64,000 bases of DNA from Blepharisma japonicum (taxonomy: Eukaryota; Ciliophora; Heterotrichea; Heterotrichida; Blepharismidae): assembly GCA_949751835.1 (NCBI GenBank), contig CATKHK010000078.1:1-64000 (forward strand). Reading direction: 5' to 3'. Position numbers and translations under genes: made by a program. Below, piece after piece: positions 1 through 64,000 of this stretch. The notes below the pieces were generated by a model. It worked only from the letters and a program-made list of their open reading frames with translations, was not told the DNA's origin and made no database searches. Each line of letters begins with the position of its first letter. Position 1 is the first letter of the stretch.

Positions 1-87
1 TAACACCCTAACACCCTAACACCCTAACACCCTAACACCCTAACACCCTAACACCCTAACACCCTAACACCCTAACACCCTAACACC
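1..87. repeat. Telomeric repeat (CCCTAACA)n, chromosome end
   Basis: About eleven perfect head-to-tail copies of the octamer CCCTAACA (TGTTAGGG on the other strand) fill the first 87 bases, followed by one degenerate unit (to about 94) and unique AT-rich DNA. The C-rich strand reads inward, as expected for a left chromosome end. This octamer is the heterotrich telomere repeat known from Blepharisma and Stentor. Confidence 0.97.
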
Positions 88-94
88 TTACACC

Positions 95-772
95 TATTGT
101 AAAAAAAACTTACACTGATATGACAATAATACTAATCTTTGTATCTATCATCATAGAAGTAGTAAATACTAAATCAATAAAATTATTATAAACCTTGCTT
201 TAATTAATGCTATTCAACGGAATTATCCAATCCGAAATTAAGCTAAATTACACATAGAATTTCCACACTATTTTTGTTTTACATATAGTATAAGTTTACA
301 TAAATCAAAAATGTTATGACATGTGGAGAACATTTAGAAATTGCAATAATAAATGATGCTAAAACTTATAATGCCATCCCATGATTAAAACTCAATCGAG
401 AAAAAAATCGTTAATGATTTTCTAATTTATCTTTTAAACATAAAACTTTAGGCAACTAAAAATGTCGCAAAAATTTCATAGAAAACAAAATTATTGGATA
501 ATAACTTAATACTTTAAAAAAACATTTTTTTCTGAGTTAAAAAACCAATAATGAAAAATCTGGTGGAATAATCTCATATACTAAAAATAAAATATATTGA
601 AATTAGGGCAAGGATTTTAGAAAACTTTATTGAACTCATTATCAAAAAATTAAATAGGGTTTTGAGCTTGATAATATGAAAGCCGTTTGATCAAGGATGG
701 GCGAAAAGTGTTCTAAGCAATTTAATTAATCTGTCCCATTGACTCTTATTACTCCCAATTTGTAAATGCCAT
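95..772. other. Subtelomeric AT-rich DNA, no gene seen
   Basis: Very AT-rich sequence without an open frame of useful length on either strand under UGA = Trp. No telomere-like interstitial repeats were noticed. It is a spacer between the telomere and the first weak ORFs. Confidence 0.5.
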
Positions 773-1369
773 TTGATAAAACGTTGTTTTAAGAAAAGCA
801 TGACAACACATAAATGCATCTGCAAGACCTTTGGACGCGGAATTACCTTCTCCGACGCAAGTTTTCAAACTGAAATGCTCTCTGAGATGCAAAACTTTGT
901 CGATTTTAGTGAAAAAATGTGCGTCCCAGGAACACCTTTCAAAAAAAGTGCTGTAAGGAATCAGATAATGATGGTAAGACCAAGATGGCTGAAATGAGAT
1001 TCGGGAAAGAAGTAGAAGAACCATCATCTATGATAAACTCAGAAATTTCAGAAAAGACACAGAAGATATATTTATCAGCCCAGATTAGAATTTTCAAATC
1101 GAAATCAATAAGCAAAATAAGGATTTCTTAAACGGAAAAGACCTTGATTTAATGATTTAGGAATGAAAGAGTCATTAATAAGCACAGCACAAAATAAAAA
1201 ATATATAGAAAGCAATGTGAAATTTAATATCGCTAGCAATAAAATTAAAGAACGCAGGAAGAGCTCTAAACCCAGCCAGAGGATAACTCCTGTTAATAAT
1301 TTAGCAAAGTCTCAAGCTCTTCCTTTATGCAAAATACTCGGAGGAAAATTTGACCACTTTAAAAAGTGA
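773..1369 (+). pseudogene. Run of short frame-shifted ORFs, unrecognised
   Basis: Three short plus-strand frames follow one another (773-1014, 910-1131, 1163-1381) with stops or frame changes between them, even when UGA is read as Trp. The content is Lys/Ser-rich (for example SEISEKTQKIY and SNKIKERRKSS). I found no 15- or 16-base GT..AG intron that would join the frames. Composition looks coding-like, so a decayed gene is the best reading, but no family is recognised. Confidence 0.25.
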
Positions 1370-1373
1370 AAAA

Positions 1374-1709
1374 ATGTTTAAAAAGAACACGAAATCAAAT
1401 AAAAAACATAAGAAAAATTGAAAATTAAAGGAAAATTCAAGCACAAGCAAGGGGCTGTCAGATGAAAGCACTAATCAATTGTCACAAAACTATGGGCTGA
1501 TTTTTGATAAGCATACAAATTTGGATCCAAATGGCAGAGAAACATTTAAACACCTTGTGCAGTTGGAGAAGCTTGGATTGAAGAAACAATTTTCGATAAA
1601 AAACTTCAAATATGCAGAAAGAAAGAAGATTGAGACAGAAGAGTCTGCAAGTATAGATTTGAGCAATAGCTTGGACATGGATCAAATTCAAGAGTTCTTA
1701 GAGAATTAA
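1374..1709 (+). CDS. Small hypothetical ORF, subtelomeric
   Basis: An uninterrupted 111-codon frame from ATG 1374 to TAA, with one in-frame UGA read as Trp. The first 30 residues are Lys/Asn/Ser-rich; the rest has alternating charged and hydrophobic residues (HLVQLEKLGLKKQF, and DMDQIQEFLEN at the end). The frame is open upstream of the ATG back to about 1290, so this may be the last exon of the broken ORF run before it. No homologous family is recognised and it may not be expressed. Confidence 0.3.
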
Positions 1710-1739
1710 GGCTAATATAATTAAAATATGAATGAATAA

Positions 1740-2619
1740 AAATATATGAATGAACATTCCAAATAAGTTAAAAAAAATCCCTTGCCAACTTGCAAGAAAA
1801 AAAAATGAGCTTTAGCAAGCTTCGATATTCAAAATCGAGATTCAAATGTTTTATTTAATAAAAAACTAATCCTTTTACAGTTTACATCTCTACAAATAGC
1901 AAGAAATCAAGTAAAGCTCAAGAAAAACTATTCTTTTTCATCTAAAATACAAGTTTAAAGCAAATAAAACTTCATGTATGAATTTCAGCAAAGCTAGATT
2001 CTTGTGGAAATTATCAGAGTAATAGAATCAGCATAGTAAAATACTCAGGAAAAGAGTATTTAGTATCTCAACAGAGCAGCATCTCTAAAAGCAAAAGCTT
2101 GTCTTCCTTAGAAATAGAAAATTTTTAAATAGGCTCTGATACTTCCTTTTGCCTGACTCCACCAGTAAATATGAAAGCAGTGAAGGAGGTGATTCTATGG
2201 ATTATTATAGCGATTCAACCTTTTATAGTTCTAAAAGCCCATTTTCTTTTCTTAATTCAGCTACAGACTTATTTACTTGCGTAGAAAAAAGCCTACCCTT
2301 TTAACTCCAACTTTGACAAAAAGGGATTTATTCATCTAAAACTTAATAAATCCATTAATAATCATTGGCACCCGAATCAATATTTTTTGATTTTATACTT
2401 ATAATATTGAGATCAAATATCCTGAAAGGCATAACGATAAAGAATGCTTTACTCTATGCATTGCATTTCATAGTAATAATAGCAAAAATCAAATTTATTA
2501 CAGAAGATTCAAATAATTACTATAATCTTAATAGCTCACTAAATTCTAAAGAGAATATAGGGATCTGCATTCTTTTGATTATTTTTAAAATGCTTATTAT
2601 ATTCACTAATCCCTATTAA
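1740..2619 (+). pseudogene. Decayed gene with membrane-protein-like 3' end
   Basis: The region carries several plus-strand coding-like stretches broken by TAA/TAG. One begins at an ATG near 2198 (MDYYSDSTFYSSKSPF) and stops after about 40 codons. The last, 2362-2619, gives about 85 residues with two hydrophobic segments (NALLYALHFIVII and ICILLIIFKMLII), as in the tail of a multipass membrane protein. Stops between the blocks are not explained by mini-introns. Family unknown. Confidence 0.3.
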
Positions 2620-4036
2620 ATTAAAGAATAAAGCAACAGTTTTCATAATTAATGATATTTATGTATTTTTATTCTTAAATTAGAAATCAATTCCAAAATG
2701 AGCCTTAAAAAATTCAAACTTATAAGACTTATTTTATAGCTTATCTTCTTAAAATAAAAGAAAAATTAAGCATTAACTTGCAAAGCAATAACTTTAAAGT
2801 AATTTAAATTAGAAGCTCTTATAAAAGAAATTGGAACTTCAAGTACATAAAGAGTATCTATCGCAAATACCTGCGCCAAAATTCCATAAATAAAAGAATT
2901 ATACATTCGAAGAAAAGCACAATATAAAGTCTTAAAATGTCAGTAATTGATTAAAAATCCCAAAAATAATACCTAAAGCAGCCGAGAAAGAAGATTTTCT
3001 TCTTAAAATTAGCAAAGCTTGCAGCCATGAAAAGCTCTATTGATACAGCAATTTCAAATTCTAAATAATTCACTCAAATATTACGTTTGAGCCTTTAAGC
3101 AGTTCCTCAGTTGACGTAGAATGCCTTTTCTGGCATTATATAAAATTGATATTGGGGACTTGGCACTGACTTTTCAAGTCCAACAGTTAACTTAGCAGGG
3201 CTTTCAGGGGTTATAGGGTTTTACATCGACTCTCAGAGACAAGTTTTTAAGTTTAATCATTTATGATGCTTATTCTGCTTTTTCTAACAATTAATTGGGC
3301 TAGGTTACTGAAGCTGACTTAGCGAGCACTTTTCTTTTTCCCTTTTGAGTAGTCCATATGCAGATAAGTTTTTCTTCATTGTATTTAATAGCATAGGCTG
3401 CAGATTCTTCAGTTTTTTCATGTTAAATATCCTTATTTAAAGATTAGGTAAATTTTCTATGTTTCTATTGGGATCACTTCAGCTTCCTGCTGGCTATATA
3501 CTTTTCAGGAAGCAATTTTATGAAGTTTTTATGCTGTTTTTTCTGAAAAATCGGCTTGTTTAAGGGATCAGAGTACGAAGAAATAATAACGACAAAAATA
3601 AGAAGTCTGAAGTCATTAGAGAAAATTAATATGCATAAAGCAAACTGCTTTCTATAGTCATAATTGATAAAAATTGTGTCAAAGTTAATATATAGGGAGG
3701 ATCGTAATTATGATTACAAGAGCTAGAATAAGTCTAAAAGAGGATGACTTCTGTTTGGCTAAGTTTAAACATATAAAAATAATAGACTTCAAATAAACAC
3801 TACTATTTTTAATATCAATAATTTTGTAGCCATCTTCCATTTAAACCTTGATAGTCTCATTATAGGCAATAGTTTCAGGAATAGTGTCTTCCAAGATTTT
3901 AACTAATAGGGAGCTCTAGAATGAAATAATTTTCGCTGCACCAAATTCAATTATCTCTACATTTTTTACTTTTAAATTCAAAATTTGATTAGGCAAAGTT
4001 CGTTCCAAAAACTGCTCCATAAAAAGAATAAAGGTC
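2620..4036. other. Gene-poor subtelomeric stretch with coding-like debris
   Basis: No intact frame. Short plus-strand coding-like islands occur near 3130-3500, with hydrophobic translations such as FMLNILI and GKFSMFLLGSLQLPAG, separated by frequent TAA/TAG. Best read as the remains of one or more membrane-protein genes. Confidence 0.3.
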
Positions 4037-4473
4037 GTGCGAGGCTGTGAAATACCCAAAAAATTGGCTAATTTTGATAGTTTTTTACGATTATATAGGG
4101 GAAAACCCTATAGTTCTGCTACAGAACTAACTGATGAGTTTCTTGATGGTGATAAAGTTGATCATAGCCAATGGAAGCCTGCCAAATATTCTTTAGGTCT
4201 AAGACATGAAGAATTGGCGCTGACAGTATGAAGATGGAGGAGAAACTGTACGAATTTTTGACAAAGCGAATGGTACCAATTCAGTTGTGTAAATTAAATC
4301 GGAAGGAGGATCAAAAGATTCAAGTGGAAAGAACAAAAAGGAGAGGTATTTTAGCAGAAAATGGAACAGGGAATAAAGCAGGAATTGAAGCAGGAATTAA
4401 AACAGAAATTGAAGCAGAAACTGAGGCAGAAAAAAGTCAAGGTATTGGGAAGGAAATAGCAAAAGAAGCATAA
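4037..4473 (+). pseudogene. Overlapping unrecognised ORFs
   Basis: Frame 4037 runs to about 4288 with UGA as Trp; its translation includes LANFDSFLRLYRGKPYSS and GDKVDHSQWKPAKYSLG, which look like a real protein. From about 4215 the coding-like signal moves to other frames: the overlapping frame 4228-4473 encodes an Ala/Glu/Gly/Lys/Ile quasi-repeat (GIEAGIKTEIEAETEAE). The switch suggests a frameshifted gene or the edge of a rearranged fragment. I do not recognise the family. Confidence 0.25.
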
Positions 4474-6624
4474 GTGAAGGCAATCAAAGGCATATATTCG
4501 GGTAAAAAAATTATCAGAGGATAGTAGAGCATAAATCCATTTAATTTAAGTGTAGAATAGTGTACATTTTTGTTGTATAAATATTTTAATATATAATGAA
4601 TTAAGGATCCTTTTATATCTCAAGTCAAATTCAATTCACAATTAACAAATTTCAATTTTTAATGATACTTTCACCTAATCAGTATTTTTTAATTGGAATC
4701 AATTATTATTCTATGCTGTCTATTTGAGATAAACAACATTAATAATTTATGAAATTAAGAAAAAATAAAATTAAATATTACTTAATAATCCGAGAAATGT
4801 AAAAAAATTAAAATAATATAGCATTATTTTATAAAATCAAGTTTGGAAGATTCAATTTTAAAATGGTGCACTCCAGACCTTACCCTGAAGGTAAATACAA
4901 ACTTGAATAAGGCTGAAGTGTCTTTTCCTTTCTTCGTAAACAGTAAGATTTGATACTTCTTCTTTTGAACACAAATCCAATCAAAACTATCAATCCCCAC
5001 CCGCCTAAAATTATTCAAATCAATAGAAAATCAGCTCCCTCCACCAAAAATTTATTGTTGATAAAAAAGAAACCCAAGCAACTCCAACTAGGCTTAATTT
5101 GTGCCACCAATTAAATCTTTCATAGTTAAAGCCCTAAATTTCAAGAGAAAGCCTAAATAAAGTATTATTAAAAAGTGAATAAAAATCCATGAGCAATAGT
5201 ACTTGATTTTTTCTGTGTTTTGCTGATAACTATTAAAACTATTTGAATATCTGTTTTTACCATTAAAATACAGAGGATATGATTTTGCATACAATAAATC
5301 TTGAAATTCTTGCCAAAGAGGACGGTAAAACACTGCAAGAGGCATCTAGAAGGCTAATGACAACGACGATAAAACAGCACATTTAATGTGATTTCCTTGC
5401 CAGTAGAATTGATAGAAATCAATTGAGAGGTAGCTATCAGTAAAACTTTTTCCACATAGAATGGTCACATATATAAACTTCTAATAAAACTGATATATAA
5501 AAGAGATAAAGCATAAATTCCCCAAAATTGGTATAGAATAATCAGCTAATTGCCCAAACATCCTAAATCCCCAAATATAGCTGAATATTTCACTTAATTG
5601 AAAAAAAAAATTCGAGACAAAAAATTACCCACACCACACAAAATATTAATCGCAGTTAGCAATTACCAAAAACCCATTTTCGAGCTTTGTAATGCATCTA
5701 AAATCCAAGGACACAGTATCTGCAATAATAGCAATAAAAGAATTCATAAAATTAGTATTAGGGACCTGTGAAATGAGCTGTAAAAATTCTACTGCAATTG
5801 TATATTGAAAAATACGGTTCTAACAGAAGCCTATTTGCTTTTTACTATGCGTTGACAACTTAGTGCGAAAATTAATAATCATTGAAAGTTAGTTCTTAAT
5901 ATGCGAGCAATGCTCTATTTATCTTGTAGCTTATTTCTAATTATTTTCATATCTCATTGCCAAATTTCATGTTTGTTGATCTGAAATTCAGTTCTATTCG
6001 TCACTATCAATAAAATTTATCCAAATCAAATTTTTCGATTATTCGTTATGAGATAATAATGCTAACTATAAATAAAATCATTCAAATTGAATGCAAAATA
6101 ATGAAACTTTTGAATAGGGTTTGAGAACGAAGTTTAGCCAGCTTTGTCTAAAATGAAAATCCGCGCTTTGAACTGTAAATTTGGCAAGAGTATGATTGTT
6201 TCAACTATTGGTTTTTACTTTGCAATTTAAATGAAAACGCCATCTGGATAATAAAGCTAAAGATGCGCATAAAATAAGGCAAATCAATTATTCAAAATTA
6301 ATTTATGCTTCTTCTAATTGCACCTTTGATGTACTTCATCATTGTTTTAAAAGATTTTTCCTATTTACTATCCTTGAAATGGTAGCCCAATATCCAATAG
6401 CAACTTTAACTGTAGAATAAAGGGCATCATTTAAAATTAACAGTTTTTTGAGTAGTTTTCATTAGTATTTCAAAGATTTTACTTACTCTTTGTTATATTT
6501 TTATAAACAGATTCATTACTTTTGGGCTTTAAAATTAAAGTTTTTTGTGCTAAATGCCAGTTTTATTAGATCTATACATATAATAAATTGAGATCTAGGG
6601 AGATATATTTTATTATTGATAAGT
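4474..6624 (-). pseudogene. Remnants of a multipass membrane-protein gene, minus strand
   Basis: Separate minus-strand islands are visible: 4824-5018, 5094-5345 (LWQEFQDLLYAKSYPLYF followed by the hydrophobic WIFIHFLIILYLGFLLKF) and about 5635-5800 (FMNSFIAIIADTVSLDF then ENGFLVIANCD). TAA/TAG stops and frame changes lie between them. The mix of short soluble loops and hydrophobic stretches fits a large membrane protein, but no family can be named. The remaining 5800-6624 shows no coding signal. Confidence 0.25.
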
Positions 6625-7345
6625 TTATGCATTTCATAAATCTTTAGCTCTGTTATAGCAATCCATAGCTTCCTCTCATCTGCTTAACTCATCTAGAGCA
6701 TCTCCTTTATTTGTATAATAAATTGGTTTATTTGGATTGATTCTAATTGCATCGTTAAAATGTTTTACTGCTTCTTCATATCTCTTTTCATTTTTCAAGA
6801 TAAGTCCTATGCCATTGTATGCATCAGCATGATTTGGATCAATTCTAATAGCCTTTTTATAGTATTCCATAGCTTCTTCTCTTCTGCCTAACTTATATAA
6901 AGCATATCCTTTATTAAAATAATAATCTGCATCATTTAGATTGATTCTAATTGCATTGTTAAAATGTTTTACTGCTTCTTCATATCTCTTTTCATTTTTC
7001 AAGATAAGTCCTATGCTATTGTATGAAGCATGATTTGGATCAATTTTGATAGCTTCATTATAGCATTCCATAGCTTCTTCTCTTCTCCCTAGCAATCTAA
7101 GAGCATTTCCTTTATTAAAATAATAAACTGAATCATTTGGATTGATTCTAATTGCATCGTTGTAATGTTTTACTGCTTCTTCATATCTCTTTTCATTAAA
7201 GAAGATAAGTCCTATGTTATTGTATGAAGCATGATTTGGATCAATTCTGATAGCTTCTTTATAATTTTTTAATGATGTGTGTATTTATCCACCTCATTCT
7301 CAATGTTCAGGCCCTCTTCAGGATTTTTTTTAATTCAAATTGCAT
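6625..7345 (-). CDS. TPR-repeat protein, with an N-terminal frameshift
   Basis: About seven tetratricopeptide repeats are read from 7264 down to the TAA at 6625, with units such as EEAVKHFNDAIRINPN and EEAMEYYKKAIRIDPN that carry the TPR Gly/Ala and Pro-Asn signatures. One UGA (at 6676) is Trp. TPR arrays are protein-binding scaffolds; nothing here gives a partner. The likely N-terminus (ATG 7345) is in another frame, and the two frames meet at a six-base A/T homopolymer at 7265-7270, so a single-base indel, real or a sequencing error, breaks the gene. DNA repeats between units are strong, suggesting recent internal duplication. The 5' end faces the PLAC8 gene 60 bases away, so the two probably share a divergent promoter. 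Confidence 0.75.
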
Positions 7346-7405
7346 TTCATCTGAAATAATTTTGGACTTTTCTTCATAGTTCAAAAATTAAAATAAATAA
7401 CCTAT

Positions 7406-7795
7406 ATGCCGATGAAAAGAAGAGAAACGTTTGGCAACCTTAATAAAGTTAAAATGGCAAGTGGAAATGAACCACATTTCAATGAATCACTCTTAGGATG
7501 CACAAAGAACTTCAGTTCCTGCTGTTGGGGGTGCTGTGTACCTTGTGGTGTTCAATGCTTGCAAGGGTTCGCAATTGAACAAGCGTCTGATGGCGCTCAA
7601 AGATGTTTTATCCCATGCCTACTCGCATGCTCTTTGGGATGCATTGGAGCTGCAATCAACCGTAGAAATCTAAGAGGAATATTAAAAATAGAAGGTGGAT
7701 TTGTTAGGGACTGCTACACTCATTACTTCTGTGGTCCTTGCGCTTCATGTCAGGAATATCGAGAAGCTAATTTCAGAACAAGATATATCAAATAG
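7406..7795 (+). CDS. PLAC8-family cysteine-rich protein
   Basis: A 129-residue single-exon protein. The core carries the PLAC8 (Cys-rich, cornifelin/PCR-type) signatures: a CCWGCCVPCGVQCLQGFAIEQA block around residues 38-60, a Cys/Gly-rich hydrophobic middle (FIPCLLACSLGCIG), and the C-terminal YFCGPCASCQEYREA motif. Family members are small membrane-associated proteins linked to cell-size control, metal handling or surface layers; no function can be set from sequence here. Length is normal for the family. The ATG at 7406 is the first in frame, with a second at 7412. Confidence 0.85.
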   Translation: MPMKRRETFGNLNKVKMASGNEPHFNESLLGCTKNFSSCCWGCCVPCGVQCLQGFAIEQASDGAQRCFIPCLLACSLGCIGAAINRRNLRGILKIEGGFVRDCYTHYFCGPCASCQEYREANFRTRYIK

Positions 7796-8091
7796 AGCTT
7801 AATAAATTATTTAGTTTTATCACAAATAAGATCTGCGTTTTTATAAAGCGCTTGGAAATCCTTTAAGTTTCAAAAGTAGTACCAATGCACAAATTGAGGG
7901 AAGATCGGGCAGTTTTCAAGCTCCATATTTAAATTCGAAGATTTTTAAGAATAGACTAAGAGGGTTTTACTTCAAGATTTTAGGCAATTAAACAAACATT
8001 TTTTAACCAGTCAGCATCTTTAAGTCTTCTAATAATTTAATTCCTAGTTTTGACCCTAAAATTTGAGGATTATACTTGAAACAAATTTGTT

Positions 8092-8367
8092 TTAATTTGT
8101 TGTATCAATTCTATGTAAATCATTATTATGTGCAAATTCACTAGATGAAAATTTGAATCTCTTTGATCTGTGATTGATTTCTGAGTCGTCATTATTTTTT
8201 CTTTTAAGATTTCCTTCGCAGTTAGAATTAAATTCTATTAAATCTTCATAAGTTCCAGAATCACTAAAACTATAATTTGAATCGACTTCTCCATCATTTG
8301 TCCCAAAAATCTCAATCCTTGATGCAGCATCAAGATGGCTTTGTCTTTGGTCCATCCTTTTTTTCAT
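8092..8367 (-). CDS. Small hypothetical protein
   Basis: A 91-codon minus-strand frame from ATG 8367 to TAA, with a TAA just upstream in frame. The translation is hydrophilic, acidic in the middle (SFSDSGTYEDLIEF) and basic later (GNLKRKNNDDSEINHRSKRFKF, possibly a nuclear-localisation-like cluster). No family recognised. Its start faces away from the U-box gene that begins 271 bases downstream on the other strand. Confidence 0.4.
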   Translation of the reverse strand: MKKRMDQRQSHLDAASRIEIFGTNDGEVDSNYSFSDSGTYEDLIEFNSNCEGNLKRKNNDDSEINHRSKRFKFSSSEFAHNNDLHRIDTTN

Positions 8368-8637
8368 CAATTCTCTCAAAAATTAAAAAGTGGTATGGTT
8401 CAAAACTGCAAGAAGGTATTTTTATATTTAAACTGATAATATTAATTACGCTTGCATGAAAATTTTAAAAATTTTATACAGAGTAATGCAATAAAATCAT
8501 TTTTGTGTAATTTTTTATTTTCATTTTGCTATTGAATTTCTATAATCTCTCATAAGAGCCTGCCAATTTCTTTAAAAATTAATTTGATAGCCTTCTTTAT
8601 CGATATTTTAGATTTCATCTACAATTATTTTTGGTTC

Positions 8638-10473
8638 ATGGTTGAAAACTATATTGATATCCCAGATGATTTCTGCTGCCCAATAACAGGAGACTTGATG
8701 GAAGATCCCGTTGTAGCATCAGATGGGCACAGCTATGAGCGAGAATCAATTACAGCTTGATTCCAAAGAAAAAAAACCAGTCCACTCACAGGTTTGGTTT
8801 TAGAAAGCACAATTCTAACTGATAACCACAGCCTAAGAGCAATAATCAATACTTTTAAAGAAAACATTCCAAAAATTCAGCTGGAAAATCAAATTAAAGC
8901 AGATTTACTTGAAGCCATCAATATGAGACAAGCATTTCTTGAAGATCACATGGAAAAGGAAAAAGAGCAGTTTGGAAATCTCGCTCAATTATATAGCAAT
9001 GAAAAAGAAAAAAATTTATCGCTTGAAAGAAAACTTAATGCTTATAAAAAACAGATTAAACATCAAGCCGATGAAATTGATTCTCTTAATAAAAACGCAG
9101 AATATTTGGTAAGTAAAATTGAAGAAAAAGATGAAGAAATAAAATGGCTTTATGAAGAGCTGGGAAAATCTCTTGATGATAAAGGTAGTTTTAATAGGAC
9201 TAGTTCTTTTAAAATAAAGAGGTCCTTTTCTGGGCCAGAAATTGGTGAAATTATTGAAGGATTTGTTAGACAAAAATTCGGCTTTTTCCTATGTAGTCTG
9301 AATAAGATCGACATAAAGCTTGAAGAACGTCTAAAGCGCATCAAGTCAGGTAAAGCTCGTGATAAGTTATCAGAAATTAAGGAATCTGTCTCATATCTTA
9401 TCTGGACTATTGAGTGCAGTAAAGATGAATTTAACGAATTAATCCAAGAGCAGGAGACAGAAATTAAAAAGGATTTTTATAATTCTGAGTTTTCTTTGAG
9501 TACCGTCGAAGATTTTAAAAACGATTTTGCTTTAGAAAAGGCAATAAGTGTCGAAATGCTAAAAGACAAAAGATCTGCAATCTTATACACACAGAATAGC
9601 CCAGAAATAGAGCAAGATTTCAGGGAAATGCTAGTATGCGAGAACGAGAAAACGAATTTGGCTAAAGATTCCTTATTTCTTCCTATTTACCAAGATTATA
9701 TTGCCTCTTATTGTCGAATTGCATCTCTTTATACTATTGACACAATTAATAGCAGAACGAATTTGTTTATTTATGACACTGAATATGAAAATAAAGAAGA
9801 GAAAGTCTTGGAAACTCCAGAACCATTAAACTCTGGCACTTGCATAACTCAACTTCCAAATGGTGAGTTATTTTGCTTTGGAAGATGCCCTGCTTCTGGT
9901 ATTTCATTGAAAATCTGTAAGAACTATAGCATCCAAGAGCTACCATCTAGAACCCCATGCTATTATTCCTCAGCTATTTATTTTAACAGAAAAGTTTATT
10001 GTTTTGGAGGAGAAAATAACGGCACTTTAGATTTGTCCTTGATATTCGATTTGGATAAGAATGACTGATATCTATTAAGTCAAATGCCTCAAACTGATTG
10101 CAAGTGCCATTGCATATTATGAAATGATGATATATTGATAGCGGGATTTTATAGTACAAATCTTTTACGATATTCGATCAACAGTGACTCTTTTTCAAAA
10201 ATCTCTTTTGAATTCTCAGAGAAAAAAAGGAAAATTTTAATAAATGTTAAAAGATTATATTTGATTGAGTGTGGCCTATCAGGAAAGATATATGAAAGTG
10301 AAATTAATAATGAAAATGATTGAATTCAAATAGGAAACTCAAGAATCAGTGATAGCCGGCCTAATCAGGTTTATTGCTCATATAATAAAGGAGCAATATA
10401 TATTTGTTGTAGAGGGTTTTCTGAAGGATTTTACAAGTTTAGCTTAAGTGAAAAAGCTATTCAAAAAATATAA
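8638..10473 (+). CDS. U-box / coiled-coil / kelch protein (putative E3 ligase)
   Basis: A 611-residue frame from ATG 8638 to TAA 10473, with at least four UGA read as Trp. Residues about 5-70 form a U-box ([24 protein letters not shown], then [15 protein letters not shown]), where the UGA supplies the invariant Trp and helps prove the code. Residues about 75-165 are a charged coiled coil. Residues about 395-611 are kelch-like repeats ([20 protein letters not shown]; a UGA-encoded Trp closes the blade). U-box domains recruit E2 enzymes and kelch propellers bind substrate, so a soluble substrate-selecting E3 is the natural reading. The kelch module is the same one found in the cytoplasmic tails of genes B, D and E. 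No introns seen. Confidence 0.9.
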
Positions 10474-10799
10474 TAATATGATAGCAATAGTAATAATTAG
10501 CAACATTTATTTTTACTCACTCATACTGAAGTGAATATACTAATAAATTATTTAGGGTTTGCATTTATTTTTTTTTGGGCTGGCTTAGATATCCTTCTTT
10601 CATTCATTAGTGCTTTTTCTTTAAGTTTTAGTAAATAACTAGCCAGATAAGGTTGCTTTGAATCTTGGTTTCCATATTAAAATTTAATTGAATTGTAAAT
10701 ATTAATAAACAACTGAAATTATAAGATCTAGATTTAGTCTTTAATTAAAAATTCGAATCATTTTTTTTAAAATTCGAAGCTAATAAATTTTCTTTTTGT

Positions 10800-11345
10800 C
10801 TATATTAAACTTTTATATCCTGGCTGAGAGTCTTTTATGATATAAATTACGCCTTTATTATAAGTTAATACTTGGACAGTCTAGCTCTTTATTAAAGAAT
10901 CTCCTATTATATGCCAAGTATGCTCTTTTCAATACCGCTTTCATAGATTAATCCATTTGCACATTTGATTAAATACCGTTTTTCTGCTGCTCTTATCAAG
11001 ATCTTTTCTATATGTTAGTAAAGTCATCAGGAATTTTTGAATAAGAGGCAGCATCTATTGAGTATAATAAAAGATTGTTGTTTTATAATCCAAAATAAAA
11101 ATATTCCCATTAAATTACGAACCTGAAACTGTAATTTTTAGAGGTATTGGACGCAATTTAATTCATCATCTTTTGGTCCTTATCAAATCTATTAGGTGAG
11201 AGCCAAATGGGATTTACTTGGAATATTTAGACCCGAAAGTTCATAATTACAAAAACAGGGTAGCTCGTCATTTAGCAATTGAGTTGTGCATGTTGTGCTG
11301 TCTATTTCTTGAAGTCATAATAACTATATGGAGCTTATGCAATAT
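10800..11345 (-). pseudogene. Decayed kelch module, minus strand
   Basis: By eye the DNA aligns with the minus-strand kelch regions of genes D and E: the block at 10807-10880 matches the segment encoding the last repeat (27820-27895), and 10925-11100 matches the following segments in order. TAA/TAG stops and indels occur throughout, so it cannot encode protein. Together with 13030-13400 it looks like one kelch gene cut in two by an opposite-strand copy. Confidence 0.5.
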
Positions 11346-11349
11346 TTTG

Positions 11350-13020
11350 AGTCAGAGGGAGGTTGAATATGCATGTTAATGCACTTCTTCTGGAACTCTA
11401 TCCTGTAAAATACATTTTGGAAAACATTTGAAGCTGCCTGACTTAGCAGAGTCTTCGAGATAATTTTTGTAGAGCTATGCAAAGGAACAAAAGAAGTGAT
11501 TCTTGATTTTCTACATAAGAACAGTCAAAAAATGGCAAGCTTAAGGAAAAATTTCGCATCTTTAGTCAACACTTGACTGAATCAAATAATGGCATTAAGA
11601 ACATTTTAAAAAAAAATTAGATTCAGATTCTGCTGAACTAAGCAATTATTTTGCAATAATTCAGAAATTATCAAGTATTCTATCATAGGGTTACTGAGTT
11701 TACATCCTGATGAAACTATTGAGAAATTAAAAAAATGCACCAGCCAATTAAGAATGATACAATAGTGTAAGGCTGTTTTGTGGGTTTAGTGAAAATATCG
11801 TGAAAATGATTGGATGTTCCAATAAAGATAAGTTTGAAGTAGATTTAGGAAGCAAGCTCTCTATATATAAATACTCTTGAAGAGCGTATATTATTATCAA
11901 ATCGGGTAATAAAGAGCATAAAAAGAGAAGTGATTCTACAAATATTGAGTTAGCAAACATCAAGGACTCAATTTTTAAACTGATAAATGACAATAAAGAA
12001 AACCAAAGAAATCTGAGAGACTGGAAAAAGAAATAATTTTAGAAACTAAATATAAAATTGATCAGCTTAATACTCAAATAATTAAGATTACTCAAGTTCT
12101 CATAAAGTTAATGAAGCCATAATACCTCAAAAGATCCTTCAAGAATTAAGATTCAAGAGATCTGAAATATTAAATAAGCTAAATGATTAAGAATTAGAGC
12201 AAGACTTTAGGATAATCTGCTTAATCTACGGAAGCGATGCCTGCATTTATGGTCCACCTCTTCAGCAAGCTGATCGCCAAAAAAATCTCTTTATACTATT
12301 TAAGAGGTTAATAGCCGAATCAATTTTCATGTTATGATTCAGAAAGGAAAGCTGAAAACATCAGAGTAGTAGAACTCCTGAACCACTAGGCTGCAACACA
12401 TGTATTGCTCAATTGTCTAATGTAAATTTATTTTGTTTTGGTAAATACCCGCCTTCTGGATTTCATTTATAATTGATTAGAATTATATAGTTCAAGAGCT
12501 GCCATCTGAACTCCTTGCTTTTACTCATCAGATATCTATTTCAATAATAAAGTTTTTGTTTTGAGGAGCAATTAATTGAAGTTTTTTAACTCTATCTGTG
12601 AGATTTGATAATAAAAGTCAATGAATAAAATTAAGACCTCCAAAAACTGATACTGATCATTCGTGCAATAATATAATATTTATGGGAATATTTCGATATT
12701 GAAATAAAAATCTTTTGCGATACTCAATTGATAGCAACAGCTTCGAGACAATTCCTCATGGCTTTACAGCTTAAAAAAAAAGAAAAATACTAATAAATTC
12801 AGAGAGAATATATTTAATTGAATGCTTGAATGGATCAATCTATGAAAGTGAAGTTTCAAATGACACTGTCTAGAGACGAATTGCAGATTCAATAATGATT
12901 AATCAATATTATTTTGGAGATTATATATCATAGTAATAAAAATTGCAGGCGTTACTAACATTAATGGGATTAAAAACTACAAGTTTAATATGAAAGAAAA
13001 GACATTATTCGCGCTATCTT
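11350..13020 (+). pseudogene. Decayed coiled-coil/kelch gene
   Basis: Coding-like blocks in shifting frames: 11480-11600 (GTKEVILDFLHKNSQKMASL), 11765-12030 (a 90-codon frame with one UGA as Trp, ending in a charged coiled-coil-like stretch NDNKENQRNLRDWKKK) and 12380-13020, which matches the kelch module of 8638-10473 (CIAQLSNVNLFCFGKYPPSG against its intact counterpart). Several TAA/TAG and frame changes break it. The order, coiled coil then kelch, copies the intact gene at 8.6 kb; a B-box-like Cys/His stretch near 11380 is too damaged to call. Confidence 0.6.
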
Positions 13021-13029
13021 AATTAGGTG

Positions 13030-13400
13030 ACTTAAGTATATTTCGGAAGTCTCTAGCGATGCCATTTTTTAGTTTCGTTTCCAGTATCATAAATAATCAA
13101 ATTAACTGCATTATTAATCTACGGATAAAATAAAGATATATGATCTGATGGTAAAATCTAGTATATTCTTGTAAAACTTTATCTACTTCCAACCTGAAAA
13201 CGGAACTTTTCTTATATAATAAGCAACTCTTTATAAATCTCTTTCTGCTTTATATTATTGACCTAGTTCATAACATATAACTCTCGGATTTTCAATTTTT
13301 AGGATCAAATAGTTGATTTTTGGAATTTTGATTGATTATTAAGCATTTTCCTATAGGCTTCATTTGAAATTAATCTAGGTTCGAGTTTTGGTTCCATATT
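13030..13400 (-). pseudogene. Decayed kelch-module N-terminal part, minus strand
   Basis: Positions about 13060-13180 align by eye with the minus-strand DNA of gene D at 28470-28590, which encodes the start of the kelch region. The frame is broken. The complementary later part of the module is found at 10800-11345, on the far side of the plus-strand pseudogene. Confidence 0.4.
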
Positions 13401-13876
13401 GCTATTTAAGCAACTATTTATAAATTTATTTAATTTCATAATCCTTATAATTAGATGCTAATACTTTTTTGCTTTAAGAAATGATTCAGTTCTAAATTAG
13501 ATATGACTATAATTTCTTATTATAGTAGTCAAAATTCTAAGTTTTATTGACGTGAAAATGGAAACTTTCTAAAATGTTATTCTTATTTTTTAAAGCCAAT
13601 TTTAAATTCTTTAGAATTTAAAAACACTTACTTGAAAAATTTGTAGAACTACTTGGCAATTAAGCAAATATTTAATCAATGCCAAAATATTAGACATTTT
13701 TTAGATAGGATTGACAATTTGAGTGCGTATTTGACTTCTATTAGCATTATTAGCTTATTGCGTTAGAAAAACTTAAATTTTTTAACGAATATTTGAAAGT
13801 TCTCCTCTAAACAGATTTTTTTAATAATTAGATTAAAAACTACGCATGTTACTATTTTCTTACTACGTTTGAGAAC

Positions 13877-16465
13877 TTAATCATTTTCCACTTTTATACT
13901 AGGATTGCTCAAATTTATACTTTGGGTATGATTTTTGAAATCATCTCATAAATTTGGAGACACAAGACTCTGAATTAAGATAGAATCGATTTTTTCTGAG
14001 CAATTATCAAGGGGACACTTCATAGCTTTTTCTATAGATTTTTCCTTGATATTATTCTCTAAAAACTGTCGTAATTCTTCTTCACAAAAATAATGATTGC
14101 AAGGAAGCCCTTTCAAGGTTCTCGCAGGAAAAATGCTTCTACAAATTCTACATTGTTTTAAAGGCTCAACTGCTGGATAAGTAACTGCATCTTTAAATTG
14201 AGAGTTGGAAGCGTTTGGGAATCTATCGTTTTTCGCTTCTATACTGAGACTATTCAAATTTATACTTTGGGTATGAGTTTTGAAATCGTCTCATAAACTT
14301 GGAGACACAAGACTTTGAATTAAGATAGAATCGATTTTTTCTGGGCAATTATCAAGGGGACATCTCATAGCTCTTTCTATAGATTTTTCCTTGATATTAT
14401 TCTCTAAAAACTGTCGTAATTCTTCTTCACAAAAATAATGATTGCAAGGAAGCCCTTTCAAGGTTCTCGTAGGGAAAATGCTACTACAAATTCCACATTG
14501 TTTAAAAGGATCAATTGCTGGATTAATATCTGCATCTTTAAAATGAGAGTCTTTATTAAGAAAATTGCTGGAAACGCTTGGGAATATATCATTTTTGATT
14601 TCTATATTGAGACTATTCAAATTTATACTTTGGGTATGATTAATGAAATCGTCTCATAAATTTGGAGACACAAGACTCTGAATTATGATAGAATCGATTT
14701 TTTCTGGGCAATTATCAAGGGGACATCTCATAGCTCTTTCTATAGTTTTTTCCTTGATATTATTCTCTAAAAACTGTCGTAAATCTTCTTCACAAAAATA
14801 ATGATTGCAAGGAAGCCCTTTTAATATCCTCGCATGAGAAATGCTTCCACAAATTCCACATTGTTTTAAAGGCTCAACTGCTGGATAAGTAACTGCATCT
14901 TTAAATTGAGAGTCTTTATTAAGAAAATAGTTGGAATATGACCCCTGCCCCTTTCTTGGCTGTTCGGAAGCTTCTCTGGCTGCTTTGCGATTTTTTCATA
15001 TTTTTACCAAGATAACAATCAAAGCAATTATGATTAGAATGAAGACTGCTGAAACAGAAAGTGCAATAGCAAGTATTGTCTTCGAAGAATTACCTGAACT
15101 ACCAGAAGAGTCATCATTGTTAGAATTTGTACCAACTGTGGAAGACCCTGAGCCTGTTGAATTTGGGACACTTGAACCATTGGACCCTGAATTGGTAGAG
15201 TTAGAGCCATTTCCTGATGATCCTGAGCCATTTCCTGATGATCCTGAGCCACTTCCTGGATTTGTGCTATTAGTGCCTGAAGTAGAATTTGTTCCAGAAG
15301 ACCCACTACCAGAACCGTTTGAATTTGTAAAATTAATGTATCTGATCTGAGATGTAAGTCCCACAGTAGTAAAGCCGATTTGCATGTTTTCCATGTCATA
15401 AACCGTATAAAATCTTCTAAGAAAAGCATCGCCCAACACTCATGTATTGGTTATAGTTGAATAATCAAATGTTGTAAGGCAGTATAAAGTACTTTTCCAC
15501 AAGTATCCTGCTGGCTTGATTGTAAATTCTACTCCACTCATTTGGATTATAAAATTAGGATAATTAGCATCGCAATCGCAATAGAGTGTCCCAAAAATGT
15601 CATTGCAGCTATAATTATCGTGTAAATGCTTCAAAATATCATTAATAACATCTTTTGGCCCTAAAATATAGCTCGTTCCAGAGCTAATTATTGCCTTATT
15701 TCCGCTCGTATAATTAACTCCGTCAAAAGTAGCATTATCGAAATCTATTTGTCAAAATCCATTTGAATTTGTTGCTTTAATATATGTAAAATTGCTTTCT
15801 GCTGAATATTTATTTAAATCATGACCATCAATAATAAGAATTGACTCACCATAATTTGGCAAGTCTGAAGAGCTGTTGTCATCGTTAAGATAAAACGAAA
15901 AAATCATGTGACTAATGTTACCCTGGTTATATAAAATACTCAAAATAGAGGGATTTTCATCAGCTGAAGTATGAAAACCTAAGCAAAATATGCCATCTGG
16001 CTTAATATTGTCTATGTTAGACTCCTTGTCCATTAAAAATATTCCTTGATTTTCTGCAACAATTCCTCCTATTTCGACTGAGTCTTTTCCTATATATCCC
16101 TCTAAAACATTAAGAGTTGAATATTTATTTCCGCTTTGAAAGGTTGATGAACTATTGGAATCAAATTTTTTAGTTGAGTCACGACATTGGGAACAATTTT
16201 TCGCATCTATCAAAATCCAAGAGTACCTTAGGTTTACTATCGCTGTAAAATTTTGTGGAGGGGTTCCAACTCCAAGCTGAATGTAATATTGATTCTAAAT
16301 AAAGACTACATTATCATAATTTGTCATTGTTTCTGAATATGCAAGACTTCTGAATGAAAAGGGATGAGTTCTATTGAAAGAATTTGCTGGAGGTTTCAAT
16401 TCTCGATGCAAAGGGATGCGAATTAAGGCTTCTGTTAAAGAAAGGAGAATAAATAAAAACATCAT
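13877..16465 (-). CDS. Gene A: pseudo-pepsin ectodomain, TM helix, three cytoplasmic RING-like repeats
   Basis: 857 residues after removing one 15-nt intron (16295-16309) and reading UGA as Trp. In order: signal peptide (FLFILLSLTEA); short pro-like segment; A1 (pepsin-fold) domain about residues 55-375 with the hub and C-terminal signature VLGDAFLRRFYTVYDM; a Gly/Ser/Asn-rich stalk (15090-15330); a TM helix (ILAIALSVSAVFILIIIALI, about 458-483); then three tandem RING-like units about 116 residues apart. Both catalytic Asp-Thr-Gly sites are lost: the first is replaced by the NLRYSW region, the second reads ISSGTS. Each RING unit has CxxC, CNHYFC and CPLDNC, but the Cys after CNHYFC is Glu. 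Expected topology puts the RINGs in the cytosol. An inactive-protease receptor linked to ubiquitin transfer is inference. Confidence 0.9.
13945..14930 (-). repeat. Three tandem ~345-363 bp repeats encoding the RING-like units of gene A
   Basis: The DNA of the three units is almost the same base for base; for example the block starting ctcataaatttggagac recurs at about 13945, 14290 and 14653. The 18-base difference in spacing comes from six codons (NFLNKD) present in two units and missing in the last. Such similarity implies recent duplication or ongoing gene conversion. Confidence 0.9.
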
Positions 16466-19400
16466 TGATTATTTATTTTTTATTGTGTATAAGTTTATTC
16501 ACTTACTTCAAAATTTAAAAGTATTTTCTTAAGGTTATAAATATTTGGTTTTTGGAGGATGAAAAATGCTAAAAATGCTAAAATATGTTTGCTAATCAAT
16601 AAACAAAATTAAATATTAATAATTATACTTGGGAAATATTTTGTATGTCATTGTATATCTAAAGTGAATAAACTATAAGAAATAGGCAACTTAAGTCGCT
16701 AATGCCATTTGTTTCTACACTTATCTAAAAAGCATAGACACTTTTGAGCAAGATTTTCTAACTTACCTAGCATACATGAATGATGCAAAATCATTGGAAA
16801 TGCCTTTCTTAGTTAAGATTATTAAATGACCTATGAGATCTTTATCTTACTTTCTTGCCCTTGTAGCCATAAGTATTTTCTTTAAAGAGACTCGAGCGAG
16901 GTCATCTCTGAAAAGGTTATGATGGAAAAATGGATTTCTGAATGCTTTAAAAAGTCGTTAAGCAATAAAACTCATCCTCAGAGGTTATCAAATCGGTAGG
17001 ATAGGCATCTCTAGTGCATTTTCTCTTTCTCGAAATCCTCCTCCCGCTGGTGCACACAAGTGAAAAATTAAGAGGATACGCTGGCTTGCTAATTCCATTC
17101 TGAGATTTTCATAAATGTATAGTAGAATGCAGAAGAGTTTTATGGATTTTTTATTCAAAATTGAACAACTAATTTAATACAAAGGCCATCTTGCAAAGAA
17201 CTTAAATTCTGAATAAACGGAGGTAAATTAAGAAAGCTTTGCGAGCTTTACATAAATTTTTCATAACCATTTTTTAATTTCCTGATTTTTATTTTTATTT
17301 TAAACATTTTTAAGCACAATTTAAAATTGTAGGATGTTTGTAGGGCACTGTCCTACAACGGACTTTAAAAAGGAGAATTCACCTTCTCCTGATGATCTAA
17401 GACCTTAGATACAACTCACAGGTACCACTTCATGGCGGGTTTGAATGAGAGTCCATCTTGGGCTGACGAAGTTTAAGCTTTAACACTCGATATCGTTCCG
17501 ATCCGTTGCTCAGAGCCTAACACTGCGCTGATAAAGGCATCAAGAGGAGATAATAATCATCGAGGCTTTGAAGTGCAAACTTATATAAAGCGATCCAGCC
17601 TTCACTTCACTGGACTATAAGAATAAAAGAGAAAATATTTGAAAATATAAAAGGTGCTATATTGCTTCAATTTTTAAAAACTAACGTAATCTTATTCTTA
17701 ATTCTTAATCTTAACACTTTTTTGGAGCTTTTAACCAAAAATATATTTAATTCATTGATAAAAAAGTTAAATTATATAAACTATAAGAAGGATCAGCTAT
17801 TTAAGAAATTTACATTTTAATTACTCTTGCTCATTTAATAACCTTGAAATCGGCCATATTGGATGTGATTTTCCCTTCCATTGCCCAAGAATTACTAATC
17901 AACATACGTCCAATAAAATCAGATAATAAATATTTGAGGTGTCTACCATGCTTATTCAATCAACTAAAATCAGTAGGTTTTATTAAATTTTTGAGATGAT
18001 CAAATTAAGAACTGATTAGGCATTAACTAATCATTATGACTAATTGAAGGACGTTAAATAAAAGATTTATATATAAATTTTTATTTATCTTGATCTATGC
18101 TTCTCTAGACTCAAACTATTTTATCCAAAGAGTTCTTGAGAAAGAGGGGGAGACAAAGTTTTGCTTAATCTTTTGCATTCAATACTTTTTTTGAGAATTG
18201 CTGATCCCGAATTTCTCCATACTTGCTAAAAAAATGCTTAGTCTGGTCTGCAATAATTATTTGCGGGTGATTTGTTGTAAGCGCATGAGAAGCAAAAATT
18301 GCCTTATATTTTAGGCCCATACATTGCAAATGATCACAATTATGATCTTATATATAAGGAAGCCTTCACCTAGGACACTGAGTAACCTATATTTTCATGA
18401 TTCAAATTCTAAGTCTTTATATAATTCTTGAGCTCTCAGGCATCAGGGCCAAAAAAGTAGTCTTACCCCGTATATGGGTTTTGCCGTTCTAAAATGGATT
18501 TTTTCCTGCTATAAAACCTGGCTGCATTTACTGTTGAATTTCAAGGCAAAGCGATGAATCAGAATCAACTCAAGCCAAATAGAGCAAATAGTGTGCATCT
18601 CCCAAACTTGCAAAATCTCTAATGGAACATAGCATCCATATACCCACTCGCAATAATGATAGAATAGGATCCTAATATTTGGAGTATGGGAACCTTACAA
18701 AAAGTCAAGAAGCAGCTGAACCGCCATACGATGTCGTCAGGTAAGCTGGATCATTCTGAGCAGATTTTAAATATTAATCCTAATATAAAGCATAAAAATT
18801 TATAGTAGGAAATATCTATTTCCAGCAATTATTATCTTAAAATGTTTAAATAAGCTCCTAATTCTCTTGCTCCCTTATTATAACAATTTCTTAATATCTA
18901 TCAACCTCATGGCAGTAGATTCTAAAATCATTATAGCAATTTATGGCTATTACTGAAGATACCGTAGGAAGGGATCTTCAATTACTTAATTTTCTAATTA
19001 AAATACTTTGTTAATAAAAGCAAAATGGTAACTGACTGATAAATTCGCATAATAAAAATATCATGCTAATGGCTGTGCAATACAGAATTGGCAGTAGCTA
19101 AATAAAACTATTTTAAATATTAAGTTGTCTTTATTTTTATAATAATTAAATTTTTAAAATGCATTAACTCTCCGAAAATTTCACATTTATAGCTATTTTA
19201 AATTCAAAAGAAATTATTTGCCACTAAAACACTAATCCCAAAACGGTAAGTATAGATTAATAAAAAATTTTGCAGCAAAGTGCTTTCGTTTTCATGTATT
19301 AGGTAAACAAGGTCACGTATGACTTATTTTTTAGAACCTTTTTTGAGTTGTGAAAATGAGTTATTAAATCTCTTATGTTTTAATACATTATCAGCTTTAA

Positions 19401-19504
19401 TAGATCATTTTAAAATTTGATTGCCAGTATTTATTTTTATTTTATTTCATATTAATGCATGATCTAATGATCTACATAATTGCCTACTAGAAATCCCTAT
19501 CTTG
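16466..19504. other. 3-kb intergenic region, no intact gene
   Basis: No open frame of length on either strand apart from short chance ones. A minus-strand coding-like island lies at about 18150-18330 (AIFASHALTTNHPQIIIADQTK by translation, then KYGEIRDQQFS), broken on both sides, so a further decayed gene is likely. A GC-richer patch with hairpins at 17329-17640 is listed on its own. Confidence 0.4.
17329..17640. ncRNA. GC-richer island with three consecutive hairpins, candidate structured RNA
   Basis: Base composition jumps above the AT-rich surroundings. Three perfect stem-loops follow one another: TTGTAGG/CCTACAA (17338-17358), AGGAGAA/TTCTCCT (17371-17390) and ATCTAA/TTAGAT (17395-17410). 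No ORF spans it and it is not a tRNA. It could be a non-coding RNA or a decayed insertion. Strand is unknown. Confidence 0.3.
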
Positions 19505-22500
19505 TTATAAAAAGTTACCGTGCTGAAGCTTGATCATAACTTTTTTATCCAAATCAAACTTAAAGTAGTAGCGCAGACCTTCAAAATTACCTCCAATATA
19601 CACCATACTTTTATTATTTACGCAGCAAACCTGATCAGTATGGCCAAACCTAGCTATTGAGTTGGCAATATGTTTTCAAGTAGCTTCATCTCCAACTTCG
19701 CTTTCGTATATTTTCCCTTCACATTCAATTAAATACAATCTCTCGACACTGATCAATAATTTTATTTTATTTTCTGAAAAATCAAATGGAACTCTAGCAA
19801 AATTGTTCAGATCAAGTGAATATCGCAAAATATTTTTATTAAAATATCCAGAAATCAAAATGAAATTCTTAAACTCTATGCAGCTGCATCTGCAATCAGC
19901 TTGAGGCATTGGGCTTAATTGAGTTCATTTATTTTCATCCAAATTAAATTTTTGGGATAGAGTTAAAGGGTGCTTTTTTATTCCTCCAAAACAGTAAACG
20001 TTTCTGTTAAGGTAAATAGCTGAAGATTTAATGCAAGGGGTTCCAGATGGAATAACTCGAATTTCACAATTTTTATTAACAATTAATGACGTTCCTGAAG
20101 ATGATTTATTCCCAAAACAGAAGAGTCCACCTTCTGGAAGTTTAGCTATGGATGTATTGCAATCTAATGATTCTGGCGTTTCTAAGACTTTTACTTCTTC
20201 TTTTTCTATATCAGTATTATAAGCAATTAACTTGGTTTTGTTGCCCTTATAGCTATAAGTAAGATAAATTGATGATTTTTGGCTATAAGAATTGAAAAAG
20301 CTTTGAAAAGTAGGGCCTGGTTGAGAATAAACAATAGCATCCTTTTGCTCATTTAACTGAATATTTGGATTGAAGCTTCGCTCTGAACTTTGGTCATTTG
20401 TGAAAATCTCAGGCTTTTTATAAGTTGATTCTCAAGGGTTAAATCTAATCTGAGGTTGAATTTCTGGGGCTTTGTTCTTGAAATTATACTTTTCTTCATT
20501 TTTTTCTGTTTTCATAGGTAAATTTGGTGATTCACTTTTTTCAACTCGTCGAAGAAAGTTGCTATTAGGAACTTCAGGCTTCTCAAGATTTTTTTCCCTT
20601 CTATCTTCTATATAAGTGTTTAGATTTAAATGATACCTATATTTTCCAGATGGTAATTCAAGACCTTTCTTATTTTCACATACTTCTGGGCTTGGCAAAT
20701 TATTTTTTATTCTATAAAGAATTGGTGGTGGACTAATATAGTTTTCATAAGGCTGAGAGTTAGCAGGCTTGTTATTTTCATTTGTTGCAGGATTTATCCT
20801 GTAATCATGCTCTTTTTCTGGCTTATTCCATTTCTCTGAAATTGTATAAATCATTGGGATTGATTGAACTTGATAATTTTTTGATATTTCTTTATTTTCA
20901 CTCTTTTCTTCTGGTTTTATGGCATTATTGTGAGCTTGACTTAAGTCTTTATTAGAATCATGTCTATTAATAGAATCAGATGAAAAAGATCTGAAACTTC
21001 TTTGATTAGGTTCCATAATGTATTTATCTTGTTCAATGGCAGCTTTTCTGATTGGAATTTCATAATTTTGAGATATCTTTTGGATTTTTATTGATTCTTC
21101 TTGATTATCTTGGGTCATTGGAAGAATGGAAGCAGATTTTTCTTTTCTAAGCGATGGGTAATTTGGTTTGAAATCTTGGTTTTGATGAACTGGATTTTCG
21201 AAGTTTTGAACTATTTTAGGAGAAATTTTATATTGAGATTGTGGATTCTCTATTTCAGGCTCTGGGCGAGCTCAAAAGCTTACTTTGGTATCCCTTTCAG
21301 GGGTTTGTCTTAAGTCTTCCAAATAAGCATTTTTAACAGGTGAATCTAAAGGAAAGATCTTTTTCTCCTCTGATGGAAACGATCTTCTGTCAATTTGCTC
21401 AAATTTTTGGTGCATCATCTCATCTTTAATTTTAGTTTGAATTTTTGGACTGCTTATTTTAGGAGTTTCAAGCCGTTGAGGAATCTCTTGAATTTCAGTT
21501 TTTGGTTTTTTCTTTTTAGGATGTTTAGAAGAAGGAATTTTTAATTTTTCAGGTTTCCTTCAGCCTTCCTGAGAAATCAATTCTTGATCTGTCTTTATTT
21601 GTTTTTCCGCTAAAGAGTAACTGTTTTGATCTTTCGGATTATGCATAATTTCTCTAATCTCCTTTTCATCGTTTTCAGCAGGTGGTTGAGGTTGGGGATT
21701 AGCAGCGGGTCTCTTTTTTTTACTCGGTGAATGCATGTTCTTTATGCTCTGATCATTCGGTTTTGCTACTGATTCTTTACGCTCTTTATTTCTTTTTTCT
21801 TTTTTTAAAGGTATATCCTTATCTATAGATTTATGCTCGATCTCTTGATTTTCATTATCCTTTCTTCAATTTTCGAGAACTCTGTTGTATTCTTCTATAT
21901 TTTCTGTTATTACAGATATATAATTCTTTGCTTCTTTTATCTCATGAGATCCAGCCTTAAGTGTTTTTTTGTAGTCTTTTAAATTTTCCAATTTAGCTAT
22001 TAAGTTTCTAATTGTTATCAAAACCCAAGTTTCTTGGCAATCTCCGTTATCATGCCAGTTCTCATTGCATTCTGTACAAAATGTATGCCCACATTTTTTA
22101 CATTTTGCTTTTCTTGACTCATAAAAATTAAACTTTTCACTACAATTAGGACATTTTATAATCCTGAAATCACTTGTGATTAAAAAGAAGTTTAGTTTAT
22201 CCCATTTGCTTTTAGGCAAAATATCCAGCAGAAAATTTAACTTAATTTCTTTTTTGCAACTATTAAGAGGGCATCTCAAAGCTTTGGCAAATAAATTTTC
22301 CTTGATGCATGACTGGATGTTTTTTCGTAAATCTTTTTTGCAAAAAATATGACCACACTGAAGAGTTTTTAATAGGGAAATGGAAAATCTTTTATTGCAA
22401 ATTTTGCATTCTTCTTTCGAAGAGTCATTATCTTCACGACCGCAGCTATGATTACGCTTTTTCCATATGCATGCAAATATAAACCCAATAATAATGATAA

Positions 22501-23719
22501 GCAATGGTATAGGTATTGCAATAATTATGGCCAGCTTTCAATTTTCCATAGAATTACTTTTACCAGAATCGTCAGCTTGAGATCCTGAGCCTACTTCAAT
22601 CTGTGATTGAGCTCCTATCGTAGCAAAGCCGATTTTCTTGTTTTCCATATCATAAAGAGTATAAAACCTTCTAAGAAATGCATCGCCCAGAATTCATGTA
22701 TCAGTAATAGTTGAGTAGCCAAATATTAAGGAGCAACCTGTGTTTAATTTTTCTAAATACCCAGCAGACTTAATTCTGAACCTAGTTCCGTTTATTTGAA
22801 TTACTATATCAGGATAATTTGCATCGCATTTGCAAATCAGCATACTGTTACTGTAACAGCTAGCATTACTCTGCAACTGTTGCAAAATTCCATCAATAAC
22901 TTCTTTTGGCCCAAGGATTCCCTTTTCTCCTGGACTAATTATTGCTTTATTACCGCCTTTAAATGTTGTGACACCTAAGATTACTTTATCGAAGCTCATT
23001 TCCCAATATTTACCTGATTTTACTACACTTATATAAGTAAACTCTTTTTCTACTGCATATTTATAAATATCATGACCATCAATAATAAGCATTGATTGGC
23101 CTTTATCAGGCAAGTCAGAAATAGTGTTTATATCATTTAAATAAAGCGAAAAAACCATATTCTCTATGCCATTTTGGTCATGTAATGTTTTTAAAATTGA
23201 GACATCTTGCTCTTGAGAAAAGCCTAGCCCTAATATTCCATCTGCCCCAAGATTGTTCATTCCATACTCGCTGTCGATTAAAAACACTCCTTGAGAATCA
23301 ACAGAGAGAGTTCCTATTCCGACTGTGTCTCTTCCAGAATTTCCCTGCATTTTCTCAACAGCATCCATGTTTCATTCATTATTGTCTTTTTTGAAAGTTG
23401 TAGATTGTGATGGGTCAAATTTATTAGTTCATTTTCGGCACTGTGAACATTTTATTTGATCTATAAAAATTCAAGAGGTTTCCAGAGATAATGATAAAGA
23501 AAAATTTTGGTAAGGAGTTCCAATCCCAACCTCAACATAATATTGACTCTAAATAAAAATCACATTGTGTAAGTTTATCATAGTGACTGATGATGAAAGT
23601 CCTCTAAGTGAAAATGGAGGAGATGGGTTAGGCAAAACTCTTAAGGGCTGTGATTTTTCAAGTAATGGTATCCGTATTTCGGCTTTTGCCAAAAAAAAGA
23701 AGATGAATAGCAGAATCAT
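19505..23719 (-). CDS. Gene B: pseudo-pepsin receptor with RING-IBR, disordered region and kelch tail
   Basis: 1,399 residues in one frame after removing a 15-nt intron (23549-23563); at least ten UGA are Trp. Order: signal peptide (LLFIFFFLAKA); A1-fold domain about 50-375 ending in WILGDAFLRRFYTLYDMENK; TM helix about 391-415; RING1-like domain about 430-490 (CKIC, CGHIFC, CPLNSC; Asp replaces the Cys after CGHIFC); IBR zinc domain about 510-552 (CPNC, CKKC, FCTEC, WHDNGDC); about 530 residues of charged, Pro-rich disorder; kelch repeats about 1120-1395 ([31 protein letters not shown]). Catalytic Asp motifs read LETSW and ISPGEKG, so proteolysis is not expected. There is no RING2 with its catalytic Cys, so it is not a full RBR ligase. 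I know no described protein with this order. TAA stop at 19505-19507. Confidence 0.92.
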
Positions 23720-23969
23720 TGATTAATTATATTATTAGAAGTTTAATATAAAGATTTATTGTAAGTAAATAAATTGATCTAGTATGTTAGCTTCTAACGA
23801 CAATCATTCTATAATTTTTTATATTGCTTTGAAATATTTTTTAAACAGTTTCTGCATGTGGAAAATTCTTCTACGTATGGAAAAAAAACTTTTCTTGTAT
23901 GAAGAGGGTTCCATAAATAGTGCAACTCTCTATAAGATTACTAAGTAAATTCTATTAAATTTTTTTATA

Positions 23970-24230
23970 ATACTCTCGATTAAATCATAATTTAACACAG
24001 AGTATAACTAGCGAGCACACCCAAAGACTTAAAACTACTAGCGCAGAAATATAAGAGGATAAACTAGATTTCATTTATCATCTGAGCTATTAGAAGAGCC
24101 CTTTGAACTAAGAGAATCAGAGATGCTGATTTGAGATATATATCCCACAGTAACAAAGCTAATTTTCTTTTTTTATATCATAAAGTGTATAAAATCTCCT
24201 GAGATAAAAGCTATCGGATAGATAAATATC
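23970..24230 (-). pseudogene. Duplicated 3' end of a gene C-like receptor
   Basis: This block repeats 24612-24845, the 3' end of gene C, about 640 bases away, with scattered substitutions and small indels (for example cacagagtataactagcgag against the gene C counterpart). It covers the C-terminal pepsin signature, stalk and TM region, then ends. There is no upstream coding sequence in frame, so it is a partial tandem duplication or the remnant of a lost neighbour. Confidence 0.75.
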
Positions 24231-24555
24231 GCATAAGCTCAATTTCTTAGAGCGCGTAATTGTTGTAATATACAATCATAAATATTTTTCGATAGTGATG
24301 CCAAATCTTGGAGAGAAAATTTCAATATTAATTTATTTATCCTCATGCTAACGGAAATAATATGAATCCTGAGTCTTTCTCAAAATTTTATAAGCTTCAA
24401 TAATTATATTTCTATTACTCATTTTTTTGCAATTATGAGGGATTTATGGCTAGAATAAAATTCCTGCTTTTGTGCCTATATATATTTATATTTTTAACTA
24501 TTTCATATTAATATTTATTTTTAACTAATATTCTTATTCTTCTCCATTTCTATTA

Positions 24556-25896
24556 TTATCTATCACTATCACTTATTTCTATTTCTACATCTGATTCTTC
24601 CTCTTTTTTATAATACCCACGATTAAATCATAGTTTAATACAGAGTATAACTACCGAACACCCCCAAAGACTTAAAACTACTAGCGCAGAAATAATAAGA
24701 GGATTAGCTAGATTTCATTTGACATCTGAGCTATTAGAAGAGCCTTTTGAACTAGAACCAGAGATGCTGATTTGAGATATATATCCCACGGTAGCAAAGC
24801 CGATTTTCTTGTTTTTCATATCATAAAGTGTATAAAATCTCCTAAGAAAAGAGTTGCCTAAAATTCATGTATTAGAAATTGTTGAGTAGCCCAAGATTGG
24901 AGAGCAATCTTTATTTAATTTTTTCAAATATCCAGCTGACTTAATTTTAAGGTCGTATCCATCTATTTTGAATACTAAATCAGGATAATTTGCATTGCAG
25001 TCACAAATCAATATATTATTGCTATCGATATTACAGCTGCTGTTACTCCGCAACTGCTGTAAAATTCCATCTATATCATCTTTTGGCCCAAGGATTCCCT
25101 TTTCTCCTGGAGTGATTCTTGCTTTATTACCATTTGTAAAGGTTGCAGCATCTAAATTTACTTCATCGAGGCTCATTTCCCAATATTTATCGTTATTTAT
25201 TGTACTTATATAAGTAAAATCATTTTCTGCTGCATATTTAGAAATATCATGGCCATCAATAATAAGCATTGATTGGCCTTTATCAGGCAAGTCATAAAAT
25301 GAGCTGATATCATTTAAATAAAGGGAAAAAATCATATTCTCTATATAATTTTGGTCATATAAATTTTTTAAAATCGAGACAGCTTCGCCTTCAGAAAAGC
25401 CTAGCCCTAAAATCCCATCTGCAAGAAGATTATCCATTCCACTCTCGCTGTAAATTAAAAATACCTCTTGAGAATCAGCAGAGAGAGTTCCTATTCTGAC
25501 TGTATCTTTTCCAGTATTCCCTTGTATTTTGCCATCTGTATCGGTGTTCATTTCATTATTGGTCTTTTTGAAAGTTGCAGATAATGCTGAGTCAAATTTA
25601 TTAGTCCATTTTCGGCACAGCGAGCATTTTTTTTGATCTATAAAAATTTGCGAGGTTTCTAGGGATAATGATAAAGAAAAGTTTTGTGGAGGAGTTCCAA
25701 TGCTAACCTTAATATAATATTGACTCTAAATAAAGCTCACATTTTGTGAATTTGTCACAAGAGATGGAGATAAAAGTCCTCTGAATGAAAATGAGTCAAG
25801 CGAGTTAGGTAAAGCTGTTAAGGACTCTGATTTTTCATGCAATGGCAATAGAATCTCAGCATCTACAGAGATAACGAAGATAAACAAAAGAATCAT
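24556..25896 (-). CDS. Gene C: pseudo-pepsin membrane protein with short tail
   Basis: 441 residues after removing a 15-nt intron (25726-25740). Signal peptide (LLFIFVISVDA), short pro-like segment, A1-fold domain about 50-375 with DGILGLGF and the C-terminal WILGNSFLRRFYTLYDM, a short Ser-rich stalk, TM helix about 395-417 (LIISALVVLSLWGCSVVIL) and a 25-residue acidic tail. The DTG sites are replaced by LETSQ and ITPGEKG, so the protein should be catalytically dead. Closest relative in the window is the ectodomain of gene B. It lacks any RING or kelch part, making it the minimal family member. Start and intron position match the paralogues; TAA stop at 24556-24558. Confidence 0.92.
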
Positions 25897-27004
25897 TGAT
25901 TAATTATATTATTTGATACTCTATCATAAAGACTTATATGCGTCAATAAACTGATCTGGTAGTTAACTGCTAAAGACAAATTATCTATAATTTTATAAAA
26001 TTTTATTAAGGAAATTTCTATTGAAATACTTTGTGCAATAAAAAATAAACTGTTATTTGATTACCATAACGATAAATCTATTTAGTATGAATGTTTCAAA
26101 TACAGAGATGCTATAGCATTATATAGTCTTAATATTTGAGTAATAGAATATGCGAATTTGATTCCTGCCTTGATTTTTTTCTATAAAGGAATGCGAGCAC
26201 TAGCATCTTTAAAATGAATATTTAGATTCTTTCTATAAATTTTATAATTAAAAAGCTAAAAACCATAATAAGCATTAATGTTAAAGATGTTTAATTTACT
26301 TAATCTAGCTGTTCTGAAATATCTTCCTTTATTAAAGTGCTTTATTCGAATTATAAAAGGAAATTTTTTTAAAACAAGTTCATGTGTAGAAAGTTTAATT
26401 TATGATCTATTGGATTAATGAATATTGCGTAAACTAATTTCTTATAATGAATAAATTTGCTTATATATGTAATTAGATATTCTTCTACAGCGATGCTATA
26501 TCTTAAACAGAAAATTTTCAAAGCTTACTAAATTTCATTTTGGAATAAGCTGAGTTAAGTATAAAAGGCCATAAGTGAATATCCAATCACAGACTATTGG
26601 AGCAGACCCAGCTAATTTAAGGATTAGGTCAATAGATAGAGCAAATTTTTGTAGATGCTCAGTTAGTCCATCTGGCATGGACAAAAAAGCCTTAGGGAGA
26701 GAAATAGAACTTCCTAGTTAGGTAGGCATATTCAAGCCCAAACTCTTACTTGAAAGTCACCAGAAGCTGTATTCAGCTTCTAGTTAGAATTAAGATCGAA
26801 TTTCCGCAGCTGGATATTATAAATAATGAAGTAAAGGCAACTATTATAGCAAACAAAACTTGACTGATTTACACTTAGAATGCTATTATTACCTATTTGA
26901 GCCCAGCTAAAAATATTGTTTTTCAGCACTTTCAAAAATCCTTCTCCCTCTCTCAAATAATTAAACTCTCTTATCCCCTCTAGTCATAGACTTATAATTA
27001 GCAT
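25897..27004. other. Intergenic region, no gene seen
   Basis: AT-rich DNA between gene C's start and a kelch remnant. No open frame on either strand beyond chance length. The slightly GC-richer stretch at 26560-26900 gives no recognisable translation. Confidence 0.4.
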
Positions 27005-27215
27005 TTAACAATTAATTTCTTGATAGTTGCTTTGAGTTATGCTATCCATTATCGGTTTTTGGAGAGCGCTTGCTATAAGAATCAAGCCTCTATATAAAGC
27101 ATTGCAGCTAAAGTTAGTATTCAAACCTTGAGGGAGCTGAGCAATGCTTTCTCACTCATTGTGCTTAAAATCATAACTTTCAGCCAAGTTATTTGTCCTC
27201 CTATTAAATAGATAA
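27005..27215 (-). pseudogene. Kelch-repeat remnant
   Basis: With UGA as Trp, a minus-strand frame ending at TAA 27005 reads NLAESYDFKHNEWESIAQLP, a clear kelch blade end, then continues for about 40 residues. Upstream, out of frame, is an IYL..GG-like stretch that would complete the blade. It differs from the module in genes B, D and E and has no intact N-terminal part, so it is a fragment of another kelch gene. Confidence 0.5.
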
Positions 27216-27786
27216 ATTATTATCGGATCAACATGGTAATCACTTTTGATTTTAGAAGCTGTTTAACGTTTTCATCTTTATCAATAGTAAAAGCTAAGCC
27301 TGAATTAATGCTAGCATTGCAGCAATAAAATAATTATAATCAGGAAGTATACACTTGTAGCGTATCCGTGAATTGATTCTTGAGTTGGAAGAGTCAAATT
27401 TAATAAATCATAAGAAAAGTTCTTTTTTAAATGAAGTTCTTCATTTTACATTTTTGCTCTCTAGCATTTTTAACTCTAAACTGAGCTGATAGCTCGTTTA
27501 AAGCCCTTAATAATTGATTTCAAACCTAGATTACTACAATGTTTAATAATCTATTTCATTTAAATAATAAGGAAATCTGATCCGATTCCTAATTACTTCA
27601 GGACTAAAGTGAAAATAGAAGCTCTTTAGGATAATTTTTATTTATTTATAGGTTATATTATTAATAGATCATAAAGAAGCAAGAAAATAAAATGGAAAAT
27701 GGCATATCTAATAAAAGATTGCATAAAAAATATTAAAAAATGAATGAAGAAAAAGAAATTCAATTAAATTTAAGAATTAGTAGTCA

Positions 27787-30055
27787 TTAATCCTTAATTT
27801 TATTTATCGTTTTTTGACTTAAGCTAAACTTATAATACCCATCAATATTTCCTTTACAGCCAATATATATTGCTTCCTTATTATAAGAGCAATAAACTTG
27901 TGAAGGGTCATCAAAGAATTCATTAATGTCTGCTATTTTGACCCAAGATATATCATCGTTTTTGCTTTCATATACCTTTCCTTTATTATAGCACTCAATT
28001 AATAATAAACCGCCAGCATTGATCAGGATTTTTCTCACCCCTTCTTCTAAATCGATGCCATTTATTGGCTCGAAGCTGTTATTTATTATTGAATATCTCA
28101 AAATGTTCTGATTTTCACGACCGGCAATCAAAATATTATTATTAAACTCCAAACAGTGGCATTCCCAATCAGGTTGAGGCAATGGTTCTAACTTGTACCA
28201 TCTTTTTCTTTTCAAATCAAATCTCTCTGATAAATTTAAATAATTTCGGGCATTTTTTCCTCCAAAGCAGTATACATTATTATCGAAATAAGTAGCTGAT
28301 GAGCTACTGCAAGGTGTTCCAGATCGTACCTTCTCGACTTGATAAAGTTTATTGATTATAAATGTAATTCCAGATGCAGGAGTATTTCCAAAACAGAAAA
28401 AATTACTATTTGGAAGATAAGTAATGCAAGTAGAGCTCTGCAGGTTTTCTGGAGTTTTTTCTAAAACAATCTCGTTTTCAGTTTGATTTTCGGTGTCATA
28501 AACAACCAAAGAAGTTCTACCATAGAAATTATTCTCTCTAAGAAAATAAAGAGAACTGACTCGATGATAAGCGTTGATAAATTCTTGACGATCTATATTG
28601 TCTGATGGATTATCAGCATTATTTGCATTTTCTTGTAATAATGATAAAGTTCTTCTATATTCATTCTCAGTTTCTGGGTTATTCACTCTGTTTAAAATCG
28701 CAGCTGTTCTTTCTTTTATGCTCTGAGGGTCTATATTATTTTCAGAAATCGAATTATTAAGACTATTGGAAGGAATTCTATGATAAATTGGTCTAGTATC
28801 GCCTATCTCATAATAATTGATAGGTTTAATTTTCTTATAGTGAAGTCAACATTTTTTTCACTTATTCTTGATCTGTTCCCAGCGATATTTCAGAATTAAA
28901 CCTAATGCTATATACCATAAAATCGATACCGAAGCAAAATATTTACTAGAAAATGAACTGCTGCTGCTGTTTTGGCACAAGCTAGTGCTGTTCGAGCCCG
29001 ATGTGCAATTTGTTGTTCCTGGATTGGGGTTTGGTACAGGATTAGTATTATTTGTTGGGGTTGGGCAATTGCTAGAGCCTGATGTGCAATTTGTTGTTCC
29101 TGGGCCTGGATTTGGTGCAGGATCAGTATTTGAACCACATAATGATGCCCCTTTGCTTAATTGGGATTGTGTGCCAACAGTTGCAAAGCCTACTTTCTTG
29201 TTTTGCATGTCATAAAGTGTATAAAACCTTCTGAGAAAAGCGTCGCCTAAAATCCATGTATTGGTAATTGTTGAATAGTCAAACTTTGGGTAGCAATATT
29301 CATCAGTTTTTTGCAAATACCCAGCCGATTTTATTCTAAATTTAACTCCACTTAATTGAAATATAAGGTCAGGGTATTTTTCATTGCAATTGCAATTTAA
29401 TTTCCATAAACTATCAGCTGAGCAAGTATAATTAGTTTCTAAGAGCTTTAAAATTCCGCTGATGACATTTTTTGGTCCTAATATATTACTTGTTCCAGGA
29501 CTTATTCTTGCTTTATACCCTCCTGCATAAATTTTTTGGTCAAAAATAATACAATCAGAGTCCAATTCCCAAAACCCATCAGAATTTGCTGCATTTAAAT
29601 ATGTAAACTCTGTCTCTGCTGCATATTTAGAAATATCATAGCCATCAATAATAAGCATTGATTCGCCATTATTTGGTAAGTCAGAAAAGCTGCTTGAGTC
29701 ACTTAAATAAAGTGAAAAAATCAAATTATTAATATCACGTTGAGCGTATCAAGTACTCAAAATAGAGCTAGCTCCATTTTTGGCATCACTAAAACCGAGC
29801 CCAAATATCCCGTCTGGCTTTAGATCATCAGTTCCATATTCATCATCGACTAAAACAATGCCTTGAGAATTCGCAGTCAGTTCTCCTATACGAACTGTTT
29901 CGTTTCCAGTATTACCTTTCATCTGGCCAACAGTATCTATTGTCAAATAGTTATTTCCACTTTTAAACGTTGAAGAATGATCTGAATCGAATTTACTAGC
30001 CCAACTACGGCACGATCCACAGTTTTTTGAATCTATCAAAATTCAAGAGGTCCTT
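27787..30055 (-). CDS. Gene D: pseudo-pepsin receptor with kelch tail, main frame (5' end severed)
   Basis: A continuous frame of about 756 codons with UGA as Trp. It starts in the ectodomain at the position of the first active-site motif (RTSWILIDSKNC) and continues through DGIFGLGF, a second site reading ISPGTS instead of an Asp motif, and WILGDAFLRRFYTLYDM. Then come a Pro/Asn/Thr-rich stalk with repeated NCTSG sequons, a TM helix (YFASVSILWYIALGLIL), a cytoplasmic linker of about 90 residues and a kelch module (NSNFFCFG, ATYFDNNVYCFGG, KRWYKLEPLPQPDWEC). The signal-peptide exon lies beyond a 0.64-kb insertion, so the intact receptor probably cannot be made unless the insertion is spliced or excised. 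The paralogue is gene E. Confidence 0.85.
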
Positions 30056-30698
30056 CCTCCCTCCCTGAGAGTAAGCAAATTTTTCTTTTTATGTAGGGTT
30101 TAAAAAATTTCTAAATCGAAAAATTGCAACAATTATGTAATTTATGATTTTTATGCTGTAAAATTCCGTATGTTTAAAGTTCAATAGAATTAAAAAATAT
30201 AGAATATTAACACACTGAAAATAATTCTACTAACTTGCCAGTGTCCTTTTTTCTTTCTGGAAAAACGTTTAATTTTTGAGAGAAGCAGGATAATCATAAG
30301 ATTTGCCAGCAAGTAGCATTACACATCATTAATACTGATAACGCTTAAAGTTAACTATAAATCTACCAACATCATAGCTTTAATTATTTTTAAGCTTATC
30401 GGATCCATAAGCCTCTGGGTCGGCCTAATTTGCTAGTAAAAAAGCCGCACAAAGGTGTGTTTCTAATCATTCTGCTGCCATAGGTGACTCGTAACGGGCT
30501 ACTTCTGATTTCCTTGATTCTGTATGAAGACTAAAGGCTCCTTTAGAAGCCATAAGACAGGCCTTTCTGATTCCCTAAGCACCTCTCTTAGCCAGTCTTC
30601 ACCAGATAGAATTCTCATGTAAAATTAAATCCCAAAGTGAGCGTGCTGATCAATGATAGCGCCTTAAAATGATTTTTGCTCTCTCTTAGAAGGGCGAG
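30056..30698. mobile_element. 0.64-kb insertion in gene D, MITE- or IES-like
   Basis: Gene E reads through ggtccttagggag without a break; in gene D the same point is split by about 643 bases. TT flanks both sides, consistent with a 2-bp target duplication. The ends form imperfect inverted repeats (CTCCCTCCCTGAGAGTAAGC against the complement of the right end, CTCGCCCTTCTAAGAGAGAGC). No ORF lies inside, and the middle is GC-richer than its surroundings. It is either a small non-autonomous transposon or an internal eliminated sequence kept in the somatic chromosome. Confidence 0.7.
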
Positions 30699-30700
30699 TT

Positions 30701-30936
30701 AGGGAGACTAACAAAGAAAACTTTTGGGGAGGAGTTCCAATCTCAACGTCGACATAATATTGATTCTAAATAAAATCTACATTTTCAATGTTCTTCACAG
30801 TTGCTGACGATGAAAGTCCTCTGAGCAGTCAAGATGTTTTTGAATCATGAAGATTTGATGATGATCTTAATTTTTCCTTCAAAGGAAGATGAATTAAGGC
30901 ATCTACACAATAAATGAGGAGGAATTGAAATAGCAT
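30701..30936 (-). pseudogene. Severed 5' exons of gene D
   Basis: From ATG 30936 the frame encodes a signal peptide (MLFQFLLIYCVDA), the pro-like segment and, after a 15-nt intron (30766-30780), the first ectodomain strand (NQYYVDVEIGTPPQKFSLLV). It then runs into the insertion and stops within about 15 codons. It matches 35995-36229 of gene E closely. Confidence 0.85.
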
Positions 30937-31664
30937 TTATTGATTTAAATTATTATAGGCTAGCAAGTATAAATAAATTGTAAACCTTCTACAAAAACAT
31001 TTATCCCAAAAATCAAAAGGAAAACTAAAAATAAAGATTATCGCTATAGATAATTAATATTTTATGATTTTCTTTCGTTTTGATCATTCTTTATCTATAG
31101 AAGACATAAATAGAGATTTACAAATTTTCTATTTATGAAATGGAAATAGAGAGAATTTTGTAATTGGCAGTCAAGAAAAGAAAATGTGGGAATTTAACTT
31201 GATAAGACTGATTCACAAATCTTTTCCTTTCAAATGCTAAAGAAATTTATTAGTCTGCTACAGAATCGCCTAGAGCTTTTTAAGTTCGCTATAATTCAAG
31301 AATTCCATGGATACGAATAGAGAAAATAATCTTGGAAGATTATAATCTCAATGTTTACTCAATGTTCTTCTTAAATATAAGTTGCTTTATAGTTTTCCAT
31401 AGCTGCTAATGATGTCCTCTGGCTAAAGGAAAGCTTGAAATAGAAGTATTTCCTTGGAATTTGGTTTTTCATGAGAATGTGACTTCTAAAGAAGCAGGAA
31501 TAAAGAATAAATAATTTGATTGTTTAATCTTTAATTATGAGAAATGCATTATAAAGATAATTAGCAGCAAAAATGATAATTTTAAAACTATTGAATATTT
31601 TTATCATTATATAAGTATTGGTTCATTGAGCTGCTGTTGATTCAAGAAGCGAAACTATTGTGAT
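30937..31664. other. Duplicated 5' flank of gene D, no gene
   Basis: AT-rich sequence that corresponds to the upstream flank of gene E (36230-36980). It probably includes the promoter, but no motif can be assigned. No coding signal. Confidence 0.5.
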
Positions 31665-33490
31665 TGCTTATTCCAATTCTTTAATATTCCTGCTACATTT
31701 GATGCCTTGAAAAATCTCAAACAGGAATAATTCACTAGATAAGACCCTTGGGAATCTAAGTCTACTCTTAACTATAAAAAGAAAAAAATGTTCTTCTTGA
31801 AAAACAGATAAAAGAAAAATACCAAAATGTCCAAGATCAACTTCACTGTCTGTAAAACCAAAATACCCTTGAAAATCCATAATCCAAGACACTATTTCTC
31901 GAGAAATTATTCATGCAAGAAAGCGAACCATGCCAAATTCATCTTAAAACTCCTTTTATAATTGCCTTTTGACATATTCATTGACTTTTATCCCTCAGCT
32001 TATTATCTGATGCATAGTGCCTGCAATTTCATTACAACTATCGTTAGACAATAAATTATTAAAAGGACGATTATATTCATCTATTAGAACAAAAGCTTTT
32101 CTTTTGTAAAATCGATAAAGCACATAGCTTAGATATTGGATCGATGATATAAGATCTGAATTCGGATCATCGTTGAAGAACTCTTGAAATCGTTTATATT
32201 ATTCTCTAATTGCATGTCATAATTTTTTCTAGGCGCCTTTTTTAATGCATCAAGAGCATATTCGTGCTTCCTGTATGCCAAACTAATTGAAATACCAAAA
32301 CTTTCATGGATTACTTCATAGATGTTTTTAACATTTTCGCATCCCACTTCTTGAAATTTGATAAAATCGCAGGAAATTTCTTTGCATACTTATTTACATA
32401 ATACCCATTTTTTTCAGTTGGAGTCACTCGTATATTAGGATTTGAATTAATTGAGAGATCCTTGATAATATTTTTCTTTTCATTATGAACAAAACCTTAT
32501 TTATTGAGCAGTATTTTCATACCCCTCATTACTCAAAAATGTCTTTATTCATCCTTTAAGAACTATCAGAATTTTTGTTATTATAAGAGGGATTAAATTT
32601 TATATTAAAAGTGACTTTCCCAGATTTTAAAAAATCACAAAAATCTGAAATCTATTTATAAGAATTTAATTTGTTTAAATTTAATTGTAGTTTCAATTAA
32701 TTAAAGCCTTTCTCATCTCTTCTCCTTCTTGCAAAAAAATCTTCCAGACTTTTTTTCATTTTAAAAATTTCAATATTTGTCTAAAATATAATGTTTAAAG
32801 GAAAACCCCTATAATTTTCACTTGCTAAAATATTTAGAAATCACAATTAAAATGGTATTCAAAAAATTAGTCTTTTAATTTTGGTTTAGCAAGTGAAAAT
32901 TATTTCACTTTTAAATTTTCCAAATTTTTGTTCCGGGCCTGATTTTTTATTCCCATCTAACTTTTCTTTCGCTGCTTCTAACATCACTTGTCACCTTTAT
33001 TTGTCTTAAACAATTCTTTTACTTTTCCATTTTCAGTGCTGTTTTTGAATAGTATTAATGAGTATAGTAAGCTATCTCCAATGTTATTGCTCTCTCTCAA
33101 GGGGTGGGAGTTTAGCATATCCATATTTAGGCTTTTGTCCCATCCTCTAGATCTAGTAATCATAATAGCTTCTGTTTCTATCATCTAAAACCTTTTTTAA
33201 TAAGCAGTCTTATCAACAAAAACATTTTACTATTTATGGACTCTTCAAAAAAATTTCTGGATTTATAGAATTTTCAATTATCTTCTATTTTAAGCATTGA
33301 AAAGTCTATATTACTGCATGAAAGTGGCTTTTTCACTGCTGGATTTGAAATTTGATTTGAGGTATTCTCAATATTAGTTCAAAATTCTAATCGGTCTGTA
33401 ATCATACTTCTTTCTTCATTGGGCTATCAACTTTTAAATTGGTTTCAGATATCGGATTGATTAGTTCGTGCTCGTTTAATGCGGCTATAA
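31665..33490 (-). pseudogene. Decayed AAA-ATPase-like gene (RPRxWGKS type), copy 1
   Basis: Reading 5' to 3' on the minus strand in shifting frames: DRLEFWTNIENTSNQ near 33390; a degenerate Walker A (ITRSRGWDKSLNMDML) near 33130; KNGYYVNKYAKKFPAI near 32400; YEVIHESFGISISLAY near 32290; a Walker-B-like KAFVLIDEYNRPFNN near 32070; and FGFTDSEVDL near 31845. This order is that of the predicted AAA-ATPase-like family (PF09820 type, often joined to a PD-(D/E)XK nuclease in bacteria and protists). Many TAA/TAG and frameshifts break it. Copy 2 lies at 39.7-41.3 kb. Confidence 0.65.
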
Positions 33491-33756
33491 GATTGAGCTA
33501 TATAATTAAAAATTGTTATTTATTAATATTCCCGATTCTTAATTACTTCTTGATTCTTCATGCAAAGTAAAAATTAGCAATTCTTATAGGATAATTTTAT
33601 ATTCTTTAATGACTATAATATTTAATAAATCATGAAGAAGCCAGAAGATATTATTACTATTTAGCTCTTAAAATATAAAATTGGATATATAATAAAAGAT
33701 TGCATAAAAAATATTGGAAAATGAATGGAGAAAAAAAATTCATTTAATTTTAAGAA

Positions 33757-36229
33757 TTAGTATTCATTAATCCTTATCATTGTTTTTTGGTCTAAGCTAA
33801 ACTTATAATAGCCATCATGATCTCCTCTGCAGCCAATATATATTGCTTCCTTATTATAAGAGCAATAAACTTGTGAAGGATAATCGAAGAATTCATTAAT
33901 GTCTGCTATTTTGACCCAAGATATATCATCGTTTTTGCTTTCATATATCTTTCCTTTATTATAGCACTCAATTAATAATAAACCGCCAGCATTGATCAGG
34001 ATTTTTCTCACCCCTCCTTCAAAATCGATGCCATTTATTGGCTCGAAGCTGTTATTTATTATTGAATATCTCAAAATGTTCTGATTTTCACGACCGGCAA
34101 TCAAAATATTATTATTAAACTCCAAACAGTGACATTCCCAATCAGGTTGGGGCAATGGTTTTAACTTGTACCATCTTTCTCTTTTCAAATCAAATCTCTC
34201 TGATAAAGTTAACTTATTTTGGCCATTTTTTCCTCCAAAGCAGTACACATTATTATTGAAATAAGTAGCTGATGAGCTACTGCAAGGTGTTCCAGATCGC
34301 AAACTTTCGACTTGATGATCTTTATGAATTATAAATGTAATTCCAGATGCAGGATAATTTCCAAAACAGAATAAATTACTATCTGGAATATAAGTAATGC
34401 AAGTATGGTTCTGCAGGTTTTCTGGAATGTTTTCTAAAACTATTTCTTTTTCTGTTTGATTTTCGGTGTTATAAACAATCAAAGAAGTTCTATCATAGAA
34501 ATTACTGTCTAAGAAAATAAAGTGAACTGACACGATAGTAAGCATTCATAAATTCGCTGCGATCTCAATCATCAGAATTATTAATTCCATTTTTGGGTCA
34601 TATTGAAAGAGTTTTTCTGTATTCATCCTCAGTTTCTGGATTATTCACTCTGTTTAAAATCCTAGTTATTAGAGAAGTAACAGTTTGAGTTGGGCCTATG
34701 ACAAAAGCTGGGTTAACAACCGTAGGCGTGACAGGTGTCTTATTACGGCTATTTCAATATTTCATGATCTTTTCCCATCTCAAAGAAATAAAAATTGCAA
34801 GTCCTGCTATTATTACGAATCCAACAATTGCTATCAAAGCACTTAATCAACCAGGAAATGAACTACTGCTGCCCTGGCACGAGTTAGTGCTGTTCGAGCT
34901 CGATGTGCAATTTGTTGTCCATGGGTTGGGATTTGGTGCAGGATTAGTAGAATTTGTTGGGCTCGGACAATTGCTAGAGCCTGATGTGCAATTTGTTGTT
35001 CCTGGACTTGGGTTTGGACAATTGCTAGAGCCTGATGTGCAATTTGTTGTTCCTGGGCTTGGGTTTGGTGCAGGATCAGTAGAACTTGTTGTGCTTATTT
35101 GGGATTGTGTACCAACAGTGGCAAATCCAACTCTCTTGTTTGGCATGTCATAAAGTGTATAAAACCTTCTGAGAAAAGCGTCGCCTATAATTCATGTATT
35201 GGCAGTTGTTGAATAGTCAAATGTTGGGTAGCAATATGTATCAGCTTTTTGCAAATACCCAGCCGATTTTATTCTAAATTTAACTCCACTTAATTGAAAT
35301 ATAAAGTCAGGGTATTTTTCATTGCAATTGCAATTTAGTTTCCCTAAACCATTAGCTGAGCAAGCATAATTAGCTTCTAAGAGCCTTAAAATTTCACTGA
35401 TGACATTTTGTGGTCCTAATATGTAACTTGTTCCAGGACTTATTCTTGCTTTATACCCTCCTGCAAAAATTTTTTGGCCAAAAATAACACACTCAGAGTC
35501 CAATTCCCAAAACCCATCAGAATTTGCTGCATTTAAATATGTAAACTCTGTCTCTGCTGCATATTTAGAAATATCATAGCCATCAATAATAAGCATTGAT
35601 TCGCCATTATTTGGTAAGTCAGAAAAGCTGCTTGAGTCATTTAAATAAAGCGAAAAAATCAAATTTTTAATATCACGTTGAGCGTATAATGTGCTCAAGA
35701 TAGAGCTAGCTCCATTTTTGGCAGCACTAAAACCAAGCCCAAATATCCCATCTGGCTTGAGATCATCAGTTCCATATTCATCATCGACTAAAACAATGCC
35801 TTGAGAATTCGCAGTCAGTTCTCCTATGCGAACTGTTTCGTTTCCAGTATTACCTTTCATCCGGCCAACAGTATCTATTGTCAAATAGTTATTTCCACTT
35901 TTAAATGTTGAAGAATGATCTGAATCGAATTTACTAGCCCAACTACGGCACGATTCACAGCTTTTTGAATCTATCAAAATCCATGAGGTCCTTAGGGAGA
36001 CTAACAAAGAAAACTTTTGGGGAGGAGTTCCAATCTCAGCGTCGACATAATATTGATTCTAAATAAAATCTACATTTTCAATGTTCGTCACCTTTGCTGA
36101 CGATGAAAGGCCTCTAAGCAATCAAGAGGATTTTGAATCATGAAGGTTTGATGATGATCTTAATTTTTCCTTCAAAGGAAGATAAATTAAGGCATCTACA
36201 CAATAAATGAGGAGGAAGTGAAATAGCAT
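33757..36229 (-). CDS. Gene E: pseudo-pepsin receptor with kelch tail, frameshifted
   Basis: From ATG 36229, with a 15-nt intron at 36059-36073 and UGA as Trp: signal peptide (MLFHFLLIYCVDA), pro-like segment, A1-fold ectodomain (NQYYVDAEIGTPPQ; first site RTSWILID; second site ISPGTSYILGP; both Asp missing), Pro/Asn/Thr stalk with repeated NCTSG sequons, TM helix (LIAIVGFVIIAGLAIFI) and cytoplasmic linker. At 34502-34512 it lacks two bases relative to gene D, so this frame ends at TAA 34502 after 570 residues. The kelch module (33757-34545; CFGNYPASG, YFNNNVYCFGG, LKPLPQPDWEC) stays open in another frame. Either a recent pseudogene, a sequencing error, or a natural truncation giving a kelch-less receptor. 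Confidence 0.85.
34890..35095 (-). repeat. Stalk-encoding tandem repeats in gene E
   Basis: Units built on PNPSPGTTNCTSGSSNCP recur three times with small changes. Each carries an NCT or NCTS glycosylation-type sequon. Gene D has the same unit in a different copy number, so the stalk length varies between paralogues. Confidence 0.85.
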
Positions 36230-37237
36230 TTATCGATTTTATTATTATAAGCCGGCAAGAATAATAAATATTACGATTTTGAAAAATTAGTCTTTATTAT
36301 AATACCTTCTACAAAATTTTTGACACAACAAATCAAAAGCAAAAACAAAAAATAAAGATTTTCGCTGTAGATATAATTAATTTTGTATAATTTTTTTCTT
36401 TTTGATCATTCTTTATCTATAGAAGTTATAAATAGAGTTTTAAAAATTTTAGTATTTATAAAATGAAGATAGAGGGAATTTTTAAATTGATAGTCGAGAA
36501 AAGAAAATATGAAGGTTTAACTTGGCAAAAACTGGTTCACCAATTTTTTGCTAAAGAAATTTATTAGTCCAGCTAAATTACCTAGAGCTTTTAAGTTCTC
36601 TAAAATTCAAGAATTCCATGGATAAAACAGAGAAAATGCCTTTGGAGGATTATAATATCAATGTCAACTAATGCTGCTCTTATTTCCCACTCTATTAGAT
36701 TGGAATAAAATATCTTTAAATTCAATTTTTGGAGTATATCAAGGGGGAATTAAATAAAATGCTTTTATAGTTTTTCATAGCTGCTAATGATATCCTCTTG
36801 ATAAAAAGGAAAATTTGAAATAAAAGCCTTTCCTTGGGATTTTGGTTTTTCACGAGAATGCGACTGCTAAAGAAGCAGAAATAAAGAAAAAATAATTTTT
36901 ATCATTTAATCTTTTAATTATGAGAAAAATGCATTATGTAGATAATTGAAATCAAAAATAGTAATTTTAATAACTATTAAGTATTTTTATCATTAAGAGA
37001 TTTTTTTAAACAATATTAAATGAGAAGATGTATTAATAAGCCCAAATAAATTATTTGGTTGATATCTGACTTGCTGGTCATTAAATAATTTAATTTTAAT
37101 CGCAGTGGATTTTTAATATCAAAACAGGAATAAAAGCATTCTGTATTCTTGAAATAAATTTTTCGCAATTTTTTACACTTCGATAGTAAAATATAATTAT
37201 AATCTTACAAGTTTTGCAACTATAATTTGGATAAAAT
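36230..37237. other. Intergenic region between gene E and the WD40 gene
   Basis: The first 750 bases are the duplicated flank shared with 30940-31640. The rest is AT-rich with no coding signal. It holds the divergent promoters of both neighbours. Confidence 0.45.
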
Positions 37238-39628
37238 ATGCTGTTTAGTTTTAATTTAATAAATATGAAAATATGTAAAATGAACTATTTTGGAAGAAAT
37301 GCTCCAATAAGCAAAGACAAAATTAATTTGTTTTTAGCTCAAAAAGTAACTGCAAGTTTTCAAAGCTTAAAAGATCTTGATTCCTTAAAAGAAAGCTACT
37401 TAAATAAAATTAATTTCAATTCCTTTTACGAAATTAAAACTTTTATTATAGATTCTCTTACTGAAGACTTAAAAGAAGTTCTTTACCGTATAGTTTTATT
37501 ATCAAAAACTACAGATTTCATCAATTTAGCTTCCAGCAATGCAATTACTTTTCTCAATAAATCTGGGGTTTCGTTCGTGAATGAGGATTTTTCTAAGATA
37601 AAAATTCCCAACGCAGATTTATCATATGGAATGTTCATTAACACAAATTTTGAGTCAGGAAACCTGTGTGGAGTCAATTTCTCGATGGCTCATCTTTATG
37701 ATACAAGCTTTAAAAATTGCAATATGATCAATGCAGATTTTGGAATAAAACATCTAAAAGTTGGACTAAGAACAGTTTCTAAATGTCTACAGTTTTCTGC
37801 TTGTGGGAGGTTTCTTGCAATTACAGTTGATAAAGTAATAGTTCTATATGATCAAGAAACATATAATAAATTAGCTCTTTTTGACCAATCTAGCTGTTTC
37901 CCCAGCAATCCGAGCTGTTATAATTTGAATAATGGACTCAAGGCGGATAAATACAGGTCTTCGGGCTATAAGAAAATTGCTGAGCTTATTGGGCATTCTT
38001 CGACTGTAGAAAAATTGTTGTTTTCGGATAATGGAAAATATTTAGCTTCTTGGTGCAAAGAAAATATTTTGATATTATGAGATACTTTTTCGAAGCTTCA
38101 AATTGAAAAATTTAAAGGCATGAATCCTCACTTCAGTTTTTCGCCTTGCAATAATTATATATGTTTAACCTTCAAACATGTAGGATGATACGAGAGCCTT
38201 ATAAAGATATACGATATAAATTCCAAAGCAATAGTGGAAGAAATTGGGGACACTTGACCCAATTTAATGCAGGTTAATTTTTTGCATATAGAAAAAAGAT
38301 TGATAATATTTAACGGAAACGATTACTATCTCAGAGTATGAGATTTAACTACCAAAACTGTGGTAAATAAGATGCTTTGTGCTTGAAATTGGCAATTAGC
38401 TGTGTCTTTAAATCGAAAATATATAACTCTTTATTGGATTTATGTAGGCACAATTGCTGTGCATTGTACTAAAACACTTGAAATTATTCATACCCTTAAA
38501 TCAGATGTTAGCATTCGCTATTTCAAAAATAACCATTTTTCTGGGAATTATTTGGCTTGGTGTTCTAAAAATAAATCATTAAAAGTTTTTGATATGAACT
38601 CAAAGGAAATTATTTTAGAAATTTATCAGAATAAAAATTGGCAAAATGAGTCCATTAATCTTCACAGAGACCAATTAATTGTAGGAACTTCCGATAAAAG
38701 ATTGAAATCATGAAAAATCCCTTTAAATCCTGAAATAAATAAGAAAATGTCTGAAAAAAACGGAATAACAATAGTTTCTTTTTCTCGAGATAACCAATTT
38801 TTTGCTGTTATAGCTATAGAAGGGGGAATTTATATTTTTATCACTAAAACTCAAAAATTATTAAAGAAATTTCAGCTTTATAAACAAAAAATATCATGTG
38901 TTGCCTGATCAGAAAATATCTTGGCTACTCTAAGCCATACCATAATTATTTGAGATATTTATAATGGAATTCCATTAAAAGAAATAACTCTATTCCATAA
39001 AGTCCATATTTTTGAGTTTTCTCCTGATACCAAAAAATTATTATACTGTCTTAAATCGTCCTTAATTGCAATATGAGATATTGATAAGGATCAAAAAATT
39101 TCCGAATGACTTTGCAATGGTATCTGTGTCACTAAATGCTGCTGATCAAGATGTGGAAACTTTGTAATTGCTGCTTGCTCTGATAAGTCAATAAAAATGT
39201 TAAAAGCAGATAATCTTGAATTATTGACAGAACTTCCGAATAGTAATGTAAAAATTGATTTAATGAATATTTCGGTATCTGGAGAATATTTAGTTGCTTG
39301 TAGCTTAGTGAAAAGGGGGATGATTTGACGTTTACCAAAAAATATTAAAGAGACTAAAATTGTCCAAGAATTTTGTATGAAAAATGTGATAAGTTCAATT
39401 TTGTGATCACCTGATGGGAAAAAAGTTTTCATAGGTGATGTTAGAGGGAAAATAATAATTTGGGATTTATCTGAAGGAAAGCTATATCAAGTAATAACTG
39501 CTCATAAGGGAACTGTGACTTCGCTCCATTTTTCAACAACTGGGAATTGTCTTATTAGCGGAAGCAAAGATCGGACAGTAAAACTATGGAATTTTGATCA
39601 CTTATTGCATATTGTTGCGAAAAATTAG
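37238..39628 (+). CDS. WD40-repeat protein with pentapeptide-like prefix
   Basis: 796 residues, single exon, about a dozen UGA read as Trp, TAG stop. Residues 1-120 are helical and unassigned. Residues about 125-165 show a short pentapeptide-repeat-like run (NADLSYGMF, NTNFESGNL, CGVNFSMAHL, NADF), followed by an array of divergent WD40 repeats from about 175 to the end. Clearest blades are HSSTVEKLLFSDNGKYLASW with UGA-Trp at the WD position, and the last one, HKGTVTSLHFSTTGNCLISG then DRTVKLWNF. WD40 propellers are interaction platforms; pentapeptide plus WD40 is a layout I associate with large ciliate and cyanobacterial scaffold proteins. No catalytic domain is present. Closely spaced upstream ATGs (37238, 37265, 37280) leave the exact start open. 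Confidence 0.88.
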
Positions 39629-39721
39629 ATATTTACTGACAGCTAAAATGCTTCTGAGTCTAACTTTTTAATTTATAATAAGACTAGCTTGAATATATAT
39701 GTTTTTAACCTAATTTTTAAA

Positions 39722-41285
39722 TTATTAACGTCTAATTCTAATTTTACTTGAATTCGGATCATTGTTGTAGAACTCTTCAAATTCGTTTATATCATCCTCC
39801 AATAGCATTTCATACTCTTTTTCTAGGTTTCTTTTTATTGTATCAAGAACAAATTCGTGTTCTATGTATGCTAAACTAATTGAAGTGCCAAAACTTTCAT
39901 GGATTGCTTCATATATATTTTTACCATTTTCACATTTCACTGAAATTTGATAAAAATGACAGGAAGTTTCTGTATACTTATTTACATAATACCCATTTTT
40001 TTCAGTTGCAATCGCTAGCATATTAGAATCTGAATTAATTGAAAGACCATTGATAATATATTTTTTCTCATTGTGAACAAAGCCTTCTTTATTGAGTTTT
40101 TATTTTCATCCCCTTCATTACTCAAAAATGTCTTTAGCATGTCCATGTTTAGGTTTTGCCCCATCCTCTAGGCCTAGTGATCATAATAGCTTGATTCTTA
40201 TCATTTACACTTTTTAATAAGCAGTGTAGGTCTAGATGAAAACACCTCAGCAAGAAGTTTTTATCCAACCTTTTTACTGATTTTTAAACGTAAAATTCCA
40301 TGTAACTAAAAATGGCAAAAAAAAATTTTTAAATGAGGCTTTGCTGGCGGAAAACCTCATAGTACAAAAAATAGCCTTTTTTCTGACCAATAGTAAAACA
40401 CTTATGGAAAAACCTCACATACCAAAAATTAAAATATTGCAAATGATATGCAAATATTTGGTTGAAGCAGACAATTCACAAAGATATTTTGGTAAATTTT
40501 ATCTGTGTTTAACCTGAAGTATTATATTTAGTGATATCTGATAATATATAGCATTTAACAATTCTAGTATATTTACATTAATTTTTAAAATTAATAAGGT
40601 AGTCTTGTCTTATATTTTACTTGCTAATTATAGAGGTAGATGATATCTATGGGATTTTAATAATTAATTAATCTGGGAAAATTTATATTCTAGGCACAAT
40701 AAAATAAAGATTTCCTCCTTTTACCTTCAGTACTTTCCTGTCATTCTATTGCCTGCAGTGATAAGCTATTCAACATTCTTTAAATAACTATTTTCATTTA
40801 ATAAATTAACGCTGCTGATGCATCATTCTCTTGTTTTATCTCAAAAAATCCAAGCTTTAAAGCAAAAACTCCACAACGCTCCACATCACTAACCACTTTC
40901 CATTTTTTAGTTACTTGAAATTTTATGTTTAAAAGATCTTAGAAAATGTTGGAGGAAAACATCTCGCTGAGGTTTTTTCCGCTTCACCCAGTAGCATCTT
41001 ATCAGCAAAAATATTTTCGCTTTTTATAAGTTCTCTAAAAGAATTTCCAGGTTTATCGAATTTTCAATTATCTTTTATTTTAAGTGTTGAAAAGTCTACA
41101 TTGCTGTATGAAAATTTTTTTTCCAGCTGCATTTAAAGTGTGATTTGAGGTATTCTCAATATTAGTTCAAAATTCTAAACGATCTGTTGCCATATTAATT
41201 TCTTCTATTTGGACATCAAGAGTTAAAAAATCGACTTCAGATATCGTATTGATTAGTTCGCGATCATTTAATACCATATTTAAAA
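39722..41285 (-). pseudogene. Decayed, 3'-truncated AAA-ATPase-like gene, copy 2
   Basis: Parallel to 31980-33490. It begins with a 66-codon open stretch from ATG near 41273 (MVLNDRELINTISEVDF, then DRLEFWTNIENTSN). Then follow a Walker A in broken frame near 40170 (ITRPRGWGKT, then LNMDMLKTFLSNEG) and an open frame to 39725 (YYVNKYTETSCHFYQI, YEAIHESFGTSISLAY). It ends just before the Walker-B part that copy 1 retains, 94 bases from the WD40 gene's stop. The 39725-40021 frame could still give a 98-residue peptide but lacks any complete domain. Confidence 0.65.
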
Positions 41286-41604
41286 TTATCGATTTAAAAA
41301 GAGCTAAGCCCTAAGATTCTAAAAATGAAATTTCACTCTGTTCTAGTAAAATCTTTATTCATTTTTTCTCACAATTTCCCAATTCAAAAACAAGGAGAGA
41401 TGACTGAAAAGCTTAGGATTCTTCAAATATTATTACCAGCTTTATATTAAAAAGCACACAAAGTTTTAGATATCTATCCTTCAAGATTTCTACTTTTCTA
41501 ATATAAAATAAATATACTGAAACCCTTATATTTTAACATATGCTATTTTACTCCTTAATATTAAAGGATAAGCAAATTTCTGACACAATGATATATACAT
41601 TTTT

Positions 41605-41690
41605 ACTCTCGCAAGAAACAGCATTTCCCGGAGGACCGGCATACCACGAGAGTTTAGCATGCTAAAATGAGAGTTTGACTCACCAAACTC
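41605..41690. ncRNA. Cluster of three perfect stem-loops, candidate structured RNA
   Basis: In 86 bases: ACTCTCG (41605) pairs with CGAGAGT (41647-41653) around a GC-rich loop containing GGAGGACCGG; directly after it is the palindrome TTAGCATGCTAA (41654-41665); then GAGTTTG/CAAACTC (41671-41690). It lies 84 bases past the 3' end of the minus-strand Ubl gene, so it could also act in that transcript's 3' region. Not a tRNA by layout. Confidence 0.3.
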
Positions 41691-41773
41691 TTAGTACAAT
41701 TACATCTAAAATCAAATATTTTAAAATTTCAATAAGTAATATATTTTATATAATAAATATCATTTTATTATAC

Positions 41774-42979
41774 TTAATTGTCATCTGTTGCTGACATCAA
41801 TAAATATTCTTCGCCTTTTTCTCTAGCTTCAACTTTAATCCATTTCCAACGTTCTACATTCTCTTCAAACGTGGTATAGCTATCTCTTCTAGCTTCACAA
41901 CTTTTAGATTCAATTGGCATACTAATTTCGTCACTTCTATGCCTTTTCACTCCTCTAAATTTCCACTTGCAGTCAAAAAATCCACAATTTTCTGAATCAC
42001 CTGCTTTTTGCTTGCAAACTGGGCAATATAAATTTGTTGCAATTTCACCTATATTAAATACCCCAAATCCTTTATTTACTAAAATAAATCCCTCTCTTGC
42101 AGCTTCACATTCAGGGTTATAGCATTTAGTTTTAAAAGAAATCCCTCTTTTGACAGTTCTCCAAGCTGGAGCATTTTCGTCAAATTTCAAGTGGATTTCC
42201 TTTTCATGGGAAATATTGGCAAAATTAAACCCAGCATTTGTGCCTCCACTTCCACCTCCACCTCCACCTAAGGCTGCATTTTGTGCTTCAATGAGATCGT
42301 TATCTTTAATACCTAAGCTTTCGATAGTTTCATTATCGTCTAAAGGCATGTCGTTTTTGATTAGCCGAGAGCACCTTTTACCTTTGCAGGCTAAAATCCA
42401 TTTTAATTTCAAGATTTTTGATTTTCCTTTAATATATACCCATGTCGAGCTTCCGTCGTTGAAACATATTGAAACATGCACATAAGCTCTGGTGTAGATT
42501 TTTTCTGCTTTTAATATAATTTTTAATGGGGAAGAATTATCGATCGCATCCAGGCAAGCATCAGGGTTCAATATATCGAAGCATTTGAATTTAATTTGCC
42601 TTAAATCTGAATTATTGATAAGGGACATACGTTCGATGATCTTTGTCAGTAGGTCATAAATTGTATATCTCTCAGGAAATGGAAAACTTATCAGTCCTGC
42701 TACTTGGAGAGAGCTGATTCTGTAATGGATTTTCCATATCGGGACACTTTGAGCAAACATAAATGAGAGCCCTTGCATCCAATTTTTATCATCACGCTTT
42801 TCGTTAGGATTTAGACGTCTACCATTAGCATATAAAATTATTTCTAATGGAGATATTTGTCTCTGGGTTCCTTCAATTCGTTTGCAAATCAGTTTTGCTA
42901 TATCTATAGCTTTTGCATTCCTTGCTATTTGCCTGAGGTCGATTCATATATCATCAGCTGCAAGCGATTTAATCTCCAT
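41774..42979 (-). CDS. Ubiquitin-like-domain protein with C-terminal zinc-binding domain
   Basis: 401 residues from ATG 42979 to TAA, with one UGA as Trp at residue 12. Residues about 105-240 carry a ubiquitin-like fold ending in PLDDNETIESLGIKDNDLIE followed by a run of five to six glycines (about 240). The C-terminal domain has CYNPEC (about 287), a GFGVFNIGE stretch, CPVC (about 320), CGFFDC (about 331) and a WKFRG motif, consistent with a Cys-based zinc site. This Ubl plus Cys-rich layout recurs in multigene families of ciliates and other protists, as far as I recall; no biochemical role is established from sequence. It is divergent from the small GTPase that starts 322 bases upstream of its ATG. 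Confidence 0.75.
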
Positions 42980-43301
42980 TAATTTAAAAAGTATTAACTA
43001 ATTGCAGTTTATTATTTTAGATTGGGTATTTAGCCTTAATTTTAAAATCGACAGCCTAAGGTATTTCACTGATAGAATTATGGAATCAATTTTTATGATA
43101 CCATTTTAAATCTTAATATATTCAGAACGTCCAATAATAGCCAAAATAATTTAAGATTTGGTCTAAAATTATTATTTGTAAAGCATCTCAAGAAAAGTAG
43201 AAATATTTGAATAATTAATTAAAAACAGCTTAAACTTCAACAAAAATAGCACCATTTTTATTATGCAAGCAATAACATAATAAAAGATAACTTTCAAATA
43301 A

Positions 43302-43904
43302 ATGCAACTTGTCAGAACTATGATGATTTCTGAAACATTTTTTGAACATTGGTGATTTCTATAAAGCGACTACATTATAAGATTTGTTCTTCTAGGAGAT
43401 CATACTGTTGGGAAAACAAGCATAATAAATTTTTGTTCTTCCCATAGATCTAGACCTCTTGTGCAAATTCCTCGCGATGATGTAATTTTCATAAAGATTT
43501 TCTTAAAGGTTTTTAAATTTTTTGGAAAAAATATTAGGCTTGAGCTGTGGGATTCAGGACAATGAGCCAAGCCGATAGATCTCCCACTGAGGATTGACAG
43601 TTGGATCAATGGAGTTTTTATTATTTTCGATTTAACAAGGAGAGAAAGTTTTATTAATGCCAAAGAGTGGATATATAAAATAAAAGAAAATACTGAAAAT
43701 TGGCTTGAGGCTATTTTAGTTGGGAATAAATCAGATTTAGAGGATTATCGAGAGATCTCTTATGAAGAAGCAAAAGAATTGGCTGATGAGTTTGGACTGG
43801 TTTATTTGGAAATTTCAATAAAGGAAAATATTAATGCTAATGAGTTCATTCAGCTGACTTACTCTTTGACAAGCAAGATAGCGAATAAATTAATAAGACC
43901 TTAA
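43302..43904 (+). CDS. Divergent Rab-like small GTPase
   Basis: 195 residues after removing a 15-nt intron (43352-43366, gtgatttctataaag); without it the frame is stopped just upstream of the P-loop. G1 is GDHTVGKTS (residues 27-35), G4 is NKSD (137-140) and G5 is EISIKEN in place of the usual ETSAK. G3 reads LWDSGQW where Rabs have WDTAGQE, one residue short, with UGA coding the last Trp. No clear switch-I Thr is seen. The C-terminus (NKLIRP) has no cysteine, so it cannot be prenylated. Membrane traffic is the usual role of the family, but the altered switch regions and missing lipid anchor suggest an atypical member. A second in-frame ATG at 43320 is an alternative start. Confidence 0.85.
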
Positions 43905-44154
43905 ATCAAAATTTGAGGATTTATTAATCTAGCTTAGGAGCCTATTTTACTTAATATAGCTAGAGACAACACATTCCAAGCATTATTACCGAATATTTCT
44001 TAATTATAATTAATTATTTTGGAATTGTTATAAAGAATGTCCTCTTTATACTGCATAGATTAAAATCAATAGCAATTTATTGACAAATATATAAAAAATA
44101 GGTCTTATATTTTCATAATATATTATGATTAAACATTATAAATAAATTATCAAA

Positions 44155-45240
44155 TTATACTTTAACTTGATTCACAACACTTGCTTGTGTTACAGTCCAT
44201 ATTTTATGCCCTTCCGGTAGTTTTTCACAGCAGTAAATATACAGATTTTTCAAGTATCCTTTGCTAAATGGGCTTCCCATTTCCGATGGAAATTGTTTTA
44301 AATAAGAGATTTTTTGTCATGACATAATCTCCCACGTCGTCACATTATTTAAAGCTATATAAGTATGAAACCCCAAAAGGCAGCTGACCATGATTGTAAA
44401 AAATGCTAAAAAGAATACAGAAATTACCCTTGTGCAATTTTCCCAAAATCACCCAAATATATCGTCTTCACTTTGAAAACTCAGAATATTTATTATATCA
44501 CAAATTCACAATTCAGTGCATTGAAATACTAAATACCAATAAAATTCTCTTCTGTTTTTTTCCCCTACACAAACGCCTAGCCATGGACAATGATGGTCAT
44601 GCAAAGCTATACATTTTCCGCACTCTTTGCAGTGTTTAGCTCTGATTGGTTGGTCAAGCTTGCATATCATGCAATATCTCGTTTCAATTACAGCTGATTC
44701 TTGGCTGATTATTTCGTTTTCTTGGTCTTCAACAATTTCTTGGTTTTCAAAACTCCCATTTCCGCTGTATGTTGTGTGAGAATCTTCATTGTTTGGCAAG
44801 ATTTCGGTAAGAGATTGGACTGGCTGACTTCTTATTGGTTCAGAGTTTGGCTGGAGTGTAGAAATGCAGTTGTCGTGGAGCATTGAGCTTCTTTCGTCTT
44901 GGAATTTTGAAAACTTGGGAGATTCAACTGATTTTGATTCCAAATCCTTCTTGACGTCAGGGGAATCTTTTGAGGATTGGTCTGTCTGCTCGTTAGACTT
45001 CATTTTATAATCATTTAGTCAAGAAAGATCAGCAATAATATAGCCTGGATTTTTTAAAGAAGCACGAGAGTAAAAGAAGACGACGAGCAATCAAACTGTT
45101 CAAAAAGGAAAGCATATTATGCTGTTGGTATCAGATAAATCAGGAGCATTGAGAAGCATTAGCCAAGTCATCATGAGGTAAAAGAGAAGCATATAAAAAG
45201 GAGCTTTCGAACCTAAATTAGCATTACATTTTTTATCCAT
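44155..45240 (-). CDS. DHHC palmitoyltransferase
   Basis: 361 residues, single exon, eight UGA as Trp. Two TM helices near the N-terminus (FYMLLFYLMMTWLMLL and a second at FWTVWLLVVFF), then a Ser/Glu/Gln-rich cytoplasmic insert of about 110 residues. The DHHC cysteine-rich domain (about 185-235) reads RYCMICKLDQPIRAKHCKEC, GKC, DHHCPWLGVCVG and NRREFYWYL. A TM pair follows, with TTWEIMS fitting the TTxE motif just after it. These are the hallmarks of protein S-acyltransferases, which load palmitate on the DHHC cysteine and pass it to target cysteines. The start is fixed by MDKKCNANLG directly before the first helix. Confidence 0.93.
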
Positions 45241-45932
45241 TTTCTGAGTAAAAATTATAATAAAAACGCATTTTCAATTGATTTTTGATATAATTAGATT
45301 TAATTAGCATTGAATCTGGGAATTTAATACACTGCATTATCCTTTAGCATTGTGGAACAGATTATGCATATATTTATTCAATGAGATAACCTTATTCATA
45401 TAAAAACCTTTATGGTAAATTCATAAAAATATGTTTTATAAATTCGCTTTCAATGCTAATTTTCTAATGATATAATAAAAATTCCGCAGATTATAAAAGA
45501 TCTTCACAAGTTTAGAGATATGACTTTATATAATTTTATTGATTTAAATGAAATTTAATATTTAGTGTGTTGCGATTTTCAAATGAATAAATTCTTAGTT
45601 ATCAAATAGATTTTGACTTTAACAATTGAGTATAATTATTTCGATTTAAGATTCTTGAAAAATCCTTAGATGAGGCATCAAATAGTAATATGATTATGTG
45701 ACATTAATTCTCCTTATCCTGAATAAAAGGAAATTAATTGTTTTATAACAATTTTAAAATGATTTAGAGAAAGTTGAATAACATTCTTATATTATAAGGT
45801 TTTACTTTTTTCACACTCTGGTGCCACCTGTTCTAGGATTTGAGGGTATGAAATAGTGCCCTAATGTAATTAAACCTCTCTCTATTATAAGATTGCCATT
45901 TTTCCTAGACAGTTTCAGATTCACTATATTTA
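45241..45932. other. Intergenic region, divergent promoters
   Basis: AT-rich sequence between two divergently transcribed genes. No ORF, repeat or RNA gene is evident. Confidence 0.5.
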
Positions 45933-48900
45933 ATGGATTTCCAAAAAAAGTCTAAAAAGGGTCAAAGCAGTTGTCTTCTTAATCAGTCCTTAAAGCTAAA
46001 GAGCACAATCGCATCTCTTGTTGAAGAAATCCATTCGAAAATGATCGCCAACTTATGGCAAATGTACTACGAGTTCAGCTCTTATATGCCGGTTAACTAT
46101 AAAGAAATCATAGAAGATCCTCACGAAATATGAGCAACTTATCTAACACATGAAATTGAGAAATATGAAAAAGACCTCTTTTCGGGTGAAGTAGAACAAT
46201 GGAAGATTGATAATATTATAGATCCTAGCATGATATCAGCATTCTGAAAATCTCGAGACATTTTTGAAGATATAAATCAAGTGCCTTGGAGATTTAGGAT
46301 TTCAGAAAAAGCCTTAAAAATAATCAAGGATTCCCCTAAAGAATTCAAAATTGCACTACTTAAAAAAATGATAGAATTTAGCCTTGGATTCATATTAGAA
46401 CACTGTAATTGCGAAATCCTGCAAAATGGTCCTTGCATTGGGATGGTATTTTTTAGTTTTCCATTCAAAGAGGAAGACCATGATAATTTTAATTCTGACA
46501 TTATATGATATGGAGTTGCTGGAAGCATAGTTGAAAGAATTCCAATCATTAAAGACGGCAAAGTCATTGAGTACTTATATGAGCAATACATTAAATTAAT
46601 TTCCATCATTGACAATCCTAACTTAGCTCTCAATGAAGTAGATAATTTTTGTGAAGAAATCAGAGGAGATCCCGACCGATGGTTCGAATATTCTGATTGG
46701 ATTGGATATTTAGACATTAATAATCAATGAAGGAATGTTATGGATAGATTCTATCCAATGATAATTCCACCATTATTTATAAACGAAGAAGAATCAAATA
46801 GTATAAGATTTGATGCAGGGATTCGAAGGTGGATATGAACTAATCCAGCTATTTTGGAAAATCAAGAAAAAAATGAAAAATTCAAAAATAATTTAGTTAA
46901 GCTTTTAAGTGAAGAAAATAGCTGTAAAGATTTTATTAGATTGTTGAAAACACTTCCAAATTTGGCTTTAAAATTAACAGATGAAGAATTAGAACTCATA
47001 AGCACTCCAGGAAATGTTCTTACTATTGGAAGATCTGGAACAGGGAAAACTACTTGTTCGGTGCTGAGAATGTTTTCGGCTGAAATTTTGTTTCGATATA
47101 AAATGCAAAAAAATAAAAAATTAAAAGCAGAAGATATAGATAATCCATTACCTCTTCATTTTATTTTTGCGACTGCTTCTCCAGTCCTTACTAATGAAGT
47201 CAAAATTTATTACAAAAGACTCAAAAAATTAATCAAAAACGGTCTAAAAGCCAAAGAAAAGCAGCCGAATCCAGAAGAAGAAAAAGAAATAAAAATCCCT
47301 CAGCTCTCACAAGCTGAAGTAAACACAGGCCCACACTCAATGAAATTGCTTAAAGATAAGGATTTCCCATTATTCGTTACTATAAAAAAGCTAGTCCTAA
47401 TGATAGATGGGAGCTTAGAAAGGCCCTTTTTCTCGAGAGACAAATACGGAAGAGTAGTAGCCTCATCCTCAAGATTCGAATGGCTCAATGAACACAATGA
47501 GCACTTGGGAGCCCTTGAAATAAGCAAAGACTATAAAAAGAAAAAAAGAGAGCAGTTTGAATTTATCAGTGACAGCGATTCTGATGAAGACTATAATAAA
47601 TACTATGAAATAGATTGAGACGAAAGCCAGAGACAAAAAAGGGGCTGGGAAATTGATTTCCCAGTTTTTTCTGAAAAATTTTATCCCACACTCACGTGAA
47701 AAAATAAATTTTCACCGTTGATTTTATGGACAGAAATTTCAGCTTATATTAAAGGCAGCCCGAAAGCATATTTGTCAAGAGGCTCTTACCTCAGCCAAGA
47801 AGAATATCTTGAATTAGGTAGAAAATCATCAATGTTGACAAAAGAAGAAAAAATTGAAGTATATAGATCTTTTGGCCTGTATGAGGATTGAAAAAGGAGC
47901 ATCCGTGGGTATGACTTTCAGGACTTGGTGAATTATATTTTATGAGAAATTCACTATCATGGATATAAAGGGATCCCAATCCATTATATGATGATTGATG
48001 AAGTCCAAGATTTGACGTCAGCCACGCTCAATTTGCTGATGGAGGTTACAAGCCAGAAACTATTTTTTTCAGGAGATACTGCCCAAACAATAGCAAAAGG
48101 TGTTGGGTTTAGATTTTGCGACCTAAAAAGTTTGTTTTTTGAGTCGTCTATGGATCCTCCTACAGTCCGGCAGCTTACTATCAATTTTAGGTCTCATAAC
48201 CAAATCTTAGAACTAGCAAATTCAGTCGTTGCACTATTAGAAACTTTATTCCCGCAGACTATAGATAAGATGGGCAAAGAAAAAAGCTTAAAAGATGGTC
48301 CACATCCTATTATCATTAATAGTGGAAATCCTGAAGATTTATTAGAAATTTTGTATTCCAGTAGTGAAGAAAACCCTCAACCATCAAATATACAGTTTGG
48401 CTGTAGCCAAGTAATCATTGTAAGAAACCAAGAATCCAAAATAAAGCTTCCCTCATTATTAAAATCAGCCCTCTGCCTAACTGTTTATGAAGCAAAAGGG
48501 TTGGAGTTTGATGATGTCATCCTTTATAACTTTTTCACTGATTCAGAGATGCCTATAAGATGTTGGAAAGTTCTAGATTATATAGGAAAAATTCAAGATG
48601 ATCCTAATTATAAACCTAGCAGCCTTGAAGACTTAGAAAATGAAATTCCCAAGCTAGCCCGCAGCAAGCTCATAAATAAAATAAAATATTCACCCCTTTG
48701 CACAGAACTAAAACAGTTATACGTCGCCATCACAAGACCTAAAATAAGACTCATTATATATGATGATAACCCAGAATCTCGAGAAAAACTTCAATCATAC
48801 TGGCAAAGAATAGGCACTTCTTCATTCACAACTTCTGAAGACGTCAAAAACTCGCTATTCCAAATATTCGCTAAACCTTCCACCAAAGAAGAATGGACCG

Positions 48901-51900
48901 AGCAAGGCCAAAAAATGATGTCCCACCAATTTTACGAGCAGGCTGCCAAATGCTTTAGGGCAGCTGACAATATTTTATTAGAATCCAAAGCTCTAGCCTA
49001 TTTTAAAGCAATTCAAGCTTCTGAGCTGCTAAGTTCTGCAGAAAAACAGAGACGTCGCCCTGCAAAAAATAGAAATTTTAAAAAAGAATGCAAAGAAATT
49101 GAAGATAAAGCAAAAAATGAATTTATTTTAGCTGGGAATGAATTTATGAGGCTGTCTGAAATTGAGGAGAAGGAATTTATGCTGAAAGAAGCAGCGAAAT
49201 GTTTTGCATCAGCAAAAGAAAATGAAAGAGCCGCTGATATTTATCAATCAATTGGCCTCATTAGTCAAGCTGCAGAAGCATACTTGACAAGTGGGCGTTA
49301 TGAGATTGCTGGAGATTTATTTACTGAGAATTTGGAGTATATAAGGGCTATAGATGCCTACAGATGTGGAAGAAAATGGGACAAATTGGTGCATTGCATA
49401 TATAAATGCAGAAATAATATGGGTGATAAGGAAAGACAGAAATTTATTAAAAAATATGTCCCAGTGGCTTTAGAAAATTTGATGCCAAAAGTTTTTCCGA
49501 GTATTGATAAAGATACACAGTATATAAATAAGATTGTGGAAGAAGATAAAAATGTAATTGCTGAAGAAAATGAGGAAGAAAAAGAGGACTCAGCAGTACC
49601 AGAAGAGTCTTTTTCGCTTATCAAAGAATCTCAGGAATCTTTTACTTTAATAGGAAATTCCGCAGACAGTTTTAGTATGATAAAAGAGGATGATGAAATT
49701 TTTGAAGTTTTACAAAATATTGACCCTGAAGATGAATGGCTTCAATCCGACTCATACTCTGTAATAGACTCTATAAGCTCCAGCCTTAATAAAGAAGCCA
49801 CCATTATCTCAGACTATTCCATCATCAACAATATCCATGCAGCAGCCCTTAACCAAGGCGGAATGCTCATCAATACCAAAGCTGACATTTTCATTGAAGA
49901 CCAAGCTATACGAAAAATAATTGAATACGTCGGGATGTTCTCCTCAGACATGTCTTCCTTCCTAAAATCTTTAAAATCCGCAGAATCTCTTATTAACACT
50001 CAAGAAATTGCTGAATCTTGGGAATTGGCATCTTTAGTGGATTTAGATGAAATTTCTCCTGAACTGCTAGGGATAATATTAGATGCGTTGGAAGAATTTG
50101 GGATGTATAAATTGTGTCTGTTTGTGTGTAATAGGTATCATTTAGAAGGAAGGCTTGGGCGCTATGTAGTGTCAGTAGCTTTTAAGTATTCCAATAATTC
50201 TTTATTAAAACCAAATGATTTAAACAGGCCGCATTTTATGAAAGCGCAGTCACAAAGGGCAAATGTCGCGTTTTCAGCTGTTCATAATGTGTTGGAAATG
50301 ATTAATCCGGAATATTTGTCTTTGAAAAGGGATTTTGATGAGAAAAACTTGGGGATTGAGTCGTTTAGAGGGCTAATTTTGTTAGGATATTGGAAGAAAA
50401 CTGTATATATTATGGATAGGGAAAATTCATTAGCAGTGACTTCTTCATTTATGGACTTTAAAAATTTTAAAAATATTTATTTGATTTTTGAAAATTCTGA
50501 TTATTTGGAGAAAATCAATGAAGAAAGCTTTGCATGGCTTCCTTTTGCTGAACCTAGAAATGATGAAGAAGTCAGAGCTGCAAAAATTGCATTGGATTCT
50601 ATTATTTTTAGTTTTAATGCTCTTCATTTTGTGACTCAGAAGTCTACTTCCGCTTCTGTCAGAGAATTTCCTGATTTCCCTGAATACTTTTCTTATAATG
50701 AAATTTTGTGAAAATTTATTCATAAAAAAGATGATTCTTTGCTCATAAATTGTTTCAAGGAGGGTTTTGTGACAGTTAAAGATTTCCTTCAAGGAAAAGC
50801 CTTTAAAGCAATTATAGATGAGTTGAGAGCTTGGGATGCACTATCATTTTTTACACAATTATTACTAGGATCCAATTATCAACCTGCAATCAAATCTTTC
50901 TTACAGAAATTACCATATGAAGATTTTGAAGAGATTTTATTGATATCAAGCATGGCTATAAAATTATTATGCTCCAATGTCCAAATACTTGACTCTCATT
51001 TTTCAACCTTAATTTTTGCTTTGTTGTCACCTCTTGGCATTCGGCAACTAATTTCTTCTCCAACGATGATAGCGTTTCCTTGCCTATCACATGCTTTATT
51101 GCATAGAACTAATATCTTGCTAGCATCAATTAATCTTTCAGATATAAAAAGTGCCTATACTGTTGATATAGAAGGGCAATTTTTGATTCTTCCAATGCAA
51201 ACAATTGTAAGAGCATTTTCCAAAGAAATCGTTATTTCATTAGCATCTATAATAAAAGAGAGAAATATCTATCCAAAATCAAAAAAATATCCTGCAGCAG
51301 CCAGTGCCCTTATAAATAGATATGGAGAGCTATGAATGATAGATTTCATCAATTCCCATATTGATGGAAATCCTTACAAACTTGAGAACTTATCATCAGC
51401 ATTCTTAAAAGAGTCTATAGAATATAAAGAATACTCAAAAAATAAGAAAAGGCTTGAAACGCTTATTGATTTGGCTGATGGAGACAGAAAATCAATAAAT
51501 TTCATAAAAAAGCAAAATAAAAAAGAAATAGCACATCTTGAAAACGAGATTCAGAAATATAAGGAGAAAAATGTAGAGAATAAAGACAACTTGCTTAATT
51601 TAATTATAGAAAAATGCTCATTTATGCCTAAAGCCGAAATGAAGCTGACAAAGCTAGCGAAGCATGCTTTATTTTGCCAAGCACAAATATTGATGGAATT
51701 ATCAGGGAAAGCGGATGATCCAGCTGAGATTGTAGAAGATCTCTTCATGTCTTATGAACTCTGCAAGCTATCAGGGAATTCTAGCTATTTTCATGAAATG
51801 CTTAAACAAAGAATCAAGCCAACTATATCAGCTTCTGCTGAAAAAATATATAAAAATCATTCATTTTATCAGTATGCTCTCGCTTATTTAGACATTGATT

Positions 51901-53084
51901 CGTATTTTGATCAAGGCTCTTTCGAAGATATTTCAGCTTCAATTTTGTCTTTATTAAATGCCCAATTCTTCGAAATGGATATAGAGCAAGCCATCAAATT
52001 AACTGAAAAAGCTGTAATTTCCTGGGCAATTTCTTTAGGGACACCTATAAAATTATCCAAATTTCACAATAAATATTTATCAAAAAATCAATGTACTCGA
52101 AACAATGATATTATAATTAAAGGGGTTGCTCAAGGAAAAAGATCATCCATCGCAGTAGAGCTTTTTGAATGGACAGTTAAGATTTTAAGCCAAATCAATA
52201 AATCTGATACAAGCACAAAATCAAAATCAAGGCTAACCTCAAAAGTCTATGGATTTTTGCCATTAATTATTCGATATGGAAATTCAAGCATTTTATATGA
52301 ATCAATGATAAAAGTACAACTAAATCGAGAATTCGAGCTGATTGGAATAACAAATGAAATTCAAGAAATTGCAGAAATTTCCAGTTTGGAGGCTTTTGAA
52401 GAATACCAAGCAATTAACCACTCTTCACCTCTAAAAAATGGTGAATTTATGATTATACATGAAGAAATGATTAGTGAACAGGAAAGCTTGCAAAAGCATA
52501 ATAATACATGGATTAATGAAATTAAGCTTTTTGCTGTCCATCATGAAAAAGTGTATGCATTAAAGAAACTTAAAAAATACAGAAAAAGACTGCAGAGACC
52601 TAATATTCAGCAGCAAATTCTGTTTTCCTCTTTATCTCAAAAGGTACAAGAAGCAAGATTATTCAAAAAAGAGTGGGAAAAATACAAAAATTATTCAAAA
52701 ATAATTTCCACAATTGAAGAATTCCAAACAGAAATCAATGATTGCATATACAAAGCAAGCTTAAAGAAGCCATTAGATTTCCATTATCTGCTAAAACAAA
52801 TGAATTGGCTTTTAGATGTCTTTAACAATATCATAAATTGTATAACTTCACAAGATATTGACTGTTCTGGAACAATGAAAAATTCAATTCAAGAAATAGA
52901 GACAGCAATTAAACGTCTGAATATATGGAAAAATGTAATTATTCCACAAAATAAAGAAATTGAAATAAAGCTGCAGAAGAAATGGAATTTCAGATGGAGA
53001 CAAGAAATCATGAATAAGAGAAAGAAAGGGATAAAAAGACAAGAAGCTTTGATGAAGAAAAGGGATATTCTTAAGAGTACTTAA
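45933..53084 (+). CDS. TRANK1-like superfamily-1 helicase, giant single exon
   Basis: 2,383 residues in one uninterrupted frame from ATG 45933 (a TAG lies just upstream) to TAA 53084, with about fifteen UGA as Trp. The N-terminal 350 residues are unassigned. An SF1 (UvrD/Rep-like) ATPase core follows: Walker A GRSGTGKTTC (about 366-376), Walker B MMIDEVQDLT (about 685), motif III LFFSGDTAQTI, motif IV LTINFRSHNQ, motif V YEAKGLEFDDVIL and motif VI LYVAITRPK (about 930). After the core come TPR-like helices (about 985-1150: AKCFRAADN, ADIYQSIGLISQAAEAYLTSGRYE) and long helical regions with coiled coils near the end. The layout matches TRANK1-type proteins, found as large families in protists and fungi. 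Helicase activity is plausible from intact motifs; the substrate is unknown. Confidence 0.92.
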
Positions 53085-53399
53085 GCTATTTCTTTATATA
53101 ATCACGATATAAATTAAAAATTAAAAAAATCAAATATAAGTTATGTTAATTGAAAGTATTAGTGCAGAGATATTTTCTTTTGCACCTGGAGGGCTATGAG
53201 AAAATATTCTTACAAGTTTCCCATGTTTTTTCTTAAATAATGTAAATAAATTAACTGCTAATGGAAAACTAATTGAAAGCAAACAATTATAAAGAAAAAA
53301 ATATAAATAAAAAGTGCTTAGACATAAACAATGAACTGATTTATTTGAATTATAATACAAAAAGTTTAATCTAGCTTTATTAATATGTTTGGCAAAAAG

Positions 53400-53473
53400 T
53401 GGTCCCAGTGAGGATCGAACTCACGACCTCTGCGTTATTAGCACAGCGCTCTAACCAGCTGAGCTATGGGACC
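53400..53473 (-). tRNA. tRNA-Ile (anticodon AAU)
   Basis: The complement folds as a full cloverleaf: acceptor stem GGTCCCA/TGGGACC with discriminator A, D-arm GCTC/GAGC, anticodon stem CTGTG/CGCAG with loop CTAATAA (anticodon AAT, read as IAU), and T-arm GTGAG/CTCAC with TTCGATC. No intron and no encoded CCA. It lies in the gap between the helicase and the mucolipin-like channel. Confidence 0.97.
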
Positions 53474-53856
53474 TACAACTTCAATGATATCAAATCTTCT
53501 AAATATATGTCTTTTGAATAGTTTATTTATGATATTTTAAACATCAGCATTGAAGCTGTTATTTTCATTAAAAAACTCTATTCAGTTTGCAATACCTTCT
53601 CCATGAGATTTCACAAAAATGACATGTTTTAATTTAATTCATAACTTTATAAACTATATGGAAAATAATTATTTTATAATATTTAGAACAAATCTTTTTT
53701 AGAATTTTATTTAATTTATAAGCTCCAAAAATAGCTCTTTTCTACGAACGAGATATTTATTCATAATCATAATATTATATTTGGAAGATAGCCAATCGGA
53801 GTAAAATTTAACGCTGTTGAATATTTTATATTTAATTCAATTAAAATTATATGTAA
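53474..53856. other. Intergenic region upstream of the channel gene
   Basis: AT-rich, without ORFs or RNA genes. It holds the 5' flank of both the tRNA (minus) and the channel gene (plus). Confidence 0.45.
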
Positions 53857-55644
53857 ATGTCAGACCAGGCACGAATTATGAGTCTTAAAGATAGACTCTA
53901 TTTGCATCCTCTTGACAAATATGAGAAATATGGGAGATTTCCTTGAGCTTTAACTGTCCAGCTTTTAATTGTGCTAATGACAACTTGCCAAGCACTATTA
54001 ATTGTGAATCGGAACACATCTTATTCCTATGACCAATATCAATTGTTCAACAAAATATTTTTGAACTTAGATGTTCAAGGAAGCGACACAGAAATACTAA
54101 ACCAATTCACAATTTACCATATCCAAGAACTAAACACTTATATACAGCAAACAGTCAACGTAATCCTCATATAGAAATATTTCAATATTAATAGCTACAC
54201 AATAGATCAATATAGCTACGAATATGAAGACGATGGTGACAAAGAACCTGCTACACTTCTTGTCAGCTATATAGGGCATGACTGGAAAGATAAAGGCTAT
54301 AAAAATATCTATTATTTAACAGAAGAAGAGTTAGGCCCTTTTTCCCACTATAACACCCGAAAATACCTAAGTGACGTGGAAAGATTTGAAATCGAATTCC
54401 ACTTGATCCATCATTTAAATACAAAAATGGACGTCTCTTCTAACTGCTATCATTGAAAAATTGTCCAATTTTACGATTTTCATAATCATGGATCAATCCA
54501 CGTTTCCCTCAAAACTACCAGAACAACCTGCTCCTCTAAAGAGTGTAAGGGATAATTAGTCAATATTTTCGAAAATTACTTGTGAATAGGAGCTATGGTG
54601 TTTTTACTTGGGTGCTTTTCTCTAGGAATTGTATGTTCTTATTTGTTAAAAAGAGCTATGATTATGGCGCACATTAAGAAAGGGCATGAAATGGACACTT
54701 GGAATGCTTGGGAGTCGTTGAGATTTCGAGAAAAAATAAAATTTGTTAACCTTTGGGTTATTTTTACAGTTATAGGGAATTTAGCTCAGATTTTTGCAGG
54801 GATTTTGACGCTGATAGACCAAGATACAGTTCTACAGGTGCATGAGCAAATCATTGGGATTGCTTGCTTTTGTGCTTGGGTAGGGTTGGTTCGGTTTATA
54901 GAACATAGCTCGAATTCTTATATTATAGTAAATACTTTGAAGAGAAGTTTTGCGAAGCTGCTGCCTTATTTAATAGGAATTCTTCCTATATTTATGGCAT
55001 ATGTGTTCTTAGGGATGTGTATGTTCTGGAAAACTGGGTTATATCCAACAACAACAGCAGGAATGGTCACTAACTTTGCAATTTTAAACGGAGACTCTGT
55101 ATATGGATTTTTCGCTTCTTGCGTAGCTGATAACAGTGTGTTCGGTCAGCTTTATATGTTTACCTTTATTGTTTTCTTTATTTGGTAACTATAACTCAGC
55201 TGTGTCCACAACATTTTTATTGCAATCATACAAGAAGGCTTTGCATCTTTAAACGAACGGCCAGTCAGAAAGCACAGAGTAGAGTCTAGTGAATCTGATT
55301 CTGATGAGTTTCCAATGGAGCCTCCACCTTTGAAAGCATCAGCTGAAGAACAAAAAAAAAGCGAAGATGGTATAGAATATTTAGCAAAAAAATCAAGGAT
55401 GGCCTTAAAAATGATACTCAAAGGCTCAAAGCCCGAGTCTTCACTTCTTGATGAAAACACACAAAAAGCTATAGGGAGAATTTTGAGTTTTGGAAAAGAT
55501 GTTGAGAGAATACTGCAGAAAATGCAGATGCTGGCAAGCCCACAGCAGGGTGTTTCTGTAGATAGGGATGAAATTGTGAGACAGCTAATTGTGACTTTGA
55601 GTGAGCAAAAAGAAAATATTAACAATATTTTAGCAAATCTTTAA
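53857..55644 (+). CDS. Mucolipin (TRPML)-type cation channel
   Basis: 580 residues from four exons; three perfect 15-nt introns at 54160-54174, 54545-54559 and 55185-55199 restore the frame exactly. The N-terminus has the TRPML start (KYEKYGRFPWALTVQLL, with UGA-Trp) leading to TM1, then a large luminal loop of about 200 residues. Five further hydrophobic segments follow. The pore segment has LNGDSVYG (about residue 400), where animal TRPML has NGDD. The last helix reads HNIFIAIIQEGF, then comes a cytoplasmic tail with a short coiled coil. TRPML channels release Ca2+ and other cations from lysosome-like compartments. Length (about 580) matches the animal proteins. The NGDS filter could alter selectivity. 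Confidence 0.93.
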
Positions 55645-55786
55645 TTTGAAAAGATTATGATCGTTTTTTATTATATTAATCATTATTTGAATAAAAATTC
55701 TGATAATTACTACTAACTTTCAATGTATTTACTAATAAACTGCTTAGATATTTTCAAAGAGAATTTCTCAAAATATAAAAATAACA

Positions 55787-58700
55787 ATGGATTTGAAAAT
55801 TCACGCAATTCTAAATTTATGCTTGAATTTTTGTTTTTTCTCCTTATCTCTTGTCTCTCTTTTCTTGAATTATTTTGCAATATCAAGCTATAATATCGGC
55901 CTCTACACAATTTCTTATACATTGACCTATGAAGATATTGAAGATCTCGGCGTCTACACTCATTTTGAAAATTTCAAAAATAAAGCATGCCAAACTACTC
56001 AAGAAGAAGACATACAGTTCATATGCAGCAATATTCAGAACTTCGAAACAGCTGGAATCCTCTATTTCCTTCTAACAATGCTCTCATTGATTTCTCTTTT
56101 TTTCACTTCAATGAATCTCATTACAGCAATTTCTTCTCATAAGAAATTTTGGATTAACCTAAAATTCCCTCACTTTATGAACGCTCTTATTTTTTTTATT
56201 TCAGCCGCAAGTTACCTTATTATCAGCAAAGTCACCACTTTAGACTCAGAAAAGGTGCAAATCGACTCCGGAATCAAAATTTTTTATTTAATTGCAATAG
56301 TCGCTGTTTTGACTCTAATTCACTATATTTTCCTCAAAAAATTTAAAAATATCGATCAGCTTTATAATGATGCTTATTCAGCCCAAGTTGACTTAAAAAG
56401 TGGAGACTCCAAACTTTCAGGCGGGATTTTCAATAGACAAGGTGTAAAAAGTAAGGCTGGAGATGAGATTATTGTAGAACCACACCAAAGGAAAGAGAAG
56501 GCTGAAGCTTCTGGTGATGATTCAGCTATTGAGATTATCAGGCTGAGAAAAGATAATGATCAGTTGATTTCTGAGTTAGCACAGATGAGAAGATCTTATG
56601 AAGAAAATAAATCGAAAGATACGAGCACTGAAGTAAATTCTTCAAGCTTTGTGGGGCTGATTGACAAAAAAGAAGACGAGACTGGAAGGCTGAGAAATCT
56701 TCTTGATGTGTTTAGAAAAGAAATAATACAAAAAGATTTAAGAATTGATGAGCTGGAAAGAGCTGCTGCTGTAAATAAGCAAGCTATGGAATCTTTAAAA
56801 GAAGCCAAAGATGAAATATCAAAAAGTTTGAGTGAAAAAGAAAAGCAAGCCAATGAATCAAATAGAGAAAAAAGCAAATTAAAATCAATCTTAGCCTCTA
56901 AAAAAGATGAATATGAAGCTCTTTATAAAGACTATAACAATTTGAGAAAAGAATTGGTTATTAAAAACCCACATGAGTTAAATCTAGAAAATCTCAATGA
57001 AGCTCTGCTAAAACAGAAATCAGAAAATAGCGACCTCAAAGAGCAAATGCAAAAACTAGAAATGATAAGAGATGAGCTTGAAATCAGAAATCGAGAACTT
57101 GCACAAGCTTATGAGGATGCTATGAGGTCAAAAACTGACTCTTCATTAGTTAACTATGATGAAGAAAAACTGCTAGAAAGGATAAGAGAGCTAGACTCAG
57201 CAATTGAAGAAAACACAACCACAAATAGCAATCTTCGGAGCCAGATAAATCAGCTTGAAGCTTCAAGTGGAGAGTATCTAAGCTTAAAAAAGACTTATCA
57301 AAAAACAATAGAAGAGCTAAAATCAGCCAATTCTGAAATTTTGCAGCTTAGTGAAAAATTAAAAGAGTTCGAAAAAGACGCTGACACAAAAGGCAGGATC
57401 CTCAAAGACTTTGTAAGCCAGAAAAAACAAATTGACGCCTATCAATCCCAAATTGAAACTCTACAAACTCAAGCCACCCACAACCAATCAGAGTGGGACA
57501 TCCAGCGGAATGACCTAAACTACACCATTTCTCAGCTGCGGCGAGAAACTGAGCAGCTCCAAAAGCGCCTCAAATCCCAAGAGGCTAATCTTTACAAAGA
57601 GCTTCAAGACTCTTCTAACCAAATTGATAAGTTGAAAGACGAAAATAAATTTTTTAAAAATCAGCTTGAAATTTCTCAAGCCGAGATCGACAGAATGAAA
57701 AAGCTTCAAGATGCCTTAAAACAGCAACTTCTGCAAAAAGAAGCAAAATTCGAAGAAACAAGCCAAGGGGAAATGAAAAAGTCAATGAGCAATGATAAGC
57801 TCATAAAAATCTTGTCAGACCAGAACTCAGATTTATCAAGCAGCTTGAAGCTGACACAGCAGAAAATGAAAGAAGTAATTGATGAAAAAGAAGAAATGAG
57901 GAAGCAGCTGAATACTCAGAGTTTAGAGCTATCACAAATTAGTGGGGAAAATTTAAGTTTGCATAAATCACTGTTTGAAATGGGAAAATTCTCATCAGTT
58001 TATAGTTCAAGAGAAGAATATAGCAATAATAGCAGCTTAAGCAGCTCTATAAGTGTGCAAGAACTAATGATAATCGAAAGTATGGCAGAAATCGACGCTC
58101 AGCCAAATAAACTAATGGATATGGCAGAAAAAATGAAAAGAGAACCCCCAATGACTTATTCAAATGTATGAAAACTCCTAGAAAATTTAATTGACGAAAA
58201 ATGCAAGCTGGACAAGCTTGAATTAGCATTAGGAAGGCAGCCAAGAGATATGGTAGATTTCGCCTTAGATTACATGTATTTGCAATTTGGACTAAAAACA
58301 GTTGCCCACAAGCAGCTTAAAGCTTTAATGATTTCTCTAGAAGAGCTCTACAAAATAAGCCACCCCTACGCTGTCACTTTCTGCAGAATGCTCGGAGTCT
58401 TCCATTCTAGGCCTTTGCCAAGCCACATCTGTGTATTTTTACTAATGATCCACGAGCTTTTTGTTCTTTCTTCTAATAAATCTAAGCCGAAAACTGACAG
58501 TTTTGCGCAGCACTATGAAATCCAACAATACGGAGGGGAAACTTCCATTATTGATATAATGGAGCTTATAATGAAAGTATGCAAAAGCGACAGAGAAATT
58601 GGAGAAAGGATAATAACAAGGATCCAGAAAGAAAATTTGGATAAATATGATATGATTGCTACCAAAGTGGTTGGGACTATGGCAAAAATGGGGATTTCGC

Positions 58701-59284
58701 CAGAAAATATGTTCGAAATTTTAGATTTAGATCATGGAGAAACTTTGGATTATCATGAATTTGTAGACTCTATAAGAATAAAATTAAATATTTGGATCAC
58801 TCAAGACGAAGCTGAGCTCTTGTGTGGGTCGATTGATAGTGAAGGTAAAGGGATAATTTCTCATGAAGAATGGCAAGAAAAAATTGATTTCGAAAAATAC
58901 CTGGAGATCTCAGACTCCAAAGCTGCTATGGTCACCAAATCCCAACTTTTCAACGCTTTTATAGACGAATATGAATTCGAAATAATCCAAGACTACAACA
59001 AACTCAGAAAAAAAATAAAACAAAGCCGCTTAGATCAACCAAGTTTTAAAGAAAAAGTCCTTGAAATTGACCCAAATTATGAAGAAATCGAAATTTCGCG
59101 GCTTTATGAGATCGCGAGGTCTCAAGATAACGACATAAAAGGTCTCGTCAGCGCTGAAACTTTTTGCTTGATTGTTATTAAAGAAAAGATAGGAGGGTAT
59201 GGAATTGGGATTTTTGGTAAAAATTATATAGATTGGAAAAGAATTGACGCAGTTTTACCACGGGCCAGTGGAACTTCATTTTAA
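55787..59284 (+). CDS. Four-TM protein with long coiled coil and EF-hand-like C-terminus
   Basis: 1,165 residues, single exon; one UGA (58169) is Trp. Four TM helices lie at about 8-32, 86-114, 125-149 and 162-182, with a CQTTQ..ICSN luminal loop between the first two. Residues about 245-760 are a nearly continuous coiled coil. The C-terminal 370 residues are globular: a helical domain, then an EF-hand pair (LDLDHGETLDYHEF about 975, with a weak loop; DSEGKGIISHEEW about 1015, with a good D-x-E-x-K-G-x-I-x-x-x-E pattern). A membrane-anchored, Ca2+-responsive tether or cortical scaffold is a reasonable guess from the domains only. No orthologue is recognised. Its stop lies 17 bases from the stop of the convergent Atg27-like gene. 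Confidence 0.85.
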
Positions 59285-59301
59285 TATTTTAATTATAACT
59301 A

Positions 59302-60441
59302 TTAAACAGTCCCGTACTGAGTCTGCACGTTGAGTTCGAGGCTATCGTCGTTTAGGTCTGGTAAGTCCATGTCTAGAGGCTGCCCACTTTTTGGTTTGAG
59401 GTGGACGGTTGTCCTGAAAAGTGCCTTAAAGTGTTGTCCAAAAGGCACTAAGTCCCAGCCTTTTTCTCCATTTCTGTGCTGTGAGTAAACGTAAGCTATT
59501 AGGTAGGCTACAATGCTGCCGCCTATTAATAGGTATAAAAACGTCCAAAATAATGAAAAGGAGCTGGTGCTGGTCTTTTTGGATCCGCATTGTTTATAAA
59601 AATGTGCTTGAAGATTCTGGAAATAAGGCAGCTCTACTACTAAGAATATTTCTACTATCTTACCATTATCTACTAAACAATTATAGTTGATTTCTAATTC
59701 TTTTGGATTTTGATCAAGTCAGCCTGGGGTTTCTGCACTTCCATTTAATGTAGGATATGCGATTTTTTCATCTGTGATAATAAAAGGGGAATTATAGTAA
59801 ACTTTTCCAGTGTCTTCTTGCATGTGTAAATAAATTATAGTTGTTTCTTCTTCAAATGGAACGATATAGGCATTGTTTTTTGTTTTCTGGTCAAAAGCTG
59901 GCTTTAGTTTGCCATTTTCTGCAATTTCGCTAGACTTTGAGCTAAATCCGATTGAAAGTCCATCTCTTATTTGCCCCTGTTCTCCACATATTTTCATCCA
60001 ATTAATAGAAATCGGAGGGCAATCAGTCATATAAAAGGTCACATTTAAATGCAGTTTAGTACCCCCAGATCCTCTATTCAAGCATTCCTGAGTAACCTTA
60101 TAAGCAGAAGAAAGATTAAATTTCCGCATTTCTTCTTCATCTTTGGCAACATTCATATAAAGCCATTTCAAGTCATCAGTTTTGTTTTCGTCTTGATGGT
60201 GAAATTCTACTTTTTCGAAATCTTTTCATTCAGGAGACGAGCTCATGACGTAAAAGATAAGAGATTGATCAGCTGCTTGAGATATATAGGCAGGGGTTAG
60301 ATAGGTCCATTCAGCTTTGGTTTTGCCGTTTGATACAACTTTGGCTGTATTGTCAAAATGGATACCTATGTCGATGCTTGAGCATATTTGTCCAAATGAA
60401 AAAACAGAAATTGAGAGAAGGAGAATAAGCTGTTTTGACAT
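59302..60441 (-). CDS. Atg27 / mannose-6-phosphate-receptor-like type I membrane protein
   Basis: 379 residues, with two UGA as Trp joining three open stretches. Signal peptide at 1-18 (QLILLLSISVFSFGQ). The luminal part holds a repeated beta-rich organisation with Cys residues and a GEQGQIRDGLSIGF segment, and near its end NYNCLVDNGKIVEI, as in mannose-6-phosphate-receptor-homology domains. One TM helix at about 292-318 (FSLFWTFLYLLIGGSIVAYLI) is followed by HRNGEKGWDLVPFGQHF. The G-WDL-P motif just after the membrane is characteristic of Atg27 and cation-dependent M6P receptor-like proteins. Such proteins cycle between Golgi, endosomes and autophagic membranes. Overall length suits the family; the lectin residues cannot be confirmed by eye. 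Confidence 0.75.
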
Positions 60442-60723
60442 TTTAATAGAAAAATTTTATGCTAAAGCAATTTTTAAGTCATTTTAAAAATATCGTGATT
60501 TTTGATAAGAGTATAAGAATAATAAATGAAAACCACGTTTATTAAATAGATAATGGCAAAAGTCCTCTATTAATGTAGGCTATAATTGATATCTCAAAGC
60601 AAAATTGCACTAAGAGTTTTATAGCTTTTATTAGATACAAAAATTACTGTGATTTATCTTATTTTCATAAGAAATGCAACTTCAATGAATTTTTTACATG
60701 AAAATTGAAAAACTTCTAAATAA
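60442..60723. promoter_or_regulatory. Divergent intergenic region (inferred promoters)
   Basis: This 282-base AT-rich gap lies between divergent starts. It must contain both promoters, but no specific element can be picked out. Confidence 0.35.
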
Positions 60724-61905
60724 ATGGAAGAACTATCAAAAGATGAGTTTTGGAAAGTAGCAGCAGAACAATTAGAAAGCTTATTATCCCCTAAAAGGCT
60801 CAGACTCGAAGATCACTCCGCGCCAGATAAAAGACTTCTCTCTCTTGCTGTATTAACTCCTCCCCCTAATCGCCTTAACTTAAAAACCTCCATAATGGGA
60901 AAAACCTATCGAGTATATGACCCTTTATTTTCAAAGACCACTGATAGAACTAACCGATACTCAGAATTTTTATCAAAACTTGAACAAGATAATCCTCTTA
61001 AAAATTCTTCCCAAAAAGTTGGTAAAAAAACAGAAGATCCTATCGAAGATCTTAAACCTGAAGTTGTATGGTAATTTAAACGATAGCTTCCCAAGAAATT
61101 CCTTCATGTTTCTGGTCAAAAAGCAAGCCTGACGCTCCCTCCTCTAAAGCTTCTAAAACAAAGGGACCTTACACCTCCTAGGAAGAAAATTGCTTTATCA
61201 ATAAAAATCCAAAATTTAATTACCCAAGTAACCGGAAAATATACAAAATTATACGAAAGATTATCAGATGACAGCGGAATGATTACAAAGGAAGGGATCA
61301 TTGATTATCTATCCAAAATTAACCCAAAAAAACGTCAAACCCCTATAAACATCAGAGGAAATGCAGTATCCACTCCAGAAACACGAGGAATTACCCCATG
61401 GAGAACGCATACATCAAGGGTCCAGCACATCCGGGTCCCTTGTGAAACCCCTGAAAATTCACCTGAAATTATAGATAAAGCCAATATTTTATGAGTAATT
61501 TTTATATAGGAAATTTTTGACCCTTTTTTAGCAGGAAGTATAAGTAAACAGGCATTTTTCGGGGTAATGATTGTCCATGAATATACCAATTTTGGAGTCT
61601 ACAGGTCCAGAATTCCATCAAATAGGCTGGATTTCCAGGACATGAAACAGATAAATCAGCTGAAAAGCCAAGTGAGCCAATTTAAAGAGCTTTTTGGGCA
61701 ATATTGCCAAGGAAAAATAATGGGGAGAGAAGGGTTTAAAGGGCTTTTAGACGCAATTTGTAGTGATGAAGAAGTCAATGAGGTGATGGAAATGCTTGAA
61801 ATTAAGGACAGGGTCAGTTTTGGACAATTTTTAGCGTCAATTCCATTTTTGTTAGAAAATTATGACAAGTTTTCCCTTAAAGTGGATAATAATGTATTAT
61901 CATAA
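60724..61905 (+). CDS. EF-hand-like hypothetical protein, three exons
   Basis: 381 residues if two introns are removed: a canonical 15-nt one at 61495-61509 (gtaatttttatatag) and an upstream one at 61066-61086. The latter must be 21 nt (gtatgg...gatag) to keep the frame; the nested 16-nt GT..AG (61071-61086) would lead to an early stop. The N-terminal part is charged and probably disordered, with VYDPLFSK and TPWRTH segments. Two regions look like decayed EF-hands: LSDDSGMITKEGIIDYL, and GKIMGREGFKGLLDAI with DRVSFGQFLASI. No known orthologue is recognised. The stop is only 8 bases before the ATG of the BCAS2 homologue, the tightest spacing in the window. Confidence 0.75.
61066..61086 (+). 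other. Putative 21-nt intron (alternative 16-nt form out of frame)
   Basis: The exon 1 frame hits TAA at 61072. Removing 21 bases from gtatgg to gatag continues into the open frame that starts CTTCCCAAG. The 16-base alternative beginning at the inner gtaat uses the same 3' AG but shifts the frame to a stop after about 20 codons. Confidence 0.5.
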
Positions 61906-61913
61906 AAATTTAA

Positions 61914-62549
61914 ATGGAAACGAAAGCTATAGAATTCAAGACTCGCTTGACTTATCAAATAGCCAATTCTCATCTTGTCGACGCTTTGCCATATCTTGAT
62001 AAATATACAGAAAATGATCAGAAAATAGCTAATGAATTGGTTCAAGGCGAGCTGAAATCTTTTGAGCCTGGGGATTATTTGAAAGAATTACCTTTACCAA
62101 GGACAAGTTTTGAATTGGCTCCTTATTTCAAAGAATTTTTTGACAATTATTCTAAAGAAAAACCTGAAAAAAATGATGCGAAGATAGAGAATCCTGAAAA
62201 TCCAATCGAAGAGCTAAGAAAATCGAAATTACTTTTTTGTTATAATGAAATGAGGAACAGCAATCTTAAGCTACTAACAAAATTTGGAGCTGAAGCTTGG
62301 AAAAGACATATTAAAGACCTGGATTCTTATCTGAAGAGGATTGAAAAAACAGTGAAAAACTATGAAAATTCTAACACAACTATCAATCAGCACCGGAAAG
62401 CTGAGCAAGAAAATGCTGAAAATCAAATAAAATCACTCCAAGACCAATGAATCCATCTCGTCAAAAGAAATAGTGAGCTCAAAATCCTTCGAAACAGCAT
62501 GGCCAAAAAGGTCAATAAACTAAAAAAACCAAAAATAGACAAAGAATAG
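61914..62549 (+). CDS. BCAS2: Pre-mRNA-splicing factor SPF27 (BCAS2 homologue)
   Basis: 211 residues, single exon, TAG stop, one UGA as Trp at 62448. It follows the BCAS2/SPF27 plan: VDALPYLDKYTENDQ near the start, then an alpha-helical middle (YLKELPLPRTSFELAPYFKEF), the conserved KLLTKFGAEAWKRH helix and a C-terminal coiled coil ending in DQWIHLVKRNSELK. BCAS2 is a core subunit of the Prp19/CDC5L complex that activates the spliceosome. Length is close to the usual 220-225. It suits a genome with very many mini-introns. The start ATG is the first after the previous gene's stop. Confidence 0.93.
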
Positions 62550-62573
62550 CCTATTAATTAACCTAAAAACATA

Positions 62574-63563
62574 TTAATTGGTACTGTCTTGAGCCAATGC
62601 ATTTTCCATCTCCTGAAGCTCTTTTATCTCCTTTTCAATAGTTTTCTCTCTATTATCAATTTGTTTTCTAATTTCTTCCAATGTTGAGTTTTCTATAGCC
62701 CACGTCGCCACAATATCTATTGCAGATAGCCCAGCTCCTATAGTAGACGCTTTCAAAAACTTGGCATTTCTCCCAGCTGTCATTATTGACGGCCAGCCCC
62801 CTTTTAAAGAAAAAATGCTTTTAGTAGACTTTAAAGTCGTCGCTTTTAATGCTGATAAAGTTTTGTACTCTTTTACCATTTTTCATATCCTTGAGCCAAT
62901 ATGGTAGCTTTGCATTGCTAAATTGCTGACTTCTACGAAATTTTTAGCTTTAAGCATAGAAACTTCGTATCGGATGGCAGCTTTTTCTTCTTCTATTAGG
63001 ACTTTTTTCATTTTTTTGAGCTGATTTTTTTCAATGAAGTATTGGGTTACTGTTGTACCAACACTAGTAAGACTTCCTACAATCATTGTGACTATCCCTA
63101 ACATGGCTAAAGGGGTAAAAATTAGGCCGGTACCTGCCATGTTTGCACTGATTCCGATTGTGTTGGAAATTTTGCAGCCAAGCAAGTGGCTTTCGAGGTC
63201 TTCTTTAATGTTGGTTAAATAAATGATAGATGTGCGCAGCTTACTGATGTATGTTTTTTTATTGGCATACAGCTTTTGTATGCTGGAAGCTAATTTATTA
63301 GGATCTTCAGCTTGATTAAGGCTTAATGCTTGCTGATTTTTTTTGATAAATTGAGAAATTTCATATCGGAGGAAGTAATTTTCGGCAAGATTTTTATGCT
63401 TTAAGTCTTTTTCAGTCACTGGCGAAGTTTTATTGCGACTGAGTCAGCTAGTGATTGCTGCTCGCTCATATGTGTTTCCATCAGCAGCATTGACAGGATC
63501 TTCCATTATTTCTTGAGTGATCGGGCATAAATATTCGTGCGGGATGTGAACTGACTCAGACAT
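62574..63563 (-). CDS. U-box protein with hydrophobic hairpin (apolipoprotein L-like?)
   Basis: 329 residues, with two UGA as Trp. Residues 8-72 are a U-box ([23 protein letters not shown], then [18 protein letters not shown]), where UGA codes the invariant Trp. A helical segment follows, then a long hydrophobic stretch at about 133-168 ([35 protein letters not shown]) and a second weak one at 260-290, set between charged helices. The U-box should act as an E2-recruiting ligase domain; the hydrophobic hairpin could place it on a membrane. The hairpin recalls apolipoprotein-L proteins, but this is a visual impression. Its stop is 24 bases from the convergent BCAS2 stop. Confidence 0.85.
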
Positions 63564-64000
63564 ATTTGAATATTTATGTATTGGTCTTAAAAAATGGATG
63601 TGTCAGCATTTTTATTAATTAACTCAGAATTTTTTAGGATTTTCTAATTGTCTGAAAAAATTATATGCCTTTGTTACAAATACGCTGCATTATATATATA
63701 CGTATTTATTTATATGGTATTTTATTTAAACTTCGAATGATCAAATAGTTCTCTTGCTATAGACTAAGCTATAATTATATTTTAACTCTACCTTAATTGC
63801 AAGCATTTTTATTTATCATAATTTCTTATTAATTAAAATTTTTTCTTTCTAAGAATATTTATTGATAGGCTGGATCATTGAGCATTAAATATCCTTTAAA
63901 TTCTCGAAAAAAATGAAAAATAATAGTTTATAAAGAATTTAAAACATAATATTGCTGTATTAAGCTTGGCTTAATTTAAGCCAGTGCATTCTCAAACTCT
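63564..64000. other. Intergenic sequence at window end
   Basis: AT-rich with no ORF or RNA gene. No telomeric repeat is present, so the chromosome continues beyond the window. Confidence 0.45.

Follow-up and report, generated by a model that had tools for sequence, protein, structure and literature searches.

A tandem array of pepsin-family genes without catalytic aspartates in Blepharisma: putative membrane pseudoproteases with ubiquitin-ligase-type or kelch tails

We found that five tandem genes of the pepsin family (A1), designated A-E and lying 14-36 kb from a telomere on the minus strand of a Blepharisma contig, all encode ectodomains in which both catalytic Asp residues have been replaced. 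The window analyzed, that is, the whole stretch of DNA, comprises 64,000 nt of Blepharisma japonicum contig CATKHK010000078.1. Based on homology, the residue losses, the membrane anchor, the tails, a shared history and purifying selection on several ectodomains, genes of this kind probably encode type I membrane pseudoproteases that serve as receptors (rough probability 0.55). A bolder proposal, put forward only tentatively, is that of a new receptor class, in which a catalysis-free pepsin fold would sense peptides outside the cell and be wired to an RBR ubiquitin ligase inside, and subtelomeric copies would diversify by ligase trimming and kelch capture into a recognition family with variable output.

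Architecture of the array

The features are as follows (letters in brackets give the residues at the two catalytic sites):

8446..10473, plus strand: neighbouring ORF with U-box, coiled region and kelch of the family found in the D/E tails
13877..16465, minus strand: gene A, dead pepsin ectodomain (N/S), long stalk, TM, three RINGs
16465-16310, minus strand: A exon 1, signal peptide and propeptide-like RIPL stretch
16309-16295, minus strand: A intron, 15 nt
16294-13877, minus strand: A exon 2
about 15061-15005, minus strand: A TM
about 14866-14582, 14503-14303 and 14158-13952, minus strand: the three A RINGs
18145..18386, minus strand: decayed RING2 relic downstream of B, with stops and frame changes
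19505..23719, minus strand: gene B, dead ectodomain (S/S), 1399 aa in all
23719-23564 and 23548-19505, minus strand: B exons 1 and 2, separated by a 15-nt intron
about 22534-22478, minus strand: B TM
22411-22001, minus strand: B RING1 and IBR, then a low-complexity linker
about 20284-19508, minus strand: B kelch module, under Pfam kelch cut-offs alone, homologous to the D kelch family
24556..25896, minus strand: gene C, dead ectodomain (S/T), short tail, 441 aa
25896-25741 and 25725-24556, minus strand: C exons 1 and 2, separated by a 15-nt intron
about 24699-24643, minus strand: C TM
27787..30936, minus strand: gene D, interrupted; dead ectodomain (S/S), weak TM, kelch tail
30936-30781, minus strand: D exon 1, then a 15-nt intron (30780-30766) and the 5' part of exon 2, as far as about 30700
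30056..30700, no strand assigned: insertion splitting the D ectodomain, about 645 nt, boundaries within a few bases
about 30055-27787, minus strand: remainder of D exon 2
33757..36229, minus strand: gene E, dead ectodomain (S/S), candidate kelch tail
36229-36074 and 36058-34506, minus strand: E exons 1 and 2, separated by a 15-nt intron
about 34837-34781, minus strand: E TM
34505-34490, minus strand: E candidate 16-nt GT-AG intron, then a kelch exon (34489-33757)

Profile search against Pfam Asp (PF00026) gave E-values from 1.1e-40 to 1.9e-48 for genes A-E, which bears out the preliminary description of five tandem minus-strand genes with pepsin homology. The ectodomain of gene E aligned with residues 2-315/321 of porcine pepsin (E-value 1.4e-33), and by homology to peptidase family A1 the domain is bilobal and full-length. 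These matches are not due to chance, since the E-values are far under the threshold and the substitutions are common to a clade of 13 genes (see below).

A hydrophobic start, a TM and basic residues after the TM fit a type I layout in A, B, C and E, as judged by hydropathy only. The signal peptide previously ascribed to all five genes holds, again by hydropathy alone, if the detached exon of D is counted, but not otherwise. The TM helix and the cytoplasmic tails differing among copies were confirmed, with a weak TM in D (Kyte-Doolittle 1.53). The stalk between ectodomain and TM was rich in Ser, Thr, Asn, Gly and Pro, its length being 70-94 aa in A, D and E and 21-23 aa in B and C.

Open frames had been described for all five copies, and this is true of A, B and C, which are intact genes, but D is interrupted and E needs an unproven intron. 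In D, the first exon and the first strand are parted from the remainder of the gene by ~645 nt; a genome search with this insertion found only itself (single copy), which excludes a repeat, and it had no Rfam match. The main frame of E without the candidate intron stops at 34502, ahead of the kelch region. Loss of the E kelch module by frameshift appears a weaker reading in view of this one frame-restoring 16-nt GT-AG candidate. GT-AG 15/16-mers had a frequency of about 0.67 per 160 nt in the coding exons of the window, and the probability that the candidate fits by chance was estimated at roughly 1/5 (0.67/3).

Catalytic residues and family history

Alignment revealed that D32 was replaced by Ser in B, C, D and E and by Asn in A (the first site of D being read in its separated 5' piece), and D215 by Ser in A, B, D and E and by Thr in C. 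In addition, no Tyr aligned at flap position 75 in A-E. Thus, none of the five possesses the two catalytic Asp residues (DTG/DSG) and flap Tyr75 of an active A1 aspartic peptidase, and the earlier claim that both Asp were lost in every copy stands. The first-site readings given at that time were right about the loss of Asp but out of register, as the Glu or Arg of LETSW/LRTSW lies at Gly34 and not at Asp32. A conservative D32E change was rejected for the Glu of LETSW, since the alignment places Ser at D32.

The family search covered one genome and returned 99 PF00026 matches; 70 models were built. After removal of four fragments (<280 aa), of the short model C4_789190, and of two models whose alignment was uncertain (C1_630690 and C114_119633), 63 ectodomains remained, among which both Asp were lost in 15, one in nine and neither in 39. 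C74_157417, C2_855796 and C11_91287 were also dropped for the careful tree (60 rows). Outside the 63, ten genes were read at the two sites only (C15 had lost both (N/H), three C24 genes had lost the first, and six kept both); the readings did not extend to six further whole genes and a number of partial matches. For C193_10336, a 16-nt intron was chosen in the last exon, which may be mis-spliced, so that its protein end is unsure; C156 reads as an open frame.

The great majority of the dead ectodomains (13/15) fell into one clade (support 99/94), and support for a clade of 11 genes was 100/99 (both in the careful tree); SH-aLRT values in another tree were 96 and 100, respectively. The 13-gene clade adjoins membrane-anchored relatives that have lost one Asp or neither. 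Within it, position 32 was Ser in 11 members and Asn in one (outside the model in D), position 215 was Ser in 12 and Thr in one, and Tyr75 was aligned in none of the 13. The 39 ectodomains with both Asp had Tyr (34) or Phe (5) at position 75.

Ligase-type and kelch tails

The tails comprised three RING1-type RINGs in A, RING1 and IBR followed by kelch in B, kelch in D and E, and a short sequence in C. Ubiquitin-type tails had been described earlier, and the RINGs of A and the RING-IBR of B agree with this; however, the array contains no full RBR, as A has RING1 copies only and B retains RING2 solely as a relic beyond its reading frame. Such a decayed relic also lies below B' on contig C193. 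The relic downstream of B suggests that this gene once carried an RBR ligase tail.

Among the ligase-type tails read, the only full RBR (RING1-IBR-RING2) was that of C99, outside the window. It aligned with ARIH2 (E-value 1.6e-13), ARIH1 (3.5e-12) and parkin (1.1e-5), and its RING2 kept GC-x-H (GC-E-H in the ARIH2 alignment) with the catalytic Cys present, which makes it a putative RBR ligase. Pfam gave two IBR matches in C99; its RING1 was recognized by alignment only, with one zinc ligand altered. The RING1s of the receptor genes read, C99 included, had Asp or Glu at a position that is a Cys zinc ligand in RBRs without a pepsin domain (C97 and C90), and RING1 gave no Pfam call above cut-off in C99, C156 or C189. 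RING2 was absent from all other ligase-type tails read.

One Pfam kelch motif was above cut-off in D and one in the kelch ORF of E, and none in B. The B kelch ranked 140th of the 147 scored genome matches to the D kelch, and D and E were absent among the 147 scored for the B kelch. Thus, the kelch modules of B and of D/E look separately acquired. A kelch module was also present in the U-box protein of the window.

The receptor reading and its alternatives

The proposed history begins with an ancestral membrane-anchored A1 protease that would have lost its catalytic residues. The dead pepsin fold would have been kept, its cleft or surface binding, without cutting it, some extracellular or vacuole-lumen partner that is probably a peptide or a protein, and an exchangeable tail would report binding inward. 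One ancestor may have acquired an RBR ubiquitin-ligase tail, which is whole in C99, and later copies (A, B, C156 and C189) would have trimmed it to RING1 or RING1-IBR. The kelch modules apparently picked up by B and D/E may choose cytosolic partners or substrates; other copies (C and C8) have a short tail. Reuse of the fold, probably for binding, had been suggested in the preliminary description; constraint on several dead ectodomains agrees with reuse, whereas binding itself, the ligand, a surface location and ubiquitin transfer are what we infer. The apparent series within one genome, from anchored A1 proteins with both, one or no Asp to dead ones with an RBR and then to trimmed or kelch tails, together with the RING2 relic, would allow each stage in the origin of a receptor out of a digestive enzyme to be tested. 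Should peptides be bound by the ectodomain and ubiquitin be transferred by C99, the result would be a peptide sensor with a direct link, across a single membrane, to an RBR ligase.

A serious, though on balance unlikely, alternative is that these proteins are sorting or regulatory receptors of vacuoles or phagosomes: the dead ectodomain would bind sibling active pepsins or their substrates in the endolysosomal lumen (or act as chaperone or decoy), and the tail would steer trafficking. They would then work like PA-TM-RING/RMR proteins or iRhom-type pseudoproteases and not as surface sensors. The many active A1 proteases among the 99 matches, the signal peptide and propeptide-like xIPL stretch common to dead and active members, and the existence of membrane-anchored relatives with intact Asp (e.g. 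C59) are consistent with this, but sequence cannot separate the vacuolar from the surface reading.

Pairwise dN/dS (bootstrap 95% intervals in brackets) for dead ectodomains was lowest for C8/C99, 0.19 (0.12-0.27), followed by the C21 pair, 0.25 (0.18-0.34), E/C8, 0.30 (0.22-0.43), C/C', 0.34 (0.19-0.61), and D/E, 0.47 (0.26-0.85). The upper bounds of these five pairs were <1, indicating purifying selection. Intervals spanned 1 for the ectodomains of B/B', 0.54 (0.28-1.23), and the first part of A/A', 0.51 (0.21-1.26), which are not distinguishable from 1. The second part of A/A' gave 3.29 (1.10-8.96), A' on contig C193 being frameshifted, with no single intron in the stretch searched that would mend its first frame change; the B/B' kelch gave 1.06 (0.39-4.59). 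Altered catalytic motifs occur together with retention by selection, as in A1 pseudoproteases of the PAG and Bla g 2 type; selection is evident in the C21 pair and in C, D/E, C8/C99 and E/C8. The weak or lacking constraint in some recent pairs would also suit a subtelomeric family in decay, in which copies without catalysis have no steady function and drift, exchanging tails before they are lost. The interruption of D, the frameshift of A', the doubtful state of E and the RING2 relic point the same way, as does the location of dead genes within 40 kb of contig ends (11/16, versus 9/45 other models, which include fragments; tandem copies are not independent). However, the five constrained pairs, the intact A, B and C, and the 1399-aa frame open in both B and B' make such decay rather improbable. 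It is hardly credible that the ectodomain works as a different type of enzyme whose catalytic residues are Ser or others, as the recurrence of Ser at both sites in the clade might hint, because A1 chemistry requires both Asp, the flap Tyr is missing along with these two residues, and A has Asn at the first site and C has Thr at the second.

The receptors proposed here can be compared with several known systems. PA-TM-RING ligases and ZNRF3/RNF43 likewise combine a lumenal or extracellular domain, one TM and a cytosolic ubiquitin-ligase module, with ligand control of a membrane ligase, but in the portions of the sources available their ectodomain is protease-associated and not a pepsin fold, and their RING is classical and not RBR. 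No PA family was listed for our ectodomain at E 0.1, and it matches PF00026, which places it outside the PA-TM-RING type. The C99 tail resembles ARIH1, ARIH2 and parkin over RING1-IBR-RING2, whereas no RING2 is present in the remaining ligase-type tails read; the three known ligases are not known to be fused to a pepsin ectodomain. BACE1 and BACE2 also have an A1 ectodomain, one TM and a cytosolic tail, but they are active and the tail is short.

No report of A1 domains fused to RBR, RING or kelch, or of this ciliate family, was found in one open-licence library of papers. Bla g 2 and pregnancy-associated glycoproteins share the A1 fold, likewise have changed motifs at the active site, with Phe at position 75, and are called inactive, with binding postulated, in the available text of PMC3116508 and PMC9541408; they differ in not being membrane-bound (available text of PMC3116508) and in having no signalling tail. 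Phytophthora PxAP5, an A1-GPCR fusion, also joins an A1 domain to a putative signalling membrane module, but it has seven TMs, and the available text discusses self-processing by the A1 part and does not present it as dead (PMC3116508). The receptor class had been called undescribed, which agrees with the lack of reported fusions but not with Phytophthora PxAP9 (BACE-like A1, clade 4): according to the available text, this protein is membrane-bound and probably inactive, has a long intracellular part, and was suggested to be a novel surface receptor that binds peptides uncut (PMC3116508). Its stated defect is a change of Tyr75 to Phe, its tail has no Pfam domain, and there is one gene per species (same text, PMC3116508), whereas the Blepharisma proteins, as predicted here, form a multi-copy family with both Asp gone and with RBR, RING or kelch tails.

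Pepsin homology and build of the five genes

The pepsin fold and the loss of both catalytic Asp residues, claimed for all five genes A-E in the preliminary description, were borne out by sequence homology. A pepsin-family domain (PF00026) was detected in each gene, and the E ectodomain matched porcine pepsin end to end. D32 was replaced by Ser in B, C, E and the detached 5' piece of D, and by Asn in A, while D215 was replaced by Ser in A, B, D and E, and by Thr in C; no Tyr was aligned at position 75 in A-E. The first exons each encode 52 aa, with a hydrophobic start and then an xIPL stretch that also occurs in intact A1 genes of the genome, and a 15-nt intron lies at an identical position in all five. 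The single transmembrane (TM) helix proposed for every copy was clear by hydropathy in A, B, C and E, but weak in D. The tails did differ, with that of E being conditional:

A, three RINGs
B, RING1, IBR, a long linker and kelch
C, short
D, kelch
E, kelch, only if a 16-nt candidate intron is spliced

On the other hand, the view that open frames had been kept needs amendment for D and E. D is split by a single-copy insertion of ~645 nt (window 30056-30700, 35% GC) with no Rfam match; this may be either a true insertion or germline DNA that was retained. In E, the candidate new intron (window 34505-34490) lies precisely where the paralogue D reads through, and its splicing would offset a 2-nt deletion and bring back the kelch frame.

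Catalytic loss and constraint across the family

The searched genome comprised 45.2 Mb in 224 contigs, with the window at the start of contig C78. PF00026 matched at 99 places; gene models were built for 70 loci, of which 63 were alignable. Fifteen of these ectodomains lacked both Asp residues, 9 lacked one and 39 had both (including C11_91287, whose site 1 falls outside its model). Ten further genes, read at the catalytic sites alone, included one without both (C15, N/H), three without one and six with both. One clade contained 13 of the 15 double-dead genes (support 99/94), within which A-E, C8, C99, C156, C189 and two genes from C193 formed an inner eleven (100/99). The remaining two, the C5 pair (S/G, Tyr75 kept), grouped beside single-dead C24 genes, and their sequences indicate a separate catalytic loss. 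The branches closest to the 13 were single-dead C1 genes, followed by C59, which keeps both Asp residues and has a TM. A stepwise order of loss is suggestive rather than proven, because the linking forks were weak in a quick tree and rooting was at the midpoint.

A second array was found on the 20-kb contig C193, which has telomere repeats from its first base. Its genes A', B' and C' follow the order of A, B and C, and the longest blocks, intergenic parts included, share about 91-93% DNA identity with the window. A' is frameshifted and has a single RING. Either a duplication or a divergent haplotype may account for this array.

Simple NG86 counts, in which the ratios of older pairs are rough since dS was near 1, indicated purifying selection on several dead ectodomains (dN/dS of 0.19 for C8/C99, 0.25 for the C21 pair, 0.30 for E/C8, 0.34 for C/C' and 0.47 for D/E), all with upper bounds below 1. 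The C5 pair gave 0.16 (0.11-0.23), and control pairs with both Asp residues 0.11-0.29. Values for the B/B' ectodomain and the first part of A/A' were 0.54 (0.28-1.23) and 0.51 (0.21-1.26), respectively, with intervals that include 1. Ratios contrary to purifying selection came from the tail of C/C', at 2.77 (0.88-7.26), and from the second part of A/A', at 3.29 (1.10-8.96), in which A' carries a frameshift.

Origin of the RING and kelch tails

The RING1-IBR-RING2 tail of C99 aligned with ARIH2, ARIH1 and parkin, and its RING2 has the GC-x-H motif, whose Cys we take to be the catalytic one. Its closest relatives outside the family were RBR proteins on C97 (53% and 50%) and C90 (43% and 41%); no pepsin domain was seen by eye in the read stretches of two of them (L055, L056). 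On C125, IBR matches at 85-105 kb mark a series of RBR/IBR genes arranged in tandem.

The C156 and C189 tails comprise RING1 plus half an IBR, after which they end. Remnants of RING2, broken by stops and changes of frame, were found at 18386-18145 downstream of B, with matching remains below B' on C193 (tblastn E values of 2e-8 and 7e-6, respectively; 2e-5 for those of B in the whole-genome search). In the simplest account, the tail of B's ancestor was a complete RBR, and a segment carrying kelch entered ahead of RING2. RING2 is missing from the tails of A, B, C156 and C189, and one Cys zinc-ligand position is Asp in all aligned receptor RINGs (Glu in the second and third of A) and Cys in the C97 and C90 proteins. 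Both features count against full ligase function. Zinc binding by Asp is possible in some RINGs.

The kelch module of B, which taken alone fell under the Pfam cut-offs, ranked 140th among the 147 scored matches (968 candidates) to that of D, and neither D nor E was among the 147 scored of 1029 candidates in the reciprocal search with B. The best fit is that kelch modules were captured twice, independently, out of a large kelch family. Among the listed kelch matches on contigs 1-100, 22 of 93 start within the first 15 kb of their contig, a raw count suggesting enrichment near chromosome ends.

Possible function and genomic setting

Sequence comparison establishes the fold homology, Asp losses, anchor, tails, history and constraint on several ectodomains. 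The cleft of a dead ectodomain would bind a ligand without cutting it, and the tail may act via ubiquitin, most credibly in C99, or alternatively via kelch-selected partners. The strongest rival places the ectodomain in the digestive vacuole rather than at the cell surface. PAGs and Bla g 2 are known inactive A1 proteins, and PA-TM-RING ligases are the nearest working analogue. The proposal of an undescribed receptor class needs narrowing: work on Phytophthora describes an A1-GPCR fusion and the membrane-bound, probably inactive A1 protein PxAP9, with a proposed surface receptor role (PMC3116508), whereas no report of a pepsin-RBR, pepsin-RING or pepsin-kelch protein was found in the one open-licence library searched.

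The five genes sit at a distance of 14-36 kb from the C78 telomere. The CCCTAACA-type telomere repeats at the opening of the window, UGA read as Trp in its open frames and its 15-nt introns all agree with the report on Blepharisma stoltei, whose genome is given as 41 Mb (PMC9942806), and suggest a Blepharisma-like species. Other features in the window were:

8446-10473, U-box-kelch ORF, a member of the large kelch family
53399-53473, minus strand, tRNA-Ile(AAT)

Pfam matches in window 37235-63611 were ordinary neighbours (a WD40 protein, SUMO-like, a DHHC palmitoyltransferase, a UvrD-type helicase, BCAS2 and a polycystin-like channel fragment). Seven U-box matches were located on the C78 minus strand at 63.3-106 kb and window 62574-63611, the first one within the window.
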